64,000 bases of DNA. It comes from Erodium maritimum. Lineage: Eukaryota; Streptophyta; Magnoliopsida; Geraniales; Geraniaceae. The stretch spans positions 132,711,203-132,775,202 of the forward strand of contig OY997588.1 in assembly GCA_963921825.1 (NCBI GenBank), written 5' to 3'. Positions within the stretch are counted from its first letter, which is position 1; each line of letters starts with the position of its first letter. Positions 1 through 64,000 of the stretch are shown here, one piece after another. The position numbers and the translations under genes were made by a program. The notes under the pieces were generated by a model. That model searched no databases. It was not told the DNA's origin and saw nothing but the letters and a program-made list of their open reading frames with translations.

Positions 1-419
1 TAGGTCTCATCCTGTGACCCACTCCTTTTTTTTTAATGCATTCACTTCTCTTTGATAAAAAGAAGATACTTTTTTAAGTACCGGCTCAATATTAGATTAT
101 ATATATTTAATTGTCTTATATAAATTCTTAATAAAAGAATATATTGGTGATTGTTATATTAGAGCATTCGTTGTGGGTCAAATTCTCAATTCTTCCCGTC
201 GTCGATTAAGTTGAAAATCCTGAAAAAGGAAGTCAAATCCCCGTATATATGTCTAATAGCACGTCGAATCTGCGAGCCTTGAAGAAACCGTCTACATATT
301 TCTCGACGTTGACACTACGTCGACTCGACGTGATTATATGAGTTGAATCGTTGACTAGCGTACCAGACGAATATACGCGTCTTTTCGTATCTGATACCAT
401 AAGTTTTTTGTGGCTATAA

Positions 420-840
420 ATAATGGCTCCCGAATCTGAAACTTCACTCACCAATCGTACATGCGATCCCTTTCTTCTCCAGCAGCCTCATCCGCTCAAC
501 AGATTCTTCGGTGGCACATTAGGCAGCAAAAAGGCTGAACACAAATCTCCGGAATGTTATTAAGTTGTTTCTTCGGCAAAGCAAGTGCAAAATATCCGAC
601 AATCATAATTGTTGTTTCTTCGGTTGATGCGACATTAGAGAGCTTCATGTGCGAGTATCAAGAGCTCCAAGATAATGACACCCCGAAGATGAGCCATGAG
701 AATTTGGCTATCTATAGGCTCTTCCTCAATGTAATGACGAGAAGAATAAATAGGTTGGTTTGATGTGGTATATGGGTTTTGGAGATCTTGTAATTTCTTA
801 TTTGAATTAATGAAATTTTGTTTTTTTTCGTACTAGATTT
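420..840 (+). pseudogene. Possible Harbinger accessory ORF1 remnant
   Basis: A TATA-like ctataaataatgg (414-426) precedes CT-rich leader-like sequence. A 69-residue frame (554-763) ends in an acidic then basic helix of the kind seen at the C-terminus of NAM-associated/Myb-like Harbinger ORF1 proteins. An AT-rich tail with AATTAATGAAATTTTG follows. Family assignment is weak and rests on position inside the putative element. Confidence 0.3.
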
Positions 841-997
841 TGGTTAATATTATCGTTTGTCGGACAATACACATAACATCCCCGTTCCCGACGCGTTAGA
901 AGGAAATTAGGAAAGCGAAAGAGGGGGTAATCTCCAAATTAATTTTCGTTCCCATGAAATATTTTTTATGTCCAAATAAATATATGTTCTCCTAGAA

Positions 998-2363
998 GAG
1001 AAATCTGGTGAGAACCATGTTTTAATGTAGGAACCGTGAGAACCAATCTAAGTCATCCATTTTAGGAACGGATGGATGAGATGCAATTGAGTAGTTGAAT
1101 TGTTGACTGCAAAAAAACAGCACCTTTTAGTAAGTGGTAAGAGCTTTTTAGTAAAACTATCATATTTTTTTTAACCAATTCACTAATTTAATTTTTCCCG
1201 CTTCGTTTGAACTCCGATTGGCTTCAAACTTGCGCCATTAGTTTTGTTTTTTTAAGGGCTTTCAATCAAGATCAGTCATGAATATATTTTGAAGCACGAA
1301 AAAAAATTATTTCGGGGTAGATTTTTTTAAAAAAAAATCTGGGTAATTTTTATCAACACTTTGCTCTGGATTTATCAACACTTTTACACTGGTTTTATCA
1401 ACACTTTACACTGGTTTTATCACCTCATTTTCCAAAACTGATCACGATTTTATCACCTCATCGCGTGCTTTTTACAAACACTAGTTTTATCAACACTAAA
1501 CACTAGGTTTATCATTCAAATTACGTGTGTTTTATCACCCCCATCACATGTTTTTTTGAAGCACGATTTTTTTTTTTAATTTTGGGGCTAGTTTTTAAAG
1601 GAATTATATATGGGTAATTTTTATCAACACTTTGCTCTGGTTTTATCTACACTTTACATTGGTTTTATCAACACTTTACACTGGTTTTATCACCCCATTC
1701 TCCAAAACTGATCATGATTTTTATCATCTCATCACATGCTTTTTATGAACACCAGTTTTATCAACACTAAACACTAGATATATCATTGAATTACGTGTTT
1801 TTTATCACCCCATCACAAGTTTTTTTTATCAACGTTAAACTCTAGTGTATCACACTTATTATCAAAATTGAAAATGATTTTTATCACCTCATTATTTGTT
1901 TTTTATCAGCTCATTACATGTTTTTTTATCAACATTTAGCACTAGTTTGGTACTCCAATATAAAACATTTATTAGTGAAGATTTATCAACGCTCAACATT
2001 ATTTTAATCACCTTGATATAAATTTTTATTTTCGTGCTTCAAAATATATTCATGACTGATCTTGACTTAAAGCCCTTGAAAAAAAGAAAAATATTGGCGC
2101 AAGTTTGAAGTTAATCGGAGTTCAAATGAAACGGGAAATATTAAATTAGTGAATTGGTGAAGAAAAAAATGGACACTTGTCCACATGGCACCATGTTATT
2201 ACAATTATGCCCTTGCTTGTGTGAGAATGGATGAATTAGGCGTGAACTATGGTAGAATTGAGATGATGATGTGGCATCATGGTGAATGTTGGATCTTAAA
2301 TGTGTGTGGCTAGGATTGGTTCTCATAGTTCTTATGTTAAGAGTGGTTCTCAATAGATTTCTC
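998..2363. mobile_element. Long-TIR non-autonomous DNA element with ttttatcaacac array
   Basis: 1,366 bp. The ends (gagaaatctggtgagaacc at the left; right end similar on the other strand) and several hundred bases inward are diverged inverted repeats, sharing gagaaccaatc, ttagtgaattgg, ttcaaacttgcg and aatatattttgaagcacg blocks. The middle (about 1,340-2,020) is a degenerate array of tttatcaacactt-like units. No coding sequence and no clear target duplication were found, so the superfamily is uncertain (Mutator-like is possible). Confidence 0.65.
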
Positions 2364-2650
2364 CTCTGTTCTCTCATTCATTGACATTTTAGTAAATTAT
2401 CTGTTCTTATGGCCAATATAACCGAATCGATGTATGACCACCCTGTCGATCATTAGCAATAGACAACTTCATTATAGAAAAGAAAAAGGCAACTAAATTA
2501 TTAATAAATCGATTAGAGTCTATTATAGAACAAATGCTCTTAACAATTATCAACCTGTATCATTGATTATAGCGATGACATGTCTATATCAAGAACAGCA
2601 TGCTGTTGAGTAACAGCATGAACACACGAGAAAAAGAAAGGGGTAAAACC

Positions 2651-3016
2651 GAGAATTAACTATCCCTGACTTGTACCGCTCAGGAACATACTGCTGACTT
2701 ATTTTTGGGTCAGAAATGCACGGTTGACTTAGGTATTTACTAAAAAGTAATTTTTTCCGTAATGAATTAACATTTTCCGTTAGAGATGACATAAAACGTT
2801 AGTAAAAGCTGGAAAAAACTAACAAGTCTACGGTTAGTTTTTGAGTTCAATAGTCATACTGCAGGTTGTTCTTGGAGTTTTTCCTAACTTGCATCGTCAT
2901 CTCTAACGGAAAATGTTAGTTTGTGTAATTACCTTAAGTCAGGAGTGCGTTTCTGATCGACAAAAAAGTCAATCGTAGTTCTTGAGATGTACAAGTCGAA
3001 GATAGTTAGTACCTAG
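2651..3016. mobile_element. MITE with about 140-bp imperfect inverted repeats
   Basis: Left arm about 2,651-2,791, right arm about 2,896-3,016. The inner block acattttccgttagagatga (about 2,770) recurs inverted near 2,897. Outer blocks share aactatc, gacttgtac and tgacttattttt-like strings. Non-coding. Target duplication not resolved. Confidence 0.6.
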
Positions 3017-3034
3017 AGTTTTTCCAAAAAGAAA

Positions 3035-3150
3035 ACACTACAAGGAGGGCGCCTTTAAAGTCATCATACTTAACAAAAGCTCGAAGATATAATACACCAC
3101 AAGAACGGCTCCTTCAAAGTCATCATACTTAACAGAAAAGTTCAGTACAG
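3035..3150. repeat. Two-copy tandem repeat, about 62 bp
   Basis: A unit containing tttaaagtcatcatacttaa recurs once, about 62 bases downstream, with small changes. It lies between the MITE and the retroposon. Confidence 0.5.
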
Positions 3151-3295
3151 ATATAATGCAAACACAAAATGGAATTGATCCTCGATAATCACAAAAACTA
3201 GCCGAACGTTAAAGTAATTATCAACTGTGCATGATACAATCAAAAAAACAATTGAACTGAAAAATCCCCAATTAGAGTCATCAATCCATAAATAC

Positions 3296-3801
3296 TCTTC
3301 TTGTTGCAATACAAATCTCTCTAAGGTTGCTTTGGCTTGGTGATGCTAATTTCCTTCCATCTCTACCCCTTTCCTGCCTTTTCCTTTTTGCTGCAGTCAG
3401 GTTATCTTGGCTCCATTTCTTGGTGGTTGCTGGGTTTATGCTACAATCTTCTCTTGCTGCAGATTTTTCAATCCAAAGTTGCTGCATAACTCTCTACCAT
3501 CCTCGGCTTTTCTGTATATTGCCTTCTGCTCAGCTTGCTTGGAGTGCAAGGAACACTCGGCTTTGCTTGGCTAGCAAGCTTTCTCGGTTTTGAATACTTT
3601 GCTTCACCTGCAAGTCACAAGTTATTTCTCATTTTAGTTGTTTGTTGTTTGTGTTGTGTTTTATTTGTAGTTGAGATCTCTTATAGATGGCATATGATCA
3701 TCTTGGAGAATCCCCTTTTTTTTTGTGGTCTTCTTGGCCTTGTAGCTCTCTTTTACCTCAAAAGAGGCTCTTTAATTGAAAAAATTGCCTATTCAAAAAA
3801 A
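3296..3801 (+). mobile_element. Poly-A retroposon with 13-bp target duplication
   Basis: About 506 bp ending in an A run and flanked by aatccataaatac at 3,283-3,295 and 3,802-3,814. The 3' part (ctcttttacctcaaaagagg... then attcaaaaaaaaa) resembles plant LINE tails. No conserved protein, so it is a 5'-truncated LINE or a retroposed transcript. Open frames inside are low-complexity and not supported as genes. Confidence 0.75.
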
Positions 3802-4139
3802 AATCCATAAATACACCACCAGTTTTCACGTGTCCTATCCAAAACCACGGGAACCGAATCCGAACCACCGCAACTCAGCCTATATACACGCCTAAAAGTG
3901 AAAACAGTAACAGCATCTGCTATTGGCGTCCCGTGCTAGCGTGATTCCGTCCGTAACTGATGGCGAGGCCGTCGTCGCGTGTTGCTGACACAAGCGGCAA
4001 TCGAGACAGACGTCAAGCAGTCGGTCGACTATGACATTACTTAATCGCGAGATGACACATGTCCATTGATTTTGAGAAAAAAATGATCGTTATGCTGAAA
4101 GTTGTCGCGTCACGTGACTTGTGGATTTGACATTCGTTT

Positions 4140-4464
4140 ATCGGGATGGTTGGCTCGAACAATGACATCAATGTCCTCAACGCCGACCACTTATTCAAGG
4201 AAGTTTTTCATGACCGTGGAGAACAAGATCAAGGGGCATCACTACGACCGACCTTATTATTTGGTTGACGATATTTACTCATCATAAAGTCGGTTCGTGA
4301 AGTCGATTCACCATCCTCATACTCGCAAACACAAATTGTTTGTTAAAGTCTAAGAAGGTGCTCGAAAAGATATTGAACGAGATTTTGGAGTCCTCCAAGC
4401 ATGGTGGAACATAATTTCAGGCCCGCTCGTGGTTGGAAGAGGAAGACTTTGGCTCATATGATGC
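4140..4464 (+). pseudogene. PIF/Harbinger transposase (DDE_Tnp_4/HARBI1-like) fragment
   Basis: Translated in more than one frame, the plus strand gives pieces in the order of plant Harbinger transposases: GMVGSNNDINVLNADHLF, then the YYLVDDIY-type strand, then FVKSIHHPHT, then RKDIERDFGVLQA and GPARGWKRKTLAHMM. There are at least one frameshift (about 4,200) and two in-frame stops (about 4,285 and 4,350). The reading is cut by the gypsy insertion at 4,465. The catalytic upstream part is not found; 3,815-4,139 contains nothing recognisable. Confidence 0.7.
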
Positions 4465-7388
4465 TGTCACGCCCCAAATCTGGTTTTGACCGGATTCGAG
4501 ACGTGAGGTAGGAATAGTAATGAAATAATAATAAAGTTAAAGTAATTGGGAAACAAATCCAAACCTTTAAAATTCCAAATAACGATTATGATGAAAATAA
4601 GTCAATTGCCCAGTCCAAACACGTAAGAAAAGTAGTTCGATACAAGGTGGAAAGTACGTCCAACTACAATAAGCCACCCGGATCCTCCCGGAACCCCCGA
4701 GTCCCGAAGCAATCTCTACATCTACTCAACAAAGAAACCTGTACAAACAGTAAACATGAAGGGGGGTGAGCTTACGCTCAGTAGGAAAAAGTAGTAAAGT
4801 AAAAGAAACCTCTGCTTGGTAAGAAAACACAGTTTGTACAATTATCAAAGGTTCCGATTAGTACGATTAACCAAAGAAAGCGCCATAATCATATATCAAC
4901 AAGAATTGCAATGATTAATAAAACTGTAAGTCAAGGAAATCAAAAGAGAGGCAGTTTATTCTTTAATAAAAACAACTAAGGAAACTACGTATGATGTCAC
5001 ATAGATAACTTAACCCACAATACTCTGATCCACAATTGGTCAATGTATCATATCGGATTGCCCCTCGGCCCAGAGGAGACACATATCGTCGAGGCTACCA
5101 GAAAAATTCCTAAGGGGACACATATCATCGGAGCTCTCGGAAATGTCCCCAAAGGACCATAGATCATCGGGGTGAAGTAAGATGTTCTCCCGGAAACGCT
5201 CCCGCAGGAACGCATACCCTCGGGATGAAGCAACAAGTAAACAATCCCCTCAGGGTAAACAACTCACGTCATACCGGAATTCTCTTCGGCCCGGACGTCT
5301 TTCCGGGATTCACATTGGGGTAACACAATACCGGAATTCGCATCGGTCTTCCCAGAATTCGCATCGGGGTTACCACAATCAATCGGCCTAGGTACTACCC
5401 TACATCGGCATTCCCCTCGGTATAAGTATCATGCCGGAACACAACTCATCTTAGAACACACCTCAAGGAAATAGCACGTGGCATAAAGTCATAATACAAC
5501 CACAACTTAGCAAATCCAACAATCTTACCACAACACGCTCAAAGAACTCATAATAACAGGCACGCTTGCCCGACATGACTTACCAAACACGTTCCATCGG
5601 TCTATCACTCACCCGATCATACCATTTGGCACAATCAATTCACAATCAACAATCACTCAATCAATCATAACACGGATCAACCATTCACATACAATCATCA
5701 TAATTCTTCTAGTTTAGTGTGACTCTTATATTAACCTAAAGACGGAGCATGCATCAATACTAAGGACGAACAATCATCAAGCAGTACATTCACAAGCAAT
5801 CATAAGGCTCGACATGGCCATTCTACCAGCACGACAATTTCCCAAAGTAATGAAAGCGGTTAACTAGTGAATCACATCCTATATGCATACTAAGACTCGT
5901 CCGGTTATTATTATAATTGAAAATCAGTTATTCTAGTGAATCACATCCTATACGCAAACTAGGACATTTCCGGTTATTATTATCCTATAGGCATACTATT
6001 AGCGTTCTTTAAATTAATAGAGGAGTTTAGTACTTTTCCCTACCTTGAAATCTCCAACACTCAAATACTCCTAGCTGCTGACGTCCTAGCTAGCTCCTCC
6101 TCGTCCTCTCATGTGGTCCAAAAGTTTCTTCCTTCGACAAGCACGGCCCAAGGTCTTGGATCACAAACAAAACAATAATTAAAGACTAACCACGAGACAA
6201 GCATCTAAGATAAAAAAAAACCCCAACCGTTTGGTTTAAAAATAGCCTTTTGAAATAGACGAAAAAAAACTCAAAGAGGATTCAAAAGGACTAAAACTGG
6301 TCTGCCACGGATCGGGTCACGGAGCCGTGAGACTCCCCGCCACGGATGACGTCACGGAACCGTGAGACTCCCCGTCACGGATGACGTCACGGACCCGTGA
6401 CGTGTGCCATCACGGTCTCCCTCACAGAGCCGTGACGTCTCCCGTCACGGTGCCCGTCACGGATCCGTGACGACTCAGACCTGTTTCATCCTTCTTCTTC
6501 CTCCAGCCTCTTTTTCACGAAAATAACGCCCAAAACTCCATTTTCAGTCATCCAAAACCTCCAAAACAGTTCAATCACTTCAATACCCAAGGTAGGATTC
6601 ATCAAACCAACCAATGCCCAAGAGATTTCAAATCAAAAAGCAACCAAAACCCAAAGATTTAAACAAAAACTCAATCATCTATTTCACCAAAGTAACAACT
6701 AACAACAATCAACCACATAGAACATCAAACTTAGCTAGCTTAGGCAAAACCGAAGTAAACCCATAACTAGAAATGAATGGAAAAGAGATTGTGATAGTGT
6801 ACATACCTTTAGATTGATGAGATGATGAAGAAGATGGACTTTTGGGAATGTTTTTGTGGAGGAAAGGCTTGAAAGGAGCTTCTTTTGCTTTGCTTCTTCT
6901 TCAAGCTTCAATGGAGGCTCCTCTTCTCCTCTCTCTTTAGCTAGGTTCGGCCAACACTAATTGGTTTGCTCCAATTGCTTTAAAGGACCTAAATTGGTTA
7001 AAGACCAAAAAGCCCTTTAACTCTTATCCACTTAAAGCCACCAAGGAAGGGTAAAAGGGTCCTTTTTGCCTCTCTTCTTCCCCTCCAAGCTAACATGGAC
7101 AAGTGTCCATGTAGGGACCACTTGGTCCTTAAATAATTACAGCACTTTAAGTTAATTGGGAATTAGTCGATAAAAAGTCCCGGTTTGACCAAAAGTTGAC
7201 TTGTCCAAAATTACAGTCAAATTAAAGGAAATGGCCCAACTGAGCTAACCGTGATGACGGCTAAGCCTTTTGGGCCCCGGAAAGGTCCCGAACGACTCCC
7301 GGACTCATCGGTTGACTTTTTCGGCCGAAAGTCAAACTTCGCCAAAAATCACCGGTTCGACCGGGATCGACCGGGAGCGGTTCTTACA
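4465..7388 (-). repeat. 3' LTR of the older gypsy element
   Basis: 2,924 bp, tgtcacgcc...gttcttaca on the plus strand. It contains a tandem array of short palindromes at about 6,300-6,475, including an 18-bp perfect palindrome cgtcacggatccgtgacg at 6,455-6,472. Confidence 0.88.
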
Positions 7389-7499
7389 ATATACCCCCCT
7401 TAAAAGAATTTCGTCCTAGAAATTTAAAACAGGAGTACCTCAAAGTTCGAACATGTTGGGATACTTCGCGCGAACCTCATACTCGCGCTCCCAAGTCGA

Positions 7500-10158
7500 C
7501 TAGGCTCCTTGGTGCTTCCACTGCACTCGTACTAGAGGAATAGTCTTTCCACGTAAGACCTTCTCCCGCGTATCCAAAATTCTGACTGGCTGCTCCTCAT
7601 ACGGAACATCATCAGCTACCTCGATGTCCGTCCACTCGATAACATGGGAAGGGTCCATAGTGTACTTCCGCAGCTGGGATACGTGGAAGACGTTATGAAC
7701 GTTCCCGAGCTGCGGTGGCAATGCAAGGCGATAGGCAACGACTGCAACTCTGCCCAAAATCTCAAAAGGTCCGATAAACCGCGGGCCAACTTGCCTCCGC
7801 CGCGGTTGAACCGCAAATGTCCCTTCTTTGGGCTCACCTTCGAAAACACATGGTCACCAACTGTAAACTCAAGAGGTAGAGGTCGTCTATCTGCGCGGTC
7901 TTTAACCGCTCTCGAATCAATGCGACCTTCTCGGTCGTCTCCTGGACAAGTTCCAGACCAAGTAGACTCCGGTCTCCTACCTCTGCCCAACACACGGGCG
8001 ATCTGCACGGTCTACCATACAACGCCTCAAATGGTGCCATCCCAATACTGGACCGATAACTGTTGTTGTAGGCGAACTCAACTAATGGCAGGTGCTCCTC
8101 CCAAAATCTGGAGGTGAAACGGGGATCCCTGTCGGAAACAACGGACACCGGAACCCCGTGAAGCCAGATGATCTCTCGAACGTACAACCGACTCAGGGTG
8201 TCAACCGTGTCGGTCATCCTCATGGCTAAAAAGTGCACCGACTTAGCCAGTCGGTCAACCACAACCCAAACAACGTCATGCCCTCTCGGCGACCTCGGCA
8301 AGCCACTCACGAAGTCCATCGTGACATGCTCCCACTTCCACTCCGCGATCGGTAGTGGTTGTAGCAAATCGGTGGGACGCTGATGCTCAACCTTCACTTG
8401 CTGACAAGTAAGGCATCTAAAAACGAACTCTGCGACTGCTCTACGCATCCCGCTCCACCAGAACTGCCGTCGGATGTCCCGATACATCTTGGTGCCACCC
8501 GGATGCACAGCAAGACGGGAGTGATGACACTCTCTCAACACGACGTCTCTACAACCCCGCGGCACAAACAGTCGCCCTCAATAACGTAGACCCTGATCGG
8601 CACTCTGCTCTTAGCCCTCGGTATCAACACCGCTGATCATCCTCTCTTAGATCTCTGCCGTCTCGGCTTGTGCTTCCAGCACACGAACAACTAATGTGGG
8701 CTGAGCCACCAATGAACACATAGTCACACCATCTGTGATCTCATCTAGCTCAAGCCTGAACGAGCTCAACTCCTCCATCATGTCCCACTCTCAGACAGAT
8801 ATACTAGCAATGCAGTGGGTCGACTTCCTACTCAAGGCATCGGCGACGACGTTCGCCTTGCCCGGATGATAAAGTAGCTCGAAGTCGTACTCCTCAAGTA
8901 GCTCCATCCACCGCCTCTGGCGCATGTTCAGGTCGCGCTGGGAGAAAATGTATTTGAGGCTCTTGTGATCCGAGAACACCTGGAATCGCTCTCCATACAA
9001 GTAGTGTCGCCAGCTCTTCACAGCAAAGACAACTACTGCCAACTCCAGATCGTGGGTAGGGTAGTTGCGCTCATGTATCTTCAATTGTCTGGAGCCATAG
9101 GCAACTACCTTCCCTGACTGCGTCAACACACATCTCAGTCCCTCACCGGACGCATCACAGTACACGTCATAACCGACCCTGCGCTCCAGCACTATCAACA
9201 CGGGAGCGGTAGTCAAACGAGCCTTCAGCTCGGTAAAGGAGTGCTCACACTCATCGGTCCACAGAAACTCTGCTCCCTTGTGTGTCATTGCGGTTATCGG
9301 CGTGGCCAGACGTGAGAAGTACTGGGCGAACCGTCGATAGTATCCCACCAATCCCAGGAAGCTACGGATCTCAAATACACTCTTGGGTCGTGCCCACTTC
9401 GAAATTGCATCGATCTTTGCCGGGTCGACTAAGATACCCTCTCGGGACACAACATGCCCGAGTAACTTCACCTCGGCGAGTCAAAACTCGCACTTCTCCA
9501 AGTTGTCGTACAATTGGTGAGTGCGCAACAATGTCAAAACTGTCCTCAAGTGCTCCTCATGCGCCTCCTCACTCGGCGAATAAATCAGAATGTCGTCCAC
9601 AAACACCACGACGAACTGATCCAGGTACGGTCGGAAAATACCATTCATTAGGTCCATGAAAGTTGTAGGTGCGTTCGTCAACCCGAACGACATCACTAGA
9701 AACTCGAAGTGACCGTACCGAGTCCGAAATGCGGTCTTTGCCACATCCTCATCTCGAACTCTCAACTGATAATACCCTGATCGTAGATCAATCTTCGAGA
9801 AGCACTTCGCTCCTCTCAGCTGATCGAACAAATCATCAATCCTCGGCATCGGATATCGGTTCTTCACCGTGACCCGGTTCAACTTCTGGTAGTCGATGCA
9901 CATCCTCAGTGCTCCACTCTTCTTCTTCACGAAGAGGGCGGGTGCTCCCCAGGGCGAGGCTCTCGGACGGATGAATCCCTTCTCTTGAAACTCCTCGAGT
10001 TGTCGCTTCAGTTCGACGAACTCGGCTGGTGCAAAACGATACGGGGCCATAGATAATGGCGCCGTACCTGGGATCAAATCGATCCTAAACTCCACCTCGC
10101 GTGCCGGCGGTAGACCTGACAGCTCCTCTGGAAAGACCTCCGGGAACTCACATACCAC
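7500..10158 (-). pseudogene. Gypsy RT, RNase H, integrase and chromodomain region (older element)
   Basis: Reverse transcriptase about 9.5-10.16 kb, RNase H about 8.8-9.47 kb, integrase and chromodomain-like tail about 7.5-8.57 kb, all minus strand. Motifs match those of the young gypsy element closely enough to place both in the same clade. Confidence 0.83.
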
Positions 10159-10176
10159 TCTCGGCAGCTCTCTACT

Positions 10177-12061
10177 CTACACGACCTCCGTCTCATCTCC
10201 CACGGTCAAGGTGAACAGGAGCACTCCGCTCCTACTGCCCAAGACGCAAGTGACGATCGTATCGCCCGACACCACTGTCACCTGCCGTCGATAGCAATCA
10301 ATCGATGCTCGATACCTCGCGAGCCAGTCCGTCCCCAATATCACGTCGAAAGTCGTCATGTCCAAAACAAGTAAGTCACCAACAAAAGGGCAATCAGCCA
10401 CTCTAATCTCACAATCAAGACAAACGGTCCTTAAGATCACATCTCCCGTAACCGGGGTATCAAGACAAAGGGGTCGACTCAACGTCTCCACCCGCAACCC
10501 CAAAGAATCAGCAAGAGTAGAAAAGATGAAAGAATGTGAAGCCCCAGTATCAAATAAGAAAGACGACCAGGTATTATAAAGCAAGCACGTACCTTGGGTG
10601 GTCTCATGACCGGAGTACTGTCTCTCAGCTCTGGAGTCAGTGACGGCATAGACTCGGCCCTGCTGTGCCTAGGGTCCTCCAATCGGTGGTGGTGGAAGTG
10701 TCACCTGTTGTGAAGTCCTCGGCTAATGTCTCTGTGCTGGTGCCCCCACCGCCTGACGCGGGGCCCTCGGAGGCTGTGCCTAACGTGGTCGAATGGGGGG
10801 GGGGGGGGGGGTGGGTGGGGGGGGGGGAGGGGGGTCTGGCGAGGCTGCGCCTTCTGAGGTCTCGACGCTGGCGCTCCTCAAACCCGATCGGACACGCGAA
10901 GGAGAGGTGTCCCTATCGGCCGCACTGATAGCACGTCCTCTCATAAGAACGCGGTCTCTCCCCGAATCTCGGCGGACGATCAATCTGATGATCTACAGGT
11001 CCGTTGTTCCTCGGGCAGTCTCGGGCTAGGTGGCCCAGCTGCATGCACAATGGGCACAACTACGCTACCGGGGAAGGTCCAACTGACGCTACTGCTCCGA
11101 CCCGGCGCATGCCACCAGAGACCCTCTGCCTCCTCGGATCGCGGCTCTCGAACGGCCACAAGAAGCCACTCGGCCTCGACCTGATCTCCCGCGCCCTGGC
11201 GGTCTCCCGAAAGTGCCTCTCCACAGCTAATGCCTGGTCCACTAGTGTAGAGTACTCCTCAGTCTTGAAAGCAATGACCCGATCCGCGATCGACGGGATG
11301 AGTCCTCTCTCAAAACTCCTGCAGCGGCTCTCCTCGGTCTGCACCATCTATGGTGCGAAGCGAGACAAGGATGTGAACCTCGCCTCATTCTCCGAGACGG
11401 TTATCCCTCTCTAACGCGGTTCCAGGAACTGCTGGTGCCTGTCATCTCGAACAGATCGAGGGAAATACTGCTCCAGGAACAGTCTGCTGAACAACTGGAA
11501 ATCATCTCCAACCCTGGTCTGCACATGTTTCCACCAGTAGTACGCCTCCCCCTCTAGCTGAAATGTCGCAAAAGATACCCTCAGACGACCATCAGATACC
11601 CTAGACGTATCCAGATTGCGGGTAATCCGCTCCAGCCACTCCGCGGCTGCCTCAGGATCTGACCCCCCAGAATAGACTAGTGTGCCCAGCTTGCAGAAAT
11701 CTCTGAGAGCATGGGCCGTATAGTTGTCAATCTGACCTGGCCTCTCAACAACGGCTGTGGTAGCAGTAGGCACAGTCTCTGGTGCCAGTGCTGCAGTCTC
11801 TCTCTGGGCGCTGATTGCCGCGAGAACTGCGCGAACCACCTCATCTAGAGGAGTCGCCTGGGTCGGCTCTACGACCGGAGGAACTCTGGGTGGTAACCCT
11901 GACGGCCCAGCCCCAACTCTCTTGTGCTCTGCAGAAGTGGTACCCTGGGCACTTGCTGCCCATGCCTGCCCAATGGCAGGTGACTGCCCCTGGCCCCCAG
12001 CTGGGCGACTTCTAGTGCCTCTCGGAACGTAGACGCGAGACATATCGTATACCCGCTGCAC
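10177..12061 (-). pseudogene. Gypsy gag and protease region (older element)
   Basis: Translation on the minus strand shows the basic N-terminus and capsid-like region of chromovirus gag (about 11.0-12.04 kb) and the aspartic protease (about 10.2-10.6 kb, FDTGAS). The stretch between them includes a long G tract at about 10,795-10,835. Fossil, several breaks across the element. Confidence 0.8.
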
Positions 12062-12064
12062 GGA

Positions 12065-13136
12065 TAACGCACATGTTTAGTTTCTCAGTTTAGAACAAAG
12101 TGGTTCGATTAAAACACAAACGTTCACACGCGTTTCAAAAAGGTCACACTCGGACCAACAGTACTTAGTCTTAGTATAGTCATATATAATACTTCATAAA
12201 AGCAGAGAAGTCTGGACACTTGTGCCTCTCACAGAATCAATCATACAATTCAACCATCTCCCACAGAAGGCACAGTTTCAAACAAGTCACAGAAGCAACA
12301 TACCGGACCGGCATACACCTCGGCCGTGTATCTTCCCATGGCATGGGGTACAATCACAACATAACAATTCCGTAAGCCCTTGCATTAATTCTTTTCCACA
12401 GTTCTCAATACTTTATCTTTCTATCACAACATTCATGTCGATCTCACGTCGTTACAACCCGATTCAGGCGTCCCCGAATCTCGTTGTAACCACTTGACAT
12501 CCCCCTATCGCGTTCGACTATAGTGGCGCCCCTGAGTCAACCCATGATAGTACAAGCACTTCAGTTTTGCAGAAATTTCGGCATGACCCATTTGTATAAT
12601 CCACTAGCCATCTGCTTAAGCGGGACATTTAATAAACAATTGCACACGACGTTCAGTACATAAAGCACACCACAACCATCATAAGTACACACCACCGCAA
12701 AACATCGTAAGTACACCACTCGGGTCTCTGTAATTACTCGATTACCACCCGATCAAGTCAACATTTCAAATTCACCAATCAAACAATGACCGACCAAGGT
12801 GGTAATCCTCTTAACAATTCATCAACCAACACGTCATAAACAACCAGAGCATCGCTCGTTAAACCAACCTCGATCTCAACTGATCGGCATCATGGATCGA
12901 CCCAGGTATACATCCACAGGGAATAAGGTACAAATCAAGCAAGGAAAATAGCATAACAAAAAGAAGGCAAGACTTAGACAAAGCACTTCAACAATCGAGA
13001 CTCTTGTCGTTTCGACTCTACGCATAGGATAATTCCGACTTGCGTCACCGAGCACTACGACTTTAACCACCTAACTCTACCCACCTAATTGACGTATGGT
13101 CCGAGGCTTTGAAAAACAATTTCAAAATGAAACCAG
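12065..13136 (-). other. Leader of the older gypsy element
   Basis: About 1.07 kb between the Met-tRNA primer site and gag. AT-rich with no coding or tandem structure of note. Parts resemble the leader of the young element (both contain the string attcaggcgtccccgaa). Confidence 0.6.
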
Positions 13137-13151
13137 ACTCTGATACCAAAT

Positions 13152-14369
13152 TGTCACGCCCCAAATCCGGTTTTGGCCTGACTCGAGAACTAGGGATAGT
13201 AATGAAATAATAATAAAGTTAAAGTAATTGGGAAACAACTCCAAACCTTTAAAATTCCAAATAACGATTATGATGAAAACAATTCAAATGCTCAGTCCAA
13301 ACACGTAAGAAAAGTAGTTCGATACAAGGTGGAAAGTACGTCCAACTACAATAAGGCACTCGGATCAGTCCAGGAACCCCCGAGTCCCGAAGCAATCTCT
13401 ACGTCTACTCACCAAGGAAACCTGTACAAACAGTAAACATGAAGGGGGGGTGAGCTTACACTCAGTAGGAAAAATGGTAAAGTAAAAGAAACCCCCGCTT
13501 GGCAAGAAAACACAGTTTGTACAATTATCAAAGGTTCCGATTAGTACGATTAACCAAAGAAAACGCCATAATCAAATATCAACAAGAATTGCAATGATTA
13601 ATAAAACCGTAACTCAAGGAAATCAAAGGAGAGACAATTTATTCTTTAATAAAAACAACTAAGGAAAGTATGTATAATGTCACATAGATAACTTAGCCCA
13701 CAATACTCCGATCCACAATTGGTCAATGTATCTTTTCGGATTGCCCCTCGACCCAGAGGAGACACATATCGTCGAGGCTACCGGAAACATCCATAAGGGG
13801 ACACATATCATCGGAGCTCTCGGAAATGTCCCCAAAGGACCATAGATCATCGGGGTGAAGTAAGATGTTCTCAAGGAAACGCTCCCGCAGGAACGCATAC
13901 CCTCGGGATGAAGCAACAAGTAATCAATCCCCTCAGGGTAAACAACCTCACGTCATACCAGAATTCCATTCGGCCTGGACGTCTTCCCGGGATTCACATC
14001 GGGGTAACACAATACCGGAAATCGCATCGGTCTTCCCGGAATTCGCATCGGGGTTACCACAATTCATCGACCTAGGTACTACCCTACACCGGCATTTCCC
14101 TCGGTGTAGGTAACATGCCGGAACACAACTCATCTTAGAACACACCTCAAGGAAATAGCACGCGACATAAAGTCATAATACAACCACAACTTAGCAAATC
14201 CAACAATCTTACCACAACACGCTCAAAGAACTCATATTAACAAGCACGCTTACCGACATGACTTACCAACCACGTTCCATCGGTCTATCACTCACCCGAT
14301 CATACCATTTGGCACAATCAATTCACAATCAACAATCACTCAATCAATCATAACACGGATCAACCATTC
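13152..14369 (-). repeat. Partial 5' LTR of the older gypsy element
   Basis: Matches the first 1.2 kb of 4,465-7,388 in plus-strand order; similarity ends after caaccattc at 14,369. Confidence 0.85.
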
Positions 14370-15043
14370 TGATACAAGCGTAGCATTCTCGGTGGGTTGA
14401 CATTCATTCGTGCGTACAAGACCATCTACCAGATTTGAGTTCCCAGTTTCGGTTGGTCGTTGTACGGGGGTGGGGGGTCGAGCTCAACCCCAACAACGTG
14501 GAAGAGCTTTGGAGGAGATTCTGACGGTAGATACACGAGAAGAGGAAAAGATGTAGTGGTGAGGTAAGGCCGGTGGAGAAACGGTGGTGGCGCAACTTTG
14601 ATGGAGACACGGTGTTGACGTTCTGAGGGAAATTGTGGTGACGGAAACGCCGGAGGCATATAAACGTGAGGTAGAGAAGGTCTGAGGTAGAGAAACGAGT
14701 TCAGAAAAGTAGTAAGGAAGACGAAGAGACAAGTGTAGAAGAAGTAGTGAGGAAGACGAAGAAACGGGTGCATAAGAAGCAATGAGGAAGACGAAGTGTT
14801 GAGTCCATTTAAGCCCTAATAGTGCCACGTGGAACACTCTGGTTCGTTAGTCACGATACGGTTGGACCCCGAATCCATCGATTCGACGGGTCCCTTGAAT
14901 CTGTGCTTTCACAGATTCGACGCAGACCCAACTCAATTTTTTCAGATTCGACGTAGATTTTCAACGCCACGTCGGATTTGACGATCAAACAAATCGCCGT
15001 TTCGACGCTATTATGGATAACCTTAGAGGTACTCTACCTGCTC
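14370..15043 (-). other. Harbinger right-end region with CT-rich repeats
   Basis: Lies between the cut gypsy LTR and the kinase promoter. On the minus strand, 14,690-14,800 contains about three copies of a roughly 45-base unit with cttcgtcttcctcact-like sequence. Overlapping frames here translate to Ser/Leu/Pro-rich low-complexity sequence and are not supported as genes. 14,840-15,043 matches the inverted subterminal part of 162-400. Confidence 0.4.
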
Positions 15044-15716
15044 TCAAAGAAATGGTAGTATTAGGCATAGTTGCATAGAGGTCTTTTTAAGTAAAGGGCA
15101 AAAGCAGACAAATTCCTCACAGCTTTCCCGATGTGCGTGGTAAGAGCGTTCTCCTCTCAGTCCGACCCGGCGACGGCCAAGAATCGTGCATTGTAAATTG
15201 TAATAGGTCAATAGTAAGCACGTGCTGGAGACGCGCGTAGAAAAGAGTCCAACGCCCTTTCGTGTATGCAAAAGTAGCACTGATCTAAATGTTAGCAATA
15301 GCATTCAGATGATCAGTAGAGAGAGAAGCAACTCGAACCGCCCAAGCGAGAAGAATAACCCAACAAAACCTAACAAAGAGAAAGGACCTGAAAGCAGAGA
15401 GAGAGAGAGAGCTTCTAGTTCTCGATCGACCCTTCAGCTCCTTCCTCTCTCTCTCTCCTTCTATGCTTCATTTACAGCAATTCAATTTGACTCAACAGTT
15501 GAGTGTTTGGTGAAGGACTGAATCTGTGTTTCTGGCCATTTTGAGCCATACCACTGAACCTCATCAACTGTCTCGTCTTCAATTCCAGAGAGCAAATCGC
15601 AACGCTGTACAGATATGCATTAGGCATGAATCTGGGGGCTCCCCCATTGTCGACCACAGCTCTGTCAAGGTTTTCGTTTACTCGATTTCTGCTTAATTAG
15701 TCTGTTTTCTTCTTCA
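15044..15716 (+). promoter_or_regulatory. Upstream region and 5' UTR of the Raf-like kinase gene
   Basis: About 670 bases lie between the end of the putative Harbinger element and the kinase start codon. They hold a palindromic G-box (gcacgtgc near 15,218-15,225), the core bound by bZIP and bHLH factors and common in ABA-responsive promoters. A GA/CT-rich stretch (about 15,395-15,465) is typical of plant 5' leaders. No convincing TATA box was pinned down, and the transcription start is unknown. A leader intron is possible but was not established. Confidence 0.5.
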
Positions 15717-18700
15717 ATGGACACCCCCGCAGCAGAGGAGCTTCTCAGGAAGATCCAGGAGCTGGAGGAGGGTCACGCCCATCTCAAGGAGGAGATGTAC
15801 CAGCTCAAGCTCTCCGGCTCCAGCGATCACAAATCGGGACACGCTCACCAGAGGTCGCAGTCCATATCGCCGCAACGTACCTCTAGAAGAAAACCCGGCG
15901 GCGGAACTGGCTTCGAAGGGGCCGCGGCCTGGAAGAAGGGTTCGGCGTCGTTTCGGCATTCGTCGCCACTGCAAAGGGAGAGCCGGAGCAGTGATCTTTC
16001 TAATGCCGGTGGCGGCGGAGGAGTCTATACCGGTGGTCCGGCCGCTGTGAACTTCACTGATAAGCATTATTTGAATATTTTGCAGTCCATGGGACAGTCT
16101 GTTCACATGTTCGACTTAAATGGGCGCCTTATTTACTGGTAACTTTCTCTGCAATTGTAATTGCTCTTGTTCTGATCTTTCTACAGGTACATTTCTCGAG
16201 ATTTGTGATTGTTCTATTGTCAATTCCAGTGTGCTTTGTGATTTCAGTTCCTATTGGAACTGTAGATTGATGTTTCTGGATTGAGATAGAATAGTATCAT
16301 ACTGATTATCTTAGTTGCAGCTGAACTCTTGAGCTTAATGTGCTTTTATACAGATTACATTTCGTCTTGCTTCTGTGTATATAGTTGAATCCTTAATTGC
16401 ACGAACTAGATAGTTTGATATTCTTGCAATATCAAATTTTGTAGGAACCGAACTGCTGAAAAACTTTATGGTTATTCTGCGGCAGAAGCCCTTGGCAAGG
16501 ATGGCATAAAGCTCCTATGTGATCCCGAAGACCATCATGTAGCAAACAATATATCACATCGTGTATCCATGGGTGAGAATTGGACTGGGCAGTTCCCGGT
16601 AATGAATAGAATGGGTGAGAGGTTTGTTGTAGTTGCAACCAACACTCCATTCTATGATGATGATGGCACTTTGGTTGGCATTATTTGTGTCTCAAGTGAT
16701 GCACGGCCCTTTCACGAAATCAGGGTTGCTTTGACAAGTGCAAAGGAATACGAAGGTGATTCAAGCAATAGCCAGCCTAAAAGCAGTGCTGCAACTAAAC
16801 TTGGTCTTGATCCAGAACAGCCTCTACAGGCTGCAATTGCCTCAAAAATAACTAGTTTGGTTGGTCTTATATTTTCACTTTATGATTTTATTACATTGTT
16901 GCATATCTTGATTGTTAGTGCCTTTACCACAGGCATCCAAGGTGACCAACAAAGTCAAGTCAAGAATTAGGACAGGGGAGAACAATGCAGATCGTGAAGG
17001 GGGGAGTGGAGATAGTCATCATTCTGAATATGGTTTCTCAGATGCTTCGTTCTATGATCAAAGGGAGGATGCGATTTCAAGTGGAGCTAGCACGCCCAGA
17101 GGAGAGATAACGCCGTCTCCCTTTGGTGTATTTTCTCATTCAGAGGAGTGTCCAGGAAGGCCCTTTAAGGATTCCGGTGATGAGGGTGAGGGTAAACCAG
17201 CAATTCACAAGATTATGGCTTCAAAAGCAGAGGCATGGATGGACAAGAAAGGGATATCATGGCCTTGGAAAGGGAATGACCGGGAAGGGCCAGAAGCAAA
17301 AACCATTCGTTTTGCATGGCCCTGGTCAAATAATGAGGAGAATGAATCATTTCAGCCAAAAACACCATCTTCCCTTGTGAAACAAGAGAGTCAGACAAGT
17401 GAAATGAATTGCCCGCTAAATAATGAGGCTTCAGGTTCCTGGTCGTCTTTTAATGCTAATAGCTCGAGTAGTGCAAGCAGCTGTGGGAGTACCAGTAGTA
17501 GTGCTCTTAATAGGGTAGAGATGGATACTGATTGCTTGGACTACGAAATCGTATGGGAAGATTTGACCATTCGGGAACAGATTGGGCAAGGTAATCATTT
17601 TTCAAATTATTTAACTATGCTTCCTAAGCATTACTTTTACCATTTTTCTGCAGCGTTTATTGCCCATAATGTTGTTGTTGCATGGGAGAGGTTATGAATC
17701 AGTCATCTAAATGTCACAGAGTTAACGATCTGCAATTTACATGTTTCCAATTCGAAAGCCCACCAAATGGTTCTTCTCCAATAGTATGCAAACCTGGTGT
17801 TTACTGTGGTTCATTTCAAATGTTTATACTGCATTAGCGATTCTGTGTATCCATAACTAGATATTGTGATTTTTTATTTGGTTATATGTATAATTCCCTT
17901 GCTTATTTTTGTGTTTGCTTCCTGCAGGTTCTTGTGGAACTGTATATCATGCCCTGTGGAATGGATCAGTATGTTTCTCTTCCTCTTCCTTCAATTTTGG
18001 CTTGATAGTAGGAGGATGCATGCACTCAGTATATATCAACTCACAGTATCCACTCTCATTTGTCCTAGTATATAAATTTTATGCCTATGAGTTACATAAT
18101 GTTCAACTTTAGTCTTAAACTTAACCTATTGAGTAGAGAGGGCCTAACTACTTTTTTGAAGTTATCTAACATTCCACATTTACGATGAGGGACTTAAACA
18201 CATAGCAGCATATATATACTAGCAATTCGTGTTGGAAATTGAGTATGTGATATATGAGTCAATGTGAACACAAAAAAATTGATAGTAGTGTTTAAACATT
18301 AAACGTGGACGTGACATATTCATAAACTTATAACACAACACATAATATGTTTAAATAAATGTGTTCTTATTGACACTAAATGAGCAACACATTTAAAGGA
18401 AATAATTGGGCTTGCGACATGACCAACATGTTAACAAAATTTAGAGTGAGTAACACAATTATATAATATGAATTTGGTCAAGTTAACTTGTTCTGATAAG
18501 TAAGTTGAGTGACTAACACAATTGAATTGTGTCAAAATTAAGTAATACTTTCTCCATTCCAAAATAAGTGTCCTCTCCTAAATGGTTGTTCCAAAATAAG
18601 CGTCCTCGTTTCTTTTGAGGAAATGAATTATGCATGGATTACCTATAATGTCCTTTTATGAGTTTCCGTTGCACACAAAAACATTAGCTAGTGGGAGTAT

Positions 18701-21700
18701 GTATGCGCAATCTGGGAAAGTGGAGCACTAACTCTACTAATCCTCATTTTTTGCCAAAAACGAAACATGTCTCTTGTTTCAGACTAGAGATAGTATAACA
18801 CGTAGAAGCATATAATATGAACTATTTAATCGTTCAAACTCATAACTAAGTTTAGACTGTGCTTGCTTGTCCAACTGGTCAAGCACTTGAACTTAGGTCT
18901 TGGAGACCCGGGTTCAAGTCCCAACAGCGGTACCTCACTCCTTATTTACTCCCAATTTCTGTTGGGCTTCTCTCGTTCCAGCCCTTTGGGCCTCTCTCAA
19001 GGTGGGGGTCACACTATTATGAGCTCTCTTCTACATTAGAGAGTTCATGTTTGATATATCAATCTTAAAAAGTTCTTTAAGAATAAAAAATGTTTTGGTG
19101 CACCTTTGCTTCTACATAAGTAAGGTGGAGATCAAATGGCTTGATATACCTGATTTAGTCGATAAAATAAAAGTTTACATTGTGATTGCTAGTGTGTGCC
19201 ATGACTCGTGACTCGTGAGGGCTACACAACATGTTTAATCAAATATGTTATGTGTGTTAACCAAATCCAATGCAAAATGACATGATTATTTGAAGAGTTG
19301 GACTCTTTAAACGAACACACGACAACACGCACTTAGCTTGTTTCATATCATTGTTGACATGTGTTATGACTCAAATATCCCACTCTAATATATTTGCACA
19401 AATATGTAAAATTGCCATACATGATTTTTGAAACCATGTGCATGTATGATATATGAAGTAGCATGTACTAATCTTTATAAATTTGGTTTCTAAAAATTGC
19501 AACATGTAAAAATTGCAATGCTGGATTTATTGGTTTGTCAAAATGAGATTTTTCTTCTTTTTATTTATTTTTGGAATAATGGAAGAAGTGCAATACATGT
19601 TATAAATTTGTCGTTTGTGTCAGATCTATATTTAGTAAAATGGGAACCATGTTATTGCAGGATGTTGCTGTTAAGGTGTTCTCGAAACTAGAATACTCCG
19701 AGGATGTGATGATTTCTTTCAGGCAAGAGGTGTGTGTAACTCAATCTTCTCATTCTAAGTTACAAAATAACTTATTTACAATAGAATGTTTTGAATAAAT
19801 TTTGGACCTCGAGCATTCCATTGCTTAAATACTATCGAAATTTATTGGATGCCTTTTCTTTTTTGCGTTAGTAATTACCTTTTCACAACAAATTATTGGT
19901 TCATTATTTACTGCAACCATAATGTACGAACCAGTTGCTTGGGAATTTCATTTTTCAAATGAATTGTTTATTATTTCAGTCTATCACTTTGCTAATTAAT
20001 TAATGTGCATGTTCTTGTCATCTATTGGATGCATTTGAATCAGATTGTTGAAATTGTAGCTACCTGTGATGTATTGCCCTGTCTACATATATTCATCTTG
20101 TTAATGAGTTATTATATTTCTCCTATTGTTATTTTTGAAGGTATCTCTCATGAAAAGACTTCGACATCCAAATGTATTGTTGTTTATGGGAGCAGTGACT
20201 CTACCACAGCATCTCTGCATTGTTACAGAGTTCCTTCCACGGTTTGTTCTCAATATCCCCCCTTCTGCAAACTCTATTTCTGGTGATGTAATTATAAGCT
20301 TCTTGCTTTGCATTTTATCAATGTGGTTTATATCTTGGGTTCTTATGGCATCTCTCATCTGTGTTATCAATGTAGTGGAAGTTTGTTCCGCCTACTACAA
20401 AAAACCACAGTCAAAATTGATTGGAGAAGGCGTATTCATATGGCTTTGGATATTGTAAGTATTATATTTTATATTGGGGAAGTTATCTTGTATTTATTAT
20501 GGTACTATTCACTACTGTGATGCATTAGTTTGTTTGCTCCAATTTGCAGTCTTCTCTGACATTCTATATACATGAATTTGTTTTGTCTTTGAGCTTGATT
20601 TCCTAACTCGTGTATGAATTGGAACTGTCTCTCTTTCAGTAATATGTGCCTTGTCTATTTTCACAGGCACGAGGCATGAACTATCTTCATCATTTCAACC
20701 CACCTATCATTCATCGCGATCTGAAAACATCAAATCTTCTGGTTGATAAAAATTGGACAGTCAAGGTCTGCCTTTATTTATCCAGTTACTTATGTTCGTA
20801 TAAAATTTGGTCGTCTACCTATGTTAATGTGAGATTACTAGCATCTTTCTCTTATCTGTTGTTGAGATGAACAATTATTATCATCATAGGTTGGTGATTT
20901 TGGCCTATCACGTCTGAAGCATGAGACTTATCTGACAACCAAGACTGGGAAGGGAACGGTATGTACGGACAATCTTGAATCAGTATAATGTGATCTTACT
21001 CTGTTTCATATATTCTGCGAGACTGAAAACTGAAGCCCTTTAGTTGATACGTTCTGTTGTTTATTTATTGTTTTCTAGCCTCAATGGATGGCACCAGAAG
21101 TTCTTCGAAATGAACCCGCAGATGAGAAGTATGGTCTAATCTTTAATCTTGGAAACTGTTGGTCTAACTTTTAGTCATTTCATTTTGATAATTTTGTTGC
21201 TATTTGAAATAGGTCTGACATATATAGCTATGGGGTGATATTGTGGGAGCTTGCCACTGAGAAGATCCCCTGGGAAAATCTCAACTCAATTCAGGTAATC
21301 TTTTGTTTCTCATGGAAACATTGTCAGATTATTCTTTCAATAAGGGAAGTTACTTTGCAAGTATGCTTGATAATACTAGTATTTCTATAGTAGCGTTCGT
21401 TGAATTCATATTTTTGATAGGATATATTTGTCTGTGAATCAGTACATTTTATTCTCAATGATACCGAATGCGCTAGCTCTAAAAGAACCATTTCTAGTTA
21501 TGCTGTATGGACCTACAAACAAGAGTTAATGACAATGCTTTCAGGTGATTGGAGCTGTGGGATTCATGAACCAACGGCTGGAAATCCCCGAGAATGTGGA
21601 TCCACATTGGGTTTCTATTATCGAGAGTTGCTGGCAAAGGTACCTAAATTCAACCTAAATTTTTATTTGTGAGAGCCAATGATGGCTTTCGAGCGAGCAA

Positions 21701-22376
21701 TATAAAAGAAGAAAAGAGAAACAAAAAGAAAATAAAAAGGCAGAAGAGGTTCTTGGGTCAATTGATCCAAGGTCGCTATCCCGATACCTGGTTGGTTAGG
21801 GTACTTAGATTGCCTATGCGATTTAGTATTGTAGGAAGGATGGGCCTTATCCTTCCATGGTTGTGGAGATTCCCTCAATTTCAGTAGCATGCAGTTCTGC
21901 ATTTTTGTAACTAGAATAGTGAACTAGTCCACAGCTTGTTAAACTTATCTCTCACTCGCTGACTTACATATATCCTTGATCTTAGCAAGCCTGGCATTTC
22001 CCCACATTTCTCTAAAACTTATTTGCTTAACCTTTGGGGTGAGAGATTCATGGCGATCTCATTGGAGTTGTGGTCTTATGGGTTGAATATATTAAAAATT
22101 CTACTTTAAGATGGTCAAAGTACCTTGCTTGGTTGAGGGTGATGATGATTGTTTAGCTGTTTTATCACCAACTCAATAAAGTAGTTTGGTTATGTAGGGA
22201 GTTAAACCTCCAAAGAGATATTTACTAGTACTGATGTGCCAAGTATTGGATATGTTGAAACCAGCGAACCACAGAGCCGACCCACATTCCAGCAATTGAT
22301 GGAAAAACTAAAGGAGATGCAGAGAAAGTACGCGCAGGCAGCCCGATCTACCGCAGGTGACAACAAGGAAGCATAA
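15717..22376 (+). CDS. PAS-domain Raf-like MAPKKK (group B2 type), 13 exons
   Basis: Probable cytosolic/nuclear serine/threonine kinase of the plant Raf-like MAPKKK family with an N-terminal PAS domain (Arabidopsis Raf7-Raf12 type). Exons read from the sequence, all GT-AG: 15717-16138, 16445-16859, 16933-17590, 17928-17968, 19661-19729, 20141-20241, 20376-20454, 20667-20765, 20890-20958, 21079-21128, 21213-21294, 21545-21639, 22265-22376. They sum to 2,292 nt, 763 residues plus stop, with phase kept throughout. Residues 1-40 look coiled-coil, 41-105 are Ser/Gly/Arg-rich, PAS is about 107-229, and a Ser-rich linker with two W-P-W motifs runs to about 480. Kinase domain is about 487-745: GQGSCG glycine loop (497-502), K517, helix-C E535, HRD with D613, DFG with D631, APE at 656-658. 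All catalytic residues are present. Related Rafs phosphorylate SnRK2 kinases in ABA signalling (family knowledge; the role here is inferred). The first ATG in frame after a GA-rich leader is taken as start. Confidence 0.93.
18548..18793. mobile_element. Stowaway-like (Tc1/mariner) MITE in kinase intron 4
   Basis: A 246-bp non-coding element with imperfect terminal inverted repeats: the left end starts ctttctccattccaaaataa, and the right end reads as a similar sequence on the other strand. It is flanked by TA on both sides (18,546-18,547 and 18,794-18,795), the Stowaway target duplication. It lies in the 1.7-kb fourth intron of the kinase gene, away from the splice sites. The ends are diverged, so it is not recent. 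Confidence 0.6.
18855..19085 (+). mobile_element. tRNA-derived SINE-like sequence in kinase intron 4
   Basis: A tRNA-like head with a near-consensus RNA polymerase III B box (ggttcaagtcc at 18,911-18,921) inside an intact T-arm-like stem, and an A-box-like stretch about 18,867-18,880. A non-tRNA body ending in short TA/A-rich sequence follows. This order is that of a plant SINE. Ends and target duplications were not resolved, so boundaries are approximate. A tRNA pseudogene is the alternative. Confidence 0.5.
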
Positions 22377-23100
22377 ATTGGTTTATTTTGTTACAACACA
22401 ACCAACAACCAATGGCCAGGAAAAAACTTCATGACAATTTATCCAAAAGCACAATCAGCAGAGTAGAGTAAGTAGAATATTTGGGATGGTCTCCATCACC
22501 ACCAATACCATGCATTATGGTTAAATCTATGGGATGAGAATGTGACTGGGTGATGATTAGTGCCACTCATATTTATGTATGCCTCTTCCTATTAAGAAAG
22601 GGTCTGGTCTTGTATAGGTAAAAGAAGAAAGAAATTCTCTATTTCTCCTGGACTTGGACCCTATATGTTTCTCTTCTCATTTAATTTAGAGGCGTTGAGT
22701 CACTTAGAGTGCCTGTTGCGCTCCAACTGTTGCTAGTCTAGGCATTCATGTTGCAAGCATCATCAAAGTGGTGATCATCAAGTAATAAAGATACTGCGCT
22801 ATCACAATCATCTCCCAAAAGGAGTTGAGCTGTATTTATATTATGATGCACCGGAAGTGATTTCTCAACTGTTGTGTGTCGTATACATACAACTGCAGAA
22901 GGTGCAGGAATATTCACTCCAAGAATAAACCATAAAACTATTGTTTGTACCTGTTATTAGGGCCGATGTAGTTGATCAAGGCTGAGACTGAGATCTAGTA
23001 TTCGGCAAGATTTTAATTTTTAGTTGATCTAGCTTAGATTGTTATGTCTCATTTATAAGGATTTTTGTTATATCTAATGAAAACCAAAGAAAATAGCCAA
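22377..23100 (+). other. 3' UTR and downstream flank of the kinase gene
   Basis: AT-rich non-coding sequence follows the kinase stop codon. An AATAAA hexamer at 22,784-22,789, about 410 bases past the stop, is a plausible polyadenylation signal. No other gene or repeat is recognised before the TIR element that starts near 23,172. Confidence 0.4.
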
Positions 23101-23171
23101 ATATTCCTCAAGGGGACACTGTAGTGGTCAAATATCAACCTTTCATTTAATGTAAGAGGTCTTAAGTTTGA

Positions 23172-23765
23172 CTCTGGTTACCACTCCTAAAATCTAACAT
23201 TCACCATAATATCACATCATCACCTACAATTCACCGATTAAACACACAATCCTTCTATATCTCACGCAAGCAAGAGTATAATTATAATAGAATGATACCA
23301 TGTGGATAAGTGTCCATTTTTTTCTTGACCAATTCACTAATTTAATCATTCCAACTTCGTTTGAACTGTGATTAGCTTCAAACTTGCGTTAATTATTTTT
23401 CCAAGGGATATCTATCGAGTAACATATCGAATATATTTTGAAGCACGGAAAAATGTATATCTTGGTGATAAAACTAGTGTTGAGTATAGATAAATCTTTA
23501 CTAATAAATGTTTCATATCGGGGTGATAAAACTAGAGTTTAGTGTTGATAAAAAAAACATATGTTGTGGTGATTAAACACATGTAATGTGGTGATAAACC
23601 TAGTGTTTAGTGTCGATAAAACTACTGTTCAGTGTTGATAAAAGACATGTGATGTGGTGATAACACACATGTACCGAGGTGATAAAAACAAGTGATGATG
23701 TGATAAAAATCATGTTTAGTTTTGGTAAAATGAGGTGATAAAACTAGTGTTTTTTATATATAAAA
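23172..23765. mobile_element. Half copy of the ttttatcaacac long-TIR element
   Basis: The first about 270 bases match, on the same strand, the complement of the right end of 998-2,363, including tggataagtgtccatttttt and ttcactaatttaat. The array then follows in gtgttgataaaac orientation. The opposite terminus is missing. A short relic of the array also lies at about 28,222-28,250. Confidence 0.6.
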
Positions 23766-23859
23766 AATTGACCTGTTGTCATTACTAAGAGAATATCATT
23801 CGATAAGATACAAGCGAGTGTATCAGGGGGAATAAATCTTGACCACGTAGGGACAGACA

Positions 23860-26800
23860 GAATGTGCAGCCCTGACAAGCCAATGGGCTGCAACATTCGT
23901 TGACCTTTTAACAACACGAGTTGAGCATTCTCGATACAATTTAAAAGAAACTTACAATCTTACAAAATCCCTCCGAGGGGGAAATAAGCATAATATCACC
24001 CACAATAAGATTTACCACCACCTGAGCATTTGATTGAACAATAACCCTAGAGATGTTGACCTCTTTTTCCCACCAGAAGGGGTTGGGTTGTAGTAGATCC
24101 CATCTTTGGAGGTTTTGCATTTGCTTCCTTCCACAAACGAAAATGGATCTTTGTAGTAATGACCATAGACGCTGGAAGTAGATGTTCACATCATTCTGCA
24201 CAAAATCATTTTTTTTCTTCCATAAATTCCACACGCACATTAGCATCTCAGACTTTGATTCATTGTTACGCAATTGGAGGACTTTTTCCCACCACTCCCG
24301 AAATGACATCATGGGGGAGTAAAGGAGGGGAAGGTCCGAGAGAACCCAACAATCCCTAGTACACAGACATTAAAGAAGAAGATGGGACGTGGATTCGATT
24401 TCCGTCATGCAAATAGGACATAAGGGTGTGATCGGGACACATCTTTTGTGGAGGTTGGCGGCCACCTTAGGGAATTGGTAAGGCATCTCCATAGCAAAAT
24501 CTTAACCCGGGGGGGGGGGGGGGGGGGGGGGATTTCACATTCCAAGTGTCCGTCCAAAACAATTCCCAGTCTGTTGGGAACCAATCCTCATTTATGGTTT
24601 GGAGGGTACGATAGCTACTCTTTTTAGTATAAAGGCCCTTGTCATCCTCTAACAAAATACCATCCATCATCAACCCAGGATGTGGAGAGATGGATTACAA
24701 GAATTAAGTCTTGATCCCTACTCGTAAAGTTGTTGCGGATCATCTCCATGTTGCACGTTCTTTGACCATATGTCAAGAGGGAGTGACTGTAGTGGCCAGC
24801 CACCATATTTGTAGTCGTTTCGATCCATGGGTCATTTCTCGGCATCCATGAATCACCCAAAATTATAGTAAATATGCCTGATCTAATGGCCTCCGAGCAC
24901 CATGGATAAGGACATATTGAGTTGCTCGAACACTTGTTCATAGAAAACTTGTATTTTTTCCTTTTCCAATCGTCAAAAAGTTACCATCCGGGAAGTAGCG
25001 ATCTTTAAAAATCCCAGACACATCGCGTCCGAGTCTGTCACAAATTTCCACCCCATATTACCAAGTAAAGCCAAATTGAAGTCCCTCATATTACAAAATC
25101 CACCCCCATTAGGAGAGGAGTTGGTTATGCCAAGTGTTGATGCGAGATAAAATCCTGTCTACAATGAATTGGAGGGCCTGAGTTCTGTTCCTACCAATGA
25201 GGGTTGGGACTCCCAAGTAGGTCGAGGCCTCCGAAATTTCCAAGATACCAAGTGAGGTGCAACATGCGTTTCTGGCATCCCGAGGGGTATTGGAACTGAA
25301 AAAAATAGAACTTTTATCTCATTTTATCTACTGGCCTGATATTTCCCCCAAAATTTGAAGAATACCTTGTAGATTTGTAGTTTCCCTTTGCTCAACTTTA
25401 CAGGAGATGTAGCAGTCATATGCAAATAACACATGAGATACAAAAGGTGATACCCTAGCCATAGAGATACCATGTAAGTCCCCTTGAGATTCGGCCTTGT
25501 TAAGCATGTAAGAGAGCGCTTACAAAACATGAATAAATAAGCAGATAGCGAGTCTCCTTATCTTATCCCCCAAGCTGGTATAATCACATATGTTGACTTC
25601 CCTCCCGAGGACACTTTGTACTAAACTGATAAGATACACGCACACATCAGTTTAATTCACTGCTCACCAAAATCCAACTTCCTCATCATCTGTTCCAGAA
25701 AATTCCATTCAACACGGTCATAAACTTTACTCGTGTCTAGCTTAATGGCCATGAATCCCTTTTGTTGGGTCTCGAGGTAGGGTTGGAGATGAACCAACTC
25801 GCAGCGGAAAATCAATGAAAACCAAGAGACGATTAAAACCATGAAACAACTAACAAAGAATGGATTCACAAGAGAAAAAATTCAGCACTATTTCTTACCA
25901 AAACAAGAACACCGGGTAACGAATGATTTGGCTTGAGTCTCTAAGACGCCTAGGTATCCACATGGGAATCAAAGCCACATAGTTCTTCTCTTTGAGGAAT
26001 CAAGAACACAAAATGGAGATGAAAGCTTGCCTTGGTCGAAATTGGGGAGGGGAGGGAGAGAAAATTGTGTTTCCTATTCTTGTCTTGTGTTTGTTATGTT
26101 GAAAAAAGACGACTTAAACATAACAAACCTCACACTTGTCCAACTAAAGGCATGTGACAAGCATGATGACAAGTAAAGTGTAAATAAGACAAAGTATGGC
26201 TAGACAAGATGGGGTTAGGTGGTGAATCACCAACACCTTAATCCTTGTCATGCTTACTTAGTACTAGTTAATCAAGACTTGATTAATTAGTTCCATGGGC
26301 CTCTTGGAACATGGCCCGTGGCCATTCCCAACGAGGTCCCGTGATGCGCTCATCGCCTCCAAGCCTTCCATACAAGAAATGTCCAACATCATCCGACGTG
26401 ATCAATCCCAAGACTCCAAGCCTTGTCTCGATCCGTAATGTCTTATTCACTTACGGGCACATGACCCAAAACCCAGTTTTGCTCATGTCCCGAGCCAACT
26501 CCCTTTTGGCCATTCTCCATAAATGTGTCAATGAGTTTCATCCTCCTGTGTGACCCTTAGGTTTATGCATGTCAATAGATCAACGTAAAATCTCATTTTA
26601 CTTGATCCTATTTAAGTGGCAACTAACGAGACTTTAGTATTGTCTAACACTGCATAACGAATCGACCTTGTCGATTCTAACCTTTCCGTCGTCCCTGCCA
26701 TTATCCTTTTATCTCCGATATCCAAATTGAGATAAGGCATATAGTCGTCATCCTTATTATTCTCAATCATTGTTCCTTGATATGTGAGATGACTGAATAT

Positions 26801-28170
26801 ATGACACCCAGTATCATGTGCATGGCCATGCTATTCTTTCAGTCACTCTCGATCAAGTGACCGAGAACCGATATCTTTCCCATACCGTAGTATGAGGGAT
26901 AAATCCCTTAGCCGTCTTTCGTGTCACTCATGTAGTCCATCCCCAAGCCAATCCTGGCCGTTATGGAAGCCCTGTTACGGACAACATTAGGCTCATGTCA
27001 AACTCAGTTATTTACTGCATAGCGATCACAAAGACTCTTTGGTCTAAGGATACATGACAAGCTACCGCAATGAATATGTTCATAACTTGATCTATGGCAC
27101 ATATTCATGTCGGGTCATCCAATATCATGTCCCATTCCAATGACTAAGAGAACGAAAGCCATAAAGATCCATCTTTCATAGTAGTCGCTTCTAGTGAAGC
27201 ATTGTTGAGTAGGGACCCATCGAGTGTGATCTATCTCGATCTATGGTTCTATTCGCATGGTGGGCATAGATCAAAACACGTAAATAATATAAAGCCGCTT
27301 TAATTTTATTGCTAACGATGATATATTCATTCGGACATTTAGGATTGAACTACAAGCACTTAGACTAACACCTTTGTACCCTGAGTTTTACGACGAAGGA
27401 AGTGCATGATTTCAAATGCTGTAAAAATGTTGTCCTAGATGGCTCTTCTTGGGACGAAAGCTCCCTGATTTTCTGAGATAAGAAGGTGCCACATAGGTTT
27501 CAGCCTATTGTCCAAGACCTTTGATAGATACCTGAATATCACGTTACATAAATCGATCGGCCAAAGGTCCGTGATCTTTCTTGGGGCCGACTTCTTTGAA
27601 ATCAAGACAAAGATTGTGTCATTATGCTCAGACGAGAAGTCCCTCCTTTCAATAGACATTAAACGAATAGAGTAACTTAGTGTTTAAGAATCCCCCAATA
27701 CTTCCGGAAAATATAAGGATTGAGCACGTCCTGACCCGGGACAATTGAAGTTTCAAGAGCTTCTTTGGTTTCAAGAGCTTAAAATTCACCGCCATGTAGA
27801 GACAATTGAAGTTACAAGAGGAAGTGGGGGAAGCTTTCCCCAAATAGAGCCTTGAGAAGCCTACTACAGACCAATACTCGTAACAGTAACTGACTAGGTG
27901 AAAAAACCACGTAGAAACCGACCTCTTCATGTAAAATTGTAGTTAAAAAACCAAATGCCGGAGCAAAACCAACATATTCAAGTCTTCAAGCACCCATAGA
28001 GAAAACGCCCACAGGCTTGGCCGAAGTGAATAGGAGAGGGAAGATAAGATCCCACAACCGAAATCGGGGGGTTTAAACGCACCCACACAGATGACCATAG
28101 ACGAGAAGGGAGGAGGAAGTCACGACGTCGCCGAAGGGATAAGGTTATCCCCAGGAAGAGGGGAACATGA
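23860..28170 (-). mobile_element. L1-type LINE, decayed, split by a solo LTR
   Basis: Minus-strand fragments in ORF2 order: RT start region (about 27,435-27,660, with SENQGAFVPRRAI), RT core (about 25,657-25,757, GFMAIKLDTSKVYDRVEW), RT catalytic region near 25,420-25,460 where the usual FADD reads FAYD, zinc-type domain about 24,400-24,950, and a terminal RNase-H-like piece (23,941-24,312) lacking its middle. Frames are broken many times, and no poly-A tail or ORF1 was identified. The 27,700-28,170 part is assigned by position only. Confidence 0.75.
25763..27370. mobile_element. Solo LTR (1,608 bp) inside the LINE
   Basis: TG...CA sequence (tgttgggtct...gactaaca) flanked by a 5-bp duplication ccttt (25,758-25,762 and 27,371-27,375). 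LINE RT coding resumes on either side. No internal primer site, purine tract or coding domain was found, so it is best read as a solo LTR left by recombination between two LTRs. Copia affinity is a guess from the tgttggg start. Orientation unknown. Confidence 0.75.
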
Positions 28171-28675
28171 GGCACATTCTATTTTTTTTTCTCTATTTCT
28201 TTCTTGCAAAATAGTACATATGATAAAACAAGTGTTCAATGTTGATAAAATCATCAAATAATTTTTTTAAACTCAGCCCAAAATAGGTTGGGCAAGTTGT
28301 CGTCGGTCTATTATTTCTTCGCTCGAGGATGTTAAACTCAAGTTCAATCCTAGATATGAAGTCGTTGACATATATTTTTCCGGATGATGAGAATGGGGTG
28401 GGGAATCTCATCCCCCGTGGGGTTGGAACCCATTCCTTGACATCATGAATGAAGTCGATATATGGACAAGAAGGGTTGAACTTGTTTTATTTTCGGGAGT
28501 AATTTCGTGTAAGAAAATATGTAACCGTATACGTACGAATGAATAAGGGAAACGAATCATATATGTCACACAACATTGCAAAGCATGAGAAAGCGGAGTA
28601 AGTATATATAAACGAATGTCAATATATTTATATATAGTTGTTGGCAACTGATGAGTACGTAGAGACAATATATTT

Positions 28676-30111
28676 TCAGACCCACACGGGCACCCATTCC
28701 TTGCCATCAATGAAGTCAATGGATAGGAAGGGTTCAGCCTCTTCTTTGGTGAGTATTTTCGTCCACGGAGAGCGCTTACTGGTGTCGGCTCCTGGCCCAA
28801 GGCAGTCATACTCCGCATGGAATAGATCTCTGAATATATATGTACACGTGTTTTGACAGAAATGGATAATTAAGGTGTAATAAAAAGTGAAAGATACACA
28901 CATAAGTGAGATATATAGATAGAGAGGACTTACTTGGTGTCCCCGTTGTAGCTCCAGTTAGTCCATCCTTCGGCGGATATAGAATTGGAAAAGTGTGTTT
29001 GGGCAAAAATGACCCTAGAAAAGGCTCCCTTGGCCCTCCCCAAATGCTCGTCAGGCCCAACTCCAGACACCGAGCCCTTGATGAAGACGAAACCGCTGTT
29101 CTCCGTGGCGGTTTCCCTATTCTGAGCAGTGATGGAGCCCAAGATGCTTATCCTCTTGTCCGCAATGAGAAATATCTCACAGTTCTGCATCATCCAAATA
29201 TATATATATATATATGACGACGATGATGAAAACAACATGTATGTATATATACTAGCTAGGTACAAATAATAACAATATCTACTAACATGGTAAATGGATC
29301 TGGCGCGACCGAAGATGAAGTCAATACAACCCTGGATGTAGCAAGTTTCATAGTAATGCCTCCCTTTGTTATCAAAGAGAGTGTTATGCTCACTAGTGAA
29401 TGCACATTGGTAGAATGAACACTTGTCCCCGCTTACTACTGCTGCCACCGATTGATTTTGTGAACTATAAGCTAACCCGGGGGGAGCCTCATTCTGCATA
29501 ATTAAAAAGTTATATATATGATCTCATTACTATTACGAAATATATATATGAGGTGAATCAGGTGCGAACCCAGATTTAGTTTATTGAAATAGAAAATATA
29601 ATAAAAAGATGAAACCTTGAAGCTAACACCCCATGCAATGAAGTTGTTAGATTGGACTATGAACGTGGCAGAATCAACATTTTTAGCTGCAGTTTGGGAT
29701 GAAGTTATGATAGTCCTCCACATTCCGTTTCCCCTCAAAAATATGAAAGGTTTACCGGGTGGTATGGTCACCCTTTCTCTGCCATGCGTATTCATTCATA
29801 GTAAACTGATTAGTGTACATACTAGATGGGGAAAAGAAACCTATATATAAACACTTTATTTACTTGTAAACGCCTTCTTTGAGATTGACGATGATCCACT
29901 CAGCGTTACCATCGGGGATAGAGTCGATGGCAGCTTGGACGGATGTGAATTCTCCATCTTTGCCTTCGGCGTCAACCTTAATGGTGCGGTTCGCACCGAT
30001 CTTTTGGGTCAACACCTGAGAATCCACTATTACATTGCTGGAAGCAACACGGGAGACCACCACAAACGTTGCTAGGAAAAGGATTGCGGATCTACACATT
30101 GTCGGAGACAT
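28676..30111 (-). CDS. Pectinesterase-family protein, left inverted copy, 5 exons
   Basis: Mirror copy of the gene at 58,675-60,110. Exons on the minus strand, in transcription order: 30111-29864, 29778-29616, 29493-29287, 29184-28934, 28829-28676. They encode 340 residues, identical to the right copy in every translated stretch compared. The copy has a full coding region, a native-looking start, and about 2.6 kb of matching upstream host sequence before a copied copia LTR, so it could be expressed. It sits wholly in the derived left arm of the inverted duplication and is transcribed away from the spacer. Domain content and the active-site changes are described under the right copy. Because the arms look identical, short RNA or DNA reads cannot tell the two genes apart. 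Confidence 0.88.
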
Positions 30112-31810
30112 GATTGATTAGTGTCTCTTATTTCTAAGAGACTTGTTCTCGTACTACAGCCTTGTTTATTCTCACATAAATATGCTTCTCAAAGTTATTT
30201 TCGGCATGCTCTTCTTCCTATCTCCTTGCCATTCCAATCAATTCATCTCTACTTTATATTTGGTTCTTTTCAATATGATACAAGGTTTACCCTATTTAAC
30301 GGTGTTTCTTTGGTTCAATTTTTCTGCCTCCTCATCCGATTCGGATTTACAGGTATATAAATTTTACCTCCCTTTCAATTTTAAAATTCGTTAAACCATC
30401 TTTCCATATTGTTGTAATTTAATTTCTCGTTTACATCTGTTTTGGGTCAAAAGAATTTTTGTTAACATAAATGATATTTGTCTGTCATGCATGTAAAACG
30501 ATTTAGATGACTAAAGGTACGACAATTGATGATATTTTAACAAGGAATTAAAATTTTCAAACTCCAAAGAACCCGTGATTACCATATGTAATGGTATACC
30601 ATGGTCTATTGGTATTTTAACACATTTCTTAAATTCATGATGTCGAACAAGACTAGGGCTTACAAAAATTATTGGGAGAGCAAGAGATCAGTCGAACTAA
30701 CCGGCATCTGGGGTACCGGATTATTGGCCTGTAAGGTAATGTATGGCGTAAACCTTTTTTTTTGAAACGGGCAATAAGGTAATGTATTAACGCCAATCAA
30801 AGGTTACATAGTAGGACCAAAAGCCCTGGGCTCTAGAATATTGTCCGAGCCGCCCATTGGTGACCCGACTCTCTTGGACCCGTAGAACTAGTCTACTTTT
30901 GATCGTAGACACAAACTGAAGAATTCCTTTTACCACACTTTCAACTAAATAAAACACATTACGAAAGAACCAACTAAAAATTCTAATACGGTAGTTCGGA
31001 GAGGAATAAAACCAACTAAGAACCCAAAGACTCCAGTTCCGTAATAAAACGAAGCATAAATAAAAATAAACTTGCACCGGTTCCTTGACATTCTCGAGAC
31101 GGCCCAACACCGACAAACGCTCATAGCTTTCGTAATGGGCCGTCCTCGTACTGTCGACCCGTCTTTAATAGTCCAGCTAACCCGACCTTGGTTGCGGTAG
31201 AAGCAGGCCCCATCCTATCGTCCCTCCCCCGGATTCCTAATCCACCGACTGTACTGCTCCAAAACCTTCTCCAACCTTCTCGTGCAGGTGTTTGGTTGGT
31301 AAAGCTTTACCAAAATCAAACCTCGACAAATCGAGACCATATGCTGTGGAGATCGATATCGGAATAGTCTTGAAAGCTCGCTATAGTCTCTTAGACTCAA
31401 CATTAAGTCTCTTAGACTCGGGGTTAGGAACAATGAGGAGGGGGGAAACACTAGTGGCATGCGAGGGCTGGTGGGTGCGAGCGGAGTAGAGGGCGTCGGG
31501 AGCAGAGCCGTCCCGAAGTCTTACAAGCGCCTGGCTGTCCGGCGAACTATTGTGGAAACGTCAACAACAAAGCATGTCATATCCAACAACAACCTGCAGG
31601 AGGAAGTCGGAGTCGCGCAGCCATAAAATCATCATCTAGAAAACAAGGGTGAGGAGGAGGATTCTTCGACGGAGATCAACGTAAGACCGGCCAGAGGAGA
31701 GACCCCACCGGAAGCTCTCATATATTTTGTTGAGAGTTTTCATGAAAGAGCTTTTCAACCTTTTGATCCTGTTTTAGTGTTAACCATCATCATCATGAAA
31801 ATTCTCATAA

Positions 31811-32121
31811 GAGCATCTCCAATGGTCTGCCATGATTAATGTCAAGGAGCTATGGTAGGAGGTGTTTTTTGGCATTCTCTCTCCTCCCTACCATGGCTTG
31901 ATGCCAAGGCCTCTCCAATGGTCTGTCATGACTAGTGTCAGGAGCCATGGTTTGTAGTTGTTTTTGGAATAAAATGAGCTTCTATCTCCTCTAAAGTAGC
32001 TCCTACCACGACGACACGTCGTTGCAGGATTCTGCAACGACTCCTTGACACGCCACCCGTGACACGACTTGTCGTGGCAGCGTCTGCAACGACCTGGCTG
32101 CCACGACCGTTGGAGCTGCTC
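31811..32121. mobile_element. PIF/Harbinger-type MITE (left-arm copy)
   Basis: 311 bp with terminal inverted repeats starting gagcatctccaatggtc and ending with gaccgttggagctgctc. TAA is duplicated at 31,808-31,810 and 32,122-32,124, the Harbinger signature. The related foldback arm at about 36,570-36,590 lacks it and shows the empty site. Inside is a 10-bp hairpin stem (gtcgttgcag / ctgcaacgac) and a diverged direct repeat of its own left end. Confidence 0.8.
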
Positions 32122-32773
32122 TAAGAAGAATGAGTAATGATCTTGTTTCCTTTCAATCTTTTTTTTCTATTTTGCTGTCAAGTTACGATTTTTATTGCAA
32201 GATTTTTTTACGCTTTATACTTAAGAAGGCTGTAAAATATGGTTCTGTCAAGGATGGTTTTCTATTAATAAGGGCCATGTACAGGAGGGTGCCATTGCTG
32301 GTGATCGAAGCACTGTCAAGGCAAAGATGGTGGTTTTCGATCTCGTAGCCACCAATGAGTCTGGGAAATATGGCACTAAGAAGGAGGTCTCATCCATTTC
32401 TACTTCTTCAAGGGAGGTGAAAGGTGACTTGATGCGATCTCTGGCAAGTCTTAGAGCGAATTGACTGAGAAGGAGATCTGAATAAGGCCTTTAGCGGTGG
32501 AATGTGGAACTGAGTTGTTCCTTCACAATCTCCCATATGGTACAACATCAGAGCGAGTTCGGAATACAGTAGGGTCCTTTGGGGAGATTATCTCCATCTC
32601 CATCTCTAAGCGACCAAATTGAGGAGGGTACTTTTTCGGTTTTGTCAAGGTCAAAACCAAGGAGTCTGCTAAGATGGTAATCTCCTCTCTCAACGGTTTA
32701 AATTACAATGGTTAAGTGCTTTTCATTTGTATTGCTCGTTTGGTAAATGCAGGTCTCGGTCTGTGAAACCAAG

Positions 32774-33194
32774 TGTTGGGTTATTTTATAATCCAACGTG
32801 TGAGCTTACAAATTGGACAAGTATATTTGAGGTCAATAATTCATATTGGGCTTGGGAAGCCCAATCTAAAACATTATAATGAGTATGGGCTTTGTAATGT
32901 GTGATACCCAATATAAATCTGAAATAGAGTAATGGGCTTTATTCAGATTATATATATAAAGACATGTTAGGGTTTGGTCCCCAAGATTAATCAACCGTCT
33001 TTCTTTCTCCTCCATCCCCATCTATTGAGTGAGAGCACATCAAGAGCATAAGGGATTAATTTGTTGAAGGCCAAACCGATCTTGTTCTCATATTCGACAT
33101 GGCATCAGGTACGCTTTCTGTGTTGTTTTATGTTTAAATCTCGATTGTTTGACTAAGCGTTGGATTCTTAAGGGATTCGATTAGGGTTCTAACA
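32774..33194 (+). repeat. Copied copia 5' LTR in the left arm
   Basis: Mirror of 55,592-56,012, followed by the same primer-binding site and part of the copia leader. It looks like an LTR with a leader but no body. It arrived by segmental duplication, not by its own insertion: the arm copy includes the host flank and stops inside the leader. Confidence 0.88.
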
Positions 33195-33525
33195 AGTGGT
33201 ATCTGAGCCATGCTTTAGTCGAATTATTAGGGTTTAATTGAGTATCTTTACTGTGAAAATTTCCGTGTATATATGTACGTGGTTTCACTACTGTTGCATG
33301 GCCTTTTTTTTACTTTCGGCTGAAACTAAAAAGTTTTTTTTTAAGTGTTGCCGAGCTTGTTTCTGTGGCGTCGCGGTTATTTTTGATGAACTACGGTACT
33401 GGTTAAGGCAACCTTGTTGTTGATTGAGTTATGATTGCTTGATGTTGATTTTAAATATATGTATATATTTAATTTAAGAATTCACTTTCTTGGTTCACAT
33501 GACTGTACGTGTGTGCCTTGTTTTT

Positions 33526-34122
33526 TTTTTGATCGACAAAGCAAATTTAGATTAAAACCTCTTTCGAGATGAAAGAGGAGGTAGTTACACAAAAAACTCG
33601 TTTAAGAAGGCAAGTATACCAACTTAATTAGGGCTATACAAGGATGACTTATCTTTCTTGCATTCCAAGTAACCTAAGGCAAGATGAATTTTGAACTATC
33701 TTGCATTCCAAGTAACCTAAGGCAAGATGAATTTGAACTAATCCAAGAAAATAGACCAATAAACCAAGCCTAATGAGAAAGTTTGACCATTTGGACGTCC
33801 AACAAAACTTCTAATTATTCCAAGTAAGGCTATACCAATTGATCAATGAGGATGGAGCCTGTCAAGGATGAATTGCAGCAGTCGAAATGATCAGGTAAAA
33901 TGAGAACTGAAGGAGGTCAATATTTATCTTGCTAGCAGCCTCATCTTCAAAGATTGAATCACCAAATCACCAAATAAAACTCAAGTCTGCAGCAAGATCT
34001 TCTTATGTAAATCCCCAAATAAAGCACAAGCAGCTGGTTCTTCTTCTTTGAATCTTTGAATCAATTATGTCTTCAGCTCTTTATCTTTGAATTTCAAGAG
34101 TGTTTAGCCACTTCTAAAGGAT
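33526..34122 (-). mobile_element. Truncated copy of the copia-leader retroposon (left arm)
   Basis: Mirror of 54,664-55,260. It begins with the poly-T complement near 33,521-33,530 and is cut at the arm limit, so its own 5' end and second target duplication are missing here. Confidence 0.8.
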
Positions 34123-34202
34123 ATTTGCACCACTTCGGGAGCAGAGCCGTCCCGAAGTCTTACAATATCATAAAGCCTAGAGAAGTAGGATATTTGCACC
34201 AC
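34118..34202. repeat. Inner junction of left arm: flanking direct repeat with 31-bp templated filler
   Basis: The 16-mer aggatatttgcaccac occurs at 34,118-34,133 and 34,187-34,202. Its first five bases coincide with the arm end at 34,122, which is microhomology. Between the copies, 34,135-34,165 is an exact 31-bp copy of 31,496-31,526 inside the arm (reverse complement at 57,260-57,290), followed by 21 bases of unplaced sequence. Confidence 0.85.
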
Positions 34203-34340
34203 AAAAAGCATTATATGAGATGAGAAGTCCCAGTAATTTAAATTATAAGTCTATCGGGTGATATGATAATTGAAAAAATACAGTAGCAAATTATCAATTC
34301 CGCAAGAGAACTTCCATCACATTCAAGAATACAAACTAAA

Positions 34341-36239
34341 GCCTGATTTGTTTTTTTTTTAATGGCAGAAAGAGGTTTCAGAGAAACCCTTACTCTTCCC
34401 CTCACTGTTGCCTCCCTTACTCTTCGTTACCGTGGTTTCCTTAATACCGACGACACCATGCCTTCCGACCATGGATGTCGCCGGTGGTTCCACCTTTCTC
34501 CTTTTTCTTCCTATCTTTATTTTACCTCCTCTTCTTCCTTTATGCTTCTCGTGACTTATTCCTCTTGCTATCTTTCGTCCTTGTTTACTGTCCAGTGTGT
34601 AACACCGTCTTTGGCCAGCGTTGTGGCCGGTTTGGCACACCAGATCTGTAGGCTCTTTAGAGTTGGACGCCGAACTCGGCTCTGGAGTGGGATCACAACG
34701 TTTCAAAGGGTCGTCGGGTTTCTCTATTGATTCGTCGGAGATCGTTTTGGCTCTAGATCTGTTAGTTTTACGGGCAGAGTTCGTCTTCTTGGGGAGACTT
34801 AGGGGATTCAGGGTTTTGGCTGGCAATGGGGTCTTCTCTTTGGCCGTGTTTCCTCTTCCTGATCCGGAGCAACTCGGACCTTTGTGTCTCTTCGTGGCTC
34901 AGGAATTATGGTTATAGTTTTTACTTTTCACCTCCGACCAGCGTGAATAGACTTTCTTGATTTTCCCGATCATAGATTGTTGCTGTCTTGTGGGTGTTTG
35001 GTCTTTTTGGATTCGTGGTTTCCTCCGGCATACCTGACAGGTCTTCTCACCATTCAACTTTGTAGGGTTTCGTTTGCTCGTCGGTTGTACCTGATCGTTC
35101 CTCGTAGTTGGATCATTACTGCTTTGTTTTCAAGTTGCTACCTCTTTTTTCCTATCTCTCCATTTCGTGAGTTTGGTTCCGACCAGGGAAGTCGTGGTTC
35201 CGGCTAGTGTTGTCGTGTTTGGTTGTGGGCTTTCATTGTCTGGGTGTTTAGAAGTGGAATTCAAGCCTCGGTGCAGCTCTGGTGGGTTACAGGTCGGTTC
35301 GCGGATAAATTTGGTCAAGTTGTGCTCCCTATCATCTCATCCTCTACAGGTACTTATGCCCTTCCCCTGCTTGGTTTAGAACATTTTCATTCCTGAGTCT
35401 TTTTCGGAGAAGATTTAGGTTGAACTTTTCGTAACTCTCCCTTTTGTATCGCCTGGAGTGTTGTCCCGCAATGGGTTAAATTGGTTTTTTGAGTTAATTG
35501 AGAAGTCCTTGGCGGGTTGAGTAAATGTTTTTCCTTGTAGAGGTAGTTGGTTATCGTTTACTGGTTTCCTTGTTAGGTTGTCTCGGCTGAATTCGATTTT
35601 GAGCCTCTATTACTCATTCCTCTAACGACAATTTTAGGATTTTAAGATATGACTCCGCTTTTGGGTCGTCTGGTGGTGTTGGCCTCGGTTGGACTCTACT
35701 CGTGAGAGTTGAGCAGTGCTCGGTGGGGCTTTCTAGACTTTGATGTGGTGGTGATTGCTCTTGGCGTTTTGACGTGGATGTTTGAGTTTTTGGTGAGCAT
35801 AGTAGCGCTACTTGGCCTTTTGGTGTTTCGGTGTTGGTTTGGCGCTCTTTTTGTGTTGCAAAGGTTCATGGTGTTTATTTTAGGTTTTTAGACCTTCGGT
35901 TTTTCAGGGCTTAATGGTTGTAAAATCGGGCTAATTAGACCTTCTTATTTAGTTTGGGGGGGGGGGGGGGGTCATGCTCTCCCTTGTTTCTTTTTATGGT
36001 TGCTTTTTTTTGTGAGTATTCGTGCTTCAAGGTTGCAAAATCTGGGTAGTAGGAGCTGTTAGATCTGCTATTTGGTTTGGTTGCTTCACATCTGTAAAAT
36101 CGGGGTATAAGACTGTTAGACCCATCCTTGATTTGTATGTACGTCTGTTCGGTTTGTATGTTTGGTCTGAGGGTTTTACCGTTATCCTCGTCTTTTCATT
36201 AAAGACTGGGACCTTATAATAATAATTTGTTGATAAAAA
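34341..36239. mobile_element. LINE-like/retroposon sequence, unresolved
   Basis: The left edge is a poly-T run (about 34,350) followed by aatggcagaaagagg, the complement of a LINE-type tail on the minus strand, with a Lys/Arg-rich frame reading up to that tail (34,359-34,826). The right edge ends plus-strand sequence of LINE-tail type (ttcattaaagactggg... then gataaaaaaaa at about 36,239). Two opposed retroposon pieces are one reading. No target duplication found. A G run lies at about 35,957-35,974. Confidence 0.35.
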
Positions 36240-37253
36240 AAAGTCTCATACAGGGAGAACATCTATAAACTCAAATAAAAGTAACGCATGTAGCAATTTG
36301 TGTGAAATGCACTCTACTTCTTACTATGCGTGACCAATCAATCGAATATTTTGTATTGTTTTCCACAAGGCTTCAAGAAGTTATTGACGTTGATGTTCAT
36401 TTTTCTCTTTGTGACGTCCTTGAACTTGATTTAATGGTGTCATGTTCCAAAAAAAATCCAAAGCAAAGAACACATGAGGGAGTGAGTAACAATAAGGCTA
36501 CATTTTGTTGAGAGAGTTTCCATCAGAGAGCTTTTCAACCTTTTGTTCCTGTTTTGCTGTCAACCATCATCATCATGAAAATTCCAAGATGAAGAATGAG
36601 TGATGATCCTGTTTCCTTTTCAACCTTTTGTTCATTTTGCTGTCAAGTTATGATTCTTATTGTAAGATCGTTTTATGCTCTATATCTAAGAACGCTTTCA
36701 AGGATGGTTCTGTCAAGAAGGGTCGTGTACAGGTGGGTGCCACTACTGGTGATCAATGCACTGTCAAGGCAGAAACAATGGTTTCGATCTAATAGACGAC
36801 GGTGAGCCTGGGAAATTTGGCAGCAAGAAGGAGGTCTCAGTCCTTTATGTTTTTTCTAGGGAGGTGAAAGGTTACGTTGATGCAATCTTTGGAATGGTTG
36901 GGAACAAATTAACTGAGAAGGAGATCAGAATAGGGCATTTGGTAGTGGAACATGGAACATAGTTATTCCTTCATAATCTCCCTATGGTACAACGTCGGAG
37001 TGAGTTCAAAATGCATTAGGGTCCTCTAGGGAATATTTTCTCCGTCTCTGTCCCTATGTGACCAAACCGACGAGGGTACTTTTTCGGATTTGTCAGGTTC
37101 AAAACCAAGGAGTTTGCTAAGATGGTAATCGCCTCTCTCAACGGTTTCAAATACAATGGTTACTTGCTTTAGTTTCTATTGCTGGTTTTGATACACGCAG
37201 GTCTCGGTCTGTGAAACCGAGCTCCTATGTTCCACATACAATGAAACAGAGCA

Positions 37254-37718
37254 ATGTTTGAAGACGACCCGTCTTCATTTTTGGGAGTGGGTCCGATTCA
37301 GAATCCCAATCTACAAGTCGAAACTTCTCGTTTTTTAACATCATGCCAAAGGGATAAGACTACCGTTCCAATGATGGTACTCGTGTCGGACTCATCGGTT
37401 TTGGGTAAACAAGAGGATAGAGCAACGACGCTTTCTACGGGGGTTTCAGGAGTTCTGGAGTTTGAATAAACGAATTTTGAGGCATGTCAGATCAGTGAAC
37501 GCGATTTGGGCGAGATTTCTAACGACGATTTCGCGCTTCCGTTCCTTGGGAAAGACATATCGAGTGCCTGTTTTCGGTCCCGTACGAAGTCGTTTGGGCT
37601 TGAGGCCCATATGGACATGGTGGATCTAGTTCATTTGGCAGATGATTTTCCATGTGGTCATCGTCATGTGGCAATAGATTGTACGAGTATAGAATTTTCG
37701 ACCTGTAGGGGATTCTAA
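37254..37718 (+). other. Central reading frame of the foldback-like element
   Basis: About 155 codons in one register with one stop (37,467), lying in and around the centre of the palindrome. The translation is acidic and Ser/Leu-rich, with no domain I recognise. It could be the downstream part of the RRM-like protein encoded in the left arm. Unknown function; may be chance. Confidence 0.25.
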
Positions 37719-37807
37719 ATCGGACCCACTCCTACCAATAAAGACGGCTTCAAACGCAGTTCACCAAACTTGCTCTGTTTCATTGTATGTGGAACATAAG
37801 AACTTGG

Positions 37808-38229
37808 TGTTAGAACCCTAATCGAATCCCTTAAGAATCCAACACTTAGTCAAACAATCGAGATTTAAACATAAAACAACACATAAAGCGTACCTGATTC
37901 CATGTCGAATATGAGAACAAGATCGGTTTGGCCTTCCACAGATTAATCCCTTATGCTCTTGATGTGCTCTCACTAAATAGATGAGGATGGAGGATAAAGA
38001 AAGACGGTTGATTAATCTTGGGGACCAAACCCTATTATGTCTTTATATATAGAATCTGAATAAAGTCCATTACTCTAATTCAGATTTATATTGGGTATTC
38101 ACACATTACAAAACTCATACTCATTATAATGTTTTAAATTAGGCTTCCCAAGCTCAATACGAGTTATTGACCCCAAATATACTTGTCCAATTTGTAAGCC
38201 CACACGTTGGATTATAAAATAACCCAACA
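37808..38229 (-). repeat. Copia 3' LTR
   Basis: 422 bp, starting tgttagaacc and ending aacccaaca on the plus strand. It differs from the 5' LTR at about 22 positions by eye. It adjoins the duplicated host cttgg on its left. Confidence 0.88.
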
Positions 38230-38606
38230 ATCTCCCACTTGGGCTACAAATCGATTCCTAACGACAATTATATTTGAAAACTGTATGTGCGCACAAAATG
38301 GTCAATATTCTTAAAACATTCCCCCTTAGTCAATCTGGTCCATCTCTTGTACCAACATGAGACCAAAGCGGCCTTTGCTACAACAATTGTAACTAGACCC
38401 ATCAATGATCACCATGCCAAATACATTCAATGACATAGATCAAGTATGGATGTGTGATTGAAAATTTCATGCAATGAGATATCATTCATGCCTATTTCCA
38501 CTTGGTCCTTAATGCTTAAGTGAGATCAATATTTAGTTTTTCAAACGTTATCCTAAACCGCAATTTAAAAACAAAACATTCAGAGCAACAATGATAATAA
38601 TATCAT

Positions 38607-41350
38607 TGTCACGCCCCAAATCCGGTTCTTGCCCGGACCGGAGGCATGACTAGTAATGGAAGATTAAAAAGATGGTAAATCAACAATTAGTTCCTGAAAA
38701 TCTCCAATAATAAAATGAATCCGTAAAACTCAGTTCAAAACACAAATAACCCTCCAGGGGTGTAATAATAATCCTCCACAAGGTTTTTTCAAAACAGTAA
38801 AGTGATAAGAACGAAGTCTCTACAATGCACCCACACCGAGAAGCTCCCGAGCTTCTACTCCTCAATCAAGCCTGTAAACACAACAGTAAATCCATAGGGG
38901 TGAGCTTGCGCTCAGTAGAGAAAGCACATAACAAGGTGGACCTTAAACTCAATAAAGTCAACAGCAAGTCAACAAGATAGATCTTAACAAACCCAAGTAA
39001 CAGGTAACCAAACCAATGCCGTGGCACATGAAGTCTCCACCCTCCGATCCACATATGATGTGTCCTCTCGGATTTTCCCTCCAATCCAGAGGAGACGCAT
39101 ATCATTGAGACTATCGGAAACACCCTTCAGGGCACATATCGTCGGAAGTCTTAGAAACGTCTCCGAAGGATTTTATGTCCTCGGGAACCAAGGTACTACT
39201 CCCATAGGAAGCGTACACTTGGGTAATTCGATAATAAACAGTTCATAATTGAATACCGCACTCAAAACGAAATACGAAATAATCCAATCCCAACAACCAC
39301 CAAGTCATTATCACACCTAACTCACACATCACCAATTCACCACAACACACAGTACACGAATCACATAACCACAACACATCAATCACACAATTGCAACTTA
39401 CCGTTCACTTACCAGTCTCGAACCAACGGGGCATCGATCACCTGATTGCACCGCTCGGTACAACCAGTCATACTCGATGCTCCAAGCAACCATTTAAGTA
39501 AATCAAGTAATCATTCGAATACAATCAACGATCAAGTACGAGTTTATTCCACCAGTCATAAAAACCTTCAAAATAGCAATCACACAAGTAATTCAACTAG
39601 TTCCGTTAGACTCTTTAGCCTATCCACTAAGCAACCAACAACCAAGCATGTGATCCTAACACGCAACTAATCCGAGGGCTTTGCCAAGGCTCCTCTACCA
39701 GACAAACAATTCCCAAGTATTGAAAGCGAATTATACTAGTGATTGGCATCCTAATCGTTCACAACTAGACACTTCCGGTTATTAGTAATTGAAAGACAAC
39801 TATGCTAGTTATTCGCATCCTATAGGCATTTCTAGGACCTTTCCAATTTTATTAGTCTATCATGCATACTAAACATCATAAAGGAGGGGTTAAGGCTTTC
39901 CCTACCTCGAGGTCTTCCTCTCAACACTCTGACGATAAGCCCGGTGGTCACCACTTCGTTCTTCACTCGGGTCCCGACGTGATAAAAGCTCCTCTAACTC
40001 GTGTCCACGTTCTTCCTTCTTTCCTAGCTTGGTTCCAAGGTTTTGAACCACCAAAAGACCACAAATTAGTTTCCTCAACCAAGTGTTCTTCTCCTCAAAA
40101 CACACAACAATGTTCAGAAATGGATCAAGGTTTGAGGAGGAAATGTGGGAATCAAATTGAGCTAAAAGGAAGGGTTTTGGGCTCTGGGGATCTGATCCGG
40201 AATGCCATACGGACTGTGTGGCTTGCCGTGCCGGAACATGGCACAGACCGTGTCACAGGCCGGCCCGGAATCCAGCGCGGAACGCGTCACAGACCGGCCC
40301 GGAGAGCGACATGGACCGTATCAGGTCCCGTGCCGGACTCCCGCCCGTCCCGTGCCGTGTGCCGTGCCGGTACCAGGCCCGTTCCGTGCCGGGTGCTGTG
40401 CCGGTACCAGGCCCGGTCCGTGCGGCATGCTGTGCCGGTACCTGGCCCGGTCTGGGTCGGATTCCGTATCAGACCTGACCAGCTCCTTCCCCTTTCTTCC
40501 CCAACTCGAATTTCACGAAAAACTCAACACAAACTCCATTTCTAAACTCTCTTAGCTCCAAAATAATCAACCAAAGATACTCAGCAACTACACCCTCAAT
40601 GGGTTCATCAAACTTCATCCAAAACTCAATCCAACAACCTACTTCACTACTTCTTCTCCAAGCAATCAATCAAATAAGCAAGTTCTTTAACTTTTAAGCC
40701 AAAACCCACAAAACCCAGAGATTGGAAGTGGAAGAAATGGAGAGTTGAGAGCATCCTTACCTCTAGATAGTTGAGATGGAGAAGATGAAGTGAAAATGAA
40801 GGCAAAAGAACCAAGAACAATCTCCAAAATCCAAGCTTTCTTCTCTATCTTCTTCCTCAAGAAAGTGAGCTCCTCCTCTCCTCTCTACTAGTGATTTTCG
40901 GCTGCAACAAGAGTAAATGGGCTGAAATGTTGCTCCCTTTCCTTTAAATGACCTAAAATGTCAATTTACTCAAAATCCCTTAAGGTCTTATCCCTTTAAA
41001 GGCAACCTAGGAGGGTATGAGGGTCATTTGAATCCCCTACTCTCATCCTCCAAGCCAAGCATGACAAGTGTCATGTGAGGTCACTCCTACTCAATAATTT
41101 TCCAGCTTTCCGATAATTATCGACAATTAACCGATAGTAAGCCCGAGTTTGACCGACAGTTGACTTTAACAATATTACAGTCAAACTGAAGGAAACGACC
41201 CAACTAAGCTAACCGTGCTAATGGCTAAGCTTTTGGGCCCCGGAAAGGTTCCGACTGACTTTCCGAGTCATCGGTTGACTTTTCCGGCCGAAGTCAAACT
41301 TAGCTAGGATTCACCGGTTCTACCGGGATCGACCGGGGGCGGGTCTTACA
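38607..41350 (-). repeat. 3' LTR of the young gypsy element
   Basis: 2,744 bp, tgtcacgcc...gtcttaca on the plus strand. It contains a GC-rich array of palindrome-bearing units at about 40,205-40,480 with one 34-bp unit more than the other LTR. Confidence 0.92.
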
Positions 41351-41482
41351 ATCTACCCCCCTTAAAAGAATTTCGTCCTCGAAATTTAAAGACAATGGCG
41401 TACCTCAGAGGTTGAACAGGTGAGGATACTTCTCGCGGATCTCCTCCTCGCGCTCCCACGTGGATCCAGATCCTTGGTGACC

Positions 41483-43630
41483 CTACTGCACCAAGACCAA
41501 CGGAATCTTCTTGTTCCGCAGGACCTTCTCCTTTGTACCCAAGATCTCGACGGGCTCCTCCTCATAGGTGACATCATCTGCTACCTCGATGTCTGACCAC
41601 TCAATGATGTGGGAAGGGTCTGTCATGTACTTCCGCAGTTGGGACACATGGAAAACGTTATGCACGTTCCCAAGCTGCGGTGGCAAGGCCAAACGATAAG
41701 CTACAGCTCCAATCTTCTCTAAAATCTCAAATGGTCCAACAAAACGTGGTGCTAGCTTGCCTCCACTGCGTCTAAACCGCACTAGACCCTTCCTTGGGCT
41801 CACCTTCAGAAACACATGCTCCCCGACCGTGAACTCAAGTGGTCTGCGACGCCTGTCTGCGTAGCTCTTCTGCCGACTCTGCGCGGTCTTCAGCCGCTCT
41901 CTAATCAAAGCGACCTTTTCGGTCGTCTCCCTGACCATGTCTGGCCCAAGTAAGCTCCGGTCCCCAACCTCAGCCCAACACACCGGCGATCTACAAGGTC
42001 TGCCATACAAGGCCTCAAATGGTGCCATACCAATGCTGGACTGGTAACTGTTGTTGTAGGAAAACTCTGCCAAAGGCAAATGATCCTCCCATGATCCTTG
42101 AAAGTCAAGCACACAAGCTCGAAGCATGTCCTCTAGAATCTGTATGGTGCGCTCTGACTGTCCATCTGTCTCAGGATGGTAAGTTGTACTCAACAGTACC
42201 TCAGTGCCCAAGGCCTTCTGTAGACTCTTCCAAAACCTGGATGTGAAACGAGGGTCTCTATCCGATACCACTGACACTGGTACACCGTGTAGACGAACAA
42301 TCTCCCTAACATACAAACGACCCAACACGTCCACATAATCAGTCATCCTCATACCCAGAAAGTGGGCCGACTTGGTCAGTCGATCAACCACCACCCAAAC
42401 AGCGTCGTGCCCCTTCGACGACCTGGGCAACCCACACACAAAATCCATAGTCACATGCTCCCATTTCCACTCGGAGATCGGTAAAGGCTGCAGCAAGCCT
42501 ACGTGACGCATGTGCTCGGCCTTCACCTGTTGGTAGGTGAGGCATCGGGAAACGAAATCTGCAACTGCCCCACGCATCCCACTCTACCAAAACTGTCGTC
42601 TCATGTCTCTGTACATCTTGTTGCCACCGGGGTGCACAACCAGACGGGAGTGGTGGCACTCACGCAATACGTCGTCCCTGTACCCGATGGGTACAAACAG
42701 TCGTCCTCTAAAGAGGATACTCTGGTCGGTGCCCAACTCCCAACCCTCGAGCTTGACACCATCCTTCAATCTCTCACGAATCCCCGATGTCTCGGCGTCC
42801 TCGGCCTGTGCCTCTAGCACTCGAGTAAAAAGTGTGGGCTGAGCCACCAAGGCACACAGGGCCATACCCTCGGTGACCTCCTCCAACTCCAGTCTGAATA
42901 AGCTCAACTGCTCCAGCATGTCCCACTCTCGGACTGCCATACTGGCAACGCAGTGACTCGACTCCCAGCTCAAAGCATCGGCGACCACGTTCGCCTTGCC
43001 CGGATGATAGAGCAACTCGAAGTCGTACTCCTCAAGTAACTCCATCCATCGCCTTTGGCGCATGTTCAGATCACGCTGCGAGAATATATACTTGAGGCTC
43101 TTGTGGTCTGAAAACACCCTGAACTGCTCACCGTACAGATAGTGTCTCCAGCTCTTCAACGCAAACACCACCGCTGCTAGCTCAAGATCATGGGTCGGGT
43201 AGTTGCGCTCATGCACCTTCAACTGCCTTGAGCCGTAAGCAACCACCTTTCCACTCTGCATGAGAACACAACCTAACCCTTCGCCTGAGGCGTCACAATA
43301 CACGTCGTAGCCTATTCCCCGCTCTGGGACAATCAACACTGGGGCGGTAGTCAACCGAGCCTTTAGCTCGCAAAAAGAGCGCTCACACTCGTCCGTCCAA
43401 CGGTACTCCGCTCCCTTGCGGGTCAAAGCTGTCATAGGTGCTGCAAGGCGGGAGAAATCCTGAACGAAGCGTCGGTAATAACCTGCCAACCCTAGAAAGC
43501 TCCGAATCTCAAATACACTGCTGGGTCTGGCCCACTTCGACACTGCTCGACCTTGGCTAGGTCGACCAAGATGCCCTCTCGAGATACCACGTGCCCGAGG
43601 AACTTCACCTCTGTGAGCCAAAGTTCGCAC
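41483..43630 (-). pseudogene. Gypsy RNase H, integrase and chromodomain region (young element)
   Basis: Translation shows RNase H, an integrase zinc-binding and catalytic core, and a C-terminal chromodomain-like tail. This order and tail define plant chromoviruses, and the long LTRs fit the Tekay/Del clade. It is a fossil region with a few breaks. Confidence 0.85.
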
Positions 43631-43639
43631 TTCTCCAGA

Positions 43640-46254
43640 TTGTCGTACAACTGGTGAGTGCGTAAGAGTGTCAGAACGGTTCTCAGGTGCTCCTCGTGCG
43701 CCTCCTCACTGGGCGAGTATATCAAGATGTCATCGAAAAAGACTACTACGAACTGGTCTAGATAAGGTCTGAAGATACCGTTCATCAAGTCCATAAAGGC
43801 GGCCGGCGCGTTCGTCAAACCGAACGGCATCACCAGAAACTCGAAGTGTCCATAACGAGTTCGGAACGCTGTCTTCTCTACGTCCTCAGCTCTGACTCTC
43901 AGCTGATAGTACCCCGATCGAAGATCGATCTTCGAGAAGTACTTTGCTCCCCTCAGCTGGTCGAATAAATCATCAATCCTCGGCATCGGGTAGCGGTTCT
44001 TCACTGTCACCCGGTTCAGCTTCCTGTAATCGATGCACATCCTCAAGGCTCCACCCTTTTTCTTCACGAAAAGGGCGGGCGCTCCCCACGGAGATACGCT
44101 CGGGCGGATGAAACCCTTCTGCTGCAGTTCCTCGAGTTGTCGCTTGAGCTCGACCAACTCGGCTGGTGCAAACCAATACGGCGTCATCGAGATCGGCGCC
44201 GTACCCGGGATCAGATCGATCCTGAACTCCACCTCTCGCGCTGGTGGCAAGCCTGATAGTTCCTCCGGGAAGACCTCCGGGAACTCACGCACTACCCTCG
44301 GTAGCTCACTGCTACGCTGCACGATCTCTGCCTCAGATCCCGTAGTCAGAGCGGATAAGAGAACTCCGCTCTTGCTACCCAAAACACACGTGATCACCCT
44401 ATCACCTGACCTCACTGTCACCTGACGTCGATAACAGTCGATCGTCGCTCGATACCTCGCGAGCCAGTCCATCCCCAGAATCACATCAAAGGCGTTCATA
44501 TCAAGAACGAGTAAGTCACCAAGAAAAGGGCAATCTGCCACCCTAATCGCACAGTCTCTACAAACGGTGCTCAACACCACCTCACCCGTAGCCGGGGTCT
44601 CCAAACAAAGGGGTTGACTCAAAGTCTCCACCCGCAAACCCAAAGAAGAAGCAATAGACAAAGATAAGAACGAATGGGAAGCTCCTGTATCAAACAAAAA
44701 TGAAGTCCACGCATTATAAAGTAAACACGTACCCTGGGTGGCCTCATGGCCGACGTACGGCCTCTCAATCCTGGAATCAGTAACTACAAAGACTCGGCCC
44801 TGCCGTGCCAGTGGTCCTCCTCCCGGTGGTGGGGGAAGTGCCACCTGCTGGTCAGCTCTCGGCTGGTGCCTCTGACCTGCTGATCCCGCCGCCTGACGCG
44901 GAGCTCTCTGCTGCGGTGCCTGACGTGGTCTGCCAGGTGGTGCAGGGCGAATCTGAGTCTGCTGGGGCCTCGGTGCAGGCGCTCTACCAGCTATCTTAGG
45001 GCACGCCCGGATGAAATGATCAGATCGACCACACTGGTAGCATCCTCTCTGTCCTCCCTGTTGTGCTATCTCATGACACGCACGCATGAAGTGGTCGGCG
45101 CTACCACAGTGATAACACCCCCTCGGCTCACTAGGCTGTCTAACTCTGGTCCCCTGGGGACGATCATCACGGCGCTCCATAGGTCCATCGCCCCTCGGGC
45201 AGTCTCGTGCCAGGTGACCCTGCTGTCCACACTGAGGACACAACTGTGCCACCGGGGCGGGTCCAACTGACGCTACGGCCCCTGCTCGGCGTATGCCATC
45301 CTGCTGAAACTGAGGCTGAAAGTGTCCTACAACTCTCTGTCTGCGTCGGTCTCGACGGTCATACGGCTGCACAAAGCCGCTTGGCCTAGGCCTAGTCTCT
45401 CGCACCCTGATAGTATCTCTGAAGTGTCTCTCCATGGCTAAAGCCTGATCCAAGAGTGTGGAGTATTCTGCGGTCCTGAAAGCGATAACCCTGTCGGCTA
45501 TCGACGGGATGAGCCCGTTCTCAAATCTCCTGCATCGGTCATCCGCAGTCTGAACCAACTCCGGCGCGAAGCGGGCCAGAGAAGTAAACCTCACTGCATA
45601 CTCAGAAACGCTCAAACCCCTCTGACGGAAATCCAGAAACTGCTGGCGCCGATCATCCCGAATGGAGCGAGGGAAGTACTGTTCCAAGAACAGTCTGCTG
45701 AACAACTCAAAATCACTGCCGACCCTGCCCTGCACTGACTGCCACCAGTAGTAGGCCTCTCCCTCAAGCTGAAAAGTGGCGAACGAAACTCTCAGACGCC
45801 CCTCCGATACCCCAGAGGTATCGAGGTTGCGGGTAACCCGCTCCAACCAACCAGAAGCCGCCTCGGGGTCAGCTCCCCCGGAGTAGGTCGGCGTACCAAG
45901 TCTGCGAAACTCTCTGAGCGACTGGGCCGTGAGACTATCAAACTGTCCTGGCCTCTCTCCAAAATCTGCTGAAGCAACAGGCACGGGCTCTGGTGCCGGT
46001 GCTGTAGTCCCCTGCTGCGCACTCAAGACTGCTAGTACAGCGCGAACCACCTCCTCGAGAGGGGTTGTCTGAGTCGGCTCTGCGACTGGAGATGTCCTTG
46101 GTGGCGACCCTGATGGTCCACCCTCAAAGCGCTGATGCTCTGTGGAAGCAGCATCCTGGGAGTCAGCTGCCCCCTCCTGCTCAGCGGCAGGTGCCTGACT
46201 CGGACCCCCAGCTGGGCGGCTCCGGGTACCTCTATGAACATACGTACGAGCCAT
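43640..46254 (-). pseudogene. Gypsy gag, protease and reverse transcriptase region (young element)
   Basis: Fossil coding region of the gypsy element inside the copia. Translation on the minus strand shows a gag with a Pro/Gln-rich tail and three CCHC zinc knuckles, then a FDTGAS aspartic protease motif, then chromovirus-type reverse transcriptase. The start near 46,254 opens with a basic, Arg-rich stretch shared with the older gypsy element at 12,043. Confidence 0.88.
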
Positions 46255-46379
46255 GTCTCTTATCCGCCTGCACGGATAACGCACATGTTCAGTACTTAGT
46301 TCAACAACGGTTCTCACACGTTACAAGGACGAACACACGCGCCACACTAGTCACCAACAGATACGCCCCTCACACTAGA

Positions 46380-46423
<44 letters not shown>

Positions 46424-47637
46424 TCATATAATATAGCACACAAGTTCGCATCTCTATGCGTCACACAACAACAACCAGCGATTTAGCAATCAACCACCAA
46501 CTCCCACAGGAAGGTTCCAACTCACGCACCACACAAGCACAAATCAACATGCATACCCTTCGCCCGGGTATCCTTCCACAAAGAGGGGTTTAACACTTAA
46601 CACAATTCAATTCAATAATCACCCTTAACCTTTCCTTCCCTCCCACAGATTCCCATTTCTTAACTTTCACCCAAAGCTTTTCGTGTCGATCTCGTGTTGT
46701 TACAACCTGATTCAGGCGTCCCCGAACCTCATTCTAACAACTGGACATCGAACCATCATGTTCAACTACAGTGACGCCCCTGAGTCAACCAGTGATGGTG
46801 TAAACATTTTAGTTTTACTGAAAATTCGGCATGACCCATTCGTATTTTCCCTTAACCCTCCGCTTAAGCGGGACAACCACCAACATAAATTCACAAGGTA
46901 AAAGTACATAGAGTTCTCATGCTCGGCCAAAGACATCACACAGTCAATAAACGGAGTTCTCATGCTCCTAAAGTACACAACGCAATCAATAAACGGAGTT
47001 CTCGTGCTCCCAAATACTACGGGGTACTCGTGCCCCAAACTCGCCACACACGGGCATACGGGATTCTCGTGTCCCAATCTCGCCACCTACACGGGCATAC
47101 GTGATACTCGTGTCCCAATCTCGCCACCTACACGGGCATACGGGATACTCATGTCCCAATCTCGCCACCTACACGGGCATACGGGATACTCGTGTCCCAA
47201 AACAAAGTTCTCATACAACGGAATACGGGGTTCTCGCGCCCCATCCGAAACACTCAATATCAGCACACATGGAGTACTCATGCTCCAGACCAGCAGTCAA
47301 TCACAAGTCAAAACTTGAATAGGACCAAACTACAACTTGAAAATTTTCGAAGTAATACGCCACAAGGGCAACACCACCAACCGTTGGCTCACCCTACCAT
47401 GAATGCATAGCGGGTCGGTCATTGACCGTTAATCCAATTCCGATCTCAACCATTCGGCTTCACCGATCACTAGGGAGAGGATACCAATCAAGTAATGCAA
47501 ACATTGTAGTGTAAGGTTCCATTTAGGACAATCCTTAAAGCAACTCAAGACTTAGACTCCCTAACTCTACCCACCTAATTGACTTCGGTCCGAGGTTTAA
47601 AAATCAGTTCATAAGACACCTGTTTCAAATGAAACCA
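46255..47637 (-). other. Leader of the young gypsy element with TA microsatellite and 41-bp minisatellite
   Basis: About 1.4 kb between the primer-binding site and gag with no coding content. It contains a TA run at about 46,381-46,421 and about four copies of a 41-base unit at 47,040-47,205, each including cacgggcatac and actcgtgtccc. Short relatives of the unit extend to both sides. Confidence 0.7.
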
Positions 47638-47653
47638 GGCTCTGATACCAAAT

Positions 47654-50364
47654 TGTCACGCCCCAAATCCGGTTCTTGCCCGGACCGGAGGCATGACTAG
47701 TAATGGAAGATTAAAAAGATGGTAAATCAACAATTAGTTCTTGAAAATCTCCAATAATAAAATGAATCCGCAAAACTCAGTTCAAAACACAAATAACCCT
47801 CCAGGGGTGTAATAATAATCCTCCACAAGGTTTTTTCAAAACAGTAAAGTGATAAGAACGAAGTCTCTACAATGCACCCACACCGAGAAGCTCCCGAGCT
47901 TCTACTCCTCAATCAAGCCTGTAAACACAATAGTAAATCCATAGGGGTGAGCTTGCGCTCAGTAGAGAAAGCACATAACAAGGTGGACCTTAAACTCAAT
48001 AAAGTCAACAGCAAGTCAACAAGATAGATCTTAACAAACCCAAGTAACAGGTAACCAAACCAATGCCGTGGCACATGAAGTCTCCACCCTCCGATCCACA
48101 TATGATGTGTCCTCTCGGATTTTCCCTCCAATCCAGAGGAGACGCATATCATTGAGACTATCGGAAACACCCTTCAGGGCACATATCGTCGGAAGTTTTA
48201 GAAACGTCTCCGAAGGATTTTATGTCCTCGGGAACCAAGGTACTACTCCCATAGGAAGCGTACACTTGGGTAATTCGATAATAAACAGTTCATAATTGAA
48301 TACCGCACTCAAAACGAAATACGAAATAATCCAATCCCAACAACCACCAAGTCATTATCACACCTAACTCACACATCACCAATTCACCACAACACACAGT
48401 ACACGAATCACATAACCACAACACATCAATCACACAATTGCAACTTACCGTTCACTTACCAGTCTCGAACCAACGGGGCATCGATCACCTGATTGCACCG
48501 CTCGGTACAACCAGTCATACTCGATGCTCCAAGCAACCATTTAAGTAAATCAAGTAATCATTCGAATACAATCAACGATCAAGTACGAGTTTATTCCACC
48601 AATCATAAAAACCTTCAAAATAGCAATCACACAAGTAATTCAACTAGTTCCGTTAGACTCTTTAGCCTATCCACTAAGCAACCAACAACCAAGCATGTGA
48701 TCCTAACACGCAACTAATCCGAGGGCTTTGCCAAGGCTCCTCTACCAGACAAACAATTCCCAAGTATTGAAAGCGAATTATACTAGTGATTGGCATCCTA
48801 ATCGTTCACAACTAGACACTTCCGGTTATTAGTAATTGAAAGACAACTATGCTAGTTATTCGCATCCTATAGGCATTTCTAGGACCTTTCCAATTTTATT
48901 AGTCTAGCATTCATACTAAACATCATAAAGGCGGGGTTAAGGCTTTCCCTACCTCGAGGTCTTCCTCTCAACACTCTGACGATAAGCCCGGTGGTCACCA
49001 CTTCGTTCTTCACTCGGGTCCCGGCGTGATAAAAGCTCCTCTAACTCGTGTCCACGTTCTTCCTTCTTTCCTAGCTTGGTTCCAAGGTTTTGAACCACCA
49101 AAAGACCACAAATTAGTTTCCTCAACCAAGTGTTCTTCTCCTCAAAACACACAACAATGTTCAGAAATGGATCAAGGTTTGAGGAGGAAATGTGGGAATC
49201 AAATTGAGCTAAAAGGAAGGGTTTTGGGCTCTGGGGATCTGATCCGGAATGCCATACGGACTGTGTGGCTTGCCGTGCCGGAACATGGCACGGACCGTGT
49301 CACAGGTCGGCCCGGAATCTAGCGCGGAATGCGTCACAGACCGGCCCGGAGAGCGACACGGACCGTATCAGGTCCCGTGCCGGATTCCCGCCCGTCCCGT
49401 GCCGTGTGTCGTGCCGGTACCAGGCCCGTTCCGTGCCGGGTGCCGTGCCGGTACCTGGCCCGGTCCGGGTCGGATTCCGTATCAGACCTGACCAGCTCCT
49501 TCCCCTTTCTTCCCCAACTCGAATTTCACGAAAAACTCAACACAAACTCAATTTCTAAGCTCTCCTAGCTCCAAAATAATCAACCAAAGATACTCAGCAA
49601 CTACACCCTCAATGGGTTCATCAAACTTCATCCAAAACTCAATCCAACAACCTACTTCACTACTTCTTCTCCAAGCAATCAATCAAATAAGCAAGTTCTT
49701 TAACTTTTAAGCCAAAACCCACAAAACCCAGAGATTGGAAGTGGAAGAAATGGAGAGTTGAGAGCATCCTTACCTCTAGATAGTTGAGATGGAGAAGATG
49801 AAGTGAAAATGAAGGCAAAAGGACCAAGAACAAGCTCCAAAATCCAAGCTTTCTTCTCTATCTTCTTCCTCAAGAAAGTGAGCTCCTCCTCTCCTCTCTA
49901 CTAGTGATTTTCGGCTGCAACAAGAGTAAATGGGCTGAAATGTTGCTCCCTTTCCTTTAAATGACCTAAAATGTCAATTTACTCAAAAGCCCTTAAGGTC
50001 TTATCCCTTTAAAGGCAACCTAGGAGGGTATGAGGGTCATTTGAATCCCCTACTCTCATCCTCCAAGCCAAGCATGACAAGTGTCATGTGAGGTCACTCC
50101 AACTCAATAATTTTCCAACTTTCCGATAATTATCGACAATTAACCGATAGTAAGCCCGAGTTTGACCGACAGTTGACTTTAACAATATTACAGTCAAACT
50201 GAAGGAAACGACCCAACTAAGCTAACCGTGCTAATGGCTAAGCTTTTTGGACCCCGGAAAGGTCCCGACTGACTTTCCGAGTCATCGGTTGACTTTTCCG
50301 GCCGAAGTCAAACTTAGCTAGGATTCACCGGTTCTACTGGGATCGACCGGGGGCGGGTCTTACA
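47654..50364 (-). repeat. 5' LTR of the young gypsy element
   Basis: 2,711 bp. Differences from the other LTR are few, and many are C/T-type transitions. The GC-rich array lies at about 49,252-49,490. Confidence 0.92.
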
Positions 50365-50441
50365 ATCATCAACTTTATTATGCAGAATACTTAACAAGTA
50401 TAGTGTCATTCCGAATAGCAAACATAGGCAACAAACTCCCA

Positions 50442-53400
50442 CTAAAACCGCATATTGTCAATTAAGACAACACCCATATGAGCAGTATGCTCATGAAACA
50501 CTTTAGGTGTCAAGCCCTTAGTTATTGGGTCCGCTAGCATGTAGTTTGTTCCTATATGCTTAATAGACACTATCCTGCTCTGAACTCTTTCTTTAACAAC
50601 TAGAAACTTGATGCCAATGTGTTTAGACTTTGACAAACTTCTGTTGTTATTCGAATACATGACTGCCGAAAGATTGTCATAATAGACCCTTAGAGGTCTT
50701 TCGATTCCATCCAGAACTCGCAGCCCGGTGACAAAATTTTGCAGCCATATAGCCAGATTGGTTACCTCATAACAAGTTATGAATTCTGCTGCCATGGTGG
50801 AAGAAGCTATAAGTGTCTTCTTAGCACTTCTATGAGATATAATTCCTCCTGACAACAGAAAAACATAACCAGAAGTGGATCTCCTAATATCTTAGCAACC
50901 TGCACCATCAAAGTCACAATACCTAATGATCTCCAAATTTTCTGACTTCCGATATGTGAGCATGTATTCCTTTGTTCTCTGTAAGTACCTCATGACCCGT
51001 TTAGCTACTTTCTAATGATCCATACTAGGGTCACTTAAGTATCTGCCGAACATGCTGACTATGTATGCCAAATCTGGACGGGTACATACCTGAGCATAGA
51101 TAAGACTCCCAACAACTGAAGCATATGGGATGTTAAGCATTTCCTTTCTTTCTAATTCATTCTTGGGGTACTATTTGAGACTAAACTTGTCTCCTTTAGC
51201 AACGGGAGTATCTCCAAGTACACAATCTTTCATGCCAAACCTGGCAAGGACCCTTTCGATATAGTTCGTTTGTGATAACCCAAGAATGCCACGAGAGTGA
51301 TCTCGGTGTATCTTGATTCCTGACACAAAAGTTGCATCACCAAGATCCTTCTTTTGAAAATATTTTGTTAAAAAATCTCTTGGTTTCGCGCAACAAACCT
51401 ATATCGCTACTTGCCAACAAAATATCGTCGACATACAACACTAGGAAGATGAGTTTACTCCCACTGAACTTATGATATACAAAATTATCCATTACATTGA
51501 CCTCAAAGCCATACGAGGTAATGATAGTATGAAACTTGTGATACCATTTACGGGAAGCCTGCTTGAGACTGTAGATGGACCTTTGAGTTCACAACCCATA
51601 GACTTTGGGTCACCTGATACAAAGTTTTCTGGTTGTTCCATATATATGGTTTCCTCAATTTCACCATTGAGAAAAGTCGTCTTAACATCCATCTGATGTA
51701 GCTCTAAATCCAAATGAGCTACAAGTGCCATTATTGTCCTAAAAGAATCTTTCGATGAGACCGGAGAGAAAGTTTCTTTATAGTCAATACATTCCTTTTG
51801 AGTAAAACCCTTTGCAACCAGACGCGCTTTATACCTCTCAACATTGCCCTTCGAATCCCGCTTGGTTTTAAATATCCATTTGCAACCAAAGGGCTTCGTA
51901 CCTTGAGGAAACTTGACGAGTTTCCAAACGCCATTATCATGTATAGATTTTATCTCATCATCCATAGCATAGATCTACTTTTGACAGTTAACACTTTTTT
52001 GACCTATTGGAAGTTGATTGGATTATCTTCCATTGTCCTTGTGTCAAACTCGTGTTCCTGGAGGAACACAATGTAATCACTAGAGATTACACTCCTCCTG
52101 TCTCTAGTGGATCGCCTAAGTGGCACTTCTTCTTGAGGTAGTTGTGGTTGCTCTTCAAGAACAACCTCTTGAACTTGACCAGGGAGTGGTAGAGGAGAAT
52201 CCTTATTGTTGTCTTTTGTTGTGTCTTGAACAATGTCAACAAGTTGAACATTGTCAATAGCAACATCCGGTAGAGGAACGAATCCCTCTTCATATACAAC
52301 ACTCCTAATACTCTCTCCCCCCTCAAACACAACATCCTCAAGAAATCTCGCATTTCCCGTTTCGAAAAAGGACTTAGTTGAGGGATCATAAAACTTAGAA
52401 TCCCTCGACCGTTCAGGATACCCAACAAAGTAGCAACTAACTGTTATGGAATCTAGATTATAAGGCCTCGCCTCAGCTGGACAACCTCAAATGTGCAAGT
52501 GCCTAATACTAGGCCTTTTTCATGTCCACAATTCATAAGGGGTTTTAGCTACCGCTTTACTAGGTACTCTGTTCAGTATGTATACTGCAGTCTTAATTGC
52601 CTCTCCCCAGAGTGGTTCCGGTAAAGAAGAATGACTAATCATACTTCTCACCATGTCCTTAAGAGTTTTGTTTCGCCTCTCTGCGCCACCATTCATGCTA
52701 GGTTTCCCTTGCACGGTGTATTGCGGGACGATTCTGCACTCCTCTAGGAATTTGGAAAAGGGCAAGTATAAGTGTGAACTTCCCACTGCAGTTACCTTAT
52801 CCTTAATCCTCTTTCTTTTGTTTCCCATTGAGGTCATTGCAACATGAGCACGTTCAGTCTTTTCACGCTTCAACCTATCATCTTCTTGCACAAAATGATA
52901 AATGAGCTCATTAAGAGTTCATTTGTCCTAATAAGTATTATAGCTAACTATAAATTGACCATAGTGTGCAGGAAGTGGGATTAGGACCAAATGCACAAGC
53001 AAGTCATCAGACAGATCAAGCTTGAGCCCTTTAAGTTTTGAAGCGATGTTAGACATCTCCATAATGTACTTCCTTATGTTTCCTTTTCCTTCATACCTTA
53101 TCTGGACAAGGTCAGGTTAAAGCTTACTTGTCTCAACCTTTTCTTTCTTTGCAAAACTACTTTCAATTTCATGAAGGAAACTCCTTAGAGTTACCTCATT
53201 TGGCATACCGCCCCTAAATGCTTTTGGAACATTGCGTTGGACCATCATCAGACTTAGGCGATTCGAACGCTCCCACTTCTCAGATTTCACCTTATGCTAA
53301 GTGGAACTTTTATCCGTAAGAGAAGAAGGTTGTTCAAACCTTATCGCATAGTCTAGATCCACACAACCGAGAACTAACAGAGTGTTCTCTTTCCGGATCC

Positions 53401-53460
53401 TAAAGTTTGTGCTGTTGAGCACAAGAACTGAATTCATGTTGGTAGTGATATTAGTAGCAG
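50442..53460 (-). pseudogene. Copia gag-integrase-RT-RNase H remnant
   Basis: Fossil coding region of the copia element, in the copia order. RNase H lies near 50.4-50.9 kb, reverse transcriptase near 51.5-52.0 kb, the integrase C-terminal side near 52.5-52.9 kb, and gag-like sequence about 53.0-53.4 kb, all on the minus strand. Recognition rests on family motifs in translation. It is clearly non-functional, with numerous breaks. Confidence 0.75.
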
Positions 53461-53799
53461 ATGTAGTAACTATCAATACAGAACAAATAAATACATAAGC
53501 TCAAACATTGAAAATCATGTTACAACACATTAAGAATAAGCAAGCAATTCTCATGTGATACACAATTTTCAATCAACCGAAGTGATGGGCCCATACAACC
53601 AAGATACCTAGCACAACATTAATGTCTATCTTTGGATAGAATCATTAATTCGTAAGTGGTACTCTTGCACGCAGAAATCAAGTGCTGACGATAAATTCGG
53701 TTAAATAACATCCTTCCTTTGGGCCGGTATGTTATCCACATGAAAAATTTACAATCGTCACACACCATTCCCACACGTGTATTCATTGTTCGACCGCAT

Positions 53800-54350
53800 G
53801 AACAATGAACACACACATCCCGTTATTTTAAAATAAATCAACCTACACACAAGAGGTTACTTTGGCAACTTTATGCGTCGATCTACTCATTTAAAGTAAG
53901 GGACAAAATAATATTAGTAAGTGCCCAAAACTGAAATTTTGATATCAATATCGAAAGTGAAATTATTTCAAACACTTACTGATCAGATATATGAATCAAA
54001 TATACAGTATCAATATGTATCAATAAACATAAATACATACATATTAACAGTTCAATATATTTCACAAGTGGTTACTGTAATTATCATTCACATATATCAC
54101 CACACGTATATTCATTGTTCGGCCAATCAATGATCTTCATTTGGGCCGAGCATTGACCGCATATACAATGAACACACACATCCCATTATTTTAAAATAAA
54201 CAAACCTACACACAAGATGTTACTTTGGCAACTTATGCGTTGATCTATTTATTTAAAATAGGGGACAAAAAATGAATAAGTATGTGTCTAAATCTAAAAT
54301 TTTGATATTAAATATCAAAAGCTTAAAATTTATTTCAAGCACCTACTTTA
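53800..54350. repeat. Diverged tandem duplication in the copia leader
   Basis: About 185 bases at 53,801-53,985 recur at about 54,163-54,350, offset by about 362 bases. Both open with a stretch containing caatgaacacacacatccc and contain similar AT-rich sequence. The intervening part also repeats pieces of the unit. No coding content is seen. Confidence 0.6.
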
Positions 54351-54562
54351 ATTCACAAATATAGATTTCATGAATCAACAATGTATATAAAAAACAATAC
54401 ATATAACCAGCATACATCAATACATATATATATATAACCATATACCGTCAACGTAAAAGTTACTTTACCAACAATATATATACATCAATCATGCATATTT
54501 ATAAAAACATGAATAAGTTCATGTAAAAATAAATCTATACCCTTAAAAACAAGGCACACACC

Positions 54563-55260
54563 CTTTTAAGTGTGGGTAGATCCTTGTTAGGTTGAGTGTT
54601 TTGTTTTGCAGGTTCTTTGCTGGTTCTTGGTCATCCGGATGCTTAAGGTGTTGTCACTCTCCAATCCTTTAGAAGTGGCTAAACACTCTTGAAATTCAAA
54701 GATAAAGAGCTGAAGACATAATTGATTCAAAGATTCAAAGAAGAAGAACCAGCTGCTTGTGCTTTATTTGGGGATTTACATAAGAAGATCTTGCTGCAGA
54801 CTTGAGTTTTATTTGGTGATTTGGTGATTCAATCTTTGAAGATGAGGCTGCTAGCAAGATAAATATTGACCTCCTTCAGTTCTCATTTTACCTGATCATT
54901 TCGACTGCTGCAATTCATCCTTGACAGGCTCCATCCTCATTGATCAATTGGTATAGCCTTACTTGGAATAATTAGAAGTTTTGTTGGACGTCCAAATGGT
55001 CAAACTTTCTCATTAGGCTTGGTTTATTGGTCTATTTTCTTGGATTAGTTCAAATTCATCTTGCCTTAGGTTACTTGGAATGCAAGATAGTTCAAAATTC
55101 ATCTTGCCTTAGGTTACTTGGAATGCAAGAAAGATAAGTCATCCTTGTATAGCCCTAATTAAGTTGGTATACTTGCCTTCTTAAACGAGTTTTTTGTGTA
55201 ACTACCTCCTCTTTCATCTCGAAAGAGGTTTTAATCTAAATTTGCTTTGTCGATCAAAAA
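54563..55260 (+). mobile_element. Poly-A retroposon inserted in the copia leader
   Basis: About 700 bp ending in ten A residues and flanked by a long target duplication (up to 17 bp, core acaaggcacacac, at 54,546-54,562 and 55,261-55,277). It has the marks of LINE-machinery retroposition. It contains two copies of a roughly 40-base unit around 55,048-55,132. No protein was recognised, so it may be a 5'-truncated LINE tail or a retroposed transcript. Confidence 0.75.
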
Positions 55261-55591
55261 AAAAACAAGGCACACACGTACAGTCATGTGAACCAAGAAA
55301 GTGAATTCTTAAATTAAATATATACATATATTTAAAATCAACATCAAGCAATCATAACTCAATCAACAACAAGGTTGCCTTAACCAGTACCGTAGTTCAT
55401 CAAAAATAACCGCGACGCCACAGAAACAAGCTCGGCAACACTTAAAAAAAAACTTTTTAGTTTCAGCCGAAAGTAAAAAAAAGGCCATGCAACAGTAGTG
55501 AAACCACGTACATATATACACGGAAATTTTCACAGTAAAGATACTCAATTAAACCCTAATAATTCGACTAAAGCATGGCTCAGATACCACT

Positions 55592-56012
55592 TGTTAGAAC
55601 CCTAATCGAATCCCTTAAGAATCCAACGCTTAGTCAAACAATCGAGATTTAAACATAAAACAACACAGAAAGCGTACCTGATGCCATGTCGAATATGAGA
55701 ACAAGATCGGTTTGGCCTTCAACAAATTAATCCCTTATGCTCTTGATGTGCTCTCACTCAATAGATGGGGATGGAGGAGAAAGAAAGACGGTTGATTAAT
55801 CTTGGGGACCAAACCCTAACATGTCTTTATATATATAATCTGAATAAAGCCCATTACTCTATTTCAGATTTATATTGGGTATCACACATTACAAAGCCCA
55901 TACTCATTATAATGTTTTAGATTGGGCTTCCCAAGCCCAATATGAATTATTGACCTCAAATATACTTGTCCAATTTGTAAGCTCACACGTTGGATTATAA
56001 AATAACCCAACA
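55592..56012 (-). repeat. Copia 5' LTR
   Basis: 421 bp adjoining the primer-binding site. It lies wholly inside the right duplication arm, and therefore has an identical copy at 32,774-33,194. Confidence 0.88.
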
Positions 56013-56664
56013 CTTGGTTTCACAGACCGAGACCTGCATTTACCAAACGAGCAATACAAATGAAAAGCACTTAACCATTGTAATTTAAACCGTTGAGAGA
56101 GGAGATTACCATCTTAGCAGACTCCTTGGTTTTGACCTTGACAAAACCGAAAAAGTACCCTCCTCAATTTGGTCGCTTAGAGATGGAGATGGAGATAATC
56201 TCCCCAAAGGACCCTACTGTATTCCGAACTCGCTCTGATGTTGTACCATATGGGAGATTGTGAAGGAACAACTCAGTTCCACATTCCACCGCTAAAGGCC
56301 TTATTCAGATCTCCTTCTCAGTCAATTCGCTCTAAGACTTGCCAGAGATCGCATCAAGTCACCTTTCACCTCCCTTGAAGAAGTAGAAATGGATGAGACC
56401 TCCTTCTTAGTGCCATATTTCCCAGACTCATTGGTGGCTACGAGATCGAAAACCACCATCTTTGCCTTGACAGTGCTTCGATCACCAGCAATGGCACCCT
56501 CCTGTACATGGCCCTTATTAATAGAAAACCATCCTTGACAGAACCATATTTTACAGCCTTCTTAAGTATAAAGCGTAAAAAAATCTTGCAATAAAAATCG
56601 TAACTTGACAGCAAAATAGAAAAAAAAGATTGAAAGGAAACAAGATCATTACTCATTCTTCTTA

Positions 56665-56975
56665 GAGCAGCTCCAACGGTCGTGGCAGCCAGGTCGTTGC
56701 AGACGCTGCCACGACAAGTCGTGTCACGGGTGGCGTGTCAAGGAGTCGTTGCAGAATCCTGCAACGACGTGTCGTCGTGGTAGGAGCTACTTTAGAGGAG
56801 ATAGAAGCTCATTTTATTCCAAAAACAACTACAAACCATGGCTCCTGACACTAGTCATGACAGACCATTGGAGAGGCCTTGGCATCAAGCCATGGTAGGG
56901 AGGAGAGAGAATGCCAAAAAACACCTCCTACCATAGCTCCTTGACATTAATCATGGCAGACCATTGGAGATGCTC
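56665..56975. mobile_element. PIF/Harbinger-type MITE (right-arm copy)
   Basis: Mirror copy of 31,811-32,121, with the same terminal repeats and TTA on the plus strand at both flanks. The element inserted before the arm duplication, since both arms carry it at the same place. Confidence 0.8.
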
Positions 56976-58674
56976 TTATGAGAATTTTCATGATGATGAT
57001 GGTTAACACTAAAACAGGATCAAAAGGTTGAAAAGCTCTTTCATGAAAACTCTCAACAAAATATATGAGAGCTTCCGGTGGGGTCTCTCCTCTGGCCGGT
57101 CTTACGTTGATCTCCGTCGAAGAATCCTCCTCCTCACCCTTGTTTTCTAGATGATGATTTTATGGCTGCGCGACTCCGACTTCCTCCTGCAGGTTGTTGT
57201 TGGATATGACATGCTTTGTTGTTGACGTTTCCACAATAGTTCGCCGGACAGCCAGGCGCTTGTAAGACTTCGGGACGGCTCTGCTCCCGACGCCCTCTAC
57301 TCCGCTCGCACCCACCAGCCCTCGCATGCCACTAGTGTTTCCCCCCTCCTCATTGTTCCTAACCCCGAGTCTAAGAGACTTAATGTTGAGTCTAAGAGAC
57401 TATAGCGAGCTTTCAAGACTATTCCGATATCGATCTCCACAGCATATGGTCTCGATTTGTCGAGGTTTGATTTTGGTAAAGCTTTACCAACCAAACACCT
57501 GCACGAGAAGGTTGGAGAAGGTTTTGGAGCAGTACAGTCGGTGGATTAGGAATCCGGGGGAGGGACGATAGGATGGGGCCTGCTTCTACCGCAACCAAGG
57601 TCGGGTTAGCTGGACTATTAAAGACGGGTCGACAGTACGAGGACGGCCCATTACGAAAGCTATGAGCGTTTGTCGGTGTTGGGCCGTCTCGAGAATGTCA
57701 AGGAACCGGTGCAAGTTTATTTTTATTTATGCTTCGTTTTATTACGGAACTGGAGTCTTTGGGTTCTTAGTTGGTTTTATTCCTCTCCGAACTACCGTAT
57801 TAGAATTTTTAGTTGGTTCTTTCGTAATGTGTTTTATTTAGTTGAAAGTGTGGTAAAAGGAATTCTTCAGTTTGTGTCTACGATCAAAAGTAGACTAGTT
57901 CTACGGGTCCAAGAGAGTCGGGTCACCAATGGGCGGCTCGGACAATATTCTAGAGCCCAGGGCTTTTGGTCCTACTATGTAACCTTTGATTGGCGTTAAT
58001 ACATTACCTTATTGCCCGTTTCAAAAAAAAAGGTTTACGCCATACATTACCTTACAGGCCAATAATCCGGTACCCCAGATGCCGGTTAGTTCGACTGATC
58101 TCTTGCTCTCCCAATAATTTTTGTAAGCCCTAGTCTTGTTCGACATCATGAATTTAAGAAATGTGTTAAAATACCAATAGACCATGGTATACCATTACAT
58201 ATGGTAATCACGGGTTCTTTGGAGTTTGAAAATTTTAATTCCTTGTTAAAATATCATCAATTGTCGTACCTTTAGTCATCTAAATCGTTTTACATGCATG
58301 ACAGACAAATATCATTTATGTTAACAAAAATTCTTTTGACCCAAAACAGATGTAAACGAGAAATTAAATTACAACAATATGGAAAGATGGTTTAACGAAT
58401 TTTAAAATTGAAAGGGAGGTAAAATTTATATACCTGTAAATCCGAATCGGATGAGGAGGCAGAAAAATTGAACCAAAGAAACACCGTTAAATAGGGTAAA
58501 CCTTGTATCATATTGAAAAGAACCAAATATAAAGTAGAGATGAATTGATTGGAATGGCAAGGAGATAGGAAGAAGAGCATGCCGAAAATAACTTTGAGAA
58601 GCATATTTATGTGAGAATAAACAAGGCTGTAGTACGAGAACAAGTCTCTTAGAAATAAGAGACACTAATCAATC

Positions 58675-60110
58675 ATGTCTCCGACAATGTGTAGATCCGC
58701 AATCCTTTTCCTAGCAACGTTTGTGGTGGTCTCCCGTGTTGCTTCCAGCAATGTAATAGTGGATTCTCAGGTGTTGACCCAAAAGATCGGTGCGAACCGC
58801 ACCATTAAGGTTGACGCCGAAGGCAAAGATGGAGAATTCACATCCGTCCAAGCTGCCATCGACTCTATCCCCGATGGTAACGCTGAGTGGATCATCGTCA
58901 ATCTCAAAGAAGGCGTTTACAAGTAAATAAAGTGTTTATATATAGGTTTCTTTTCCCCATCTAGTATGTACACTAATCAGTTTACTATGAATGAATACGC
59001 ATGGCAGAGAAAGGGTGACCATACCACCCGGTAAACCTTTCATATTTTTGAGGGGAAACGGAATGTGGAGGACTATCATAACTTCATCCCAAACTGCAGC
59101 TAAAAATGTTGATTCTGCCACGTTCATAGTCCAATCTAACAACTTCATTGCATGGGGTGTTAGCTTCAAGGTTTCATCTTTTTATTATATTTTCTATTTC
59201 AATAAACTAAATCTGGGTTCGCACCTGATTCACCTCATATATATATTTCGTAATAGTAATGAGATCATATATATAACTTTTTAATTATGCAGAATGAGGC
59301 TCCCCCCGGGTTAGCTTATAGTTCACAAAATCAATCGGTGGCAGCAGTAGTAAGCGGGGACAAGTGTTCATTCTACCAATGTGCATTCACTAGTGAGCAT
59401 AACACTCTCTTTGATAACAAAGGGAGGCATTACTATGAAACTTGCTACATCCAGGGTTGTATTGACTTCATCTTCGGTCGCGCCAGATCCATTTACCATG
59501 TTAGTAGATATTGTTATTATTTGTACCTAGCTAGTATATATACATACATGTTGTTTTCATCATCGTCGTCATATATATATATATATATTTGGATGATGCA
59601 GAACTGTGAGATATTTCTCATTGCGGACAAGAGGATAAGCATCTTGGGCTCCATCACTGCTCAGAATAGGGAAACCGCCACGGAGAACAGCGGTTTCGTC
59701 TTCATCAAGGGCTCGGTGTCTGGAGTTGGGCCTGACGAGCATTTGGGGAGGGCCAAGGGAGCCTTTTCTAGGGTCATTTTTGCCCAAACACACTTTTCCA
59801 ATTCTATATCCGCCGAAGGATGGACTAACTGGAGCTACAACGGGGACACCAAGTAAGTCCTCTCTATCTATATATCTCACTTATGTGTGTATCTTTCACT
59901 TTTTATTACACCTTAATTATCCATTTCTGTCAAAACACGTGTACATATATATTCAGAGATCTATTCCATGCGGAGTATGACTGCCTTGGGCCAGGAGCCG
60001 ACACCAGTAAGCGCTCTCCGTGGACGAAAATACTCACCAAAGAAGAGGCTGAACCCTTCCTATCCATTGACTTCATTGATGGCAAGGAATGGGTGCCCGT
60101 GTGGGTCTGA
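58675..60110 (+). CDS. Pectinesterase-family protein, right copy, 5 exons, altered active site
   Basis: Exons 58675-58922, 59008-59170, 59293-59499, 59602-59852, 59957-60110 (GT-AG) give 1,023 nt, 340 residues plus stop. Residues 1-24 form a hydrophobic signal peptide, so the product should enter the cell wall; there is no N-terminal inhibitor (PRO) domain. The right-handed beta-helix signatures are recognisable: Q151, DFIFG with D195 (the family nucleophile), and LGR with R256. Family enzymes remove methyl groups from pectin. Here the usual Gln-Asp of the QDTL motif, oxyanion Gln and acid/base Asp, is H173-N174, and the Trp expected two residues after R256 is K258. Loss of the acid/base Asp suggests little or no catalysis (inference). 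Length fits PRO-less pectinesterases. A partial extra copy of the last exon follows at about 60,313-60,381. Confidence 0.9.
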
Positions 60111-60312
60111 AAATATATTGTCTCTACGTACTCATCAGTTGCCAACAACTATATATAAATATATTGACATTCGTTTATATATACTTACTCCGCTTTCTCA
60201 TGCTTTGCAATGTTGTGTGACATATATGATTCGTTTCCCTTATTCATTCGTACGTATACGGTTACATATTTTCTTACACGAAATTACTCCCGAAAATAAA
60301 ACAAGTTCAACC

Positions 60313-60381
60313 CTTCTTGTCCATATATCGACTTCATTCATGATGTCAAGGAATGGGTTCCAGTACAGGTCTGAAAATTGC
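60313..60381 (+). pseudogene. Partial duplicate of the pectinesterase last-exon end
   Basis: About 70 bases closely resemble the end of pectinesterase exon 5: the same order of Asp-Phe-Ile, Lys-Glu-Trp-Val-Pro and a stop, with several changes and a small insertion. It lies about 200 bases past the real stop. The inverted-duplication boundary (60,362) falls inside it, so only part is present in the left arm, at 28,424-28,473. Confidence 0.6.
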
Positions 60382-60413
60382 GTCTGCCTTGTTCATTTGT
60401 ATACTTCTACATA

Positions 60414-61843
60414 TGTAAGAACTGCTCCCGGTCGATCCCGGTCGAACCGGAGGTTTTCAGCAAAAGTTGACTTTTTGCCGGAAAAGTCAATCGGTGACTC
60501 TGGGAGTAATTCGGGACCTTTCCGGGGCCCAAAAAGCTTAGCCATCATTACGGTTAACTTAATTGGGCCGTTTCCTTTCAAATGATTGTATTTGTGAAAA
60601 AATCAACTGTAAGTCAACTCGGGTCAAAATACGCCAATTTAAGGACAAAACCGATTAAACTAGAAGTGCTGGATTTAATTTGAGTAGAGGTGGTCCCCAC
60701 TTGGACACTTGTCCTTAGAAGCTCGGAGGGGAAGAAAGAAGGTTAAAAAGACCCATATGTCCCTTAATTGTGTTGCCTAGAAGAGATAAGGGTAAGGGGG
60801 CGTTTTGGGGATTTCAAAAGTAGGTTAAAGGCACAAAAACCAAGACCAATTCAGCTCATTTTTGCTTGTGGCCGAATTTGAGAGAGAGAGGAAGAAGAAA
60901 AGGGGTTTTGGAAGCTTGAAGAAGAAGAAAGGAGGAAAGGGGGTCTTGAACCCATTTTCTAACCAAATCTTTCATTCCTCACTTGTTTCTTTACCTATTC
61001 TCCATTCTAAAGGTAAATCCCCAACCCTTATTCGTTTTTGATTGATTTGGTTCATGGGTTTTGAGGAGAAATGATGAACTTGGTTGGGTATTTGAAGTTT
61101 GATGATAGATGTTGATTTTGGAGAGAAAAAAGAGTGTTAGTTGATGTTTTAATTTGATTTGTGGAGTTTTGATGAAGACCCATGATGGGTATTGGATTAT
61201 TGGCGAATTTGGAACTGTTTTGGAGGTTTGGGAAGGTCAAAAATGGAGTTTTTGAGTTGTTTTTCGTGAAAACCGAAGCTGGAGGAAGAAGAAGGCGGAA
61301 CAGTGCCAGACCCGTCACGGATCCGTGACGGGAGACGTCACGGCTCTGTGAGGGAGACCGTGATGGTGTCAGTCACGGCTCCGTGAGGAGAACCGTGACG
61401 GCGCAGCCAACGGATTCGTGACCAGATCCGTGACCGACCTGTGTTGGGCCTTTTGGGCCCATTTTGTTGAATTTCGAGTAATTGGGACGGTTAGCTATAA
61501 CCGAGTCCTTTTGGGGTAAATTGGGAATGTTTTCCTCTATAAACCTTTGTGAATTACTCTTGATTCGAGTGTTTAATTGTTATCCAAGACCTTGGACCCG
61601 AGCTTGACGGAGGAGGAGGCCTTTGGACCGCGTGAGAGGACGAGGAGGAAGCTAGCCAGGTCGTCAGCTGCTAGGATTGGATTGCTTTCGAGGTAGGGAA
61701 GAGTAGTAAACTCCACTTTTAATTTAAAGAATGCTAATAGTATGCCTATAGGATAATAATAACCGAAAAGGTCCTAGTTTGCATATAGGATGTGATTCAC
61801 TAGAATAACCGCTTTCAATTACGATAATAACCGGAAGAGTCTT
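60414..61843 (+). repeat. Gypsy LTR, plus orientation, interrupted
   Basis: Begins tgtaagaactgctcccgg, the start of LTRs related to 4,465-7,388 (there seen on the minus strand). It runs about 1.43 kb to gagtctt, where an opposed LTR begins. The rest of this LTR and any element body would lie beyond the window. It carries the GGATCC-centred palindrome array at about 61,308-61,435. Confidence 0.8.
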
Positions 61844-64000
61844 TGTCACGCCCCAAGTCCGGTTTTGACCGGACTCGAGACGCGAACTAGAAATAATAAT
61901 AAAATAATAATGAAAGTACATCTAAATGAAAGTAATCTTCAAATTTAGTTACAGAATAACATGAGTTCAACGATCAAATCCGACCAAGTAAGGAAACATA
62001 GTCTGTTATAAAAGAATGAAGGTACGTCTCGCTACTACACAAGCCGCCCGGATCCTCAAAGCTCCTGAGCCTTGAGACGACCTCTAGGTCTACTCAACAA
62101 TGAAACCAATAAAAACAGTAAACACGAAGGGGGTGAGCTTACGCTCAGTAGGAAAAAGTAGTAAAGTAAAAAGAACCCCCGCTTGAACAACAAAAACTCG
62201 ATTAGTACGATTAACCAAAAGATACCATAAATAGAGATCAACAAGAATTGCAACACTTAATAAAGTAGTACTCAAGGAGATCAACGGGGAGACAGTTTAA
62301 TCACCAAACGGATCAACTAAAGAAACACACGAGTACGAATTATAGAAAATCAGAACCACAAGACTCTGATCCACACACGAACCAACACATCATACCGGAA
62401 AGCCCCTCGGTCCAGAGGAGACACATATCATCGGGACTCCCGGAAATGTCCCCAAGGAACACATAACATCGGGGCTCTCGGAAATGTCTCTAAAGGACCA
62501 TAGATCATTGGGGTAAAGCAAGTAATATATCATACCGGAATCGCACATCGGCCTAGACGTCTTCCTGGAAACGCACATCGGGGTAAAACAAGTCTCTCCG
62601 GAACACGTAGCATTGGAGTGAGACAATAATATAACATACCGGAAATCCCTCGGCCTAGGTCTTCCCGGAACACGTAGCATCGGGGTGAAACAAGTCTTTC
62701 CGGAACATGTAGCATCGGATAAGACAATAATATACCATACCGGAATGTCCCTCGGCCTAGGTCTTCCCGGAACATGTAGCATCGGGGTGAAACAACAATG
62801 TAAAGATATCGGACCGACATACCCCTTCGGTCGGATATCCTCCCGGAAACACCCTCGGGGCAAGCAAACAACAATACACTCAACACCAAGCAGACACATT
62901 ACACTGAACTCATCGTAACAACCAAGCTTACCATCATGACTTACCAACCACGTCCCATCGGTCTATCACTCACCTGATCATACCACACGACACAAATCAT
63001 ATGGTCGTTCAACACAATCACTCAATCAATCATGTCACCAAGTAATCATTCATATCAAGCTCATCATACATCATATAGTCTAATATGACTCTTATCTTAA
63101 CCTAAGGACGGAACATGCATCGACATTAAGGACGAACAATCATCATAAAGTACATCCAACACACAATCTTAAGGCTCGACATGGCCATTCTACCAGCACG
63201 GCAATTTCCCAAAATATTGAAAGCGGTTAATCTAGTGAATCACATCTTATATGCAAACTAAGACTCGTCCGATTATTATAGTAATTGAAAAGCGGTTAAT
63301 CTAGTTAATCACATCCTATATGCAAACTAGGATCTTTCTGATTACTATCATCCTATAGGCATACTTTTAACATTCGATAAATTAAAGGTGGAGTTTACTA
63401 CTCTTCCCTACCTTGAAAGCAATCCAATCCTAGCTGCTGACGACCTGGCTAGCTTCCTCCTCCTCACGTCACGATGTCCAAGGGTCTCCTCCTCCGTCGA
63501 GCTCGGGTCCAAGGTCTTATATCACAAACAAACACTCGAATTAAGAGTAATTCTTCAAAGGTTTAAAGAGGAAAGATATTCCCAATTTACCCTCAAAGGA
63601 CTCGGTTATAGACAACCGTCCCAATTACTCAAAATCCGACAAAATGGGCCCAGAAGGCCCAACTCAGGTCTGTCACGGTTCTGGTCACTGAGCCTTGGCG
63701 GGCTCCGTAACGGATCTGGTCACGGATCCGTTACCTGCGCCGTCACGGTCTCTCTCACGGAGTTGTGACGTCTCCCGTCACGGTGCCCGTCACCGATCCG
63801 TGACGGGTCTGACGGGTTCCGACCTTCTTCTTCCTCCAGCTTCCTTTTCACGAAATTTCAGTCCAAAAACTCCATTTTTATCAATCCCAAACCTCCAAAA
63901 CACCTCCAAAACCCTTAATAATCCAATACCCATGATGGGTCTTCAACAAAACACCAACAACAATTGATTTCCAACACAAAAGCAACCTATTTACTCTAAA
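61844..64000 (-). repeat. Gypsy LTR, minus orientation, cut by window edge
   Basis: Begins tgtcacgcc and follows the plus-strand order of 4,465-7,388. 2,157 bp are present of about 2.9 kb expected. It lies head-on against 60,414-61,843, as expected if this element inserted into that LTR. The palindrome array is at about 63,670-63,810. Confidence 0.8.

Follow-up and report, generated by a model that had tools for sequence, protein, structure and literature searches.

A perfect inverted duplication of a pectinesterase gene in Erodium maritimum with a patched junction that suggests faulty break repair

How does a whole plant gene come to stand twice, in opposite orientations and without a single difference, within one short piece of a chromosome? 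Herein we analysed a window of 64,000 nucleotides of Erodium maritimum (the whole stretch of contig OY997588.1 under study), for which a sequence-only reading had proposed a perfect inverted duplication carrying an entire pectinesterase gene. A base-by-base comparison of the arms bears this out, with neither a mismatch nor an indel in 5,699 aligned bases; the proposed constant coordinate sum of 88,786 holds across 28,424-34,122 and 54,664-60,362, and the spacer, given as 20.5 kb, measures 20,541 bp. Since there are no differences in 5,699 bp, the simple-sequence runs of the arm are identical in both copies, as had been said of the homopolymers and repeats: five homopolymers of at least 8 bases and three dinucleotide runs of at least 5 units. 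The gene is likewise complete in the arm (5 exons, GT-AG introns, 340 aa), and its product matches the PF01095 profile over residues 48-332, the catalytic domain (E=4.9e-60). The arms and genes are as follows.

28,424-34,122, minus strand: left arm, derived copy, reverse-inserted; 0/5,699 mismatches; copia and pectinesterase 3' remnant both cut short here
54,664-60,362, plus strand: right arm, donor (ancestral) locus; the copia crosses its inner end and the pectinesterase remnant its outer end
28,676-30,111, minus strand: pectinesterase, left copy; exons 28,676-28,829, 28,934-29,184, 29,287-29,493, 29,616-29,778 and 29,864-30,111; PF01095
58,675-60,110, plus strand: pectinesterase, donor copy; exons 58,675-58,922, 59,008-59,170, 59,293-59,499, 59,602-59,852 and 59,957-60,110; PF01095

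The identity between the arms ends sharply. The first base past each end differs, identity over the next 100 bp is 30/100 on the outer and 27/100 on the inner side, and local alignment of the 300 bp past each end scored no better than shuffled sequence (score reached by 464/500 and 354/500 shuffles). These flanks bear on whether the left copy exists in the plant at all, or was made by chimeric reads or a mis-join during library preparation or assembly. Such an artefact would also yield no differences in 5,699 bp, the eight simple-sequence runs included; however, it needs two separate joins into unrelated flank, one of them with filler from two sources. A haplotig duplicate should bring matching flanks, and the mismatch seen here rules out that plain form, whereas a fold-back chimera would leave the arms adjoining rather than 20,541 bp apart. 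We consider an artefactual origin unlikely.

The features at the arm ends allow the two arms to be told apart as donor and copy.

37,808-56,012, minus strand: copia LTR retrotransposon; 5' LTR at 55,592-56,012 (right arm), 3' LTR at 37,808-38,229; RVT_2, Retrotran_gag_2
38,607-50,364, minus strand: gypsy LTR retrotransposon of 11.8 kb, nested in the copia, with ATCAT on both sides
32,774-34,122, plus strand: truncated copia 5' piece (LTR and leader) with no 3' LTR, in the left arm
60,278-60,378, plus strand: last-exon remnant of a pectinesterase paralogue, crossing the outer end of the arm at 60,362

The copia had been placed inside the arm, but only its 5' LTR and leader lie there, its 3' LTR being in the spacer. 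The element is bounded by a 5-bp target-site duplication (TSD), CTTGG, at 37,803-37,807 and 56,013-56,017, and its flanks, when joined, run colinear straight across the joint with a repeat paralogue (37,035-37,329), which supports an empty site. With this TSD, the copia continues past 54,664, where the right arm ends on its inner side. At the outer end, the pectinesterase remnant runs on past 60,362 with 13/16 matching bases (binomial p ~4e-6), against 2/16 past the left arm; this anchored comparison was chosen after the alignment had been seen, and its 16-base window is where the remnant alignment stops, so the p-value is somewhat flattered. It was used in place of an unanchored shuffle test, in which local alignment of the outer flanks to the pectinesterase 3' end separated the arms poorly (right score 22, reached in 8/2,000 shuffles; left score 19, in 17/2,000). 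Because the copia and the remnant are unbroken at the right arm and both are cut at the left, both arm ends point to the right arm as donor and the left as copy. Ten ORFs in the window were submitted to a Pfam profile search; no Pfam family was found for three (50,445-50,891, 25,660-25,881 and 34,362-34,898), and two matched only at scores under the curated cut-off (rve_3, 52,523-52,918; RVT_1, 27,438-27,683).

Filler of 43 bp (11 bp, 1 base and 31 bp) lies at the left arm's inner junction, in addition to 5 bp of microhomology.

34,118-34,122, plus strand: microhomology AGGAT, 5 bp, closing the copied block on its inner side, common to 34,187-34,191 (exact-match scan)
34,123-34,133, plus strand: filler 1, ATTTGCACCAC, a copy of 34,192-34,202, 69 bp downstream
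34,134, plus strand: single extra T between the templated pieces (stem measurement)
34,135-34,165, plus strand: filler 2, 31 bp, an exact copy of arm positions 31,496-31,526 (57,260-57,290 of the right arm, minus strand)

Counting the microhomology, 34,118-34,133 matches 34,187-34,202 exactly over 16 bp, and the exact match of filler 2 to the arm stops at both of its sides. Of the 52,512 31-mers outside the arms, 4,746 occur exactly somewhere else as well, and almost all of these fall in 500-bp bins overlapping an LTR pair or a dispersed repeat; the filler 31-mer is alone in its bin, and there is one other bin with a single such 31-mer, at 63,000. A 16-bp direct repeat by itself is not very rare: counted outside the arms, 90 of 52,485 16-mers are repeated in direct orientation no more than 100 bp away, at 15 places. 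The fold of the filler stretch at 34,123-34,190 was equalled by only 1/200 shuffles, and its stem measures 9 bp vs 6 bp in the source, with the extension sitting exactly at the switch. The extra T would be explained by fold-back copying in which the stem of the hairpin grew from 6 bp to 9 bp; it is one base only, however, and could also be untemplated. Two other folds were dropped, a hairpin at the outer junction of the left arm (28,372-28,432) and one at the source of the 31-mer (31,480-31,545), as 86/200 and 79/200 shuffles, respectively, fold as well. At the outer join (28,423/28,424), the exact-match scan found nothing templated above 11-12-mers.

The filler also bears on the age of the pair. 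The two LTRs of the copia differ at 22/421 positions, in line with the divergence of about 5% given earlier, and those of the gypsy at 29/2,712 aligned bases. Set against the copia LTRs, the 0/5,699 of the arms supports the earlier view that the duplication is recent and much younger than the copia; the difference from the gypsy LTRs is also clear (Fisher p = 5e-15). An order of events can thus be read, from an old copia through a younger gypsy to the duplication. The copy would be at most about 1/20 as old as the nested gypsy, unless gene conversion masks differences, and its apparent youth takes the form of zero divergence alone. Inverted arms are known substrates of gene conversion, and zero divergence alone cannot tell youth from conversion; the pair could also be an older inverted duplication homogenised in this way. 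However, conversion should, we infer, leave a diverged homologous edge, and there is none at either end of the identical block. Moreover, it would not reach the filler or the source at 34,187-34,202, both of which lie outside the arms, and yet the filler still exactly matches both of its sources. An old, converted pair is therefore quite improbable in our judgement.

Surroundings as rich in transposable elements as these also raise the question of whether the block was carried by one (a Pack-MULE, a CACTA element or a Helitron) or arose as a retrocopy. At the left arm we found no TSD of at least 2 bp, no terminal inverted repeats and no Helitron ends of the form TC...CTRR, in each case with and without the filler. 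Nor do eight A or T in a row occur within 30 bp of either of the arm ends. All four pectinesterase introns are retained in the copy; intron loss, poly-A and a TSD, the hallmarks of a retrocopy, are all lacking. Capture by a class II element or a Helitron was ruled out by the missing ends and TSD, and a retrocopy by the introns, the TSD and the A/T runs; carriage of either kind is exceedingly improbable.

What the locus does display is a donor elsewhere and a copy that is free of transposon ends and TSD and has microhomology and templated filler at its inner junction, features that mark a repair duplication. The patches copied into this one junction suggest faulty break repair, not a jumping gene, and we regard a dispersed inverted duplication with filler, produced by template-switch patch repair of the synthesis-dependent strand annealing (SDSA) or MMBIR type, as the likely origin of the pair. 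The perfect copy, its polarity, the filler with its sources, the microhomology and the lack of the tested transposon hallmarks are direct observations, around which the following course can be drawn. It would begin with a double-strand break, or a collapsed replication fork, at the left site (the interval from 28,423 to 34,166). On the bottom strand, read leftwards, the broken right-hand end would first have copied 31 nt in the right-arm locus (57,260-57,290) and may next have folded back over one to three bases. Annealing anew immediately behind the point where it had started, it would have copied 11-16 nt (34,202-34,187), after which a 5-nt microhomology, ATCCT, would have brought it back into the right locus, at 54,664. 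From there 5.7 kb would have been copied, through the copia leader, the LTR and the whole pectinesterase gene up to 60,362, and the new strand finally joined to the left-hand end. Within this course, the break itself, the direction of synthesis and the enzymes involved are what we infer.

As to the consequences for the gene, catalytic positions were counted on the 1gq8 alignment, using what we take to be the catalytic residues of the carrot enzyme (Gln113, Gln135, Asp136, Asp157 and Arg225). The encoded enzyme retains Gln113, Asp157 and Arg225 and carries His for Gln135 and Asn for Asp136 (EHNTL vs YQDSL in the carrot enzyme); judged by this set, it would not be predicted to be an active pectin methylesterase. 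The duplication probably amounts to a plain extra gene copy with ~4 kb of upstream sequence. Silencing through hairpin RNA is unsupported, as the genes point apart and a transcript would have to span the 20.5-kb spacer. More tentatively, the pair could be a new structural allele that is still segregating, perhaps private to this plant or lineage, which doubles the dose of a pectinesterase-like pseudoenzyme (the ~4 kb upstream included) and whose junction may record, down to the single base, the order and direction of a plant template-switch repair (a copy of 31 nt, the fold-back, then copies of 16 nt and 5.7 kb); we see this as possible but doubtful.

As a natural case the locus is a clean one: a single sequence lets one read donor and copy together with the event order and the scars of repair. 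If reads confirm the pair, it would show patch repair duplicating an entire gene, introns and ~4 kb of upstream sequence included, in a single step, and a fresh inverted pair becomes available for watching inversion, conversion or silencing between the arms. Among the open-licence papers found on pectinesterase with inverted duplication, none, judging by its title and the opening of its abstract, deals with such a duplication.

Events of this kind are ordinary; what sets this one apart is how well it is preserved. Several related systems can be set beside it. In yeast, templated insertions made by fold-back at breaks (PMC11724301) involve the same very short, hairpin-mediated inverted copying beside a break, and the authors argue for events of 2 nt; here the stem is extended by at most three bases, one of which is not otherwise explained. 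MMBIR/FoSTeS (Hastings et al. 2009, PMC2621351), with microhomology of 2-5 bp, serial template switches and inverted duplicated segments, has these three features in common with our locus, although it was modelled on human copy-number variants and our locus is without fork evidence. Human repair-mediated duplications ascribed to SDSA capture (Pace et al. 2009, PMC2671141) show microhomology of 2-9 nt and filler of 1-68 nt, and one involves an exon in opposite orientation. They resemble the present case in having a donor elsewhere on the chromosome, an insertion at another site, microhomology and filler, but are mostly short (distant ones have a mean of 302 bp and a maximum of 3,424 bp), whereas the Erodium copy spans 5,699 bp and a whole gene. 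Among plants, large indels are the subject of a study in wheat (PMC6097286), and in barley (PMC3706897) non-homologous filler at 38 insertions/deletions (12.7%) was ascribed to SDSA; this is the same type of filler at plant breakpoints, found there at inter-cultivar indels and here at a gene-sized inverted duplication. Plant genes can also be moved by patch repair (Wicker et al. 2010, as described in PMC3445842), in which gene-bearing DNA is copied into a break as filler through SDSA. No tie between the break and a transposable-element insertion is seen at our locus, unlike in that description, and here the donor, the copy and the junction patches lie together in one 64-kb window, with the copy still undiverged.

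The arms of the inverted duplication (left, 28,424-34,122; right, 54,664-60,362) were compared base by base and proved to be reverse complements along their full length of 5,699 bases, with 0 mismatches and 0 indels, as the sequence-only reading had held in calling the duplication apparently perfect and free of indels. Since no mismatch occurs, the five homopolymers (each 8 bases or longer) and three dinucleotide runs (each 5 units or longer) within the arm are identical in both copies, which bears out its claim about simple-sequence runs, and the spacer measures 20,541 bp, in keeping with the proposed ~20.5 kb. Identity ends within one base on either side: the 100 bp that follow agree at chance level (30/100 and 27/100), and the 300-bp flanks beyond the arms align no better than shuffles, 464/500 and 354/500 of which reach their scores. 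That the left copy is an assembly artefact is a possibility we consider quite improbable: its flanks are unrelated to those of the right copy, a point against a plain haplotig duplicate, and a simple fold-back chimera would be expected to leave the arms side by side, which they are not.

Features of the left arm, in plus-strand order, and of the retrotransposons
Left arm, first: last-exon remnant of a pectinesterase paralogue
Left arm, second: 28,676-30,111, minus strand, complete pectinesterase gene
Left arm, third: upstream sequence that includes fragments of an older repeat, LINE-like by eye only
Left arm, fourth: 5' LTR and leader of the copia
Right arm: 55,592-56,012, minus strand, copia 5' LTR
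Spacer: 37,808-38,229, copia 3' LTR
Spacer: 38,607-50,364, gypsy nested in the copia, ATCAT on either side

The arm does carry a whole pectinesterase gene, as had been claimed, with five exons, GT-AG introns and a 340-aa product matching the PF01095 profile (E = 4.9e-60). The left copy is intact and has ~4 kb of sequence upstream of it (30,112-34,122); the right-arm copy lies at 58,675-60,110 on the plus strand, and the two genes point away from each other. Positions counted on an alignment with carrot pectinesterase 1gq8 show Gln113, Asp157 and Arg225 retained, with Gln135 replaced by His and Asp136 by Asn; we take all five to be catalytic residues of the carrot enzyme. Given the two substitutions, both copies are probably inactive as esterases, each an intact gene for a probable pseudoenzyme; the identity of the two copies means that the substitutions most simply predate the duplication. 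Elsewhere, a plus-strand ORF at 16,419-16,967 has a PAS domain (PAS_9, E = 1.7e-8) and, with neighbouring ORFs at 15,630-17,697, presumably resembles a plant PAS/Raf-type kinase gene.

The copia had been placed inside the arm, but only its 5' LTR and leader lie there, the 3' LTR being in the spacer. CTTGG flanks it at both ends, and between its LTRs are matches to Retrotran_gag_2 (E = 5.4e-7), RVT_2 reverse transcriptase (E = 7.4e-34) and, under its curated cut-off, rve_3 integrase. The copia boundaries are right, because its flanks, when joined (188 + 203 bp), align across the join point with a paralogous repeat (37,035-37,329). Older related repeats, ~80% alike and LINE-like by eye, lie inverted at 36,591-37,329 (plus) and 56,661-56,013 / 37,802-37,600 (minus), the copia having inserted into the minus member. 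The nested gypsy has short direct repeats at 46,944-47,200; a related gypsy-like element (78% over 2.7 kb) at 4,465-14,377 contains stretches 94% alike (4,465-5,694 and 13,152-14,377). A further inverted pair, 84% alike, lies at 61,159-61,846 and 63,257-63,960, and parts of this pair also match stretches of that gypsy-like element.

Both ends of the arms agree in indicating that the right arm is the donor. The copia is continuous through the inner end of the right arm, whereas the left arm has only the first 1.35 kb of it and lacks a 3' LTR. On the outer side, the right paralogue remnant runs 16 bases past 60,362 with 13/16 matches (binomial p ~4e-6), and the same anchored comparison gives 2/16 on the left. 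The inner end weighs more, because the anchored length was picked from the alignment itself and an unanchored shuffle test of the outer flanks separated them poorly (8/2,000 shuffles on the right, 17/2,000 on the left). The spacer seems not to have flipped since the duplication, as a flip would have carried the body of the copia over to the left arm. The gypsy is younger than the copia in which it is nested, and, assuming no gene conversion, the order read from the sequence is copia, then gypsy, with the duplication last. The copia LTRs differ at 22/421 bases, the ~5% quoted earlier, and the gypsy LTRs at 29/2,712 aligned bases, against 0/5,699 in the arms (Fisher p = 5e-15 against the gypsy), so that the view of a duplication much younger than the copia holds. 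The divergence between the arms is at most 5.3e-4 (95% upper bound), ~1/20 of that between the gypsy LTRs; at 0.7-1.3e-8 substitutions per site per year, and barring gene conversion, the duplication would be less than ~20,000-38,000 years old.

The inner junction of the left arm holds a filler (34,123-34,165). Directly past the last arm base, 11 bp form with the preceding AGGAT a 16-bp copy of 34,187-34,202; one T follows, then 31 bp identical to arm positions 31,496-31,526, then flank. Outside the arms, 4,746/52,512 31-mers recur exactly elsewhere in the window, nearly all, judged overall by 500-bp bins, where LTR pairs or dispersed repeats occur; the filler 31-mer is the sole repeated one in its bin, as is one in one other bin (63,000). 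By itself the 16-bp repeat says less, because 90/52,485 16-mers outside the arms have a direct copy no more than 100 bp away, at 15 places in all. On the bottom strand, the 31-bp piece ends in self-foldable sequence with a hairpin stem of 6 bp in the source, lengthened to 9 bp in the filler. Since this extension sits exactly at the switch, it suggests that synthesis proceeded from right to left and folded back briefly, though only one base of the fold-back lacks another explanation. An assembler would not be expected to produce filler from two nearby places. A match scan found no comparable templated patch at the outer junction. The arm ends show no target-site duplication of at least 2 bp, terminal repeats or Helitron ends, nor a run of 8 A or T nearby, and the copy retains the pectinesterase introns. 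Microhomology with serial templated filler is the signature of template-switch repair; the copy was probably made by repair synthesis of this type, and the evidence is best read as a real, very recent inverted duplication produced by repair.

Duplication of this kind is already known, and the value of the present case lies in its clean polarity and readable junction. In the portions consulted, Pace et al. (PMC2671141) describe duplications arising through repair, most of them far smaller than the 5,699 bp seen here, in which microhomology spans 2-9 nt and filler 1-68 nt, and Hastings et al. (PMC2621351) present the MMBIR model, with 2-5 bp of microhomology and inverted segments. Excerpts of three further papers report fold-back insertions at yeast breaks (PMC11724301), SDSA filler at barley breakpoints (PMC3706897) and, citing Wicker et al. 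2010, gene-bearing filler in plants from synthesis-dependent strand annealing (PMC3445842).
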